Positions 1 to 64,000 of a DNA stretch of 64,000 nucleotides are shown here, piece by piece. The translations under genes and the position numbers were made by a program. Source of the stretch: Siphonodentalium dalli (taxonomy: Eukaryota > Mollusca > Scaphopoda > Gadilida > Siphonodentaliidae); contig CP136061.1 of NCBI GenBank assembly GCA_032622095.1, positions 16,306,440 through 16,370,439 on the forward strand, given 5' to 3'. The notes under the pieces are model-generated. The model searched no databases. It saw nothing but the letters and a program-made list of their open reading frames with translations, and had not been told where the DNA came from. Numbering within the stretch: position 1 is the stretch's first letter; each line of letters starts with the position of its first letter.

Positions 1-137
1 TATCATAAGTCTATGCTAATTAACATAATAAAGTTCCGGCATTGACATCGGCATGTTTATAGTGGAATATAATAAACAGAATAATCACTTGATTGGACTG
101 GTGACGTGAAGTAATTCATTGTAGGCAGGAACTTTTG

Positions 138-279
138 AAATAAAAACACTTCGCCTCGGCGTGTATAGTATAATTTGACCACAAAGAAACTGATTGTAGG
201 ACGACGCGAAGCGGGGTCCTACAATTCGTTTCGGCTGTCAAATTCTACTATACACGCCGATTCACAGTGTTTTTTATTT
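138..279. repeat. Nested hairpin (foldback) repeat
   Basis: Outer arms 138-150 and 266-279 are A/T-rich inverted copies. Inner arms 157-179 and 237-259 pair over 23 bp with one mismatch. A third, innermost pair (ATTGTAGGAC at 193-202, GTCCTACAAT at 216-225) is perfect. This is a MITE-like snapback unit without coding capacity. No target duplication was identified with confidence. Confidence 0.6.
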
Positions 280-283
280 ATTT

Positions 284-1060
284 TTTTAATTCGACTGTAT
301 GTTGTTTTTTATCGAAATTGTATTTTGACAGACGTGCAACCTGCTATATAATAGCCCAGATTTTTATCTCTCCGTGGTATGATTTGCAACAAACATTTCG
401 TTTCTTCGAACTGTAGCGTCAAACATGAGGACACTGTTGAACGGCGCCCCCTTTCGGTTGCTCTCTGGCAGTATTTTGTAGATAAGAATTATTTTTGTTC
501 TTTTTTAAATAAAATTTAGTATTAGTAGGAAGCAATTATATGTCCCTTTCGTCAGTCTATATCATGATATTAACAAATTCACGTGTGGTTTCAATTATGA
601 GCGTTCTGAAAGTTTGAGGCGTTGGCAGCATTTCTTTTTGTTGTGCTACAATTCAGAATATCTAAAATTGTACCACAAAACGACGTACATGTATCCATGG
701 GAATACAGGCTACTGACCAATCAGAATTGGCATTGTATGCAGGTTTGGGCAAGGTTGTATTACAATATATTAGAAAACATTCGAGCGCAATGCGCTCTCG
801 AATTTATGCAACGTCCCTACCTATCATGAATGACTTTACGTTACCAGTTCAATCTCTATATTTATTTTTAAAGCAAATACTCAATATACTTAGTTATGTA
901 GTGTGTAGTATTGTACCAGTGAAATTCGTATTGTTACAAATATATATTATCAAGTAAATCTCATGTCTATATAAATAAGTAAATGTGTGTGAATTATTTT
1001 GAATACATCTTATTTAGCGTGCATTCTGACCTTTTGATTAATGCCGATTCAAGTTTACAT
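284..1060. other. Unassigned AT-rich sequence
   Basis: No exon, RNA gene or clear repeat could be supported. The short open frames here (at most 111 codons) have no recognisable protein features. Confidence 0.5.
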
Positions 1061-1069
1061 TTCAGAGCT

Positions 1070-1422
1070 ATAATAGGTCAAACAAAGGGTGTTGTATGGC
1101 CAAGCCAGTCTAAATATTCACCTACATGATCCAAAATGGCCACCAACCAGAGGGGTTAAAATAGGGCACACATGCCATTTATCGCCCCCATGACCAATTT
1201 TGGTCTAACAAAGGGTGTTGTAGGGTGACCCCCAAGCCAATCTAAATATTCTCCCCACTCACCTCACCCTGATCGAAAATTGCCACTGCCCAGAGGGGTT
1301 CATATAGCACACCCATGCCATCTCATCGGCCCCTTTACCAATTCTGGTAAAAAAAAAATGGGTATTGTATTGTGCCCCCCCCCCCCCCCCCCAAGCCAAT
1401 CTAAATATTCACCCCACTCAAC
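1070..1422 (+). repeat. ~125-bp degenerate direct repeats, left part
   Basis: The phrase AACAAAGGGTGTTGTA recurs at about 1081 and 1207, with a decayed third copy near 1350. Each is followed by CAAGCC.ATCTAAATATTC and by 'CAGAGGGGTT'. The same family resumes at 3096 after the hAT-like insertion, so the array was split by it. A poly-C tract sits at 1375-1392. Confidence 0.65.
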
Positions 1423-3095
1423 TAGGGTCCTGCGAATATTCGATTCGAAAGTCAAATTCGATTCGAATTCGAGTCGAAATTTCCAACTCGAAATTTCGAA
1501 CATATATGGATGAAATTATTAGCTGTTTACGAACGCGTACACACGTCTATCTTAGCTGTTTCTGTGCCATTTAATTCCCTAAAATTATGAATATGTGCGC
1601 TTTATAATTATTATTGTACATCACGAATGTACGCATGCTATTAAATATATTTATGGCCAGTAATTAGCCACCAGATTAGGACCACTAAATACGTCTGAAT
1701 TCTAGCTTGGAACATGATTGCCAAAAGCTCTGAAATCGCCGTTGGACCGACGACGCACATAAATTATAATAACTATGAGACTGAGCAACTACTAGCGTTA
1801 TCCACCGACTGTCTATCTCAGGTTCCGCGTTATTTGTATGTGACATCGTTGATGATGTAAACTTCACGTGTTTCAGGGGTCGAAAAGTGCATGTTGGTGC
1901 AGGGGGGGGGGGGTGTTGTGTAAAATAAATTCAGGCACGTATGGCATTTTTCCCCTTTCGATCATTTTTTGTACCCACCCACCCCCACCGCCAAATTTTT
2001 TTCCGTTTTCGGCAGTTTTTTCCGACCATTTTTTGACACCCTTTTACACTAAAACAGAGATTTGCGGGGGGGAATTCACTGTAGACAGCTGTATATGAAT
2101 TTCTGTGCATACTATTTATCAAGGATGTTAACATGGACATGTAAATAGGAATGAGTCATTTTGAGGTCATTCGGCCAAACAAACATGGCTGCCAGCGGCC
2201 ATCTTGGATTTCAAAATTTGCAACAAAATACAACACGACAACTGCCTGCAGTCAGTTTACCAGTTAGAATTACATTATTTCTCTCATTCAAAGTGGTTTT
2301 GAAGCCCAACTCATTGCCAAAACACTAAAAAACAAGCAGGAATTTTTTTTTTTAGTTGCGGAAAAAATTGCTTGTTGGTGGCTTTGACCACCCACCCACC
2401 CCGGCACAATTTTTTTGTTCACCCCCCCCCCCTGGTTTGTGGAGTTTTCTTTTGAAGTTGATTGTCAGTTTCGGAGCGTTCCTTTGGCACTTGACAATAA
2501 GTCGTCCGTTATTCATGTTTATTTTAAACATGATAAGCTTCTCAGGCAGTGCAAGAACTTACACGTGTGACGAATAGAACATGGTGTATAAATCGCAAGC
2601 ATCTGGGACAACGACCCAGCTATGGAATCATCAGTTCCAGAAGCACCCAGTACTACATCAACACGCTACACTGCGACTGTTGTTGCATCTTCAAGTTTAC
2701 AACAACGGGTGTTTCCGAATGCCCATTTGCAATTTTGCATGTACATGCAAACTGAACAAACTTTGCGTGATTTTAGTTCCGATAGGCCGGTTATATATTA
2801 ATCGTCGTGACGTCCGCATGGACGTTTTGATCTGTTTTTGTTTCTTCTCGACAATAATCAATTGAAGTTAATAGTATCGCGATTGACGGTTGATCGCCAC
2901 ATAAGCTATGATGGAACTTCATATGGAAGTTCATAGAATGTTTCAAACATCATCTAATCATTAGCAAAACATGCCTAATTGAGAATGCAACACACATGTA
3001 TAATTCGATTCGATATTCGATTCGATATTAGATTCGTATTCTTCAATTCGATTCGATATTCGATTCGATCAAAATCTCCAATTCGCAGGACCCTA
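1423..3095. mobile_element. Non-autonomous hAT-like DNA transposon
   Basis: The two ends form a perfect 15-bp terminal inverted repeat (TAGGGTCCTGCGAAT) at 1423-1437 and 3081-3095. They are flanked by an identical 8-bp direct repeat, CACTCAAC, at 1415-1422 and 3096-3103. An 8-bp duplication with a TAGGG-type terminus is the hAT superfamily signature. Both subterminal regions carry ATTCGATTCGA-type repeats, which could be transposase-binding sites (inference). The interior holds poly-C/G tracts, one decayed monomer of the CCATCTTGG repeat family (about 2140-2225) and no transposase-like frame. It interrupts an older repeat array, which dates it as the younger insertion. Confidence 0.85.
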
Positions 3096-3826
3096 CACTC
3101 AACCCACCCTGACCCAAGATGTCCACTGTAGAGAGGGGTTCAAATAGGGCACCCGGCCATGCCATTTCTAGGTCCCTTGACGGATTTAGGTCAAATAAAG
3201 GGTGTTGTAAGGTGCCCCCCCCCCATGTCATTCTAAAGTATTCACCTAACTCAATCCAAAATTGCCACCATCCAGAGAGGTTCAAATAGGGCACCCATGC
3301 CATTTCACAGCCCCTTGACTGATATAGGTTAAACAAAGGACATTGTATGGTGGCCCCGAGCCGATCTAAATATTCACCTTACCACGATCCAATTTGGCCG
3401 CCGTACAGAGGGGTTCAAATAGGGCACCCATGCCATTTCTCAGGCCATTTTGGATCGGGGTGGTGCGGGTAGGATGAATACTTAGATTGGCTTGGGGGTC
3501 TCCCTACAACACCCTTTGTTTGACATGGGCCCTATTTTAACCCATTCTGGATGGTGGCCATTTTGGATCGGGGTGAATCTTTAGATTGGCTTGGGGACCA
3601 CACTTTGTTTGATCTATATTGGTCAAGAGGCCGAGAAATGGCATGTGTGCCCTATTTTGATTTTTAACCCTCTGGATGGTGGCCATTTTCGATTGGAGTG
3701 GGGTGAGTATTTAGATTAGCTTGCTGGTGGTCACCCTGCAACGCCCTTTGTTTGACCTAAATCGGTCAAGGGGCTGAATATTGACATGGTGCCCTGTTTT
3801 AACCCCTCTGGGCAGTGCCAATTTTT
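3096..3826. repeat. Same ~125-165-bp repeat family, head-to-head inverted
   Basis: From 3104 to about 3440 the units run as at 1070-1422 (CAGAGAGGGGTT, CAAATAAAGGGTGTTG, GGGCACCCATGCCATTTC). From about 3440 to 3826 they run in the opposite sense (CTTAGATTGGCTTGGGG, CAACACCCTTTGTTTGAC, CCTCTGGATGGTGGCC). The result is a large imperfect palindrome centred near 3440. No coding capacity was seen. Confidence 0.65.
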
Positions 3827-4715
3827 AGCTCAACTTTACTTTGTAAAGTTTGAGCTATAATTGCCATGGCTTGGTATCCGTCATTCGTGTGTGTGTGTGC
3901 GTCTATCAACAATTTCCTTTAGCACGGGCTACAGGTCATACCTTTGGTCAGATCATCATCAAATTTGTCATAGCTGTTGACATTGACATGTAGATGGGAA
4001 TGAGTCATTTTGGGGTCATTCGGAAAAAAAACATGGCCGCCAGCGGCCATCTTGGATTTAAAAATTCAATCCATTAGCACTGACTACATGTCGTACTGTT
4101 CATCTGATCATCATTAAATTTGTCATGGATGTTAATATTGACATGTAGATGGGAACGAATAATTTTGGGGTCGTTCGGTAAAAAAACATGGCCGCCAGCA
4201 GCCATCTTGGATTTCACTCTGTGCATGACTAAATCCTTTGGCACGGGCTACAGGTCGTACCTTTCGTCAGATCATTATGAAATTTGTCATGGCTGTTGAC
4301 ATTGACATGTAGATGGGAACGAGTCATTTTGGGGTCATTCAGCAAAACAACATGGCCGCCAGGGGCCATAATGGATTTCAAAATTCAATCTATTAGCACG
4401 GGCTACAGGTCGTACTGTTCGTCTGATCATCATGAAATTTGTCATGGATGTTAATATTGACATGTAGATGGGAACGAGTCATTTTGGGGTCATTCGCCCA
4501 AAAAACATGGCCGCCAGTAGTCATCTTGGATTTTACTCTTTGCATGACTAAATCCTTTGGCACAGGCTACCGGTCGTACCTTTGGTCAGATCATTATGAA
4601 ATTTGTCACGGCTGTTGACATTGACATGTAGATGTGACCGAGTCATTTTGGGGGCATTCGTAAAAAAACATGGCCGCCAGCAGCCATCTTGGATTTTCCC
4701 TTTCCAAGTTGAGCT
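3827..4715 (+). repeat. Element 1 of ~160-bp monomers with CCATCTTGG cores
   Basis: The element starts with a hairpin-forming AGCTCAACTTTAC at 3827 and ends with AAGTTGAGCT at 4706-4715, giving a perfect 10-bp terminal inverted repeat. Between them are about five monomers. Each ends in 'CATGGCCGCCAGCAGCCATC' followed by TTGGATTT, near 4031, 4188, 4350, 4508 and 4670, so the spacing alternates around 157-162 bp. Adjacent monomers alternate in subtype, so the real unit may be a ~320-bp dimer. A short GT-rich stretch lies near 3888-3900. Confidence 0.75.
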
Positions 4716-4874
4716 ACAGTGTCATTGACACTTTCATTTGATTGGTGTGGGGTGATTGGAAAGAGTGGCATGTTCCATCATCTGGTGGCCATTTGTTTCT
4801 CGATTTCAAGGGCAAGGCTCGGAAATCGATCTAGCACCGTGGTTCCATTTCTTCAGAATAGGTCGCCTCGCATA

Positions 4875-4898
4875 TCTATTATATATTTTGGAAGATCT

Positions 4899-4968
<70 letters not shown>

Positions 4969-5704
4969 TCGCGATGGACTCGAACACGGCTGGAACGATT
5001 TCGACCAAACTTGGTACGGACACGTAATTCGACCCGGGAACGAACATGGGCCTATTGATTTTCAGATCAGATGTCAACTTTTCACGTGCCGAGGTCAAAT
5101 CTGTTTTTACGCTGTGTTACGGGAACATTTGAGTTCGGTGCTTACAAATCGATTCGAAACAACGCGAATAATAAAATGCCAGTCATAATAATGACACTGT
5201 GAGAATCTTTCGTGTTTCCTCTTTCCAACGATATATAATGCGTATGTATCCGTTTTAGTTATCTGCCTCAATTATCAAGAAGAAGTGGTACTACCTTCCA
5301 TCAGGATAAAAACAATGCTTAACTTCTATGACGTCGTTAGAGGTCATAACGTTAGATCACGTTAACGCTTAACCGGCCGATGCATTTGACTGTTTCAGAC
5401 GTCTTGGCGATATATCGGGCACCGATGGTAATTTATCTTTACGTTGAAACTTGATAATTAATGAGCGTGTGTATATGAGGCGCGTTTATATACTTGAGTG
5501 GAAATCAAATCGGGTTAAACTGGCGGATTTTTACGGACGAAATTTGATGCATAGGGTATCTCGGTATCCGCTGGGCCGATTTCGCGGTATCCGCTGGGCC
5601 GATTACACCATTTTTGGGGTGTTGGTGTTTGATCCCACCTGACCTTGACCTTCAAAATGGTCAATTCAAGGTCAAAGCCCGGACGAAGTCGGGTCACCTT
5701 CTAG
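4875..5704 (+). mobile_element. Non-autonomous Helitron-like element, copy A
   Basis: The 5' end is TCTATTATATATTTTGG, preceded by A. The 3' end is CTAG, followed by T. This matches Helitron rules (5' TC, 3' CTRR, insertion between A and T). A short GC-rich hairpin (CCCGGAC-GAA-GTCGGG, about 5678-5693) sits 11 bases before the terminus. A perfect 9-bp inverted pair, TGACCTTGA (5640-5648) and TCAAGGTCA (5666-5674), lies just inside it. A GT microsatellite occupies about 4898-4968. There is no Rep/helicase frame. Copy B (21720-22377) shares both ends. Confidence 0.75.
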
Positions 5705-5790
5705 TATATATATTTATGAGAATGCATTGATTGGCCTAACAATTTTTTATAAATTTTTCTTACATTCTTTAACAATTTTTTATCATTTTT

Positions 5791-7170
5791 AGCTCAACTT
5801 TACTTTGTAAAGTTTGAGCTATTGCCATGGCTTGGTGTCCGTATGTGTGTGTGTGTGAGGGTGAGGGTGTGTGTGTGAGGGTGTGTGCGTGACTCGTCAA
5901 CAATTTCCTTTAGCACGGGCTACAGGTCGTACCTTTAGTCGGATCATTATGAAATTTGTCATGGCTATTGACATTGTCATCTAGATGAGAACGAGTAATT
6001 TTGGGGTCATTCGGCAAAAAACATGGCCACCAGCGGCCATCTTGAATTTCAAATTTCAATCCACTAGCACGGGCTATAGGTCGTACTGTTCGTCTGATCA
6101 TCATGAAATTTGTCATCGATGTTAATATTGACATGTAGATGGAAACGAGTCATTTTGGGGTAGTTCGGCCAAAAAACATGGCCGCCAGCAGCCATCTTGG
6201 ATTTTACTCTTTGCATGACTAAATCATTCTGCATGGGCTACAGGTCGTAGCTTTGGTCGGATCTTCATGAAATTTGTCATGGATATTAACAATGACATGT
6301 AGATGGGAACGAGCCATTTTGGGGTCATTAGGCCAAAAAACATGGCCGCCAGCAGCCATCTTGGATTTTACTCTTTGCATGACTAAATCCTTTGGCACGG
6401 ACTACAGGTCGTACCTTTGGTCGGATCATTGTGAGATTTGTCATGGACATCTAGATGAGAATGAGTCATTTTGAGGACATTCGGCAAACAAACATGGCCG
6501 CCAGTGGCCATCTTGAAATTCAAAATTCAACCCATTAGCACGGGCTACTGGTCGTACTGTTTGTCTGATCATCATGAAATTTGTCGTGGATGTTAATATT
6601 GACACGAGCCATTTTGGGGTCATTAGGCCAAAGAACATGGCCGCCAGCAGCCATCTTGGATTTTACTCTTTGCATGACTAAATCCTTTGGCACGGACTAC
6701 CTTTGGTCGGATCATTATGAGATTTGTCATGGCTGTTGACATTGACATCTAGCTGAGAATGAGTCATTTTGGGGTCATTGGGCAAAAAAACATGGCCGCC
6801 AATGGCCATCTTGAATTTCAAAATTCAATCCATTAGGACGGGCTACAGGTCGTACTCTTCGTCTGATCATCATGAAATGTGTCGTGGATGTTAATATGTA
6901 GATAGGAACGAGTCAGTTTGGGGTCATTCGGCCAAAAAACATGGCCGCCAGCAGCCATCTTGGATTTTACTCTTTGTATGACTAAATCCTTTAGCACGGG
7001 CTACAGGTCGTACCTTTAGTCTGATCATCATAAAATTTGCCATGGATGTTAACAATGATATGAAGATGGGAACGAGTGATCTTGAGGTCAGTCGGCCAAA
7101 AACCATGGCCGCCAGCAGCCATCTTGGATTTTACTCTGTGTGTGACTAAATCCTTTAGCACGGGCTACAG
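5791..7170 (+). repeat. Element 2 of ~160-bp CCATCTTGG monomers
   Basis: It opens with the same 30-bp hairpin head as element 1 (AGCTCAACTT at 5791-5800) and a GT-rich stretch (5843-5890). About eight monomers follow, with cores near 6023, 6178, 6340, 6495, 6639, 6790, 6940 and 7105. It lacks the AAGTTGAGCT right end and breaks off after 'CACGGGCTACAG' near 7170, so it is 3'-truncated. The internal frames are repeat translations, not genes. Confidence 0.75.
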
Positions 7171-8302
7171 ATTTCGACAATTTCATGTTAGGTCAGTTGT
7201 CGACCAAATAATGCAACCGATAGGGCGAATAAGGGCCTTTCGTTAGACACCAAAAGGAGCTATCTACGTGCAGTATTCCTCGAGATATCGGCCGTCCCAC
7301 GCAATTTGAAATTCTGTCCCGCAGATTGTCGTTCTACCCCATATCCCATCCCATCCCGCAGATTGTCATGTCCCAATAATTTCCCCCATTTGGCTCACAG
7401 AATTCCAACCGAAGATTTATGTTTAATGGAAGGGGAATAACTCTATATCTAAATATATAGAGTTGTTCCCCTTGCGTTGAAAATAATTGACTTTGTGCAT
7501 AAACATGACCACAGCACAGACGCCAGTTTCTCAATAAAAATAACATGTCCACAGTAGACTGTTTATTACATAGAATAAGTTGAAAATACAATGCCTTGGA
7601 GCTTATACTCTTTCAAATGGTGTATAATATGGCATATATATTACATAATGTAATCTGGGGGTTCGAAAATTAAGTGGGCCTTTAAAGGATCCATTGCACT
7701 TGTATAATTATGTCGCACAATCCCATTAAGTTTTTGGCACGCCAGTCTCAATCAATGTGCAATGGATATATTTCATGAAAGCTTGTTCACGTGTCGCAAT
7801 ACAGTATACGGAACTTCTATTCATATAGATCCATATACTACATTAACAGCTAAACAAATATGCTTTGAAAAGCTTTCCTTCTATGTTTTGGGGAATATGT
7901 TTCAGCAATGAAACTGGTAATTATATTGAAAGTCTTATATTATATTTCTTTCTCATGGCCCCCAAGCTGTTTTGAGTCGTACATTGTCATTCTTCCAGTG
8001 TTCCTGTTGAAATTCTTATTGGTTTCACTATTATACGTGCACAAAGAACACCGATAGGCCGGAATGCCTTGTTCAATGAAAATATAGTACCATTGTATCG
8101 ACTATAGGAACATGTTGTATTGCGCACTAAAGCTGAAACTTTCATAACACTTGACCAACGCATGAGCACACCGGTTCACAAGACATTTTTTTACACGATT
8201 TGTAACTTTTGCAGTTATATGATAAAAATATTAAATGTCGCCAAAATTAACATAATGTGAATCACGATAGAATCATAGAACCGCCATCTGTTCTTCAGTT
8301 AT
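7171..8302. other. Unassigned sequence with one short hairpin
   Basis: No gene could be supported. A 19-bp hairpin (arms 7430-7448 and 7455-7473, one G-T mismatch, 6-nt loop) is the clearest structure. A phrase at 7666-7688 (CGAAAATTAAGTGGGCCTTT) recurs at 25144-25166, which marks a dispersed repeat. Confidence 0.5.
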
Positions 8303-8388
8303 TAATCTGATATGTCAGATTAGTAATATGAAATATCAGATTAATTAGTCTGATATATCAGATTACTTATTCTGAAATATCATATTAC
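8303..8388. repeat. Tandem near-palindromes, ~24-bp period
   Basis: TAATCTGATATGTCAGATTA at 8303-8322 is followed by three diverged copies, for example TAGTCTGATATATCAGATTA near 8346. Each copy is itself an almost perfect palindrome. Confidence 0.7.
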
Positions 8389-8569
8389 ATCAGAACATCT
8401 TCATGGTTATTCGGTGAACCAACATCGTGTGATATCAATTTTAAACGGTACAACGTATTTACGAACTAATAGCACATTCAGAAACAAAGACACACCAAAC
8501 GTGCTTATATAACCGACGCATAGCGTCATGGGAAATTGTTTTCACGAGAATAACTGTTGGAACCTGATA

Positions 8570-8998
8570 GGTTACACTGGTGTAAATGTTTTTCATAGGC
8601 CTCAGTGCTAACGTTTTAGCGTATAGTGTTGGCAATATAAATGTTGGGTCCAAAATTTTCTTTAAATCTGAAAAATTGACATTTTGGGAAACTTTTTACA
8701 CAAAAAAATCATGTCTGTCTAGCAGGGAATTCGCCTTTAAATCTTATGTTTTCGTAACTAGTGTCAGAACCGCATAAACAAATACAGTCATATTTTAGAC
8801 CACACCAAAAAATTCAAACTTCACTACAAAGGGTTAATTCCTGTGCCAATGGTTATTTTACCTATGGGACATCATATGGAAGAGGTGTGATGATTGACTA
8901 TTGACCAATCAGGGCCCAGTGTCTATTTTATTATCTCCTATATATTCCTCCCGCATCCGCTAGATGTCACTCGGAACCTTATTTACACCAGTGTAACC
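8570..8998. mobile_element. 429-bp MITE-like element with 18-bp TIRs
   Basis: GGTTACACTGGTGTAAAT at 8570-8587 is exactly the reverse complement of 8981-8998. Both sides are flanked by GATA (8566-8569 and 8999-9002), a possible 4-bp target duplication. The interior has no transposase frame. The superfamily is not assigned. Confidence 0.75.
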
Positions 8999-9002
8999 GA
9001 TA

Positions 9003-9240
9003 GAGAACCACTCAAAGCAGGTCACATTGGTTCTCCCCTCGGGACAAAAAATAGAAACAAGTTGGGTTAAACGTGGAACCAGAATGTCGGTTTTGTACTT
9101 GATTTGGTTCTATAACTTGGTTCTCAAAGAACCAAAACATGTTTGGTCTTCATTTGGTTCTTAATTTTGGTTTGATGATGAAGAACCAAAATGTTTTGGT
9201 TCTTTATTTTGGTTCTTCGTTTGGTTCCTCTACTGGGACA
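9003..9240. repeat. Dense TTTGGTTCT / AGAACCAAA motif cluster
   Basis: The motif GGTTCT or its complement AGAACC occurs more than ten times in both orientations within about 240 bp, giving many alternative small hairpins. It directly abuts the MITE at 8570-8998. Confidence 0.55.
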
Positions 9241-9964
9241 ATTTTCTCCGTGTGAATTTCAGTGTTATACATGTTGATATTTGCGCATTAACTCGCGAAT
9301 TCCCGAGTTAATTGTGATCTAGCTAGAGTTCATGTTTCTGCAAAATGGCACTTCTACAACCTCTGTTCATTCAGGAAAAATTAATGCATTCAAGATATCT
9401 GTAATTGTGCTTGATTTTGTCCCGATAACGGTTATTTTTAATCAAAAGGAAACGTAACAAATCATTCCTGAACCATCAAAAAACCGGCGATAGAATGACA
9501 ACCATGTTACAGTTCATATACATAGTGCGTGGGTTGAGATATCTGCTATAGGACTGGCTGCGGAGGATCGGGCACAAGTAATCCAGCGTACCCACCATTT
9601 TCTTCGGTCAAGGCTGGTCATGGGGATATATATAGCAAGAAAACCATAGTCAGAAATGGTATCGCCCTCAATATCATATTATAGGCATATATAAAATATA
9701 TTGTTTTCATTAATGCACCACCTCAGAATTCCGTTAAATCAAATACTCCTTCAAATTATTACATTGTCGTTGAAGATTTTTCATTCACTACACCAGAAAG
9801 CCTCTAAATGAGGATCACACATCTATACTAATCGGATTAAATACACTCCGATACTTAGCAATACGACCTTTAGTCTACTTTCCCATCTGTTCACACCTAA
9901 ATATCGAAAGCAATTAACGCGGTGATAAAAGTGACATGCTGCAACAATGAAACATCCGCGAATA
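9241..9964. other. Unassigned sequence with a dispersed-repeat fragment
   Basis: No gene was seen. About 9640-9690 (AACCATAGTCAGAAATGGTA) matches 24219-24265 closely, which indicates a shared dispersed repeat. Confidence 0.45.
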
Positions 9965-12110
9965 TATTATTATTATTATATCCTTTTATTCCTCCTCCAT
10001 GGGAGAGTATATTGAGAACTTAAATAAACATGACAAAAAAGGTGAATATTATACATAGAAGTACAAAGTGCAAAATATACCTATATATGCAGGTACATAA
10101 TCCATGTGTGCTCCCTTGACTTATTATAGATCAGGGCGGCCATACCGGTCGGTTATAAGGCAATCCTTAATACCGTGATATGCGTTGCCGCCCTAACCTG
10201 CCAAATCAAGCAGCCCAGAACAGAGTCGAGTATATTGGTTCAAGAGCAAACATGACACAAACAGGTGAATATTATACATAGAAGTACAAAGTGCAAAATC
10301 AACATATATATACAGAACATATAATGGGTATTGTTATGTACATTGGATACATGTGCACTATACTAGAATTTAATTTTATATGAATCAAATCATAGGGAGA
10401 GTGATTAATAGTTTACCTAGAATCGGAAGCTTTTGGATCACATATGTATTATATCAATGTCAGACATGAATTGATAATCAGGACTGCTTCAGGTTAATGT
10501 GGAATCTAGTATAGGCACGCGTAGCCCATGTACATGCTACTCACATATGACACATTCAAGACTTCTGAAAATCACGAAAGATACATGTATGTTTTGTATA
10601 ATAGTAGTACTACTAATAATTATCATATTACGTTTTCACATGGTGGTATGCTTTCCATATTTTACACGTATTTTTCACTATAAAGTATATAAATACATTC
10701 AAATCATCAATAAATGAGTTCAATTCATTCAGACCACCAGTCAAGAAAAATAAAAGTTTGTCGTCGTCAGATAAAGAATCATAATACATGTAGAGATTTA
10801 TATCAAAGTTGGTAAGGAGAGAGAACTCAATTTCATTTCTTATATTGCCTACATCAGGGCATTCAATTAAAACATGTTTCACATAGTCAGTATGCACACG
10901 AGAGCAATTTCCACATACCCTCTGCTCATACTGTATACATGAAAAATTTATAATTTTACCAACTCTGATGAAGTAGTGTTTATCAGTTGGATATCTTCTA
11001 CATGTTTTCCAAAGTAATGAGGTGTAGAACCCCGGTTGGATCTTTTGGAATCTACTCAGTGTTCTTTCGGAGTTAATCCGGGACATCCAACCTGAGTTCT
11101 CAACCTCAGACATGTTATTTCTAATGATAGACTTCCACTCTAGTTTGTCTGGAAAATACGTTTCATCCATATACATATTAAAATATTCATTCAGGCCATA
11201 CTTATCCAGAGTTGAAATTATATCCGTTGTAAACGATGTCATAGAGCATTGACCCTCAAATCCATGTTGGTGGATTCTCAGGATAAACACTTCTTTGGCA
11301 GTCTTTATCCTGTCAAGATTGCACATTGACCTTAAGAATGAAAGTTTTCGTTTATCTATGTAATATAATAGTGGATATATTCCAAGGAGTCCCAGTACTA
11401 CGTCAGTCCTGGCACGTACCGGTAAACCCTGGATTTGTTTCAAGCAGAATCGGTGACATTTCTCAAGCATTTCTGTATTTTTCATATTAAGGTCCCATAA
11501 TATTTCTGTACCATAAAGGGCTCTTGGCAAAACTATGGACTCATATATAGTTTTACAGCTCATCGGGGTAATTCCACCTGCATATAATCCTGAATTTGAT
11601 AACATTAAATATGTACCTCTTATTTTATCACAAACATGCTTTACAAAAGTGCTATTTAAATCGTATTTGTTCAGTGGAATTCCCAGATGAGTGACTTCAA
11701 TCTTTTCCGGTATAGTTGTAGATCCCATACATAGCGTCCTATTGGCCATGCACCTGTTACCAGTAAGTTTGGATTCATTGAATACAACCATACAGCATTT
11801 TGAAGGATTATATAAGTACCTCCATTGTTTGCTATATGAATAACATAGTTCACATAGTTGTTGTAATCCATTCATTGTTAAGGATAGGAGTAACATGTCA
11901 TCCGCCTGAGTGGGACTTGTACAGTTTACATCATGCATGTATAGACCACATTGTGAATTTCTTAATTCTAAGATAAGATCATTTACATAGATCATATAAA
12001 ATACAGGTGATAGAATACCTCCCTGTCTTGTCCCCTGACATACTGTGAACCAACGGGAGGTCAAACCATTATATTTAACTGAACATTTTACTCCCGGTGT
12101 GTGGGTGGAG
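9965..12110 (-). mobile_element. 5'-truncated non-LTR retrotransposon (LINE)
   Basis: On the minus strand this is the 3' part of a LINE: an RT palm region and C-terminal domain, a ~650-bp 3' UTR, and a terminal (TAA)n tail at about 9965-9979. The 3' UTR contains an internal near-duplication (GGTGAATATTATACATAGAA at about 10041 and again at about 10261). Homology to an RT-like reading frame fades just upstream of 12090-12110. The copy is therefore 5'-truncated, as is usual for target-primed integration. No clear target duplication was found. Confidence 0.8.
10628..12064 (-). pseudogene. LINE reverse transcriptase, C-terminal two-thirds
   Basis: An uninterrupted 478-codon frame encodes the C-terminal part of a LINE RT, which makes cDNA at a nicked target. 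It begins in the palm with CQGTRQGGILSP (residues 9-20) followed by IYVNDL. The catalytic box reads QADDMLLLS (about 53-61), with Gln where Tyr or Phe is usual before ADD. Downstream are the WRY.YN.SKC segment, the thumb/connection region (LPRALYGTEILW, about residue 187) and a zinc-knuckle-like C..C...H....C (CGNCSRVHTDYVKHVLIEC, about residue 395). The endonuclease and RT fingers are missing. The frame stays open upstream to about 12100 (PGVKCSVKYNG), and the TTG at 12064 is not a meaningful start. The lack of stops suggests a fairly recent insertion. The LINE clade is not assigned. Confidence 0.85.
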
Positions 12111-12289
12111 TAGTTGCTAATTCAGCCAAATGTTGACATTTCACAAATGGACATTCGGTTGCTGGTCAAATGTTGGTCTACTTCACTGAACTAATACACT
12201 ATATACTGTATTGGCTGTCTGAATTGAGCGTCCAAGTAAAGAAAGACACATAATCCTAATTGACTCCCAAATTATTATTTCTTTGGCTG

Positions 12290-12720
12290 GGGGGGGGGGG
12301 GTAAACATATTTTATTTGAGTCGAGGAACCCCACACATGAAGCTCAGGGTGATCAAATATCGATTTTTAAATTTATTATTTCCCGAGATATGTAATTTTT
12401 GGCGGCCTGGCACATATTCGTCGAGCTGACGGTCTCGGATCAAATTACGGATGAAGATGGATAACTCTAAAATCAAGTGGCATTGTGTGTTAGATATATA
12501 AATTTGACAATCAGGCCAAATTTCTTTTAATAAGACGTTGATAAATAACACATCTTGCTGAGTTTTGGGCAATTTTATACTGTAGTTGACTGTGGTTAGC
12601 TTTATTTTTGGGAAATTAATCGAATCTGATAACTGAAGCGGCATTTAAAAAATGTTGTTGTTGTTGTTGTTGTTAGAATCGTGTGATATGGGGACCATCG
12701 AATCGGATTGAGTACCTTTA
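12290..12720. repeat. Diverged copy of the TTAA-flanked foldback MITE
   Basis: The right end (CGGATTGAGTACCTTTAA, about 12705-12722) matches the terminal repeat of the element at 22396-22871. The interior phrases TTTGAGTCGAGGAACCC and GGATAACTCTAAAATCAAGT also match. The left end is decayed and cannot be placed. It includes a poly-G tract (12290-12301) and a (GTT)n run (12654-12675). Confidence 0.65.
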
Positions 12721-13268
12721 ACTATTTCGTTTTTTATCGATGACATGCACCCCTATATAGTTTTCAGATTGGTGTTAGTATCGTGTGCTAGATGGAGAAT
12801 GGGGGGCCAATTGAGCCAGAATCGACATAATCACATGTACAACATCCCGTCACTGTTTCACCAACCCTTTTTTTATTTCTGTCAAAAAAAAGAAGCAAAA
12901 CCTGTTATAATTGTTTTTGCGTTCGCGTGGTAACACGGAAACCCTTATTACGACTTATAATAAACATCCGTTTTAATTACGTTTCCATTTCGCCTTATTA
13001 CATGCTATCGCGAAGGAACCAGCAGATATCATAAACATTTGTTTGAACATGGTAATAATCATACAGTGGCCGATAAATTTCAATGCTAAAGTGCGTTCTG
13101 CAAATATACGCCATTCAGTTACATTCAAAGTAAGGTTAAGAGACTTTTCAAATGAGTACAAACAAACTCATAAATACATAGCACACAATGGTGAGGTGAC
13201 AGCGAGCTACAGTTTATAGTTGAATACTTTAGTTTAAATACCCAGTGATTATGCAGTGAATAGGCATT

Positions 13269-13275
13269 TATATAG
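13269..13275 (+). promoter_or_regulatory. TATA-like box upstream of the secreted-protein gene
   Basis: TATATAG lies 70-76 bp upstream of the ATG at 13345. This predicts a transcription start near 13300 and a 5' UTR of about 45 nt. Support is positional only; AT-rich sequence gives chance matches. Confidence 0.35.
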
Positions 13276-13344
13276 GAGCGCACTCGACATTTAAATTCCC
13301 AAATGAAGCTTCGACTTGGAGACTTCTGATTATTTTTCGTGTTA

Positions 13345-13432
13345 ATGATATCCAGTATTATGATATCCAATATTGGATTATCTGGATTTCTGGGCGTAGT
13401 TTTCCTATTTCAGGCGATAAGATATTCACACG
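13345..13432 (+). CDS. Exon 1: signal peptide of a putative secreted protein
   Basis: ATG at 13345 opens 29 codons plus one base. The peptide has a hydrophobic core (IGLSGFLGVVFLF, residues 11-23) followed by polar residues (RYSHG), as in a signal peptide. The exon ends CACG followed by GTAAGG, a strong donor, leaving phase 1. Exons 2 and 3 both begin and end in phase 1, so the three join in frame: SHG + AACVAGEV..., then ...DTANI + GVWYKTD. An in-frame GTG lies two codons upstream, but the ATG is preferred. The frame also runs on past the donor to 13629, but that extension is low-complexity and not protein-like. What could overturn this: no transcript evidence, and a 9.5-kb first intron. The product is not recognised by name. 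Confidence 0.5.
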
Positions 13433-13925
13433 GTAAGGGTATATTTATGTGTCTTTATTTGATCTTGGTGGATTTATATATAGCACGACAAGTCACATAT
13501 TACTGCCAGATCGATTCGGATCACAAGGAAGTTATGAACAATATACATTCAGATGTTTATTTATTCAAATATATATATGAGCTATATCGTGTTCATTGCT
13601 TCAAAAGTGCTTGCTTCAGTGAGCGTTGACAAATTCTCATTTTCTTATCGAAATGGCCATGTATCGATCAGAATGGCACATTGAATAGTCCAGAATTGAC
13701 CAATAATATATCTAGCAAGGAGAATATGGAATTCAGTATTTTCATGAATTTCAACAGTTGTTGATTAAACTTTAATTTTGCGCTTTGCCGTCATATTACA
13801 GGGATTGCATACATATAAGTTATTTATATCGGTGTTAATATGAATGGTATAGTGAAATCGTAAGTACAGACTCTGCAACGCGTATCTCGTTCAGAGTCTG
13901 ATCGATTTTAATTATACTAGCCTAT

Positions 13926-15370
13926 TAGTCCGGGAGCTAATAGGGGTACCCTTGCACCCCCCCCTTGGACTTAACTTCACCCCACTCATTTTGTTCCTTA
14001 TTATGTCCTTCACCTTTTAAGCAATGTTAACAAGAAAAAAAAGTGGCCTTGTAGACTCCAGACAAGATGGCGTCCATCATGGCCGCCGTTTTTCAGACCA
14101 GACCCTAAGTCAGTTTTATGCAAATTATAGCGGGAAAATCTAGTAAAATGTATACAAATGTTTATATTTTCGTAAAGCTAAGACATAATGACACTTGTTT
14201 GGGCCAAAATTGAAACTCACCATCCAAGATGGCCGCCAAAATGGCCGCCGGAAGTTGAAAATATGACATTTTTTCACAAATATCTTCTAGATCAATTCAT
14301 TCTGTTTGGAACTGGTTGAGTAGTATGACTTTATTTTCTGTTTTGTATATTAACTAATCATTGGAGAAATTAAATATGCAATTAATAGGGTCCTAGCCCC
14401 TTCCGACCCCTCAAAAATTCTATTTTACAGAACGTGGTACAAAATTTTACAAAAAATCACAATTGGGATTCTAGTCATATTTTAACAAGAAATGAAAAGA
14501 ACATTGTAATGTAAGTGAGGCATATCATTACCTATGAATATTCCAACTCTCTGGAACCAAATATCTTACATTGGCTCAAAATGGCGGCGAAAATGGCCGC
14601 CAAAATATGGAAAATGGTAAATATTGCCCCAGGGTGTCCTGCAATCGCTTACAAGTTGTGGTTGATGTATACAATTGGCTAATCTGTATTCTATACATTG
14701 TATACTAACATGTCTGATGCACCATGGATCATTTTTAATATTATCACCACTGACATCACCAGAAATTTGGATTTATCTCTCACAAACTTGACATAAATAT
14801 CGGCAATAATTCACTTCAGGGTTCGACCATATGTTCAAGTAAAATGCAACTATCTTTGGTATCAAAGGTGTTTATTGTTTTGGACTATCTTACATGTGTC
14901 ACACTGCGGTGTTTATAGACTATATTGCTCAAGATGGCTTCCAAAATGGCAACCAAATTTGTAAAAAGTTAAAAGTTAACATATGCCGAACATTATTCTC
15001 TGCGTTATCCGAAAAAGGTAGCAAATTGTGACTCACTTGGTTATTGTACCTGTTAGTTAATTAACTGACAACTACGTTCTATTATGTTTGTCCCAGTTCC
15101 GTATGGGGCATAACGAACGGATTCATTTTAAAGTTGCAGTATGGAATTTTGCAGAGAACCTATTTTGTGATTCTGGCCATATTATTGAAAGGAAATTGGC
15201 AGAACTTTGAGACGGAACTGAGATGAACCATGATATGTGGGTATTCTGGCCCATTACCATAAATGTTTTCAACTGGATACAGGGTGGAAGCCAAAATGGC
15301 ATCCAGGGATTTACTCTATAATCATAGATGAGGATAATAGGTATACAGGGAGTTATTGTATGGTCATGAA
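13926..15370 (+). repeat. Foldback left arm
   Basis: This arm is the reverse complement of 17810-19208. It contains a poly-C tract near 13956 and clustered AAGATGGC / ATGGCCGCC motifs at about 14064, 14223 and 14578. These resemble the CCATCTTGG cores of the 3.8-7.2 kb repeats. Confidence 0.85.
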
Positions 15371-16070
15371 TGATGTGTGGGTATATAGGGAGTGCCCTGT
15401 TGGTAACAGTGGGACGTATATTTTTATATGTTGTGGATGTGTTATCATTGGTGGTGTATGGGGAGTAGATGTATGATCATGGTTGTCGTGTATGAGTATG
15501 GCAATTATGGAACTTATGAGTGGTCGTATGTGCGGGTATTGGTATATCTGGCTCACCATTGGTGATGTGCATATGTATACCTGGATTGATTCTATGGTCA
15601 TGGGTATGGCGAATATGTATACATGTAGTGGTTGTATGGTCCATGGTGAGGTGAATATGTATACAATGAGTGACTGTATGATCGTGAATGTAGTGAATAT
15701 GTATACATAGAGTGAATATATGGTCATGTGTCGGGTGTACATTAATGCTCTAATTAATCGACCTCTTAACCGGGGAGAGCTTTCCGATGAATGGCAACAA
15801 GCCATATTTCCGACTAAATCCTGAAAAGTTACCCATAATTCTGCTTTGGTTAAGAGGTCGATTAATTAGAGCATTATTGTAGGTGTATACCTGGTGTTCA
15901 TGCATTGTGACTCGTCGCTGTATCGTCATTTGTGGTATGTACGGGTACAACCAAGTATGGCTGTATGATCAGGTGTACGTGTATAAAGTGGGTGACTATG
16001 TTGTCATTTGTGTGGTGTTTATGTACATATGGAGTGGCTGGGGTAATGGGTGGGTTGTACATGTGTACCT
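15340..16070 (+). repeat. Foldback inner tandem repeats, left half (~45-bp units)
   Basis: Repeats of the form GTATACAGGGAGT...GTATGGTCATG...GTGAATAT recur about every 45 bp. A separate 126-bp palindromic insertion interrupts them at 15747-15872. Open frames here on either strand are repeat translations. Confidence 0.7.
15747..15872. mobile_element. 126-bp MITE nested in the foldback left half
   Basis: Its arms (15747-15771 and 15848-15872) are perfect 25-bp inverted repeats beginning GCTCTAATTAATCGACC. The flanks are ATTAAT (15741-15746) and ATTATT (15873-15878), a possible imperfect target duplication. No counterpart was seen in the right half, so it was inserted after the palindrome formed. 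Confidence 0.8.
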
Positions 16071-16164
16071 TGGGTGGCTATCGCTTTCCACAATAACTCA
16101 AGGATATGTTAATCAATAGAGAGGTCATTTCAGAGAGTCATATCGTGGAAAACGAAAGCCACCC
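16071..16164. repeat. Foldback central hairpin
   Basis: TGGGTGGCTATCGCTTTCCA at 16071-16090 pairs imperfectly with 16142-16164 (CGTGGAAAACGAAAGCCACC). The ~48-nt spacer marks the symmetry centre of the element. The right half is longer because it holds more tandem units. Confidence 0.7.
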
Positions 16165-16169
16165 ATTAT

Positions 16170-17800
16170 CACACAGTCATTACATATAATATATATAAAC
16201 ACCACATACACAACAATATAGTGACCCACTGTTTACATGTACACCTGAACCATGACCACGGATGACCATACAGCCACGCGTCATAATGCAGACACACCGG
16301 GTATACTCCTAAACATGACCCATAACCATATAGTCACTCCTTTTATACCCATTCATCTCATCATTGGCCTGTATACCTATTCTCCAAACGCATGGTCAAA
16401 TAGACACTCAATATATACATCAACACCACAACAATGACCATAAAGTCACTCCGGTATACATATGCACCTCACCAATGGCCATATAACCACTCACTTCATA
16501 CACACACCGTCACCCATGTCACCTGGTATACTCCTTCACCTGACCTATGACCATACAGTCACCCCGTGTGTACCTATTCCAAACATTCATACATCATCAT
16601 GGTCAATCCTTGTATACATATTCACATCAACATTGGCCATGTCACTCCCTGTATCCCTATCTGTCACACCATAGCCGAATAGCCATCCAAGATATACTAA
16701 TACACCCCAGCCATGTCAGTATAGTCACTCCATGTATGAATATGCACCTCATCCATGGCCATATAGCCACTCGCTATATACACATATCCCTCGCCCATGA
16801 CAATAAAGCAACACGTATGTATACTGGTCTAACCTACACATAACCATACCGCCACGAGTCACCAAAAAGGAACACCAGGTATACTCATACGCCTGACACA
16901 TGACCATTTAGTCACCCCCGTATAGATGTTCATTACATTTATGATCATACAGTCACTACTTGTATACCTACATGTACTCATCTCACCATCAACCATACAG
17001 TCACTATCTGTATACCTATTCGACACACATAGTCATATAACAAGTCGATATACATATGCAGCCCACCCTAGGCCATATATTTACTCCAGGTATACATGTA
17101 ATTAAACCTCACTAATGGCCATTCAGCCCTTCCATATATACAAAAAACCCACACACACAACCACTAAAACAATCCATACTTGCACATACACCTCACACAT
17201 GACAATTCAGCAATTCACTGTATAATCATACACGCCATCCATGATAATACAGCTAAGCCCTATACACCCACCAATTATAATACATCCACGAGATATATAA
17301 ATATACATCCCACCCGTTACCACAAGGACACTCCCTATATACCCACAGTCCCTATATACCCGATAATGTCCACCAGTGTACTCCATGTATTCATATTCAA
17401 TCATGACCGTACAGTCATTCCATGTATACCTATACACATATACCGTAATCATAAAAGCACTCCCTATATATATCCACACACCCCATCCATGGTCATACAT
17501 ATAACACATGTACACCCCACCCATGACCTTACAGTCACTCCATATATATATAATCAACACATAGATGACCATGTAGCTATATCCATGCACCACACCAATG
17601 ACCATACAGGCACCCGGGTGCACCCGTACTGGATATACACAATCATACACCATACAGTCACTCTATGCATACCGATTCACCTCACACCTGACCATGACAT
17701 CTCCCTGTATACCTAGATGCACCTTACCATGGACAACCCACTCATAACAATATAGTCACTCATTGTATACCTACACACATCAGTCATGACATACAATAAC
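16170..17800 (-). repeat. Foldback inner tandem repeats, right half (~45-bp units)
   Basis: This is the inverse of the left core (ACAGTCACTCC.TGTATACC...CACC..CCATGACCATA). It has roughly twice as many units as the left side, so copy number has drifted since the palindrome formed. Confidence 0.7.
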
Positions 17801-17809
17801 TCCCTGTAT

Positions 17810-19208
17810 ACCTATTCACCCCACATATGATCATAGAGTAACTCCCTGGCTACGATCATGGTATCCACACTGTATCCTGTTGACATTTTTTTAATCATTG
17901 GACCAGAATAGCCAAAGATTAGGGTCCATCTCAGTTCTGTCTCAAAGTTCTGCTCATTTCCTTTCAATAAATATGGCCAAAATCACAAAAGAGGTTCTCG
18001 GCAAAATTAGATACATTAAAATGAAATTGGCATGCCCATACGGAACTGGGACAACCAGAATATAACATGTAGTTGTCAGTTAATTAACTAACACGTATAA
18101 TAACCCAGTGAGTCACAATTTGCTACCTTTTCGGATAATGCAGAGAATATTCGGGATATATGTAAAAAATTCACATTTTACAAATTTGGTTGCCATTTTG
18201 GAAGCCATCTTCAGCAATTTGGTCTATAAACACCGTAGTGCGACACATTGAAAATAGACCAAAACAATAAACACTTTTCAATCCAAAGATAGTTATATTT
18301 TACCTGAAAAAATGGTCCAAACCTGAAAAGTGAATGTTTGCCAATATTTATGTCAAGTTTTTGAGAGAAAAGTCCAATATTTTTGACGATGTCAGTGGTG
18401 ACAATAGTAACAACTAACCATGGCGCATCAGACATGTTAGTATTCAATGTATAGAATGCAGAATATTCAATTTTATACACCAACCACAACTTGTAAGCGA
18501 TTGCAGGACACGCTGGTGTAACATTTACCATATTTTGTCGGCCATATTGGCAGCCATTTTGAGCCAAAGTAAGAATTTAGGTTCCAGTGATTTGGAATAT
18601 TGATAGGTAATGATATGCCTCACTTGTATTTCAAAGTTCTGTCCATTTCTTGTTAAAATGTGACTAGAATCCCAATTGTGATTTTTTGTGAAATTTTATA
18701 CCGCATTCTGTAAAATCAAATTTTTGAGGAATCGGAAGGGGCTAGGACCCTATTAATTGCACATTTAATTGCTCCAATGATCAGTTAATATACAAAACAG
18801 AAAATAAAGTCATATTACTGAACCAGTTCCAAACAGAATTAATTGATCTAGAAGATATTTGTGAAAAAATGTCATATTTTCAAATTCCAGCGGCCATTTT
18901 GGCGGCCATCTTGGATGGTGAGTTTCAATTTTGGCCCAAAAAAGTGTCATTATGTCTTAGCTTTACGAAAATATAAACATTTGTATACATTTTACTAGAT
19001 TTTCCCGCTATAATTTGCATAAAGCTGACTTAGGGTCTGGTCTGAAAAACGGCGGCCATGATGGAAGCCATCTTGTCTGGAGTCTGCAAGGCCACTTTTT
19101 TTTCTTGTTAACATTGCTTAAAAGTTGAAGGACATAATAAGGAACAGTGGGGTGAAGTTAAGTCCCGGGGGGGGGGGTGCAAGGGTACCCCTATTAGCTC
19201 CCGGACTA
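17810..19208 (-). repeat. Foldback right arm
   Basis: This arm is the inverted partner of 13926-15370 and includes a G tract near 19168. It ends in the terminal repeat at 19208. The 118-codon minus frame at 18211-18567 lies wholly in the arm and shows no protein family features. Confidence 0.85.
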
Positions 19209-19521
19209 TATACCACATGCCTTTTTCGATATTCATGTAAATCTATCATTTCAAACACAATCATTTCATTTTCTCAATTCAGCCGTTCACCATACATTAT
19301 TCACCACAGTTTATAGTTCCCACTTAAAAAAACTGAATACCAAATGTATCACAAATAAAACATGTTTAAAGTAAAAAAGACCATTTCATAATTATATAAG
19401 TAATGAGTGGTGTTCGTCCAGGTGGATTTCGCTGTGTCGTGTCTATTTCAGTATTTTTACGAACATGACAATTGGAACTTATTCCCTATTCCTTATTCCT
19501 TATTTTCAAAAATGTCGCTTT
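19209..19521. other. Unassigned sequence between repeats
   Basis: No gene or repeat could be supported between the foldback element and the 141-bp tandem array. Confidence 0.4.
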
Positions 19522-20237
19522 CGACCGATTTGACGGCATGGGTGGGTGGCCCGCCCGAAATACCACATAGAAACACCCCGACCCTCCACCATCACCCCCG
19601 GGGGGTGCCACCCCAGAGGGGGTGAAAATGGGATACGGACCATTTTCGAGAACGGTAAGGATTTCGACCGATTTGATGGCATGGGTGGGTGGCCCGCCCC
19701 AAATACCACCTACAAACACCCCGACCCCCACCCATCACCCCCGGGGGTGCCACCCCGAGGGGGTGAAAATGGGGTACGGACCATTTTCGAGAACGGTAAG
19801 GATTTCGACCGATTTGACGGCATGGGTGGGTGGCCCGCCCCAAATACCACCTAGAAACACCCCGACCCCCACACCATCACCCCCGGGGGTGCCACCCGAG
19901 GGGTGAAAATGGGGTACGGACCATTTTCGAGAACGGTAAGGATTTCGACCGATTTGACGGCATGGGTGGGTGGCCCGCCCCAAATACCACCTAGAAACAC
20001 CTCGACCCCCCCCCCTCCCCCCACCTATCACCCCGGGGGTGCCACTACGAGGGGGTGAAAATGGGGTACGGAACATTTTCGAGAACGGTAAGGATTTCGA
20101 CCGATTTGACGCAATGGGTTGGTGGCCCGCCCCAAATAACACCTAGAAACACCCCGACCCCCACCATCACCCCGGGGGGGGGGGAGGTGCCACCCCGAGG
20201 GGGTAAAAATGGGGTACGGACCATTTTCGAGAACGGT
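19522..20237 (+). repeat. Tandem array, five ~141-bp units
   Basis: Units begin CGACCGATTTGACGGCATGG at 19522, 19665, 19806, 19946 and 20098. Each carries a C/G palindromic block (CACCCCCGGGGGTG) and ends TTTTCGAGAACGGTAAGGAT. Unit length varies (140-152 bp) mainly in the poly-C tract. The overlapping open frames on both strands are repeat translations. Confidence 0.9.
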
Positions 20238-20300
20238 TGCCTAATCCACTTTGCGTGAATTATTTTGATTACGCGTCTTGTACACATAAATTTGTAATTT

Positions 20301-20705
20301 AGTCGACAGATACATTAGACAAAGATATACAGTAAATACAGATATACAGTAAATACAGGTATACAGTAAATACAGGTATACAGTAAATACACGTATACAG
20401 TAAATACACGTATACAGTAAATACACGTATACAGTAAATACAGGTATACGGTAAATACAGGTATACGGTAAACACAGGTATACAGTAAATACAAGTATAC
20501 AGTAAACACATGTATACAGTAAATACAGGTATACAGTCGACAGATACATTACACAAAGATATACAGTAAATACAGATATACAGTAAACACATGTATACAG
20601 TAAATGCAGGTATGAATTTTACTACAGTAAATACAGGTATACAGTAAATACATGTACACAATCGCTAGTTTACTACTAAAGTAAATACAGGTCGACAGAT
20701 ACATT
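20301..20705 (+). repeat. 17-bp minisatellite (ATACAGTAAATACAGGT type)
   Basis: About 20 copies of a 17-bp unit, with A/G and C/T variants. The phrase GTCGACAGATACATTA recurs near 20301, 20536 and 20693, so the array is itself duplicated in blocks. The minus frames reading '..YTCIYCIPVFTV..' are translations of this unit. Confidence 0.9.
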
Positions 20706-21719
20706 ATATGGAGCCTATAATATACATATTATATTTCGTCGGATTTAGATGGGTTATAATTTTCGACCATCATCTTAAATCTTAAAATTCCGGCTTATTA
20801 TTGTAAAATTATTTCAGCCGTAAAGGTAGGACATCCCACCGGGACCGTTTAAATCTGAACGGTTGGTCCATTTGACGTTCTCTTTGGTTGGGCATGAATA
20901 TCCATTTTTTTAAATTAATTTTAATCAGGTGTGTTATTTTTGTTTCGTCTGTTCTCAGTTTTACCAAACTAAATTGAAACTTCATATATATCATATATCT
21001 ACCTTTGCCCAATGAAATGTACAATTTCTTACAGGTTGACTTTTCTTATTATTGTGTTTGGAAATAATGGTGACTGTTTAGACTATATACGTTGGTTTTT
21101 GTTTGACAGGTATAGTGTGCTTATTATTTGTCAATATTATATAGCCTGTGTGTTAAACTAAATAATATTCGATGAAAGATCAAATGTCTATTGGGTCGTG
21201 CCTTTCATATCCCAATAAGACACACCATAACACGAACCGACGCAATCGTGTTGACCTAGATGACTAAATGAGGTAGATAGAATAACTGAGCGTCTTATTT
21301 GAGTACGCGGCCATGCATGCATAGTCTAATATCGATCGATACGTTACAGGTAGAATATTGGACTAACTTACAGTACTGCATGGTATAATATCCAAACTAC
21401 AGATAAATTTCAGAAAAAAATCAGCTGAGTTTATAGAAATTAATAATGAAAAGGCTATATAAATACATATGTATAAGAATATAAGTATAGTTTGAGTGAG
21501 TTATATTGATGGGGTATAAACGTATTTACATGGTGATCAGTTTTGAGATATATAATTTGTATTGCCTTCCAGAGGTTGTAGAAATTTGTGTTTAAAACAA
21601 TGTCGCTACATTAAATGTTTTGGTACGATTTGCGAGCGCTAATATATAATCTACTAGCAATTTAGCATGTGCATGTTCGGAGGTTGACGCTTCGTGAAAG
21701 ATGGATATTCCAATGCCAA
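20706..21719. other. Unassigned intron 1 sequence
   Basis: AT-rich, with no exon, RNA gene or clear repeat that I could support. Confidence 0.45.
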
Positions 21720-22377
21720 TCTAATATATATTTTGGGACTTCTGTTTGTCTGTCTGTTAGCTATGGCCGGGGAAACGACTGAACCGATTTACCGCCGTTT
21801 TGGAGAAGCTCCCAGCACCCCTTTTTCCACTTCCAGTCACAAAAATGACCGTCATTGGTACTATGGGGTTAATCGCGTTGATAGTTAAATAGCGTTCGTA
21901 TCCGCAGTGTCGTTGATAAGTGTGATTCGTATGTCTGGGCCAGACGTGAATTTGTCTGTATCCAGACATCAGCGTGTTGTGAGATTCTTATGTCTGTCAG
22001 GTATCCAGACATCAGCGTGTTGTGTGATTCTTTTGTCTGTCTTCGTACTTAGGGGTTCCAAGGAACGGGGGGAGATTGTCATCGGGTAAGTTTTTCCGCC
22101 CGAGGTGATCTTCACCTTGAAACGGGTACCCACAAACGTACCTCTTTTTGGGACGGGTACCATCACGGGACGGGTACCATCATTACTCTTCATTAAAAAT
22201 GCAGAATTAACTCAAATTAAATTAAAAAATTAACGGATTTCGGCGAAATTTGATACCTAGGGATACTTATGTCGGGGGAGTGTTTTGGACGGGTCAAATT
22301 GTTACCCCGACCTGACCTTGACCTTCAAAATTGTCAATTCAAGGTCAAAGCCCGGACGAAGTCGGGTCACCTGCTAG
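21720..22377 (+). mobile_element. Non-autonomous Helitron-like element, copy B
   Basis: The 5' end TCTAATATATATTTTGGG is preceded by A, and the 3' end CTAG is followed by T, as in copy A. The same 3' hairpin (CCCGGACGAAGTCGGG, about 22351-22366) and the same TGACCTTGA / TCAAGGTCA pair occur. The interior has a ~55-bp tandem duplication (about 21958-22045, CCAGACATCAGCGTGTTGTG) and one copy of the ~120-bp unit that is amplified in copy C. Confidence 0.75.
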
Positions 22378-22395
22378 TAAAATATAATTCATGCA

Positions 22396-22871
22396 TTAAA
22401 GGTACTCAATCCGTAAAGAGGGTCCCCATCTCAACAGATTCCAACAACAACAATCCGATCAGAGGGTCCTATATTACTATTTCCGTGCTTTGGGGGTAAA
22501 ACATATTTGATTCGAGTCGAGGAACCCATCAAACAAAGCTCAGAGTTATTAGATATTGATTTTTGAAATTTGTTATTAACTCGAGATGAGTACTAATAAC
22601 TGCCGTAATCTGCTCTGGATGTGTACTCCAAATCTATTCAAACAGACAAGGATGGATAACTCTAAAATCAAGTGGTAATTTTAAGGCAATTTTGACTGAG
22701 TTCTGGGCCAGATAGTATTCCCGATAATGAAAAATAATAGGTTTCTAAAATCGATATCTAACAAATCTGAGCTTTGATGGGTGACTTCCTCGACTCGAAT
22801 CAAATATTTTTGACCCCCGAAGCCATTGAAATAGTAATTGAGAGGAGTTTTATCGGATTGAGTACCTTTAA
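22396..22871. mobile_element. TTAA-flanked foldback MITE
   Basis: TTAAAGGTACTCAATCCG at 22396-22413 is the exact inverse of 22854-22871. Counting TTAA as the target duplication leaves a 14-bp terminal repeat. Subterminal halves also pair (GATTCGAGTCGAGGAACCC near 22511 with its inverse near 22789). Related copies lie at about 12290-12720 and 27730-28150. TTAA duplication suggests a piggyBac-type origin, but the TIR does not begin with the usual CCC, so this is tentative. It ends 25 bp before exon 2. Confidence 0.75.
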
Positions 22872-22896
22872 TTGATTATGATACTAAATTTTCCAG

Positions 22897-22983
22897 GTGC
22901 TGCTTGTGTGGCAGGTGAGGTCAAAGGACCCGTAATTTCAGCGACTCCAGCTGATTACATTCCTCTTGATACTGCAAATATAG
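22897..22983 (+). CDS. Exon 2 of the putative secreted protein
   Basis: The acceptor TTTTCCAG (to 22896) opens an 87-bp exon encoding GAACVAGEVKGPVISATPAD and then YIPLDTANI. The donor at 22984 is GTATTA, which is weak. Both ends are phase 1, so it joins exon 1 and exon 3 without a shift. A much stronger donor, CAG followed by GTGAGG at 22915, is also in phase 1. It would leave an 18-bp micro-exon (GAACVA) joined directly to GVWYK. Which donor is used cannot be decided here. The segment likely spans the end of the signal peptide and the mature N-terminus. No domain is recognised. Confidence 0.45.
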
Positions 22984-23680
22984 GTATTAGTATTGTTATA
23001 TTATCAGCCTAGATCATGATATGAATCTCTACTATGGCTATATACGCCCGTAAAGATCATATTCCACCAGTTAAAGACATGGAAACGTTTTATAACATCG
23101 ACAAATTAACACAGGTATATAATATAATTATTTCTCAGTCAATACATGTTCTTTAATAATGCCGTACGTATTTCAAGGCAGGTGAATGTTCTAATTCGAG
23201 ATTACATGATTCGGCGACTTTTGTGAGCCGATTGCGCTATAAACATTGAATTTATCACCGGCGAAAATTCCTGATTGATGTATAAGCGACGCAGAGCACA
23301 ATCGGCGCACAACTCATGCAGTTTTGAGCTCAGACCTTGACCTACGGCGGCATACGTTATTCGTTATCAGCAGGGATTGACAAAGAAATATATTACCAGC
23401 TTTATTTCTTCGATATTAATAAAGTTCCCCACCAGAACATCAAATAGTTCACAGGTTTTAAACTGATGGAATATGACATACACGGTCGTAGCCATGGTAG
23501 ATATGTATGATATGATCTCTAGACACTATTCGCGGCTACGACTGAGTGTAGTCACCAAACTACATAGCCGCTCGTGGGCTGTATTAATTGCCACATTAAT
23601 TAATATCTCACTCAACAAAACTTACTTTCAAAGAACTCTAATTATTATCCGGGAAAAAATCATATTGGACTCCCGAAAAC
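22984..23680 (+). other. Intron 2, unassigned part
   Basis: No repeat family or further exon could be supported here. Confidence 0.4.
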
Positions 23681-23827
23681 TTCACCGATTCATTTGGCAA
23701 TAGAGTTACTTCGTGACGTCACGGAGTCCCGATAAAAAAGTCAAATTGGACTCGATTGAATATGAATTTTTTTTATCGGGACTCCTTGACGTCACGAAGT
23801 ATCTCTATTCCCAAATGAATCGGTGAA
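23681..23827. repeat. 147-bp hairpin with TGACGTCA in both arms
   Basis: Left arm 23681-23740 and right arm about 23769-23827 pair over about 58 bp with few mismatches. Each arm contains GTGACGTCAC or TGACGTCACG, a full palindromic CRE-type site. MITE-like; target duplication unclear. Confidence 0.75.
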
Positions 23828-24060
23828 ATTGTGATGCGCGCGCAATATACTCTGGTGGATTTAGCAGAAGTTTCACTTCCGCATTGAGTTTTTTATTTCA
23901 CTTCCGAGTTTATACTCTTCCAAGTAATGCCTTCTCATGATCAAATACAGGCTTTTATACAGGATCCAGTGCCGACAAAAACCCAAAATGACCATGCACA
24001 AAAGTTTTATTCCCAAAATTTGGATAAACATAAAGATGGATAATACAAATGTCATTATAC

Positions 24061-24207
24061 AATGCTGTGTACAGTATGTGTTTTTGTTGTACTCGACCAG
24101 TTTGTGGTTAAAAGTCATATGGGATTCGACTCTGCTTGTCTCGTCCAATATGACTTTTCACCACAACCCGGACTCGGACAAGAAAAACACATACTGTACA
24201 CAACATT
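24061..24207. repeat. 147-bp imperfect hairpin
   Basis: Arms 24061-24120 and 24148-24207 pair over 60 bp with about ten mismatches (GTGTACAGTATGTGTTTTT and its inverse). The loop is 27 nt. Confidence 0.75.
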
Positions 24208-24403
24208 GTTTAACAAGAAAACCATAGTCAGAAATGGTAACGCCACCAATATCATATTATTAGCCATAAATATAAATTATAATACAATTATTCTATAAAC
24301 TAGCTTTCAAATTTGATGCGGGAAATTTGCATACTTCCATATTTCAAGTTTTCCTGTTTCTCGTGTCATACGTTACTTTCTTCAAACTGTCTTCTGTATT
24401 ACA

Positions 24404-24960
24404 CAAGCTGATGGGCCCGACTTCGCCCGGGCTGTTTCCCATCTGATTTCCGGTGAAAGGCGCGATTTGACCCTCAATTGACTATTTCGAAAGTCAAGGT
24501 CAGGCCAGGGTCATGATTTGACCAGTCCAAAACACCCCCACCCGGAGAAAAGTACCCCTAGGTATCAAATTTCGTCGAAATCCGTCCGTTTTACCCCACT
24601 TGTCCTTTAATGAACAATTTTGAAGGTCAAGGTAAGGTCGGAGTCATGATTTACCCGTCCAAAATACTCTCCCGACAAAAGTACCCATAGGTATCAAATT
24701 TCGTCGAAATCCATCCGTTTTGTCCGATTTGACCTTTGATTGACCACATTGAAGGTCAAGGTCAGGCCGATGTCACGATTTCACCCGTTCAAAACTTTCC
24801 CCGGACAAAAGTATCCCTAGGTATCAAATTTCGCCGAAATTGACCTTGCATTGACAGTTTTAAAGGTCAAGGTCAAGTCGGGGTCACGATTTGACCCGTC
24901 CAAAACACTTCCCGGACATAAATACCCATAAACTTGTATCAAATTACGTTGAAATCTATG
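24404..24960 (-). mobile_element. Degenerate Helitron-like copy C with amplified internal unit
   Basis: In reverse orientation this carries the family's GC hairpin (CCCGACTTCGCCCGGGC, about 24416-24432) next to a mutated terminus, CTTG in place of CTAG. The interior has four tandem units of about 120-125 bp (GTATCAAATTTCGTCGAAAT, then a TTGAAGGTCAAGGTCAGG phrase). One such unit is present in copy B. The 5' end could not be located. Confidence 0.6.
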
Positions 24961-25414
24961 AAAATCCGAGGAGGACATGTTGGTTGCTAATTGCTAGATA
25001 TACGACGCTGTATTTTAAAGGTGTTTCAAACTAGCAGATATAAGTATTCTGCGTTTCATATGGTGATGAATTATAGTATTTTATTCAAATTTTATGGCAT
25101 AAATTGTTATTAAAACCGTATATACTATAAAAAATGAATGACTCGAAAATTAAGTGGGCCTTTAAACAAAGTCACAATTGCAGTTAGGCTCATCTCATAC
25201 TCGTCCATTCAGCGATATTCTGCTGCGCAGTTTGTTATAGCCTCCAGTATTCATTGAGCGTTATATCCCCAACTGTTATAATTCGCCTTTAGCAGGCGTA
25301 CTCTTGCCTCAGATTATTGAGATATTAGGTCACACGTAATCACATTAAATCGCATGGAAACATAGCAATTGTGTGGGCTGCTTGGCGTGAATATGTAATG
25401 GGAAATAAGGTCAT
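24961..25414. other. Unassigned intron 2 sequence
   Basis: Contains the dispersed phrase CGAAAATTAAGTGGGCCTTT at 25144-25163, shared with 7666. Nothing else was recognised. Confidence 0.4.
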
Positions 25415-26190
25415 ACGTAATGACATTAAACTCAAGAAAACCCGCGAAAACAAAACAAAATCACATTTAATGTTTTAAGTTATTTCCTTCATAAAAAGAA
25501 TCATCGTGATAATGAACCCTCTCAATACTTTAGAATATAGAAGTAACCTTAAAATAAAAAAAATCTTCGGAACACAGAACCTTCGGAATAACGAACCTTC
25601 GGATTGGTGAACCTTCGGAATAGCGAACATTCAGAGAAATTTCGGAATAGTGGACCTTCGGGATAGTGAACCTTCGGAATAGAGACATGCCCCCCAATAT
25701 TCATATTATATGCCGAGAGTTCAAAGCTATGGACCCATAAAATTCTAAACTTGGCCCTTAAAATATTGAACTCCAAATTGGAGCCCACACAGAACATCAC
25801 TTAAGTCAACCGTACCTGTGTCATGTCCCAATGCGGGAGGGTCCATATATACCACAACATTCATATTGTATGCCAATAATTCAACGGTATCGGCCCACGT
25901 AATGACATTAAATCTCAAGAAAACCCGCGAAAACAAAACAAAATCACATTTAATGTTCTAAGTTAAGTTATTTCCTCCTGTATCTGTATCGGTGTGCGCG
26001 CAGGATCAGTTCGGATGTGAGCGCACACTCCATCAAAAGAATCTTTGTGAAAATGAACCCTCTCAAATTAGTCTCAATACTTTAGAATATAGAATTAACC
26101 TAAAAATAACAAAAACCTTCGGAATAGAGAACCTTCGGAATAGCGGACCTTCGGGATAGCAAATCTTCATAATAGAAACATGTCCCCACA
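25415..26190 (+). repeat. ~482-bp direct duplication containing a 17-bp minisatellite
   Basis: ACGTAATGACATTAAA followed by CTCAAGAAAACCCGCG starts at 25415 and again at 25897. Each copy leads into GAACCTTCGGAATAG-type repeats of about 17 bp (25565-25686, and 26118-26170). The second copy has a 57-bp insertion rich in GTGTGCGCGCAGG. Confidence 0.75.
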
Positions 26191-26778
26191 ATTACACCGG
26201 TGACGTAAACACATGTGCTAATCTTTGTCGTGCTATCGTAATTATCGGTACGATTTATACTCTAGTACGAAACAAGAATACATTTCTCCATACGACCATG
26301 AGTCTATACAAATCTGTACACCAGTGTCCACCCACTTCGTGGCGGTAATAACGTTATAATGTCAACTAAATAACCAGTGCTATTTTGTTGTATAGGTTAC
26401 TAAAGGTCACGATAAATGAAAACGTATGCTACTTTGTTAAGAAACGGGAACTTCAGAAAAAAATATCATTTATCCAAATCCGCTTCTGACCATTTGTATT
26501 TTGCAACTAACAAGTAAGTGACCATGTAATTTTGGGAAAAGAAATTTAGAGAATCACCAAAAAAATCACCAATCCAGTGATCAATAGGAACTCTTTTATC
26601 GCAAACACGTCAAACGCGATACGGTGTATTTGATCTTAACCGGGTATGTTATGCATGTCGCCTTGACAGAATTCATGTGTGAATGACGTGAGTGTATCAA
26701 ATAAATATTCTACACATCCACTCTGGCTTGGTCTTTATCTTTTTGCTCAATGATTTATTTTTTTGCTCGATATCTTTG
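26191..26778. other. Unassigned intron 2 sequence
   Basis: No gene, RNA or repeat could be supported. Confidence 0.4.
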
Positions 26779-27688
26779 TATATTTACATACTAAGTGTGA
26801 TCATCACTAAATCCAGCATTCTGATTGGTCGGCGCCCACGTGGCTAGTTGCAATTATTTCTCTTTGAATGCGCAACAGCTCATAACTGCAAGCTCATAAC
26901 AACATCGATACGTCATTTGGGTTTGGAAAGACGAACTCGTAATGTTTTGGACGCATTTGGATTCGCGCAGGATTGACTTAATAAATCATCGGGTTTCAAT
27001 TGTTCCTGCCAAGGGTGCTATGGGATATTTGGGGCTGGTTTTGTCACGATACACTTTTCGATTTAAATACATTTACAAAAGTGGCCTTTTCGCAAAATGT
27101 ATATAAATATAAGGATTAACTGTCATGTGGACTGTTTTTATGGAGATGTAACGGGTTTTACCACTTACCTCACGGTTACATCTCCATAAAAACAGTCCAC
27201 ATGACAGTTAATCCTTATATATTTACATACTAAGTGTGATCATCACTAAATCCAGCATTCCGATTGGTCGGCGCCCACGTGGCTAGTTGCAATTATTTCT
27301 CGGTGAATGCCCAACAGCTAATAACGGCAGCCTCATAACAACATCGACACCTCATTGGGTTTGGAAAGACGAACGCGTAATGTTTGGGCGCATTTGGACT
27401 CGCGCAGGATTGACTTAATAAATAATCTGGTTTCAATATAAAGAGAAATTGTTCCTGTTAACTTTTGCCAAGGGTGCTATGGGATATTTTGGGCTGGTTT
27501 TGTCACGATACACTTTTCGATTTAAATACATTTACAAAAGCGGCTTTTTCGCTAAATGTATATAAATATAAGGATTAACTGTCATGTGGACTTGTATGTA
27601 AAACCCTTCGGGTTTTACACAAGTTATGACCACTTACCTCACGGTTACATCTCCATAAAACAGTCCACATGACAGTTAATCCTTATAT
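26779..27688 (+). repeat. Tandem duplication of a ~440-470-bp hairpin-ended unit
   Basis: TATTTACATACTAAGTGTGA starts each copy, at about 26781 and 27220. Copy 1 ends in a perfect 46-bp hairpin (27107-27152 with 27175-27220, 22-nt loop). In copy 2 the outer 27 bp of that hairpin persist (27566-27592 with 27662-27688), but the inner left arm is replaced by a new hairpin (GTAAAACCC-TTC-GGGTTTTAC, 27597-27617). Confidence 0.85.
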
Positions 27689-27729
27689 AACGACATTATT
27701 ATAACTATTGATTTCCCCTCACACATAAA

Positions 27730-28150
27730 TGTATTCAATCCGATCAGACGGTCCCCATATCACTAAGTTCAACAACAACAACAACAACATTTCTTCAAAA
27801 TGCGCTTTAGTTCTCAGAATCGATTACTTACAACAAAACAATTTCCCAAAACGTGTTATTTATCAACATGTTGTTCAACAAAATATGACCGTGTTGTCAC
27901 TTGAATATCACGGAATTTGGCGTATTACCACTTGATATTAGAGTTATCCATCTTCATTCGCAACTTTGTCCGACGACTTTTATGCTGGGCCAAAATAAGT
28001 AGACATCTCGGGAAATAAAAAAAATAAAAAAATCGACATCTGATCACTCCGAGCTTTGATGGGCAGGTTCCTCGACTCGAATCAAATATTTTTGACCCCC
28101 CCCCCCCCCCACCCCCCGGAAGCCAAAGAAATAGTAATTCGGATTATGCA
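27730..28150. repeat. Third, degenerate copy of the TTAA MITE family
   Basis: The left end ATTCAATCCGATCAGACGGT and the right half CCTCGACTCGAATCAAATAT match the element at 22396-22871. Termini are mutated, a TTAA remains at the right, and a long poly-C tract lies at 28088-28103. Confidence 0.65.
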
Positions 28151-28719
28151 TATTTAATGGTTTCATGACACACACACTTTGAAGTTCTGAGTGGATGTGC
28201 CTTCAATTCGTATATTACTATTACATAACTTATACTAGTATATATAACTATATGCCTGTTAAATGTGCTTTTTGCCATGTATTAGTATTTAAATTTGTAT
28301 ATCTCACATACCATATTTATTAATTTATTGAGATTAAAGTATTGAATTGGATGAATGCATGGGTGTATTAACGAGGCGGCCCAGCTATAATTAATGCATT
28401 TAATTAAGATTATAGCAGCGTAGACAGGAATATTTACAATTGTACCCATGAATGTGGATATGCATGTGGGACAGGGGGCATTTCTCCCTTTTAACCAGAC
28501 CAAATTTCCAACTTTGGCTGGAAAACCCTAACACATAGTCTTCTTATCTAATATTGGTGTGGAATTTCCAACTGATGATGTGTCAGCAATCCATGAACTT
28601 TCTGGCTGTTGAACAAAAATGAACAAAGTTATGGGATGACCCCCCCCCCCCCACACACACACACCACCACCACCCCTGGTCGCATGTGGCACTGATTGTT
28701 CCTTTTATTTCTTCGTCAG
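28151..28719 (+). other. Intron 2, 3' part before exon 3
   Basis: Contains a poly-C/(CA)n/(CCA)n stretch at 28640-28675 and the pyrimidine-rich acceptor TTCCTTTTATTTCTTCGTCAG. No other feature was seen. Confidence 0.5.
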
Positions 28720-28893
28720 GAGTATGGTATAAAACGGATAAGATTGATTATGTTATCCAGTGTTGTGGAACTCTGAAAACTTGGTCCTTCTTTGCGACAA
28801 ACTTCAACCATCCGGTTCAACTTCAAATATATCGACTCAACGCTGGAACTGGGAATTATGACGTCGTCGGCAGCAAAACGTATACGCCATCTG
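28720..28893 (+). CDS. Exon 3: Cys-Cys-Gly module of the putative secreted protein
   Basis: A strong acceptor (pyrimidine tract then CAG at 28717-28719) and a strong donor (CTG followed by GTGAGT at 28894) bound a 174-bp exon, phase 1 at both ends. It encodes 58 residues: GVWYKTDKIDYVIQCCGT..., then WSFFA, QLQIYRLNAG and NYDVVGSKTYTPSG. The spacing of CCGT, W.F.A, Q..R and NY..VG looks like the start of a beta-rich extracellular module. From memory, similar QCCGT..W.F...Q.WR.....Y.LVGS patterns occur in large secreted proteins of marine invertebrates, but I cannot name the family. The module should continue in later exons, none of which is visible before the window ends inside the satellite. 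Best-supported host exon here. Confidence 0.7.
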
Positions 28894-29122
28894 GTGAGTA
28901 TATGCGGTATTTGATATTCTTTAATGCCTACTTCATGGGGAGTACAGGTACAGACTACTTACATGTGGCATGCATTATTTAAAAATAATGTTTACACTAT
29001 AAGGAGCGAAAACAGAATATCACAAACATATGGACTAATTAAATGTGATAAACGGATACATATAAGCAAAAAATAATAGTAACAAAAAAACAAAACACAA
29101 TAAAATCAGAAGAAAAAAGTTT

Positions 29123-29345
29123 ATGGTTTACCTATCCGACTATTATGGTTTACCTATCCGATTGGTATGGTTTACCTACCCGACTGGTATGGTTTATCTA
29201 TCCGACTGGTATGGTTTACCTACCCGACTGGTATGGTTTATCTATCCGACTGGTATGGTTTACCTACCCGACTGGTATGGTTTACCTATCCGACTGGTAT
29301 GGTTTACCTATCCGACTGGTATGGTTTACCTATCCGACTGGTATA
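29123..29345 (+). repeat. 22-bp minisatellite, ~10 copies
   Basis: Unit TATGGTTTACCTATCCGACTGG, with TATC/TACC variation. The frames reading '..YGLPIRLVWFTYPTGMV..' are translations of three 22-bp units (66 bp = 22 codons). It lies in the intron after exon 3. Confidence 0.95.
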
Positions 29346-29367
29346 AATAACAAAACAAACAAACACA

Positions 29368-29850
29368 AACGAAGACGGTGGTACCTATATGCTCTCTATT
29401 GTTAATAAACGAAGACGGTGGTACCTATATGCTCCCTATTGTTAATAAACGAAGACGGTGGTACCTATATGCTCTCTATTGTTAATAAACGAAGACGGTG
29501 GTACCTATATGCTCTCTATTGTTAATAAACGAAGACGGTGGTACCTATATGCTCCCTATTGTTAATAAACGAAGACGGTGGTACCTATATGCTCTCTATT
29601 GTTAATAAACGAAGACGGTGGTACCTAAATGCTCTCTATTGTTAATAAACGAAGACGGTGGTACCTATATGCTCCCTATTGTTAATAAACGAAGACGGTG
29701 GTACCTATATGCTCCCTATTGTTAATAAACGAAGACGGTGGTACCTATATGCTCTCTATTGTTAATAAACGAAGACGGTGGTACCTATATGCTCTCTATT
29801 GTTAATAAACGAAGACGGTGGTACCTATATGCTCTCTATTGTTAATAAAC
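29368..29850 (+). repeat. 40-bp minisatellite, ~12 copies
   Basis: Each unit is AACGAAGACGGTGGTACCTA followed by TATGCTCTCTATTGTTAATA. Units are almost identical; the main variant is CTCT versus CCCT. It is followed by a 22-bp unique junction (29851-29872) and then the 14-bp array. Confidence 0.95.
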
Positions 29851-29872
29851 GCTTACTGAACTTAGTATCTGA

Positions 29873-32800
29873 ACATCTACCGAGTAACAGCTACCGAGTA
29901 ACATCTACCGAGTAACAGCTACCGAGTAACATCTACCGAGTAACAGCTACCGAGTAACATCTACCGAGTAACAGCTACCGAGTACAGCTACCGAGTAACA
30001 TCTACCGAGTAACAGCTACCGAGTAACATCTACCGAGTAACATCTACCGAGTAACATCTACCGAGTAACATCTACCGAGTAACATCTACCGAGTAACAGC
30101 TACCGAGTAACATCGACCGAGTAACATCTACCGAGTAACATCGACCGAGTAACATCTACCGAGTAACATCGACCGAGTAACATCGACCGAGTAACATCTA
30201 CCGAGTAACATCTACCGAGTAACATCGACCGAGTAACATCTACCGAGTAACATCGACCAAGTAACATCTACCGAGTAACATCTACCGAGTAACATCTACC
30301 GAGTAACATCTACCGAGTAACATCTACCGAGTAACAGCTACCGAGTAACAGCTACCGAGTAACATCTACCGAGTAACATCTACCGAGTAACATCTACCGA
30401 GTAACAGCTACCGAGTAACAGCTACCGAGTAACATCTACCGAGTAACAGCTACCGAGTAACATCTACCGAGTAACATCTACCGAGTAACATCTACCGAGT
30501 AACATCTACCGAGTAACATCTACCGAGTAACATCTACCGAGTAACAGCTACCGAGTAACATCTACCGAATAACATCTACCGAGTAACATCGACCGAGTAA
30601 CATCGACCGAGTAACATCTACCGAGTAACATCGACCGAGTAACATCTACCGAGTAACATCGACCGAGTAACATCTACACGAGTAACATCTACCGAGTAAC
30701 ATCTACCGAGTAACATCTACCGAGTAACATCTACCGAGTAACAGCTACCGAGTAACATCTACCGAGTAACATCTACCGAGTAACATCTACCGAGTAACAT
30801 CTACCGAGTAACAGCTACCGAGTAACAGCTACCGAGTAACATCTACCGAGTAACATCTACCGAGTAACATCTACCGAGTAACATCTACCGAGTAACATCT
30901 ACCGAGTAACATCTACCGAGTAACAGCTACCGAGTAACATCTACCGAGTAACAGCTACCGAGTAACATCTACCGAGTAACATCTACCGAGTAACATCTAC
31001 CGAGTAACATCTACCGAGTAACATCTACCGAGTAACATCTACCGAGTAACATCTACCGAGTAACAGCTACCGAGTAACATCTACCGAGTAACATCTACCG
31101 AGTAACATCTACCGAGTAACATCTACCGAGTAACATCGACCGAGTAACATCTACCGAGTAACATCTACCGAGTAACATCGACCGAGTAACAGCTACCGAG
31201 TAACATCTACCGAGTAACATCTACCGAGTAACATCTACCGAGTAACATCTACCGAGTAACATCTACCGAGTAACAGCTACCGAGTAACATCTACCGAGTA
31301 ACATCTACCGAGTAACATCTACCGAGTAACATCTACCGAGTAACATCGACCGAGTAACATCTACCGAGTAACATCGACCGAGTAACATCGACCGAGTAAC
31401 ATCGACCGAGTAACATCGACCGAGTAACATCTACCGAGTAACATCTACCGAGTAACATCGACCGAGTAACATCGACCGAGTAACATCGACCGAGTAACAT
31501 CTACCGAGTAACATCTACCGAGTAACATCGACCGAGTAACATCTACCGAGTAACATCGACCGAGTAACATCTACCGAGTAACAGCTACCGAGTAACAGCT
31601 ACCGAGTAACAGCTACCGAGTAACATCTACCGAGTAACAGCTACCGAGTAACAGCTACCGAGTAACAGCTACCGAGTAACATCTACCGAGTAACAGCTAC
31701 CGAGTAACAGCTACCGAGTAACATCTACCGAGTAACATCTACCGAGTAACATCTACCGAGTAACAGCTACCGAGTAACAGCTACCGAGTAACAGCTACCG
31801 AGTAACATCTACCGAGTAACATCTACCGAGTAACATCTACCGAGTAACATCTACCGAGTAACAGCTACCGAGTAACATCTACCGAGTAAAAGCTACCGAG
31901 TAACATCTACCGAGTAACATCTACCGAGTAACATCTACCGAGTAACAGGTACCGAGTAACATCTACCGAGTAACAGCTACCGAGTAACAGCTACCGAGTA
32001 ACATCTACCGAGTAACATCTACCGAGTAACATCTACCGAGTAACATCTACCGAGTAACAGCTACCGAGTAACATCTACCGAGTAACATCTACCGAGTAAC
32101 AGCTACCTAGTAACATCTACCGAGTAACATCTACCGAGTAACAGCTACCGAGTAACATCTACCGAGTAACATCTACCGAGTAACAGCTACCGAGTAACAG
32201 CTACCGAGTAACATCTACCGAGTAACAGCTACCGAGTAACAGGTACCGAGTAACATCTACCGAGTATAACATCTACCGAGTAACATCTACCGAGTAACAG
32301 GTACCGAGTAACATCTACCGAGTAACATCTACCGAGTATAACATCTACCGAGTAACATCTACCGAGTAACATCTACCGAGTAACATCTACCGAGTAACAT
32401 CTACCGAGTAACAGCTACCGAGTAACAGGTACCGAGTAACAGCTACCGAGTAACATCTACCGAGTAACATCTACCGAGTAACATCTACCGAGTAACATCT
32501 ACCGAGTAACAGGTACCGAGTAACATCTACCGAGTAACAGGTACCGAGTAACAGCTACCGAGTAACATCTACCGAGTAACAGCTACCGAGTAACAGCTAC
32601 CGAGTAACATCTACCGAGTAACATCTACCGAGTAACAGGTACCGAGTAACAGCTACCGAGTAACATCTACCGAGTAACAGCTACCGAGTAACAGGTACCG
32701 AGTAACAGCTACCGAGTAACAGGTACCGAGTAACAGCTACCGAGTAACATCTACCGAGTAACAGCTACCGAGTAACAGGTACCGAGTAACAGCTACCGAG

Positions 32801-33894
32801 TAACATCTACCGAGTAACAGCTACCGAGTAACAGCTACCGAGTAACAGCTACCGAGTAACAGCTACCGAGTAACATCTACCGAGTAACAGCTACCGAGTA
32901 ACAGCTACCGAGTAACATCTACCGAGTAACAGGTACCGAGTAACATCTACCGAGTAACAGCTACCGAGTAACAGCTACCGAGTAACAGCTACCGAGTAAC
33001 ATCTACCGAGTAACAGCTACCGAGTAACAGCTACCGAGTAACATCTACCGAGTAACAGGTACCGAGTAACATCTACCGAGTAACAGGTACCGAGTAACAT
33101 CTACCGAGTAACATCTACCGAGTAACATCTACCGAGTAACATCTACCGAGTAACATCTACCGAGTAACATCTACCGAGTAACAGCTACCGAGTAACAGGT
33201 ACCGAGTAACAGCTACCGAGTAACAGGTACCGAGTAACAGGTACCGAGTAACATCTACCGAGTAACAGGTACCGAGTAACAGGTACCGAGTAACATCTAC
33301 CGAGTAACAGGTACCGAGTAACATCTACCGAGTAACATCTACCGAGTAACATCTACCGAGTAACATCTACCGAGTAACATCTACCGAGTAACATCTACCG
33401 AGTAACATCTACCGAGTAACAGCTACCGAGTAACAGGTACCGAGTAACATCTACCGAGTAACAGGTACCGAGTAACATCTACCGAGTAACATCTACCGAG
33501 TAACATCTACCGAGTAACATCTACCGAGTAACATCTACCGAGTAACAGGTACCGAGTAACATCTACCGAGTAACATCTACCGAGTAACAGCTACCGAGTA
33601 ACATCTACCGAGTAACAGCTACCGAGTAACAGCTACCGAGTAACATCTACCGAGTAACAGCTACCGAGTAACAGGTACCGAGTAACAGCTACCGAGTAAC
33701 AGGTACCGAGTAACAGCTACCGAGTAACAGGTACCGAGTAACAGCTACCGAGTAACAGCTACCGAGTAACAGGTACCGAGTAACAGCTACCGAGTAACAG
33801 GTACCGAGTAACAGCTACCGAGTAACAGGTACCGAGTAACAGCTACCGAGTAACAGGTACCGAGTAACAGCTACCGAGTAACAGCTACCGAGTA
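29873..33894 (+). repeat. 14-bp satellite array, proximal block (4.0 kb)
   Basis: About 287 units of ACATCTACCGAGTA and variants (TCT, GCT, GGT, TCG at positions 4-6). TCG units are confined to 30111-31560. GGT units (which create GGTACC) first appear near 31946 and become common afterwards. The last ~230 bp alternate GCT and GGT units, a 28-bp dimer pattern. Occasional length changes include a TA insertion (GAGTATAACATC at about 32265 and 32337) and a 1-bp loss near 29984. No unit set is coding. Confidence 0.98.
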
Positions 33895-34660
33895 ATAATA
33901 ATAATAATGTATAGCATTTTTAAAGCGCCTTATCCCATGAGGCCCAAAGCGCTCAATGATACAACAGATGACCGAGCTCCAGCACATTTAAACACATATA
34001 CGCATGTACACACAAACAATAACTACAATGAAATAAATCAAACAATTCATATACAAATCAGGATGAAGGCTGTGTGTATTGTATAAAACAATGCAGGAAA
34101 TGTGTGCTCAGCTTTGGTCGTCGTCGTTGCCATAGTGAAGTTTAAACAGATACGTTTTGAGTTCTGTTTTGAAAGAGTCCAAAGTAGCAAAATTCCTAAG
34201 TGTAAGCGGGAGTGAATTCCAAAGGTTTGGGCCGTAGCATTCAAAAGATCGACGACCATAATTAACAAGGTCACGTTTGGGGACAGCAAGTAATATTTTA
34301 TCAGCTGACCTTAAGCCTGGTTTACCAGGTACATAGCATGAAAGAAGAGATTCGATATATACAGGGAGGGGCGAGAGACAGTCAAATTTCTTACAACATA
34401 AGACAGCAATTTTATAGTCAATGCGGGCTTGAATTGGTAGCCAGTGCAGTTCTTTGAACATTGGTGTCAGGTCAGAAAATTTAGGCTTCTTAAGAATCAC
34501 ACGAGCAGCAATGTTCATCATACGTTGAAGTTTATCAATTTCTGTCTTTGGTAAGCCAGCCAGAAGTGGGTTACAGTAGTCAATCTTGGAAAGAACAAAT
34601 GACGAAACAAGAGTTTTAGCAGCATCGGTGGTTATGAATGGCCTGATGTGAGAAATTCCG
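33895..34660 (-). mobile_element. LINE 3' fragment inserted in the 14-bp array
   Basis: A 766-bp minus-strand insertion splits the satellite. Its 3' end is an (ATT)n tail (+ strand AATAATAATAAT at 33895) preceded by a GCGCTTT...AAGGCGCTTT hairpin. That combination is typical of CR1/L2-type 3' ends. Satellite phase is lost at the join; no clear target duplication can be read because the flanks are repetitive. No second copy is present in the array, so it arrived after most local amplification. Confidence 0.85.
34108..34660 (-). pseudogene. LINE reverse transcriptase C-terminus (5'-truncated)
   Basis: About 183 codons are open from the 5' join to a TGA at 34108. They start ISHIRPFITTDAAKTLV, then SKIDYCNPLLAGLP, LHWLPIQARIDYKI, LRSADKILLAVP, YGRRSFECYGPNLWNSLP and FKTELKTYLF. 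These are the hallmark thumb/C-terminal phrases of CR1/Jockey-type LINE RT proteins. The catalytic palm, fingers and endonuclease are absent, so the fragment cannot be active. There are no stops or frameshifts, which points to a young insertion. An internal ATG at 34521 is not a true start. Confidence 0.9.
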
Positions 34661-37600
34661 AGGTACCGAGTAACATCTACCGAGTAACAGCTACCGAGTA
34701 ACAGGTACCGAGTAACAGCTACCGAGTAACATCTACCGAGTAACAGCTACCGAGTAACAGGTACCGAGTAACATCTACCGAGTAACATCTACCGAGTAAC
34801 ATCTACCGAGTAACATATACCGAGTAACAGGTACCGAGTAACAGCTACCGAGTAACAGGTACCGAGTAACAGCTACCGAGTAACATCTACCGAGTAACAG
34901 GTACCGAGTAACAGGTACCGAGTAACAGCTACCGAGTAACAGGTACCGAGTAACAGCTACCGAGTAACAGCTACCGAGTAACAGGTACCGAGTAACAGCT
35001 ACCGAGTAACAGCTACCGAGTAACAGCTACCGAGTAACAGCTACCGAGTAACAGCTACCGAGTAACAGGTACCGAGTAACAGCTACCGAGTAACAGGTAC
35101 CGAGTAACAGCTACCGAGTAACAGCTACCGAGTAACAGGTACCGAGTAACAGCTACCGAGTAACAGGTACCGAGTAACATCTACCGAGTAACATCTACCG
35201 AGTAACATCTACCGAGTAACAGCTACCGAGTAACATCTACCGAGTAACATCTACCGAGTAACATCTACCGAGTAACATCTACCGAGTAACATCTACCGAG
35301 TAACAGCTACCGAGTAACATCTACCGAGTAACATCTACCGAGTAACAGCTACCGAGTAACAGGTACCGAGTAACATCTACCGAGTAACAGCTACCGAGTA
35401 ACATCTACCGAGTAACATCTACCGAGTAACAGCTACCGAGTAACATCTACCGAGTAACATCTACCGAGTAACATCTACCGAGTAACAGGTACCGAGTAAC
35501 ATCTACCGAGTAACAGCTACCGAGTAACATCTACCGAGTAACATCTACCGAGTAACAGGTACCGAGTAACATCTACCGAGTAACAGGTACCGAGTAACAT
35601 CTACCGAGTAACAGCTACCGAGTAACAGGTACCGAGTAACATCTACCGAGTAACAGGTACCGAGTAACATCTACCGAGTAACATCTACCGAGTAACAGGT
35701 ACCGAGTAACATCTACCGAGTAACAGGTACCGAGTAACATCTACCGAGTAACATCTACCGAGTAACAGGTACCGAGTAACATCTACCGAGTAACATCTAC
35801 CGAGTAACATCTACCGAGTAACAGCTACCGAGTAACATCTACCGAGTAACATCTACCGAGTAACATCTACCGAGTAACATCTACCGAGTAACATCTACCG
35901 AGTAACAGGTACCGAGTAACATCTACCGAGTAACATCTACCGAGTAACATCTACCGAGTAACATCTACCGAGTAACATCTACCGAGTAACATCTACCGAG
36001 TAACAGCTACCGAGTAACATCTACCGAGTAACAGCTACCGAGTAACAGCTACCGAGTAACATCTACCGAGTAACATCTACCGAGTAACAGGTACCGAGTA
36101 ACATCTACCGAGTAACAGCTACCGAGTAACAGGTACCGAGTAACATCTACCGAGTAACATCTACCGAGTAACAGCTACCGAGTAACAGGTACCGAGTAAC
36201 ATCTACCGAGTAACAGGTACCGAGTAACATCTACCGAGTAACATCTACCGAGTAACAGGTACCGAGTAACATCTACCGAGTAACAGGTACCGAGTAACAG
36301 CTACCGAGTAACATCTACCGAGTAACATCTACCGAGTAACATCTACCGAGTAACATCTACCGAGTAACATCTACCGAGTAACAGGTACCGAGTAACATCT
36401 ACCGAGTAACATCTACCGAGTAACATCTACCGAGTAACAGCTACCGAGTAACATCTACCGAGTAACAGGTACCGAGTAACATCTACCGAGTAACATCTAC
36501 CGAGTAACATCTACCGAGTAACAGGTACCGAGTAACATCTACCGAGTAACAGGTACCGAGTAACATCTACCGAGTAACATCTACCGAGTAACAGGTACCG
36601 AGTAACATCTACCGAGTAACAGGTACCGAGTAACAGCTACCGAGTAACATCTACCGAGTAACATCTACCGAGTAACATCTACCGAGTAACATCTACCGAG
36701 TAACATCTACCGAGTAACAGGTACCGAGTAACATCTACCGAGTAACATCTACCGAGTAACATCTACCGAGTAACAGCTACCGAGTAACATCTACCGAGTA
36801 ACAGGTACCGAGTAACAGGTACCGAGTAACATCTACCGAGTAACAGGTACCGAGTAACATCTACCGAGTAACATCTACCGAGTAACAGCTACCGAGTAAC
36901 AGGTACCGAGTAACATCTACCGAGTAACAGGTACCGAGTAACATCTACCGAGTAACATCTACCGAGTAACAGGTACCGAGTAACATCTACCGAGTAACAG
37001 GTACCGAGTAACAGCTACCGAGTAACATCTACCGAGTAACATCTACCGAGTAACATCTACCGAGTAACATCTACCGAGTAACAGCTACCGAGTAACATCT
37101 ACCGAGTAACATCTACCGAGTAACAGCTACCGAGTAACATCTACCGAGTAACAGGTACCGAGTAACATCTACCGAGTAACATCTACCGAGTAACATCTAC
37201 CGAGTAACATCTACCGAGTAACATCTACCGAGTAACAGGTACCGAGTAACATCTACCGAGTAACATCTACCGAGTAACATCTACCGAGTAACAGCTACCG
37301 AGTAACATCTACCGAGTAACAGGTACCGAGTAACATCTACCGAGTAACATCTACCGAGTAACATCTACCGAGTAACAGGTACCGAGTAACATCTACCGAG
37401 TAACAGGTACCGAGTAACATCTACCGAGTAACATCTACCGAGTAACAGCTACCGAGTAACATCTACCGAGTAACAGCTACCGAGTAACAGCTACCGAGTA
37501 ACAGCTACCGAGTAACAGGTACCGAGTAACAGGTACCGAGTAACATCTACCGAGTAACATCTACCGAGTAACATCTACCGAGTAACAGGTACCGAGTAAC

Positions 37601-40600
37601 ATCTACCGAGTAACATCTACCGAGTAACATCTACCGAGTAACATCTACCGAGTAACATCTACCGAGTAACAGGTACCGAGTAACATCTACCGAGTAACAG
37701 GTACCGAGTAACATCTACCGAGTAACATCTACCGAGTAACAGGTACCGAGTAACAGGTACCGAGTAACAGGTACCGAGTAACATCTACCGAGTAACATCG
37801 ACCGAGTAACATCGACCGAGTAACAGGTACCGAGTAACAGGTACCGAGTAACAGCTACCGAGTAACAGCTACCGAGTAACATCTACCGAGTAACATCTAC
37901 CGAGTAACATATACCGAGTAACATCTACCGAGTAACAGGTACCGAGTAACATCGACCGAGTAACATCTACCGAGTAACATCTACCGAGTAACAGGTACCG
38001 AGTAACATCGACCGAGTAACATCTACCGAGTAACAGGTACCGAGTAACATCTACCGAGTAACAGCTACCGAGTAACATCTACCGAGTAACAGGTACCGAG
38101 TAACAGGTACCGAGTAACAGCTACCGAGTAACATCTACCGAGTAACAGCTACCGAGTAACATCTACCGAGTAACATCTACCGAGTAACATCTACCGAGTA
38201 ACATCTACCGAGTAACATCTACCGAGTAACATCTACCGAGTAACAGGTACCGAGTAACATCTACCGAGTAACATCTACCGAGTAACATCTACCGAGTAAC
38301 AGCTACCGAGTAACATCTACCGAGTAACAGGTACCGAGTAACATCTACCGAGTAACATCTACCGAGTAACATCTACCGAGTAACAGGTACCGAGTAACAT
38401 CTACCGAGTAACAGGTACCGAGTAACATCTACCGAGTAACATCTACCGAGTAACAGCTACCGAGTAACATCTACCGAGTAACAGCTACCGAGTAACAGCT
38501 ACCGAGTAACAGCTACCGAGTAACAGGTACCGAGTAACAGGTACCGAGTAACATCTACCGAGTAACATCTACCGAGTAACAGGTACCGAGTAACATCTAC
38601 CGAGTAACATCTACCGAGTAACAGGTACCGAGTAACAGCTACCGAGTAACATCTACCGAGTAACATCTACCGAGTAACAGCTACCGAGTAACAGCTACCG
38701 AGTAACATCTACCGAGTAACATCTACCGAGTAACATCTACCGAGTAACAGCTACCGAGTAACATCTACCGAGTAACATCTACCGAGTAACATCTACCGAG
38801 TAACATCTACCGAGTAACAGGTACCGAGTAACATCTACCGAGTAACATCTACCGAGTAACATCTACCGAGTAACAGGTACCGAGTAACATCTACCGAGTA
38901 ACATCTACCGAGTAACAGGTACCGAGTAACATCTACCGAGTAACATCTACCGAGTAACATCTACCGAGTAACATCTACCGAGTAACATCTACCGAGTAAC
39001 AGGTACCGAGTAACATCTACCGAGTAACAGGTACCGAGTAACATCTACCGAGTAACAGGTACCGAGTAACATCTACCGAGTAACATCTACCGAGTAACAT
39101 CTACCGAGTAACATCTACCGAGTAACATCTACCGAGTAACATCTACCGAGTAACATCTACCGAGTAACAGGTACCGAGTAACATCTACCGAGTAACATCT
39201 ACCGAGTAACATCTACCGAGTAACATCTACCGAGTAACAGGTACCGAGTAACATCTACCGAGTAACATATACCGAGTAACAGGTACCGAGTAACAGCTAC
39301 CGAGTAACATCTACCGAGTAACAACTACCGAGTAACAGCTACCGAGTAACATCTACCGAGTAACAGGTACCGAGTAACAGCTACCGAGTAACATCTACCG
39401 AGTAACAGGTACCGAGTAACATCTACCGAGTAACAGGTACCGAGTAACAGGTACCGAGTAACATCTACCGAGTAACAGGTACCGAGTAACATCTACCGAG
39501 TAACAGGTACCGAGTAACAGCTACCGAGTAACATCTACCGAGTAACAACTACCGAGTAACAGCTACCGAGTAACATCTACCGAGTAACAGGTACCGAGTA
39601 ACATCTACCGAGTAACAACTACCGAGTAACAGCTACCGAGTAACAGCTACCGAGTAACAGGTACCGAGTAACATCTACCGAGTAACATCTACCGAGTAAC
39701 ATCTACCGAGTAACATCTACCGAGTAACAGGTACCGAGTAACATCTACCGAGTAACATCTACCGAGTAACATCTACCGAGTAACATCTACCGAGTAACAG
39801 GTACCGAGTAACAGCTACCGAGTAACATCTACCGAGTAACATCTACCGAGTAACAGCTACCGAGTAACAGGTACCGAGTAACAGCTACCGAGTAACATCT
39901 ACCGATTAACATCTACCGAGTAACATCTACCGAGTAACATCTACCGAGTAACAGGTACCGAGTAACATCTACCGAGTAACAGGTACCGAGTAACATCTAC
40001 CGAGTAACATCTACCGAGTAACATCTACCGAGTAACATCTACCGATTAACATCTACCGAGTAACATCTACCGAGTAACAGGTACCGAGTAACATCTACCG
40101 AGTAACATCTACCGAGTAACATCTACCGAGTAACATCTACCGAGTATAACATCTACCGAGTAACATCTACCGAGTAACAGGTACCGAGTAACATCTACCG
40201 AGTAACATCTACCGAGTAACATCTACCGAGTAACATCTACCGAGTAACATCTACCGAGTAACAGGTACCGAGTAACAGCTACCGAGTAACATCTACCGAG
40301 TAACATCTACCGAGTAACAGCTACCGAGTAACAGGTACCGAGTAACAGCTACCGAGTAACATCTACCGAGTAACATCTACCGAGTAACATCTACCGAGTA
40401 ACATCTACCGAGTAACAGGTACCGAGTAACATCTACCGAGTAACAGGTACCGAGTAACATCTACCGAGTAACAGGTACCGAGTAACATCTACCGAGTAAC
40501 ATCTACCGAGTAACAGGTACCGAGTAACATCCACCGAGTAACAGCTACCGAGTAACATCTACCGAGTAACATCTACCGAGTAACATCTACCGAGTAACAG

Positions 40601-43600
40601 GTACCGAGTAACATCTACCGAGTAACAGGTACCGAGTAACATCTACCGAGTAACAGGTACCGAGTAACATCTACCGAGTAACAGGTACCGAGTAACATCT
40701 ACCGAGTAACATCTACCGAGTAACAGGTACCGAGTAACATCTACCGAGTAACATCTACCGAGTAACATCTACCGAGTAACAGGTACCGAGTAACATCTAC
40801 CGAGTAACATCTACCGAGTAACATCTACCGAGTAACATCTACCGAGTAACATCTACCGAGTAACAGCTACCGAGTAACATCTACCGAGTAACATCTACCG
40901 AGTAACATCTACCGAGTAACATCTACCGAGTAACATCTACCGAGTAACATCTACCGAGTAACATCTACCGAGTAACATCTACCGAGTAACATCTACCGAG
41001 TAACAGCTACCGAGTAACAGCTACCGAGTAACATCTACCGAGTAACATCTACCGAGTAACAGCTACCGAGTAACATCTACCGAGTAACATCTACCGAGTA
41101 ACAGGTACCGAGTAACATCTACCGAGTAACAGGTACCGAGTAACATCTACCGAGTAACAGGTACCGAGTAACAGGTACCGAGTAACATCCACCGAGTAAC
41201 ATCTACCGAGTAACATCGACCGAGTAACATCTACCGAGTAACATCTACCGAGTAACATCGACCGAGTAACATCGACCGAGTAACATCGACCGAGTAACAT
41301 CGACCGAGTAACATCTACCGAGTAACATCTACCGAGTAACATCGACCGAGTAACAGCTACCGAGTAACATCTACCGAGTAACATCTACCGAGTAACAGCT
41401 ACCTAGTAACATCTACCGAGTAACATCTACCGAGTAACAGCTACCGAGTAACATCTACCGAGTAACATCTACCGAGTAACAGCTACCGAGTAACAGCTAC
41501 CGAGTAACATCTACCGAGTAACAGCTACCGAGTAACAGGTACCGAGTAACATCTACCGAGTATAACATCTACCGAGTAACATCTACCGAGTAACAGGTAC
41601 CGAGTAACATCTACCGAGTATAACATCTACCGAGTATAACATCTACCGAGTAACATCTACCGAGTAACATCTACCGAGTAACATCTACCGAGTAACATCT
41701 ACCGAGTAACAGGTACCGAGTAACAGCTACCGAGTAACAGCTACCGAGTAACATCTACCGAGTAACATCTACCGAGTAACATCTACCGAGTAACAGGTAC
41801 CGAGTAACATCTACCGAGTAACATCTACCGAGTAACAGGTACCGAGTAACAGCTACCGAGTAACATCTACCGAGTAACAGCTACCGAGTAACAGGTACCG
41901 AGTAACAGCTACCGAGTAACAGGTACCGAGTAACAGGTACCGAGTAACATCTACCGAGTAACAGGTACCGAGTAACATCTACCGAGTAACATCTACCGAG
42001 TAACAGCTACCGAGTAACATCTACCGAGTAACAGCTACCGAGTAACAGGTACCGAGTAACAGCTACCGAGTAACAGGTACCGAGTAACAGCTACCGAGTA
42101 ACATCTACCGAGTAACATCTACCGAGTAACATCTACCGAGTAACATCTACCGAGTAACAGCTACCGAGTAACATCTACCGAGTAACAGCTACCGAGTAAC
42201 ATCTACCGAGTAACATCTACCGAGTAACAGGTACCGAGTAACATCTACCGAGTAACAGCTACCGAGTAACATCTACCGAGTAACAGCTACCGAGTAACAT
42301 CTACCGAGTAACAGGTACCGAGTAACAGGTACCGAGTAACAGGTACCGAGTAACATCTACCGAGTAACATCTACCGAGTAACAGCTACCGAGTAACATCT
42401 ACCTAGTAACAGGTACCGAGTAACAGCTACCGAGTAACAGCTACCGAGTAACAGGTACCGAGTAACAGCTACCGAGTAACATCTACCGAGTAACAGGTAC
42501 CGAGTAACAGGTACCGAGTAACATCTACCGAGTAACAGGTACCGAGTAACATCTACCGAGTAACATCTACCGAGTAACAGCTACCGAGTAACATCTACCG
42601 AGTAACAGCTACCGAGTAACAGGTACCGAGTAACAGCTACCGAGTAACAGGTACCGAGTAACATCTACCGAGTAACATCTACCGAGTAACATCTACCGAG
42701 TAACAGGTACCGAGTAACAGCTACCGAGTAACATCTACCGAGTAACATCTACCGAGTAACATCTACCGAGTAACATCTACCGAGTAACAGCTACCGAGTA
42801 ACATCTACCGAGTAACAGCTACCGAGTAACAGGTACCGAGTAACAGCTACCGAGTAACAGCTACCGAGTAACAGGTACCGAGTAACAGCTACCGAGTAAC
42901 ATCTACCGAGTAACAGCTACCGAGTAACAGGTACCGAGTAACAGCTACCGAGTAACAGGTACCGAGTAACAGGTACCGAGTAACATCTACCGAGTAACAG
43001 GTACCGAGTAACATCTACCGAGTAACATCTACCGAGTAACAGCTACCGAGTAACAGCTACCGAGTAACATCTACCGAGTAACAGCTACCGAGTAACAGGT
43101 ACCGAGTAACATCTACCGAGTAACATCTACCGAGTAACATCTACCGAGTAACATCTACCGAGTAACATCTACCGAGTAACAGCTACCGAGTAACATCTAC
43201 CGAGTAACAGGTACCGAGTAACAGGTACCGAGTAACAGCTACCGAGTAACAGGTACCGAGTAACATCTACCGAGTAACATCTACCGAGTAACATCTACCG
43301 AGTAACAGGTACCGAGTAACATCTACCGAGTAACATCTACCGAGTAACAGGTACCGAGTAACATCTACCGAGTAACATCTACCGAGTAACATCTACCGAG
43401 TAACAGCTACCGAGTAACATCTACCGAGTAACATCTACCGAGTAACAGGTACCGAGTAACATCTACCGAGTAACATCTACCGAGTAACAGCTACCGAGTA
43501 ACAGCTACCGAGTATAACATCTACCGAGTAACATCTACCGAGTAACATCTACCGAGTAACATCTACCGAGTAACAGGTACCGAGTAACATCTACCGAGTA

Positions 43601-46600
43601 ACATCTACCGAGTAACATCTACCGAGTAACAGGTACCGAGTAACATCTACCGAGTAACATCTACCGAGTAACAGCTACCGAGTAACATCTACCGAGTAAC
43701 AGCTACCGAGTAACAGGTACCGAGTAACAGCTACCGAGTAACAGGTACCGAGTAACAGGTACCGAGTAACATCTACCGAGTAACATCTACCGAGTAACAG
43801 GTACCGAGTAACATCTACCGAGTAACATCTACCGAGTAACAGGTACCGAGTAACAGGTACCGAGTAACAGCTACCGAGTAACATCTACCGAGTAACAGCT
43901 ACCGAGTAACAGCTACCGAGTAACATCTACCGAGTAACATCTACCGAGTAACATCTACCGAGTAACAGCTACCGAGTAACATCTACCGAGTAACATCTAC
44001 CGAGTAACAGGTACCGAGTAACATCTACCGAGTAACATCTACCGAGTAACATCTACCGAGTAACATATACCGAGTAACAGGTACCGAGTAACAGCTACCG
44101 AGTAACATCTACCGAGTAACAGGTACCGAGTAACATCTACCGAGTAACATCTACCGAGTAACATCTACCGAGTAACATCTACCGAGTAACAGGTACCGAG
44201 TAACAGCTACCGAGTAACATCTACCGAGTAACAACTACCGAGTAACAGCTACCGAGTAACAGCTACCGAGTAACATCTACCGAGTAACATCTACCGAGTA
44301 ACAGGTACCGAGTAACATCTACCGAGTAACATCTACCGAGTAACAGGTACCGAGTAACATCTACCGAGTAACATCTACCGAGTAACAGGTACCGAGTAAC
44401 AGGTACCGAGTAACAGCTACCGAGTAACATCTACCGAGTAACAGCTACCGAGTAACATCTACCGAGTAACATCTACCGAGTAACATCTACCGAGTAACAG
44501 CTACCGAGTAACAGCTACCGAGTAACAGGTACCGAGTAACATCTACCGAGTAACATCTACCGAGTAACATCTACCGAGTAACATCTACCGAGTAACAGGT
44601 ACCGAGTAACATCTACCGAGTAACATCTACCGAGTAACATCTACCGAGTAACATCTACCGAGTAACAGGTACCGAGTAACATCTACCGAGTAACATCTAC
44701 CGAGTAACATCTACCGAGTAACATCTACCGAGTAACATCTACCGAGTAACAGGTACCGAGTAACAGCTACCGAGTAACATCTACCGAGTAACAGGTACCG
44801 AGTAACATCTACCGAGTAACATCTACCGAGTAACAGGTACCGAGTAACATCCACCGAGTAACAGCTACCGAGTAACATCTACCGAGTAACATCTACCGAG
44901 TAACATCTACCGAGTAACAGGTACCGAGTAACATCTACCGAGTAACAGGTACCGAGTAACATCTACCGAGTAACAGGTACCGAGTAACATCTACCGAGTA
45001 ACAGGTACCGAGTAACATCTACCGAGTAACATCTACCGAGTAACAGGTACCGAGTAACATCTACCGAGTAACATCTACCGAGTAACATCTACCGAGTAAC
45101 AGGTACCGAGTAACATCTACCGAGTAACATCTACCGAGTAACATCTACCGAGTAACATCTACCGAGTAACATCTACCGAGTAACAGCTACCGAGTAACAT
45201 CTACCGAGTAACATCTACCGAGTAACATCTACCGAGTAACATCTACCGAGTAACATCTACCGAGTAACATCTACCGAGTAACATCTACCGAGTAACATCT
45301 ACCGAGTAACATCTACCGAGTAACAGCTACCGAGTAACATCTACCGAGTAACATCTACCGAGTAACAGCTACCGAGTAACATCTACCGAGTAACATCTAC
45401 CGAGTAACATCTACCGAGTAACAGGTACCGAGTAACATCTACCGAGTAACAGGTACCGAGTAACATCTACCGAGTAACAGGTACCGAGTAACAGGTACCG
45501 AGTAACATCCACCGAGTAACATCTACAGAGTAACAGGTACCGAGTAACATCTACCGAGTAACATCTACCGAGTAACAGGTACCGAGTAACAGGTACCGAG
45601 TAACATCCACCGAGTAACATCTACCGAGTAACATCTACCGAGTAACATCTACCGAGTAACAGCTACCGAGTAACATCTACCGAGTAACATCTACCGAGTA
45701 ACATCTACCGAGTAACATCTACCGAGTAACGAGTAACATCTACCGAGTAACATCTACCGAGTAACAGCTACCGAGTAACATCTACCGAGTAACGAGTAAC
45801 ATCTACCGAGTAACATCTACCGAGTAACAGCTACCGAGTAACATCTACCGAGTAACATCTACCGAGTAACATCCACCGAGTAACATCTACCGAGTAACAT
45901 CTACCGAGTAACATCTACCGAGTAACAGGTACCGAGTAACATCTACCGAGTAACAGGTACCGAGTAACATCCACCGAGTAACATCTACCGAGTAACATCT
46001 ACCGAGTAACATCTACCGAGTAACAGGTACCGAGTAACATCTACCGAGTAACATCCACCGAGTAACATCTACCGAGTAACATCTACCGAGTAACATCTAC
46101 CGAGTAACATCCACCGAGTAACATCTACCGAGTAACATCTACCGAGTAACATCCACCGAGTAACATCCACCGAGTAACATCCACCGAGTAACATCTACCG
46201 AGTAACATCTACCGAGTAACATCTACCGAGTAACATCCACCGAGTAACATCCACCGAGTAACATCTACCGAGTAACATCTACCGAGTAACATCTACCGAG
46301 TAACAGGTACCGAGTAACATCTACCGAGTAACAGGTACCGAGTAACATCTACCGAGTAACAGGTACCGAGTAACAGGTACCGAGTAACATCTACCGAGTA
46401 ACATCTACCGAGTAACATCCACCGAGTAACATCCACCGAGTAACATCTACCGAGTAACATCTACCGAGTAACATCTACCGAGTAACATCTACCGAGTAAC
46501 ATCTACCGAGTAACATCTACCGAGTAACAGGTACCGAGTAACATCTACCGAGTAACAGGTACCGAGTAACATCTACCGAGTAACAGGTACCGAGTAACAG

Positions 46601-49600
46601 GTACCGAGTAACATCCACCGAGTAACATCTACCGAGTAACAGGTACCGAGTAACATCTACCGAGTAACATCTACCGAGTAACAGGTACCGAGTAACAGGT
46701 ACCGAGTAACATCCACCGAGTAACATCTACCGAGTAACAGGTACCGAGTAACATCTACCGAGTAACATATACCGAGTAACAGGTACCGAGTAACATCTAC
46801 CGAGTAACATCTACCGAGTAACAGGTACCGAGTAACATCTACCGAGTAACATCTACCGAGTAACAGCTACCGAGTAACATCTACCGAGTAACATCTACCG
46901 AGTAACATCTACCGAGTAACATCTACCGAGTAACATCTACCGAGTAACATCTACCGAGTAACATCTACCGAGTAACATCTACCGAGTAACATCTACCGAG
47001 TAACAGCTACCGAGTAACATCTACCGAGTAACATCTACCGAGTAACATCTACCGAGTATAACATCTACCGAGTAACATCTACCGAGTAACAGCTACCGAG
47101 TAACATCTACCGAGTAACATCTACCGAGTAACATCTACCGAGTAACATCTACCGAGTAACATCTACCGAGTAACATCTACCGAGTAACAGGTACCGAGTA
47201 ACATCTACCGAGTAACAGGTACCGAGTAACAGGTACCGAGTAACATCTACCGAGTAACATCTACCGAGTAACAGGTACCGAGTAACATCTACCGAGTAAC
47301 ATCTACCGAGTAACAGGTACCGAGTAACATCTACCGAGTAACATCTACCGAGTAACATCTACCGAGTAACATCTACCGAGTAACATCTACCGAGTAACAT
47401 CTACCGAGTAACAGCTACCGAGTAACAGGTACCGAGTAACATCTACCGAGTAACAGCTACCGAGTAACAGCTACCGAGTAACATCTACCGAGTAACAGGT
47501 ACCGAGTAACATCTACCGAGTAACATCTACCGAGTAACATCTACCGAGTAACATCTACCGAGTAACAGGTACCGAGTAACAGCTACCGAGTAACAGGTAC
47601 CGAGTAACATCTACCGAGTAACAGGTACCGAGTAACATCTACCGAGTAACATCTACCGAGTAACATCTACCGAGTAACATCTACCGAGTAACATCTACCG
47701 AGTAACATCTACCGAGTAACATCTACCGATTAACATCTACCGAGTAACATCTACCGAGTAACAGCTACCGAGTAACAGCTACCGAGTAACATCTACCGAG
47801 TAACATCTACCGAGTAACATCTACCGAGTAACATCTACCGAGTAACAGGTACCGAGTAACATCTACCGAGTAACATCTACCGAGTAACAGGTACCGAGTA
47901 ACAGCTACCGAGTAACAGGTACCGAGTAACATCTACCGAGTAACAGGTACCGAGTAACATCTACCGAGTAACATCTACCGAGTAACAGCTACCGAGTAAC
48001 ATCTACCGAGTAACATCTACCGAGTAACATCTACCGAGTAACATCTACCGAGTAACAGCTACCGAGTAACATCTACCGAGTAACATCTACCGAGTAACAT
48101 CTACCGAGTAACATCTACCGAGTAACAGGTACCGAGTAACATCTACCGAGTAACATCTACCGAGTAACATCTACCGAGTAACATCTACCGAGTAACATCT
48201 ACCGAGTAACAGGTACCGAGTAACAGCTACCGAGTAACAGGTACCGAGTAACATCTACCGAGTAACATCTACCGAGTAACATCTACCGAGTAACAGCTAC
48301 CGAGTAACATCTACCGAGTAACAGGTACCGAGTAACAGGTACCGAGTAACAGGTACCGAGTAACAGCTACCGAGTAACATCGACCGAGTAACATCTACCG
48401 AGTAACATCGACCGAGTAACATCTACCGAGTAACATCGACCGAGTAACATCGACCGAGTAACATCTACACGAGTAACATCTACCGAGTAACATCTACCGA
48501 GTAACATCTACCGAGTAACATCTACCGAGTAACATCTACCGAGTAACAGCTACCGAGTAACATCGACCGAGTAACATCTACCGAGTAACATCGACCGAGT
48601 AACATCTACCGAGTAACATCGACCGAGTAACATCTACCGAGTAACATCGACCGAGTAACATCGACCGAGTAACATCTACCGAGTAACATCTACCGAGTAA
48701 CATCTACCGAGTAACAGCTACCGAGTACAGCTACCGAGTAACATCTACCGAGTAACATCTACCGAGTAACAGCTACCGAGTAACATCTACCGAGTAACAT
48801 CTACCGAGTAACATCTACCGAGTAACATCTACCGAGTAACATCTACCGAGTAACAGCTACCGAGTACAGCTACCGAGTAACATCTACCGAGTAACATCTA
48901 CCGAGTAACAGCTACCGAGTAACATCTACCGAGTAACATCTACCGAGTAACATCTACCGAGTAACATCTACCGAGTAACATCTACCGAGTAACTGCTACC
49001 GAGTAACATCTACCGAGTAACATCTACCGAGTAACATCTACCGAGTAACATCTACCGAGTAACAGCTACCGAGTAACATCGACCGAGTAACATCTACCGA
49101 GTAACATCGACCGAGTAACATCTACCGAGTAACATCGACCGAGTAACATCTACCGAGTAACATCGACCGAGTAACATCGACCGAGTAACATCTACCGAGT
49201 AACATCTACCGAGTAACATCGACCGAGTAACATCTACCGAGTAACATCGACCAAGTAACATCTACCGAGTAACATCTACCGAGTAACATCTACCGAGTAA
49301 CATCTACCGAGTAACATCTACCGAGTAACAGCTACCGAGTAACAGCTACCGAGTAACATCTACCGAGTAACATCTACCGAGTAACATCTACCGAGTAACA
49401 GCTACCGAGTAACAGCTACCGAGTAACATCTACCGAGTAACAGCTACCGAGTAACATCTACCGAGTAACATCTACCGAGTAACATCTACCGAGTAACATC
49501 TACCGAGTAACATCTACCGAGTAACATCTACCGAGTAACAGCTACCGAGTAACATCTACCGAATAACATCTACCGAGTAACATCGACCGAGTAACATCGA

Positions 49601-52600
49601 CCGAGTAACATCTACCGAGTAACATCGACCGAGTAACATCTACCGAGTAACATCGACCGAGTAACATCGACCGAGTAACATCTACACGAGTAACATCTAC
49701 CGAGTAACATCTACCGAGTAACATCTACCGAGTAACATCTACCGAGTAACAGCTACCGAGTAACATCTACCGAGTAACATCTACCGAGTAACATCTACCG
49801 AGTAACATCTACCGAGTAACAGCTACCGAGTAACAGCTACCGAGTAACATCTACCGAGTAACATCTACCGAGTAACAGGTACCGAGTAACATCTACCGAG
49901 TAACATCTACCGAGTAACATCTACCGAGTAACATCTACCGAGTAACATCTACCGAGTAACAGGTACCGAGTAACAGCTACCGAGTAACATCTACCGAGTA
50001 ACAGGTACCGAGTAACATCTACCGAGTAACAGGTACCGAGTAACATCTACCGAGTAACAGGTACCGAGTAACATCTACCGAGTAACATCTACCGAGTAAC
50101 AGGTACCGAGTAACATCCACCGAGTAACAGCTACCGAGTAACATCTACCGAGTAACATCTACCGAGTAACATCTACCGAGTAACAGGTACCGAGTAACAT
50201 CTACCGAGTAACAGGTACCGAGTAACATCTACCGAGTAACAGGTACCGAGTAACATCTACCGAGTAACAGGTACCGAGTAACATCTACCGAGTAACATCT
50301 ACCGAGTAACAGGTACCGAGTAACATCTACCGAGTAACATCTACCGAGTAACATCTACCGAGTAACAGGTACCGAGTAACATCTACCGAGTAACATCTAC
50401 CGAGTAACATCTACCGAGTAACATCTACCGAGTAACAGCTACCGAGTAACATCTACCGAGTAACATCTACCGAGTAACATCTACCGAGTAACATCTACCG
50501 AGTAACATCTACCGAGTAACATCTACCGAGTAACATCTACCGAGTAACATCTACCGAGTAACATCTACCGAGTAACAGCTACCGAGTAACAGCTACCGAG
50601 TAACAGCTACCGAGTAACATCTACCGAGTAACATCTACCGAGTAACAGCTACCGAGTAACATCTACCGAGTAACATCTACCGAGTAACATCTACCGAGTA
50701 ACAGGTACCGAGTAACATCTACCGAGTAACAGGTACCGAGTAACATCTACCGAGTAACAGGTACCGAGTAACAGGTACCGAGTAACATCCACCGAGTAAC
50801 ATCTACCGAGTAACAGGTACCGAGTAACATCTACCGAGTAACATCTACCGAGTAACAGGTACCGAGTAACAGGTACCGAGTAACATCCACCGAGTAACAT
50901 CTACCGAGTAACATCTACCGAGTAACATCTACCGAGTAACAGCTACCGAGTAACATCTACCGAGTAACATCTACCGAGTAACATCTACCGAGTAACATCT
51001 ACCGAGTAACGAGTAACATCTACCGAGTAACATCTACCGAGTAACAGCTACCGAGTAACATCTACCGAGTAACGAGTAACATCTACCGAGTAACATCTAC
51101 CGAGTAACAGCTACCGAGTAACATCTACCGAGTAACATCTACCGAGTAACATCTACCGAGTAACATCCACCGAGTAACATCTACCGAGTAACATCTACCG
51201 AGTAACATCTACCGAGTAACATCTACCGAGTAACAGGTACCGAGTAACATCTACCGAGTAACAGGTACCGAGTAACATCCACCGAGTAACATCTACCGAG
51301 TAACATCTACCGAGTAACATCTACCGAGTAACAGGTACCGAGTAACATCTACCGAGTAACATCCACCGAGTAACATCTACCGAGTAACATCTACCGAGTA
51401 ACATCTACCGAGTAACATCCACCGAGTAACATCTACCGAGTAACATCTACCGAGTAACATCCACCGAGTAACATCCACCGAGTAACATCCACCGAGTAAC
51501 ATCTACCGAGTAACATCTACCGAGTAACATCTACCGAGTAACATCCACCGAGTAACATCCACCGAGTAACATCTACCGAGTAACATCTACCGAGTAACAT
51601 CTACCGAGTAACAGGTACCGAGTAACATCTACCGAGTAACAGGTACCGAGTAACATCTACCGAGTAACAGGTACCGAGTAACAGGTACCGAGTAACATCT
51701 ACCGAGTAACATCTACCGAGTAACATCCACCGAGTAACATCCACCGAGTAACATCTACCGAGTAACATCTACCGAGTAACATCTACCGAGTAACATCTAC
51801 CGAGTAACATCTACCGAGTAACATCTACCGAGTAACATCTACCGAGTAACATCTACCGAGTAACATCTACCGAGTAACATCTACCGAGTAACATCTACCG
51901 AGTAACAGGTACCGAGTAACATCCACCGAGTAACATCTACCGAGTAACATCTACCGAGTAACAGGTACCGAGTAACAGGTACCGAGTAACATCCACCGAG
52001 TAACATCTACCGAGTAACAGGTACCGAGTAACATCTACCGAGTAACATCTACCGAGTAACAGGTACCGAGTAACAGGTACCGAGTAACATCCACCGAGTA
52101 ACATCTACCGAGTAACAGGTACCGAGTAACATCTACCGAGTAACATCTACCGAGTAACAGGTACCGAGTAACATCTACCGAGTAACATCTACCGAGTAAC
52201 AGGTACCGAGTAACATCTACCGAGTAACATCTACCGAGTAACAGCTACCGAGTAACATCTACCGAGTAACATCTACCGAGTAACATCTACCGAGTAACAT
52301 CTACCGAGTAACATCTACCGAGTAACATCTACCGAGTAACATCTACCGAGTAACATCTACCGAGTAACAGCTACCGAGTAACAGCTACCGAGTAACATCT
52401 ACCGAGTAACAGCTACCGAGTAACATCTACCGAGTAACATCTACCGAGTAACATCTACCGAGTAACATCTACCGAGTATAACATCTACCGAGTAACATCT
52501 ACCGAGTAACATCTACCGAGTAACAGCTACCGAGTAACATCTACCGAGTAACATCTACCGAGTAACATCTACCGAGTAACAGCTACCGAGTAACATCTAC

Positions 52601-55600
52601 CGAGTAACATCTACCGAGTAACATCTACCGAGTATAACATCTACCGAGTAACATCTACCGAGTAACAGCTACCGAGTAACATCTACCGAGTAACATCTAC
52701 CGAGTAACATCTACCGAGTAACATCTACCGAGTAACATCTACCGAGTAACATCTACCGAGTAACAGGTACCGAGTAACATCTACCGAGTAACAGGTACCG
52801 AGTAACAGGTACCGAGTAACATCTACCGAGTAACATCTACCGAGTAACAGGTACCGAGTAACATCTACCGAGTAACATCTACCGAGTAACAGGTACCGAG
52901 TAACATCTACCGAGTAACATCTACCGAGTAACAGGTACCGAGTAACAGGTACCGAGTAACATCTACCGAGTAACAGCTACCGAGTAACAGCTACCGAGTA
53001 ACATCTACCGAGTAACAGGTACCGAGTAACATCTACCGAGTAACATCTACCGAGTAACATCTACCGAGTAACATCTACCGAGTAACAGGTACCGAGTAAC
53101 AGCTACCGAGTAACAGGTACCGAGTAACATCTACCGAGTAACAGGTACCGAGTAACATCTACCGAGTATCATCTACCGAGTAACATCTACCGAGTAACAT
53201 CTACCGAGTAACATCTACCGAGTAACATCTACCGAGTAACATCTACCGATTAACATCTACCGAGTAACATCTACCGAGTAACAGCTACCGAGTAACAGCT
53301 ACCGAGTAACATCTACCGAGTAACATCTACCGAGTAACATCTACCGAGTAACATCTACCGAGTAACAGGTACCGAGTAACATCTACCGAGTAACATCTAC
53401 CGAGTAACAGGTACCGAGTAACAGCTACCGAGTAACAGGTACCGAGTAACATCTACCGAGTAACAGGTACCGAGTAACATCTACCGAGTAACATCTACCG
53501 AGTAACAGCTACCGAGTAACATCTACCGAGTAACATCTACCGAGTAACATCTACCGAGTAACATCTACCGAGTAACAGCTACCGAGTAACATCTACCGAG
53601 TAACATCTACCGAGTAACATCTACCGAGTAACATCTACCGAGTAACAGGTACCGAGTAACATCTACCGAGTAACATCTACCGAGTAACATCTACCGAGTA
53701 ACATCTACCGAGTAACATCTACCGAGTAACAGGTACCGAGTAACAGCTACCGAGTAACATCTACCGAGTAACATCTACCGAGTAACATCTACCGAGTAAC
53801 AGCTACCGAGTAACATCTACCGAGTAACAGGTACCGAGTAACAGGTACCGAGTAACAGGTACCGAGTAACAGCTACCGAGTAACAGGTACCGAGTAACAG
53901 CTACCGAGTAACATCTACCGAGTAACATCTACCGAGTAACAGGTACCGAGTAACATCTACCGAGTAACAGGTACCGAGTAACATCTACCGAGTAACAGGT
54001 ACCGAGTAACATCTACCGAGTAACATCTACCGAGTAACAGCTACCGAGTAACATCTACCGAGTAACATCTACCGAGTAACATCTACCGAGTAACATCTAC
54101 CGAGTAACATCTACCGAGTAACAGCTACCGAGTAACATCTACCGAGTAACATCTACCGAGTAACATCTACCGAGTAACATCTACCGAGTAACATCTACCG
54201 AGTAACAGGTACCGAGTAACATCTACCGAGTAACATCTACCGAGTAACATCTACCGAGTAACATCTACCGAGTAACAGCTACCGAGTAACATCTACCGAG
54301 TAACATCTACCGAGTAACATCTACCGAGTAACATCTACCGAGTAACATCTACCGAGTAACAGGTACCGAGTAACATCTACCGAGTAACATCTACCGAGTA
54401 ACATCTACCGAGTAACATCTACCGAGTAACATCTACCGAGTAACATCTACCGAGTAACAGGTACCGAGTAACATCTACCGAGTAACATCTACCGAGTAAC
54501 ATCTACCGAGTAACATCTACCGAGTAACATCTACCGAGTAACATCTACCGAGTAACAGCTACCGATTAACAGCTACCGAGTAACAGGTACCGAGTAACAT
54601 CTACCGAGTAACAGGTACCGAGTAACAGGTACCGAGTAACATCTACCGAGTAACATCTACCGAGTAACATCTACCGAGTAACATCTACCGAGTAACATCT
54701 ACCGAGTAACATCTACCGAGTAACATCTACCGAGTAACATCTACCGAGTAACAGCTACCGAGTAACATCTACCGAGTAACATCTACCGAGTAACAGGTAC
54801 CGAGTAACATCTACCGAGTAACAGCTACCGAGTAACAGGTACCGAGTAACATCTACCGAGTAACATCTACCGAGTAACAGCTACCGAGTAACAGGTACCG
54901 AGTAACATCTACCGAGTAACAGCTACCGAGTAACAGGTACCGAGTAACATCTACCGAGTAACATCTACCGAGTAACATCTACCGAGTAACATCTACCGAG
55001 TAACAGCTACCGAGTAACAGCTACCGAGTAACAGCTACCGAGTAACATCTACCGAGTAACAGCTACCGAGTAACATCTACCGAGTAACAGCTACCGAGTA
55101 ACATCTACCGAGTAACAGCTACCGAGTAACATCTACCGAACATCTACCGAGTAACATCTACCGAGTAACATCTACCGAACATCTACCGAGTAACATCTAC
55201 CGAGTAACAGCTACCGAGTAACATCTACCGAGTAACAGCTACCGAGTAACAGCTACCGAGTAACAGCTACCGAGTAACATCTACCGAGTAACAGCTACCG
55301 AGTAACATCTACCGAACATCTACCGAGTAACATCTACCGAGTAACATCTACCGAACATCTACCGAGTAACATCTACCGAGTAACAGGTACCGAGTAACAT
55401 CTACCGAGTAACATCTACCGAGTAACCGGTACCGAGTAACATCTACCGAGTAACAGCTACCGAGTAACAGGTACCGAGTAACATCTACCGAGTAACAGCT
55501 ACCGAGTAACATCTACCGAGTAACATCTACCGAGTAACATCTACCGAGTAACATCTACCGAGTAACATCTACCGAGTAACATCTACCGAGTAACAGGTAC

Positions 55601-58600
55601 CGAGTAACATCTACCGAGTAACAGCTACCGAGTAACATCTACCGAGTAACATCTACCGAGTAACAGGTACCGAGTAACATCTACCGAGTAACAGCTACCG
55701 AGTAACAGGTACCGAGTAACATCTACCGAGTAACATCTACCGAGTAACATCTACCGAGTAACAGGTACCGAGTAACATCTACCGAGTAACAGCTACCGAG
55801 TAACATCTACCGAGTAACATCTACCGAGTAACATCTACCGAGTAACATCTACCGAGTAACATCTACCGAGTAACATCTACCGAGTAACAGGTACCGAGTA
55901 ACATCTACCGAGTAACAGCTACCGAGTAACATCTACCGAGTAACATCTACCGAGTAACAGGTACCGAGTAACATCTACCGAGTAACAGCTACCGAGTAAC
56001 AGGTACCGAGTAACATCTACCGAGTAACATCTACCGAGTAACATCTACCGAGTAACAGGTACCGAGTAACATCTACCGAGTAACAGCTACCGAGTAACAT
56101 CTACCGAGTAACATCTACCGAGTAACATCTACCGAGTAACATCTACCGAGTAACAGGTACCGAGTAACATCTACCGAGTAACAGGTACCGAGTAACATCT
56201 ACCGAGTAACAGCTACCGAGTAACATCTACCGAGTAACATCTACCGAGTAACATCTACCGAGTAACAGCTACCGAGTAACATCTACCGAGTAACAGCTAC
56301 CGAGTAACATCTACCGAGTAACATCTACCGAGTAACATCTACCGAGTAACATCTACCGAGTAACATCTACCGAGTAACAGCTACCGAGTAACAGGTACCG
56401 AGTAACAGGTACCGAGTAACATCTACCGAGTAACATCTACCGAGTAACATCTACCGAGTAACATCTACCGAGTAACAGGTACCGAGTAACATCTACCGAG
56501 TAACAGCTACCGAGTAACATCTACCGAGTAACAGCTACCGAGTAACATCTACCGAGTAACAGCTACCGAGTAACATCTACCGAGTAACAGCTACCGAGTA
56601 ACATCTACCGAGTAACATCTACCGAGTAACATCTACCGAGTAACAGCTACCGAGTAACATCTACCGAGTAACAGCTACCGAGTAACATCTACCGAGTAAC
56701 AGCTACCGAGTAACATCTACCGAGTAACAGCTACCGAGTAACATCTACCGAGTAACATCTACCGAGTAACATCTACCGAGTAACAGCTACCGAGTAACAT
56801 CTACCGAGTAACATCTACCGAGTAACATCTACCGAGTAACATCTACCGAGTAACATCTACCGAGTAACAGGTACCGAGTAACATCTACCGAGTAACATCT
56901 ACCGAGTAACATCTACCGAGTAACAGGTACCGAGTAACATCTACCGAGTAACATCTACCGAACATCTACCGAGTAACATCTACCGAGTAACATCTACCGA
57001 GTAACATCTACCGAGTAACAGGTACCGAGTAACATCTACCGAGTAACATCTACCGAGTAACATCTACCGAGTAACATCTACCGAGTAACATCTACCGAGT
57101 AACATCTACCGAGTAACATCTACCGAGTAACAGGTACCGAGTAACATCTACCGAGTAACAGCTACCGAGTAACAGGTACCGAGTAACATCTACCGAGTAA
57201 CAGCTACCGAATAACAGGTACCGAGTAACATCTACCGAGTAACATCTACCGAACATCTACCGAGTAACATCTACCGAGTAACATCTACCGAGTAACATCT
57301 ACCGAGTAACAGGTACCGAGTAACATCTACCGAGTAACAGGTACCGAGTAACATCTACCGAGTAACAGCTACCGAGTAACATCTACCGAGTAACAGCTAC
57401 CGAGTAACATCTACCGAGTAACATCTACCGAGTAACATCTACCGAGTAACATCTACCGAGTAACAGGTACCGAGTAACATCTACCGAGTAACATCTACCG
57501 AGTAACATCTACCGAGTAACAGGTACCGAGTAACATCTACCGAGTAACAGCTACCGAGTAACATCTACCGAGTAACAGCTACCGAGTAACATCTACCGAG
57601 TAACATCTACCGAGTAACATCTACCGAGTAACATCTACCGAGTAACAGCTACCGAGTAACAGCTACCGAGTAACAGGTACCGAGTAACATCTACCGAGTA
57701 ACATCTACCGAGTAACATCTACCGAGTAACATCTACCGAGTAACATCTACCGAGTAACATCTACCGAGTAACATCTACCGAGTAACATCTACCGAGTAAC
57801 AGGTACCGAGTAACATCTACCGAGTATAACATCTACCGAGTAACAGCTACCGAGTAACATCTACCGAGTATAACATCTACCGAGTAACAGGTACCGAGTA
57901 ACAGGTACCGAGTAACATCTACCGAGTAACATCTACCGAGTAACATCTACCGAGTAACAGCTACCGAGTAACATCTACCGAGTAACAGCTACCGAGTAAC
58001 ATCTACCGAGTAACATCTACCGAGTAACATCTACCGAGTAACATCTACCGAGTAACATCTACCGAGTAACATCTACCGAGTAACATCTACCGAGTAACAG
58101 GTACCGAGTAACATCTACCGAGTAACATCTACCGAGTAACATCTACCGAGTAACATCTACCGAGTAACAGGTACCGAGTAACAGGTACCGAGTAACATCT
58201 ACCGAGTAACATATACCGAGTAACAGGTACCGAGTAACAGGTACCGAGTAACATCTACCGAGTAACATCTACCGAGTAACATCTACCGAGTAACATCTAC
58301 CGAGTAACAGGTACCGAGTAACAGGTACCGAGTAACAGGTACCGAGTAACAGGTAACGAGTAACATCTACCGAGTAACATCTACCGAGTAACATCTACCG
58401 AGTAACATCTACCGAGTAACATCTACCGAGTAACATCTACCGAGTAACAGGTACCGAGTAACATCTACCGAGTAACAGCTACCGAGTAACATCTACCGAG
58501 TAACATCTACCGAGTAACATCTACCGAGTAACATCTACCGAGTAACATCTACCGAGTAACATCTACCGAGTAACATCTACCGAGTAACATCTACCGAGTA

Positions 58601-61600
58601 ACATCTACCGAGTAACATCTACCGAGTAACATCTACCGAGTAACATCTACCGAGTAACATCTACCGAGTAACATCTACCGAGTAACATCTACCGAGTAAC
58701 ATCTACCGAGTAACATCTACCGAGTAACAGGTACCGAGTAACATCTACCGAGTAACATCTACCGAGTAACATCTACCGAGTAACATCTACCGAGTAACAT
58801 CTACCGAGTAACATCTACCGAGTAACATCTACCGAGTAACATCTACCGAGTAACATCTACCGAGTAACATCTACCGAGTAACATCTACCGAGTAACATCT
58901 ACCGAGTAACAGCTACCGAGTAACAGCTACCGAGTAACATCTACCGAGTAACATCTACCGAGTAACAGCTACCGAGTAACATCTACCGAGTAACAGCTAC
59001 CGAGTAACATCTACCGAGTAACATCTACCGAGTAACATCTACCGAGTAACATCTACCGAGTAACATCTACCGAGTAACATCTACCGAGTAACATCTACCG
59101 AGTAACATCTACCGAGTAACAGGTACCGAGTAACATCTACCGAGTAACATCTACCGAGTAACATCTACCGAGTAACATCTACCGAGTAACAGGTACCGAG
59201 TAACAGGTACCGAGTAACATCTACCGAGTAACATATACCGAGTAACAGGTACCGAGTAACAGGTACCGAGTAACATCTACCGAGTAACATCTACCGAGTA
59301 ACATCTACCGAGTAACAGGTACCGAGTAACAGGTACCGAGTAACATCTACCGAGTAACATCTACCGAGTAACAGGTACCGAGTAACAGGTAACGAGTAAC
59401 ATCTACCGAGTAACATCTACCGAGTAACAGCTACCGAGTAACAGGTACCGAGTAACAGGTACCGAGTAACATCTACCGAGTAACATCTACCGAGTAACAG
59501 CTACCGAGTAACATCTACCGAGTAACATCTACCGAGTAACATCTACCGAGTAACAGGTACCGAGTAACATCTACCGAGTAACATCTACCGAGTAACAGGT
59601 ACCGAGTAACATCTACCGAGTAACAGGTACCGAGTAACAGCTACCGAGTAACATCTACCGAGTAACATCTACCGAGTAACATCTACCGAGTAACATCTAC
59701 CGAGTAACATCTACCGAGTAACATCTACCGAGTAACATCTACCGAGTAACATCTACCGAGTAACAGGTACCGAGTAACATCTACCGAGTAACAGCTACCG
59801 AGTAACATCTACCGAGTAACATCTACCGAGTAACATCTACCGAGTAACATCTACCGAGTAACATCTACCGAGTAACAGGTACCGAGTAACATCTACCGAG
59901 TAACAGCTACCGAGTAACATCTACCGAGTAACATCTACCGAGTAACATCTACCGAGTAACATCTACCGAGTAACATCTACCGAGTAACATCTACCGAGTA
60001 ACATCTACCGAGTAACATCTACCGAGTAACATCTACCGAGTAACATCTACCGAGTAACAGGTACCGAGTAACATCTACCGAGTAACATCTACCGAGTAAC
60101 ATCTACCGAGTAACATCTACCGAGTAACATCTACCGAGTAACAGGTACCGAGTAACATCTACCGAGTAACATCTACCGAGTAACATCTACCGAGTAACAT
60201 CTACCGAGTAACAGGTACCGAGTAACATCTACCGAGTAACAGGTACCGAGTAACATCTACCGAGTAACAGCTACCGAGTAACATCTACCGAGTAACATCT
60301 ACCGAGTAACATCTACCGAGTAACATCTACCGAGTAACATCTACCGAGTAACATCTACCGAGTAACATCTACCGAGTAACATCTACCGAGTAACATCTAC
60401 CGAGTAACAGGTACCGAGTAACATCTACCGAGTAACATCTACCGAGTAACATCTACCGAGTAACAGGTACCGAGTAACAGGTACCGAGTAACATCTACCG
60501 AGTAACATCTACCGAGTAACATCTACCGAGTAACAGCTACCGAGTAACATCTACCGAGTAACAGGTACCGAGTAACATCTACCGAGTAACAGCTACCGAG
60601 TAACATCTACCGAGTAACATCTACCGAGTAACATCTACCGAGTAACATCTACCGAGTAACATCTACCGAGTAACATCTACCGAGTAACATCTACCGAGTA
60701 ACAGCTACCGAGTAACATCTACCGAGTAACAGGTACCGAGTAACATCTACCGAGTAACAGCTACCGAGTAACATCTACCGAGTAACATCTACCGAGTAAC
60801 ATCTACCGAGTAACATCTACCGAGTAACATCTACCGAGTACCATCTACCGAGTAACATCTACCGAGTAACATCTACCGAGTAACATCTACCGAGTAACAG
60901 CTACCGAGTAACATCTACCGAGTAACAGGTACCGAGTAACAGCTACCGAGTAACATCTACCGAGTAACATCTACCGAGTAACAGGTACCGAGTAACATCT
61001 ACCGAGTAACATCTACCGAGTAACAGGTACCGAGTAACATCTACCGAGTAACATCTACCGAGTAACATCTACCGAGTAACATCTACCGAGTAACAGCTAC
61101 CGAGTAACATCTACCGAGTAACAGCTACCGAGTAACATCTACCGAGTAACAGCTACCGAGTAACAGCTACCGAGTAACATCTACCGAGTAACAGCTACCG
61201 AGTAACAGCTACCGAGTAACATCTACCGAGTAACATATACCGAGTAACATCTACCGAGTAACATATACCGAGTAACATCTACCGAGTAACAGGTACCGAG
61301 TAACAGCTACCGAGTAACATCTACCGAGTAACATCTACCGAGTAACAGGTACCGAGTAACAGCTACCGAGTAACAGCTACCGAGTAACAGGTACCGAGTA
61401 ACATCTACCGAGTAACATCTACCGAGTAACATCTACCGAGTAACATCTACCGAGTAACATCTACCGAGTAACATCTACCGAGTAACATCTACCGAGTAAC
61501 ATCTACCGAGTAACATCTACCGAGTAACATCTACCGAGTAACATCTACCGAGTAACAGGTACCGAGTAACATCTACCGAGTAACATCTACCGAGTAACAT

Positions 61601-64000
61601 CTACCGAGTAACATCTACCGAGTAACAGGTACCGATTAACAGGTACCGAGTAACATCTACCGAGTAACATCTACCGAGTAACATCTACCGAGTAACATCT
61701 ACCGAGTAACATCTACCGAGTAACATCTACCGAGTAACAGGTACCGAGTAACATCTACCGAGTAACAGCTACCGAGTAACATCTACCGAGTAACATCTAC
61801 CGAGTAACATCTACCGAGTAACATCTACCGAGTAACAGCTACCGAGTAACATCTACCGAGTAACATCTACCGAGTAACATCTACCGAGTAACATCTACCG
61901 AGTAACAGGTACCGAGTAACATATACCGAGTAACATCTACCGAGTAACAGCTACCGAGTAACATCTACCGAGTAACATCTACCGAGTAACATCTACCGAG
62001 TAACATCTACCGAGTAACATCTACCGAGTAACAGCTACCGAGTAACATCTACCGAGTAACAGCTACCGAGTAACATCTACCGAGTAACAGGTACCGAGTA
62101 ACATCTACCGAGTAACATCTACCGAGTAACATCTACCGAGTAACATCTACCGAGTAACATCTACCGAGTAACATCTACCGAGTAACATCTACCGAGTAAC
62201 ATCTACCGAGTAACATCTACCGAGTAACATCTACCGAGTAACAGGTACCGAGTAACATCTACCGAGTAACAGGTACCGAGTAACATCTACCGAGTAACAG
62301 CTACCGAGTAACATCTACCGAGTAACAGGTACCGAGTAACATCTACCGAGTAACAGGTACCGAGTAACATCTACCGAGTAACATCTACCGAGTAACATCT
62401 ACCGAGTAACAGGTACCGAGTAACATGTACCGAGTAACATCTACCGAGTAACATCTACCGAGTAACATCTACCGAGTAACAGGTACCGAGTAACATCTAC
62501 CGAGTAACATCTACCGAGTAACATCTACCGAGTAACATCTACCGAGTAACATCTACCGAGTAACATCTACCGAGTAACATCTACCGAGTAACAGGTACCG
62601 AGTAACAGCTACCGAGTAACATCTACCGAGTAACATCTACCGAGTAACATCTACCGAGTAACATCTACCGAGTAACATCTACCGAGTAACATCTACCGAG
62701 TAACAGCTACCGAGTAACATCTACCGAGTAACAGCTACCGAGTAACAGGTACCGAGTAACATCTACCGAGTAACATCTACCGAGTAACATCTACCGAGTA
62801 ACATCTACCGAGTAACAGCTACCGAGTAACATCTACCGAGTAACATCTACCGAGTAACATCTACCGAGTAACATCTACCGAGTAACAGCTACCGAGTAAC
62901 ATCTACCGAGTAACATCTACCGAGTAACATCTACCGAGTAACATCTACCGAGTAACATCTACCGAGTAACAGGTACCGAGTAACATCTACCGAGTAACAT
63001 CTACCGAGTAACAGGTACCGAGTAACATCTACCGAGTAACAGCTACCGAGTAACATCTACCGAGTAACAGGTACCGAGTAACATCTACCGAGTAACAGCT
63101 ACCGAGTAACATCTACCGAGTAACATCTACCGAGTAACAGCTACCGAGTAACATCTACCGAGTAACATCTACCGAGTAACATCTACCGAGTAACAGGTAC
63201 CGAGTAACATCTACCGAGTAACATCTACCGAGTAACATCTACCGAGTAACATATACCGAGTAACATCTACCGAGTAACAACTACCGAGTAACAGCTACCG
63301 AGTAACAGCTACCGAGTAACATCTACCGAGTAACAACTACCGAGTAACAGCTACCGAGTAACATCTACCGAGTAACATCTACCGAGTAACAGCTACCGAG
63401 TAACATCTACCGAGTAACATCTACCGAGTAACATCTACCGAGTAACAGGTACCGAGTAACAGCTACCGAGTAACAGGTACCGAGTAACAGCTACCGAGTA
63501 ACATCTACCGAGTAACAGCTACCGAGTAACATCTACCGAGTAACATCTACCGAGTAACAGGTACCGAGTAACATCTACCGAGTAACATCTACCGAGTAAC
63601 AGGTACCGAGTAACATCTACCGAGTAACAGGTACCGAGTAACATCTACCGAGTAACAGGTACCGAGTAACATCTACCGAGTAACAGGTACCGAGTAACAT
63701 CTACCGAGTAACAGGTACCGAGTAACATCTACCGAGTAACAGGTACCGAGTAACATCTACCGAGTAACATCTACCGAGTAACATCTACCGAGTAACAGCT
63801 ACCGAGTAACAGCTACCGAGTAACATCTACCGAGTAACATCTACCGAGTAACATCTACCGAGTAACATCTACCGAGTAACATCTACCGAGTAACAGGTAC
63901 CGAGTAACATCTACCGAGTAACATCCACCGAGTAACATCTACCGAGTAACATCTACCGAGTAACATCTACCGAGTAACATCTACCGAGTAACAGGTACCG
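34661..64000 (+). repeat. 14-bp satellite array, distal block (29.3 kb, open-ended)
   Basis: About 2,095 units continue to the last base of the window. Main variants are ACATCT, ACAGCT and ACAGGT; rarer ones are ACATCG, ACATCC, ACATAT and ACAACT. Variants cluster in domains: TCG at 37797-38013, 41214-41350 and 48379-49670; TCC mainly at 45508-46711 and 50115-52091. Multi-kilobase blocks recur (see findings). Length variants include GAGTATAAC (+2), GAGTAACGAGTAAC (+7, 45728/45790 and 51008/51070) and CCGAACATC (-3, about 55136-55356, 56960, 57250). Short minus-strand open frames occur only where every third unit lacks TAG. They are not genes. Confidence 0.98.
48379..49670 (+). repeat. TCG-variant domain duplicated from the array's proximal edge
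   Basis: ACATCGACCGAGTA units are interspersed here and share private mutations with 30111-31560: ATCGACCAAGTA, CTACCGAATAAC, CTACACGAG and the 1-bp loss GAGTACAGC. It sits between two copies of a ~3.6-kb block, so it appears as an inserted segment. Confidence 0.85.

Follow-up and report, generated by a model that had tools for sequence, protein, structure and literature searches.

The window, by which we mean the whole stretch of 64,000 nucleotides of Siphonodentalium dalli DNA that was analysed, carries two candidate exons, two short tandem arrays and then an array of a 14-bp unit, all of it in a single orientation, that runs from 29872 to the window end at 64000 (33.4 kb in the unit parse) and is interrupted by one LINE-like insert. 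The features, from left to right, are:

22897-22983, + strand: candidate exon 2, phase 1-1, with the weak donor TAG/GTATTA (PWM score 3.2)
28720-28893, + strand: candidate exon 3, phase 1-1, with the donor CTG/GTGAGT
28894-28982, + strand: possible unspliced extension of exon 3, with a stop at 28980-28982 and an AATAAA at 29099; a rival terminal exon
29122-29344, + strand: 22-bp array, 10.1 copies, 93% match (TRF)
29367-29851, + strand: 40-bp array, 12.1 copies, 98% match, one AATAAA per unit (TRF)
29872-33895, + strand: 14-bp array, left part, consensus AACATCTACCGAGT (TRF and unit parse)
33896-34660, - strand: putative 5'-truncated non-LTR retrotransposon (LINE-like), 765 bp, from reading the sequence
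34661-64000, + strand: 14-bp array, right part, continuing past the window end (TRF and unit parse)

The 14-bp array and its interruption

TRF called one 14-bp array at 29872-63993 (2434 periods, 92% match, score 55269), a call that spans the LINE-like insert as well as the repeat. Parsing the repeat by wrap-around alignment gave 2,386 units, three of them partial, split between 29872-33895 and 34661-64000. The left edge is sharp and its first unit equals the consensus; the final bases of the window are still array, so that the array is open-ended and its right edge lies outside the window. The first-pass annotation had described an open-ended array of about 2,380 units with one interruption, and the parse, the single 765-bp insert and the last bases of the window all agree with it; the array lies where it was placed, the exact start alone being corrected, from 29873 to 29872 by both TRF and the parse. 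The proposed one CpG and one GAGTAAC per unit also held, to within a few per cent (2,433 and 2,345, respectively, in 33,362 bp of array). Chance could not have produced a repeat of this extent. Head-to-tail copies of one unit, in the same orientation over many kb, make it a satellite, or minisatellite.

Seven unit types, distinguished solely at positions 5-7, account for 2,347 of the 2,386 units, the other 11 positions being hardly variable. The commonest, AACATCTACCGAGT, makes up 1,457 of the 2,386, and the variants carry GGT (412 units), GCT (374), TCG (51), TCC (36), TAT (11) or ACT (6) at positions 5-7. In the 2,355 indel-free units of full length, positions 1, 8, 12 and 14 are invariant; variants at any one of the remaining seven positions outside 5-7 number no more than 9 (9 at position 13, 5 at position 11). 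Indels are borne by 28 units, including a TA insertion in 12, and rare variants are scattered along the whole array.

Several other identities were rejected. The array is not a telomeric repeat, its unit being a different 14-mer and no two adjacent copies of TTAGGG or CCCTAA occurring within the window. A coding function was rejected on the longest stop-free run, which is 39 aa on the plus strand and 97 aa on the minus strand (counted over 34663-64000), and a plain higher-order repeat on a best match of 0.478, at lag 2, against 0.421 expected (lags 1-1599). A 27-mer of the array matched no stretch in viral contigs and none in prokaryote contigs, a tRNA scan and an Rfam scan (gathering cut-offs) of the window gave no matches, and the open-licence literature yielded no paper on the 14-bp unit sequence or on 14-bp satellite DNA in molluscs.

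The insert at 33896-34660, which we tentatively take to be a LINE from its C-terminal motifs, comprises, in this order, an unbroken C-terminal ORF of about 184 codons, a 3' UTR and, at 33896, an (ATT)n tail; the ORF matched no Pfam family above cut-off. The 13 array bases on either side of it agree at 12 of 13 positions, which would fit an imperfect target-site duplication or the loss of 1 bp of target. No second copy of the insert is present in the array, and the best match to similar DNA in the left part of the window was of 17 bp (E 0.23). No copied block was found across the insert, which is consistent with, and short of proof of, a late insertion. Another retrotransposon, with a long frame still open, lies on the minus strand at 10628-12121, where a 497-aa open frame matches a reverse transcriptase (PF00078, E 1.2e-10).

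The 22-bp, 40-bp and 14-bp arrays stand in a row, about 20 bp apart, and have unrelated units, as three separate tandem expansions. More tandem arrays lie at 3915-7170, 19519-20237, 20326-20660 and 24463-24840, with units of about 155-164, 141, 17 and 129 bp, respectively. The region around the array is rich in independent arrays.

Growth and turnover of the array

For block comparison, the array was rewritten as a string of unit types. In this string 28.1% of the units belong to 20-unit words found at least twice; 20 shuffles averaged 0.3% (maximum 1.8%), and 20 order-2 Markov strings averaged 0.1% (maximum 1.7%). There were 18 gapless self-matches scoring at least 22, the best of them 71.1; 17 of the 18 exceeded the best score obtained in three order-2 Markov strings (22.6), 12 of them by more than 8. 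Mismatched units are present in nine of these self-matches and the other nine are mismatch-free. The copied blocks reach about 3.6 kb, are present twice or more and lie 0.3-19 kb apart, including the following:

30109-30866, + strand: recurring block of 54 units, with a second copy 19 kb away at 49103-49874 that differs by the gain or loss of one unit and by no substitution
44776-48376, + strand: recurring block, found again at 50042-53882, with 247 identical units, 9 substituted and 16 gap runs of 1-3 units
45882-46526, + strand: sub-block inside the preceding one, with an unchanged copy at 51190-51834

The stretch 40400-41198 also recurs, in part, at 44776 and at 49986. Counts of gaps and substitutions depend on the alignment penalties and on the stretches having been picked for their likeness; read in this way, gapped alignment of seven hand-chosen stretch pairs gave 487 identical units, 12 substituted units and 36 units lying in 29 gap runs, each of 1-3 units, and another count, over 9 of 16 seed clusters that overlapped in part and had been trimmed to exact ends, gave 414 identical units, 10 gap units (in runs of 2, 1, 1, 1; 4; 1) and 3 substituted units. 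Of the 12 substituted units in the first count, five show a single-base change, six show a two-base change, which is a unit-type switch, and one is a TA insertion. The difference between block copies is thus mostly the gain or loss of units, which is ordinary minisatellite turnover, and the two-base type switches fit conversion better than point mutation. Within this one haplotype, block copies and unit gains and losses together mark homogenisation by turnover within the array.

We consider it probable that the array is a very long minisatellite (a short-unit satellite) in animal DNA that also holds a probable gene, and that it was grown and homogenised by within-array recombination and template switching. 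The small changes would come from slippage or synthesis-dependent strand annealing, and the duplication at an offset of about 5.3 kb from unequal exchange; conversion or template switching would account for the 19-kb jump. The array would be young, and no function need be assumed for it. Rates, youth and the order of events are what we infer from one haplotype.

Long tandem arrays are often misassembled, and the array could in principle be an assembly product, collapsed, expanded or misjoined. We hold this to be very improbable. No exact repeat inside the array is longer than 655 bp, so reads of several kb could order every part of it, each part being uniquely placed, and both the single LINE-like insert and the private variants spread through the array argue against an artefact. 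A point that does count against the turnover reading is the confinement of the common variants to positions 5-7, which plain neutral turnover does not predict. Six of the seven alleles with at least 6 copies fall there. With a window width of 3 picked after inspecting the data, the clustering of common alleles in any 3-base window gave P values of 0.014, 0.0014, 0.0014 and 0.0015 at copy thresholds of 3, 4, 5 and 6, and of 0.0021, 0.0019, 0.014 and 0.079 at thresholds of 7, 10, 20 and 50; a Fisher test of the clustering at positions 5-7, its window picked in the same way, gave P 1e-4. We regard this confinement as suggestive, not as strong.

The same pattern, with positions 1, 8, 12 and 14 invariant in all 2,355 full units and P values of 0.0014-0.0021 at thresholds 4, 5, 6, 7 and 10, favours a different reading, in which the 14-bp unit would contain a functional core of 11 bp, ACCGAGTAACA, that a protein binds or that acts as a start of amplification, with positions 5-7 as a free spacer and core-bearing units alone being kept or spread. 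Conserved satellite motifs have been proposed as promoters of rearrangement in nematodes, in the part of that work cited here (PMC3694981), which would lend this reading some precedent. We nevertheless find it unlikely. The P value rises to 0.014 at thresholds 3 and 20, and to 0.079 at 50, the width of 3 was chosen post hoc, and a founder effect is still possible because there are few independent mutations; the core itself varies in the few units noted above at positions 13 and 11. The left 29.9 kb, which precedes the array, has the core at eight places, each time with 2 mismatches, which says little. It is slightly more doubtful still that the 11-bp core ACCGAGTAACA, putatively protein-binding or recombination-starting, was itself what spread and maintained the satellite, with positions 5-7 drifting freely and the array forming a landing pad of at least 34 kb with about 2,390 sites inside a gene. 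Growth by within-array turnover stays our main reading.

The upstream exons and the end of the transcript

The nearest upstream coding exon had been placed at 28720-28893 with a strong phase-1 donor, and both its coordinates and its phase stand. Scored with a PWM of assumed frequencies, its donor ranks 5th of the 1,780 GT sites in the left 29.9 kb; for the exon 2 donor, 289 of the 1,780 sites score equal or better with the same PWM. Pyrimidines make up 85% of the stretch before the acceptor of exon 3 and 60% of that before exon 2, and the two exons join in frame through a Gly codon. Single-sequence AlphaFold modelling of exon 3 alone gave four strands (mean pLDDT 76.4, pTM 0.45), and a four-strand sheet is plausible as the predicted structure. 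A fold search of the PDB with the exon protein returned 56 matches at E up to 10, none of them at or below 0.001 and the best at 0.84. No homologue was found in Pfam, in the PDB by sequence (one match, E 1.5) or in viral or prokaryote contigs, all of them poor places to find a homologue of an animal gene, and of the 6 viral and 50 prokaryote stretches that matched the exon-protein pattern none was confirmed. A gene is likely to be present upstream of the array, of a family that Pfam and the contig searches did not name.

The satellite starts less than 1 kb after exon 3 and makes up 95% of the 35.1 kb visible after it; no downstream exon is visible in the window, where the array runs to the end. 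The claim of an intron of at least 35 kb, nearly all satellite, is sustained in part: the strong donor, the pyrimidine-rich acceptor tract of exon 3, the symmetric 1-1 phase, the in-frame exon 2, the plausible four-strand sheet and the satellite share speak for it, whereas the next exon was not seen, the exon 2 donor is weak, the searches above gave no homologue, and 13 AATAAA and the stop at 28980 intervene. On this evidence we lean, by a little, towards the satellite lying within an intron of the gene with exons 22897-22983 and 28720-28893.

The region between exon 3 and the satellite, 28894-29871, contains 13 AATAAA and one ATTAAA, 12 of the AATAAA coming from the 40-bp array; the 28,893 bp upstream contain 24 AATAAA and 21 ATTAAA. 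The twelve AATAAA at 29404-29849 on the plus strand are the top count of any 600-bp stretch in the window (50-bp steps), and neither AATAAA nor ATTAAA occurs within the 14-bp array. This cluster would speak against transcription reaching the array. Furthermore, GGT-type units create a donor-like CAG/GTACCG with a score of 4.5, above 91% of sites, and CAGGT occurs 416 times in the array; decoy splicing within the array may be possible, since the acceptor-like stretches that precede AG there reach up to 65% pyrimidine, a value between those of exon 2 and exon 3.

Early polyadenylation would be a serious rival to the huge repetitive RNA suggested in the first-pass annotation, because of the AATAAA cluster, the stop at 28980 and the possible decoy splicing. 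The transcript would then end before the satellite, which would be intergenic or a rarely transcribed tail, and we give this somewhat less than an even chance. The reading of exon 3 would run 29 codons beyond the donor, as far as the stop at 28980, with the RNA cleaved after the AATAAA at 29099; or else the 12 further AATAAA, one per 40-bp unit and extending to 29844, would stop read-through ahead of an array that holds no such signal. Against this, poly(A) sites near a good donor tend to be suppressed, and the donor at 28893 is among the five best in the left part of the window; the coding status of the 29 added codons is putative; and the tandem AATAAA may represent one chance hexamer multiplied. 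The intronic placement keeps our slight preference, and the AATAAA-bearing 40-bp array just before the satellite makes early 3' ends directly testable.

Comparison with known systems

By its structure, the array belongs with variant-repeat minisatellites such as human MSY1, and is ordinary in kind though long. In the part of the MSY1 work cited here (PMC2599865), that minisatellite and similar ones have unit types in blocks, gain and lose 1-3 units and switch types, with conversion by strand annealing proposed. The present array differs in having 2,386 units, about 30 times the 77 repeats of a progenitor MSY1 allele, and in its block copies on the kb scale, and is represented by one haplotype. 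Human tandem arrays of at least 10 kb, in the portion of PMC2588610 used here, are likewise tens of kb long, some having hidden domain or higher-order structure and some lying wholly in an intron; their unit differs, and the intronic human cases come from a table of large-unit arrays, mostly above 2 kb. The nematode satellites, as treated in the cited part of PMC3694981, share a constant motif amid variable repeats, their conserved motifs being CENP-B-box-like and recurring across different satellites, whereas here there is one satellite, with a putative core known from its own sequence.

The Drosophila genes kl-3 and kl-5 have gigantic satellite-filled introns of megabases on the Y chromosome, and their transcription has been shown, according to the sections cited here (PMC6508621; PMC11207136). 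As in these genes (PMC6508621), a short-unit satellite adjoins coding exons and may be intronic; by contrast, our candidate intron is of at least 35 kb, has 13 AATAAA before the array and is known from sequence alone. If the satellite is intronic, the gene would be a test of splicing across satellite outside the fly Y-chromosome setting. More generally, a short-unit array of at least 33 kb that is readable unit by unit is a good natural record of satellite growth, one from which the succession of block copies, unit gains and the single LINE-like insert could be worked out given data from relatives or further haplotypes.

Folding of six 141-nt stretches, three per strand, gave z scores against shuffles of -2.63, -3.48 and 0.35 for minus-strand RNA and of 0.00, -0.79 and 0.24 for plus-strand RNA. 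On the minus strand, the RNA of 33700-33840 and 37000-37140, two stretches with several GCT or GGT units, is more stably folded than its shuffles (z -3.48 and -2.63), and that of a TCT-rich stretch is not (z 0.35).

The rare variants were collapsed by hand from 23 listed units into 17 events, 3 of them transitions and 9 of them C:G to A:T. Germline changes usually favour transitions. The 3 of 17 do not depart from the one third expected if all changes are alike (P 0.21) and are below an assumed 60% (P 0.0006). Since only one CpG transition event was seen among the 17, the array bears no sign of CpG decay, which at this number of events is a note rather than a result. Most of the rare base changes in the array, 14 of the 17 hand-collapsed events, are transversions.
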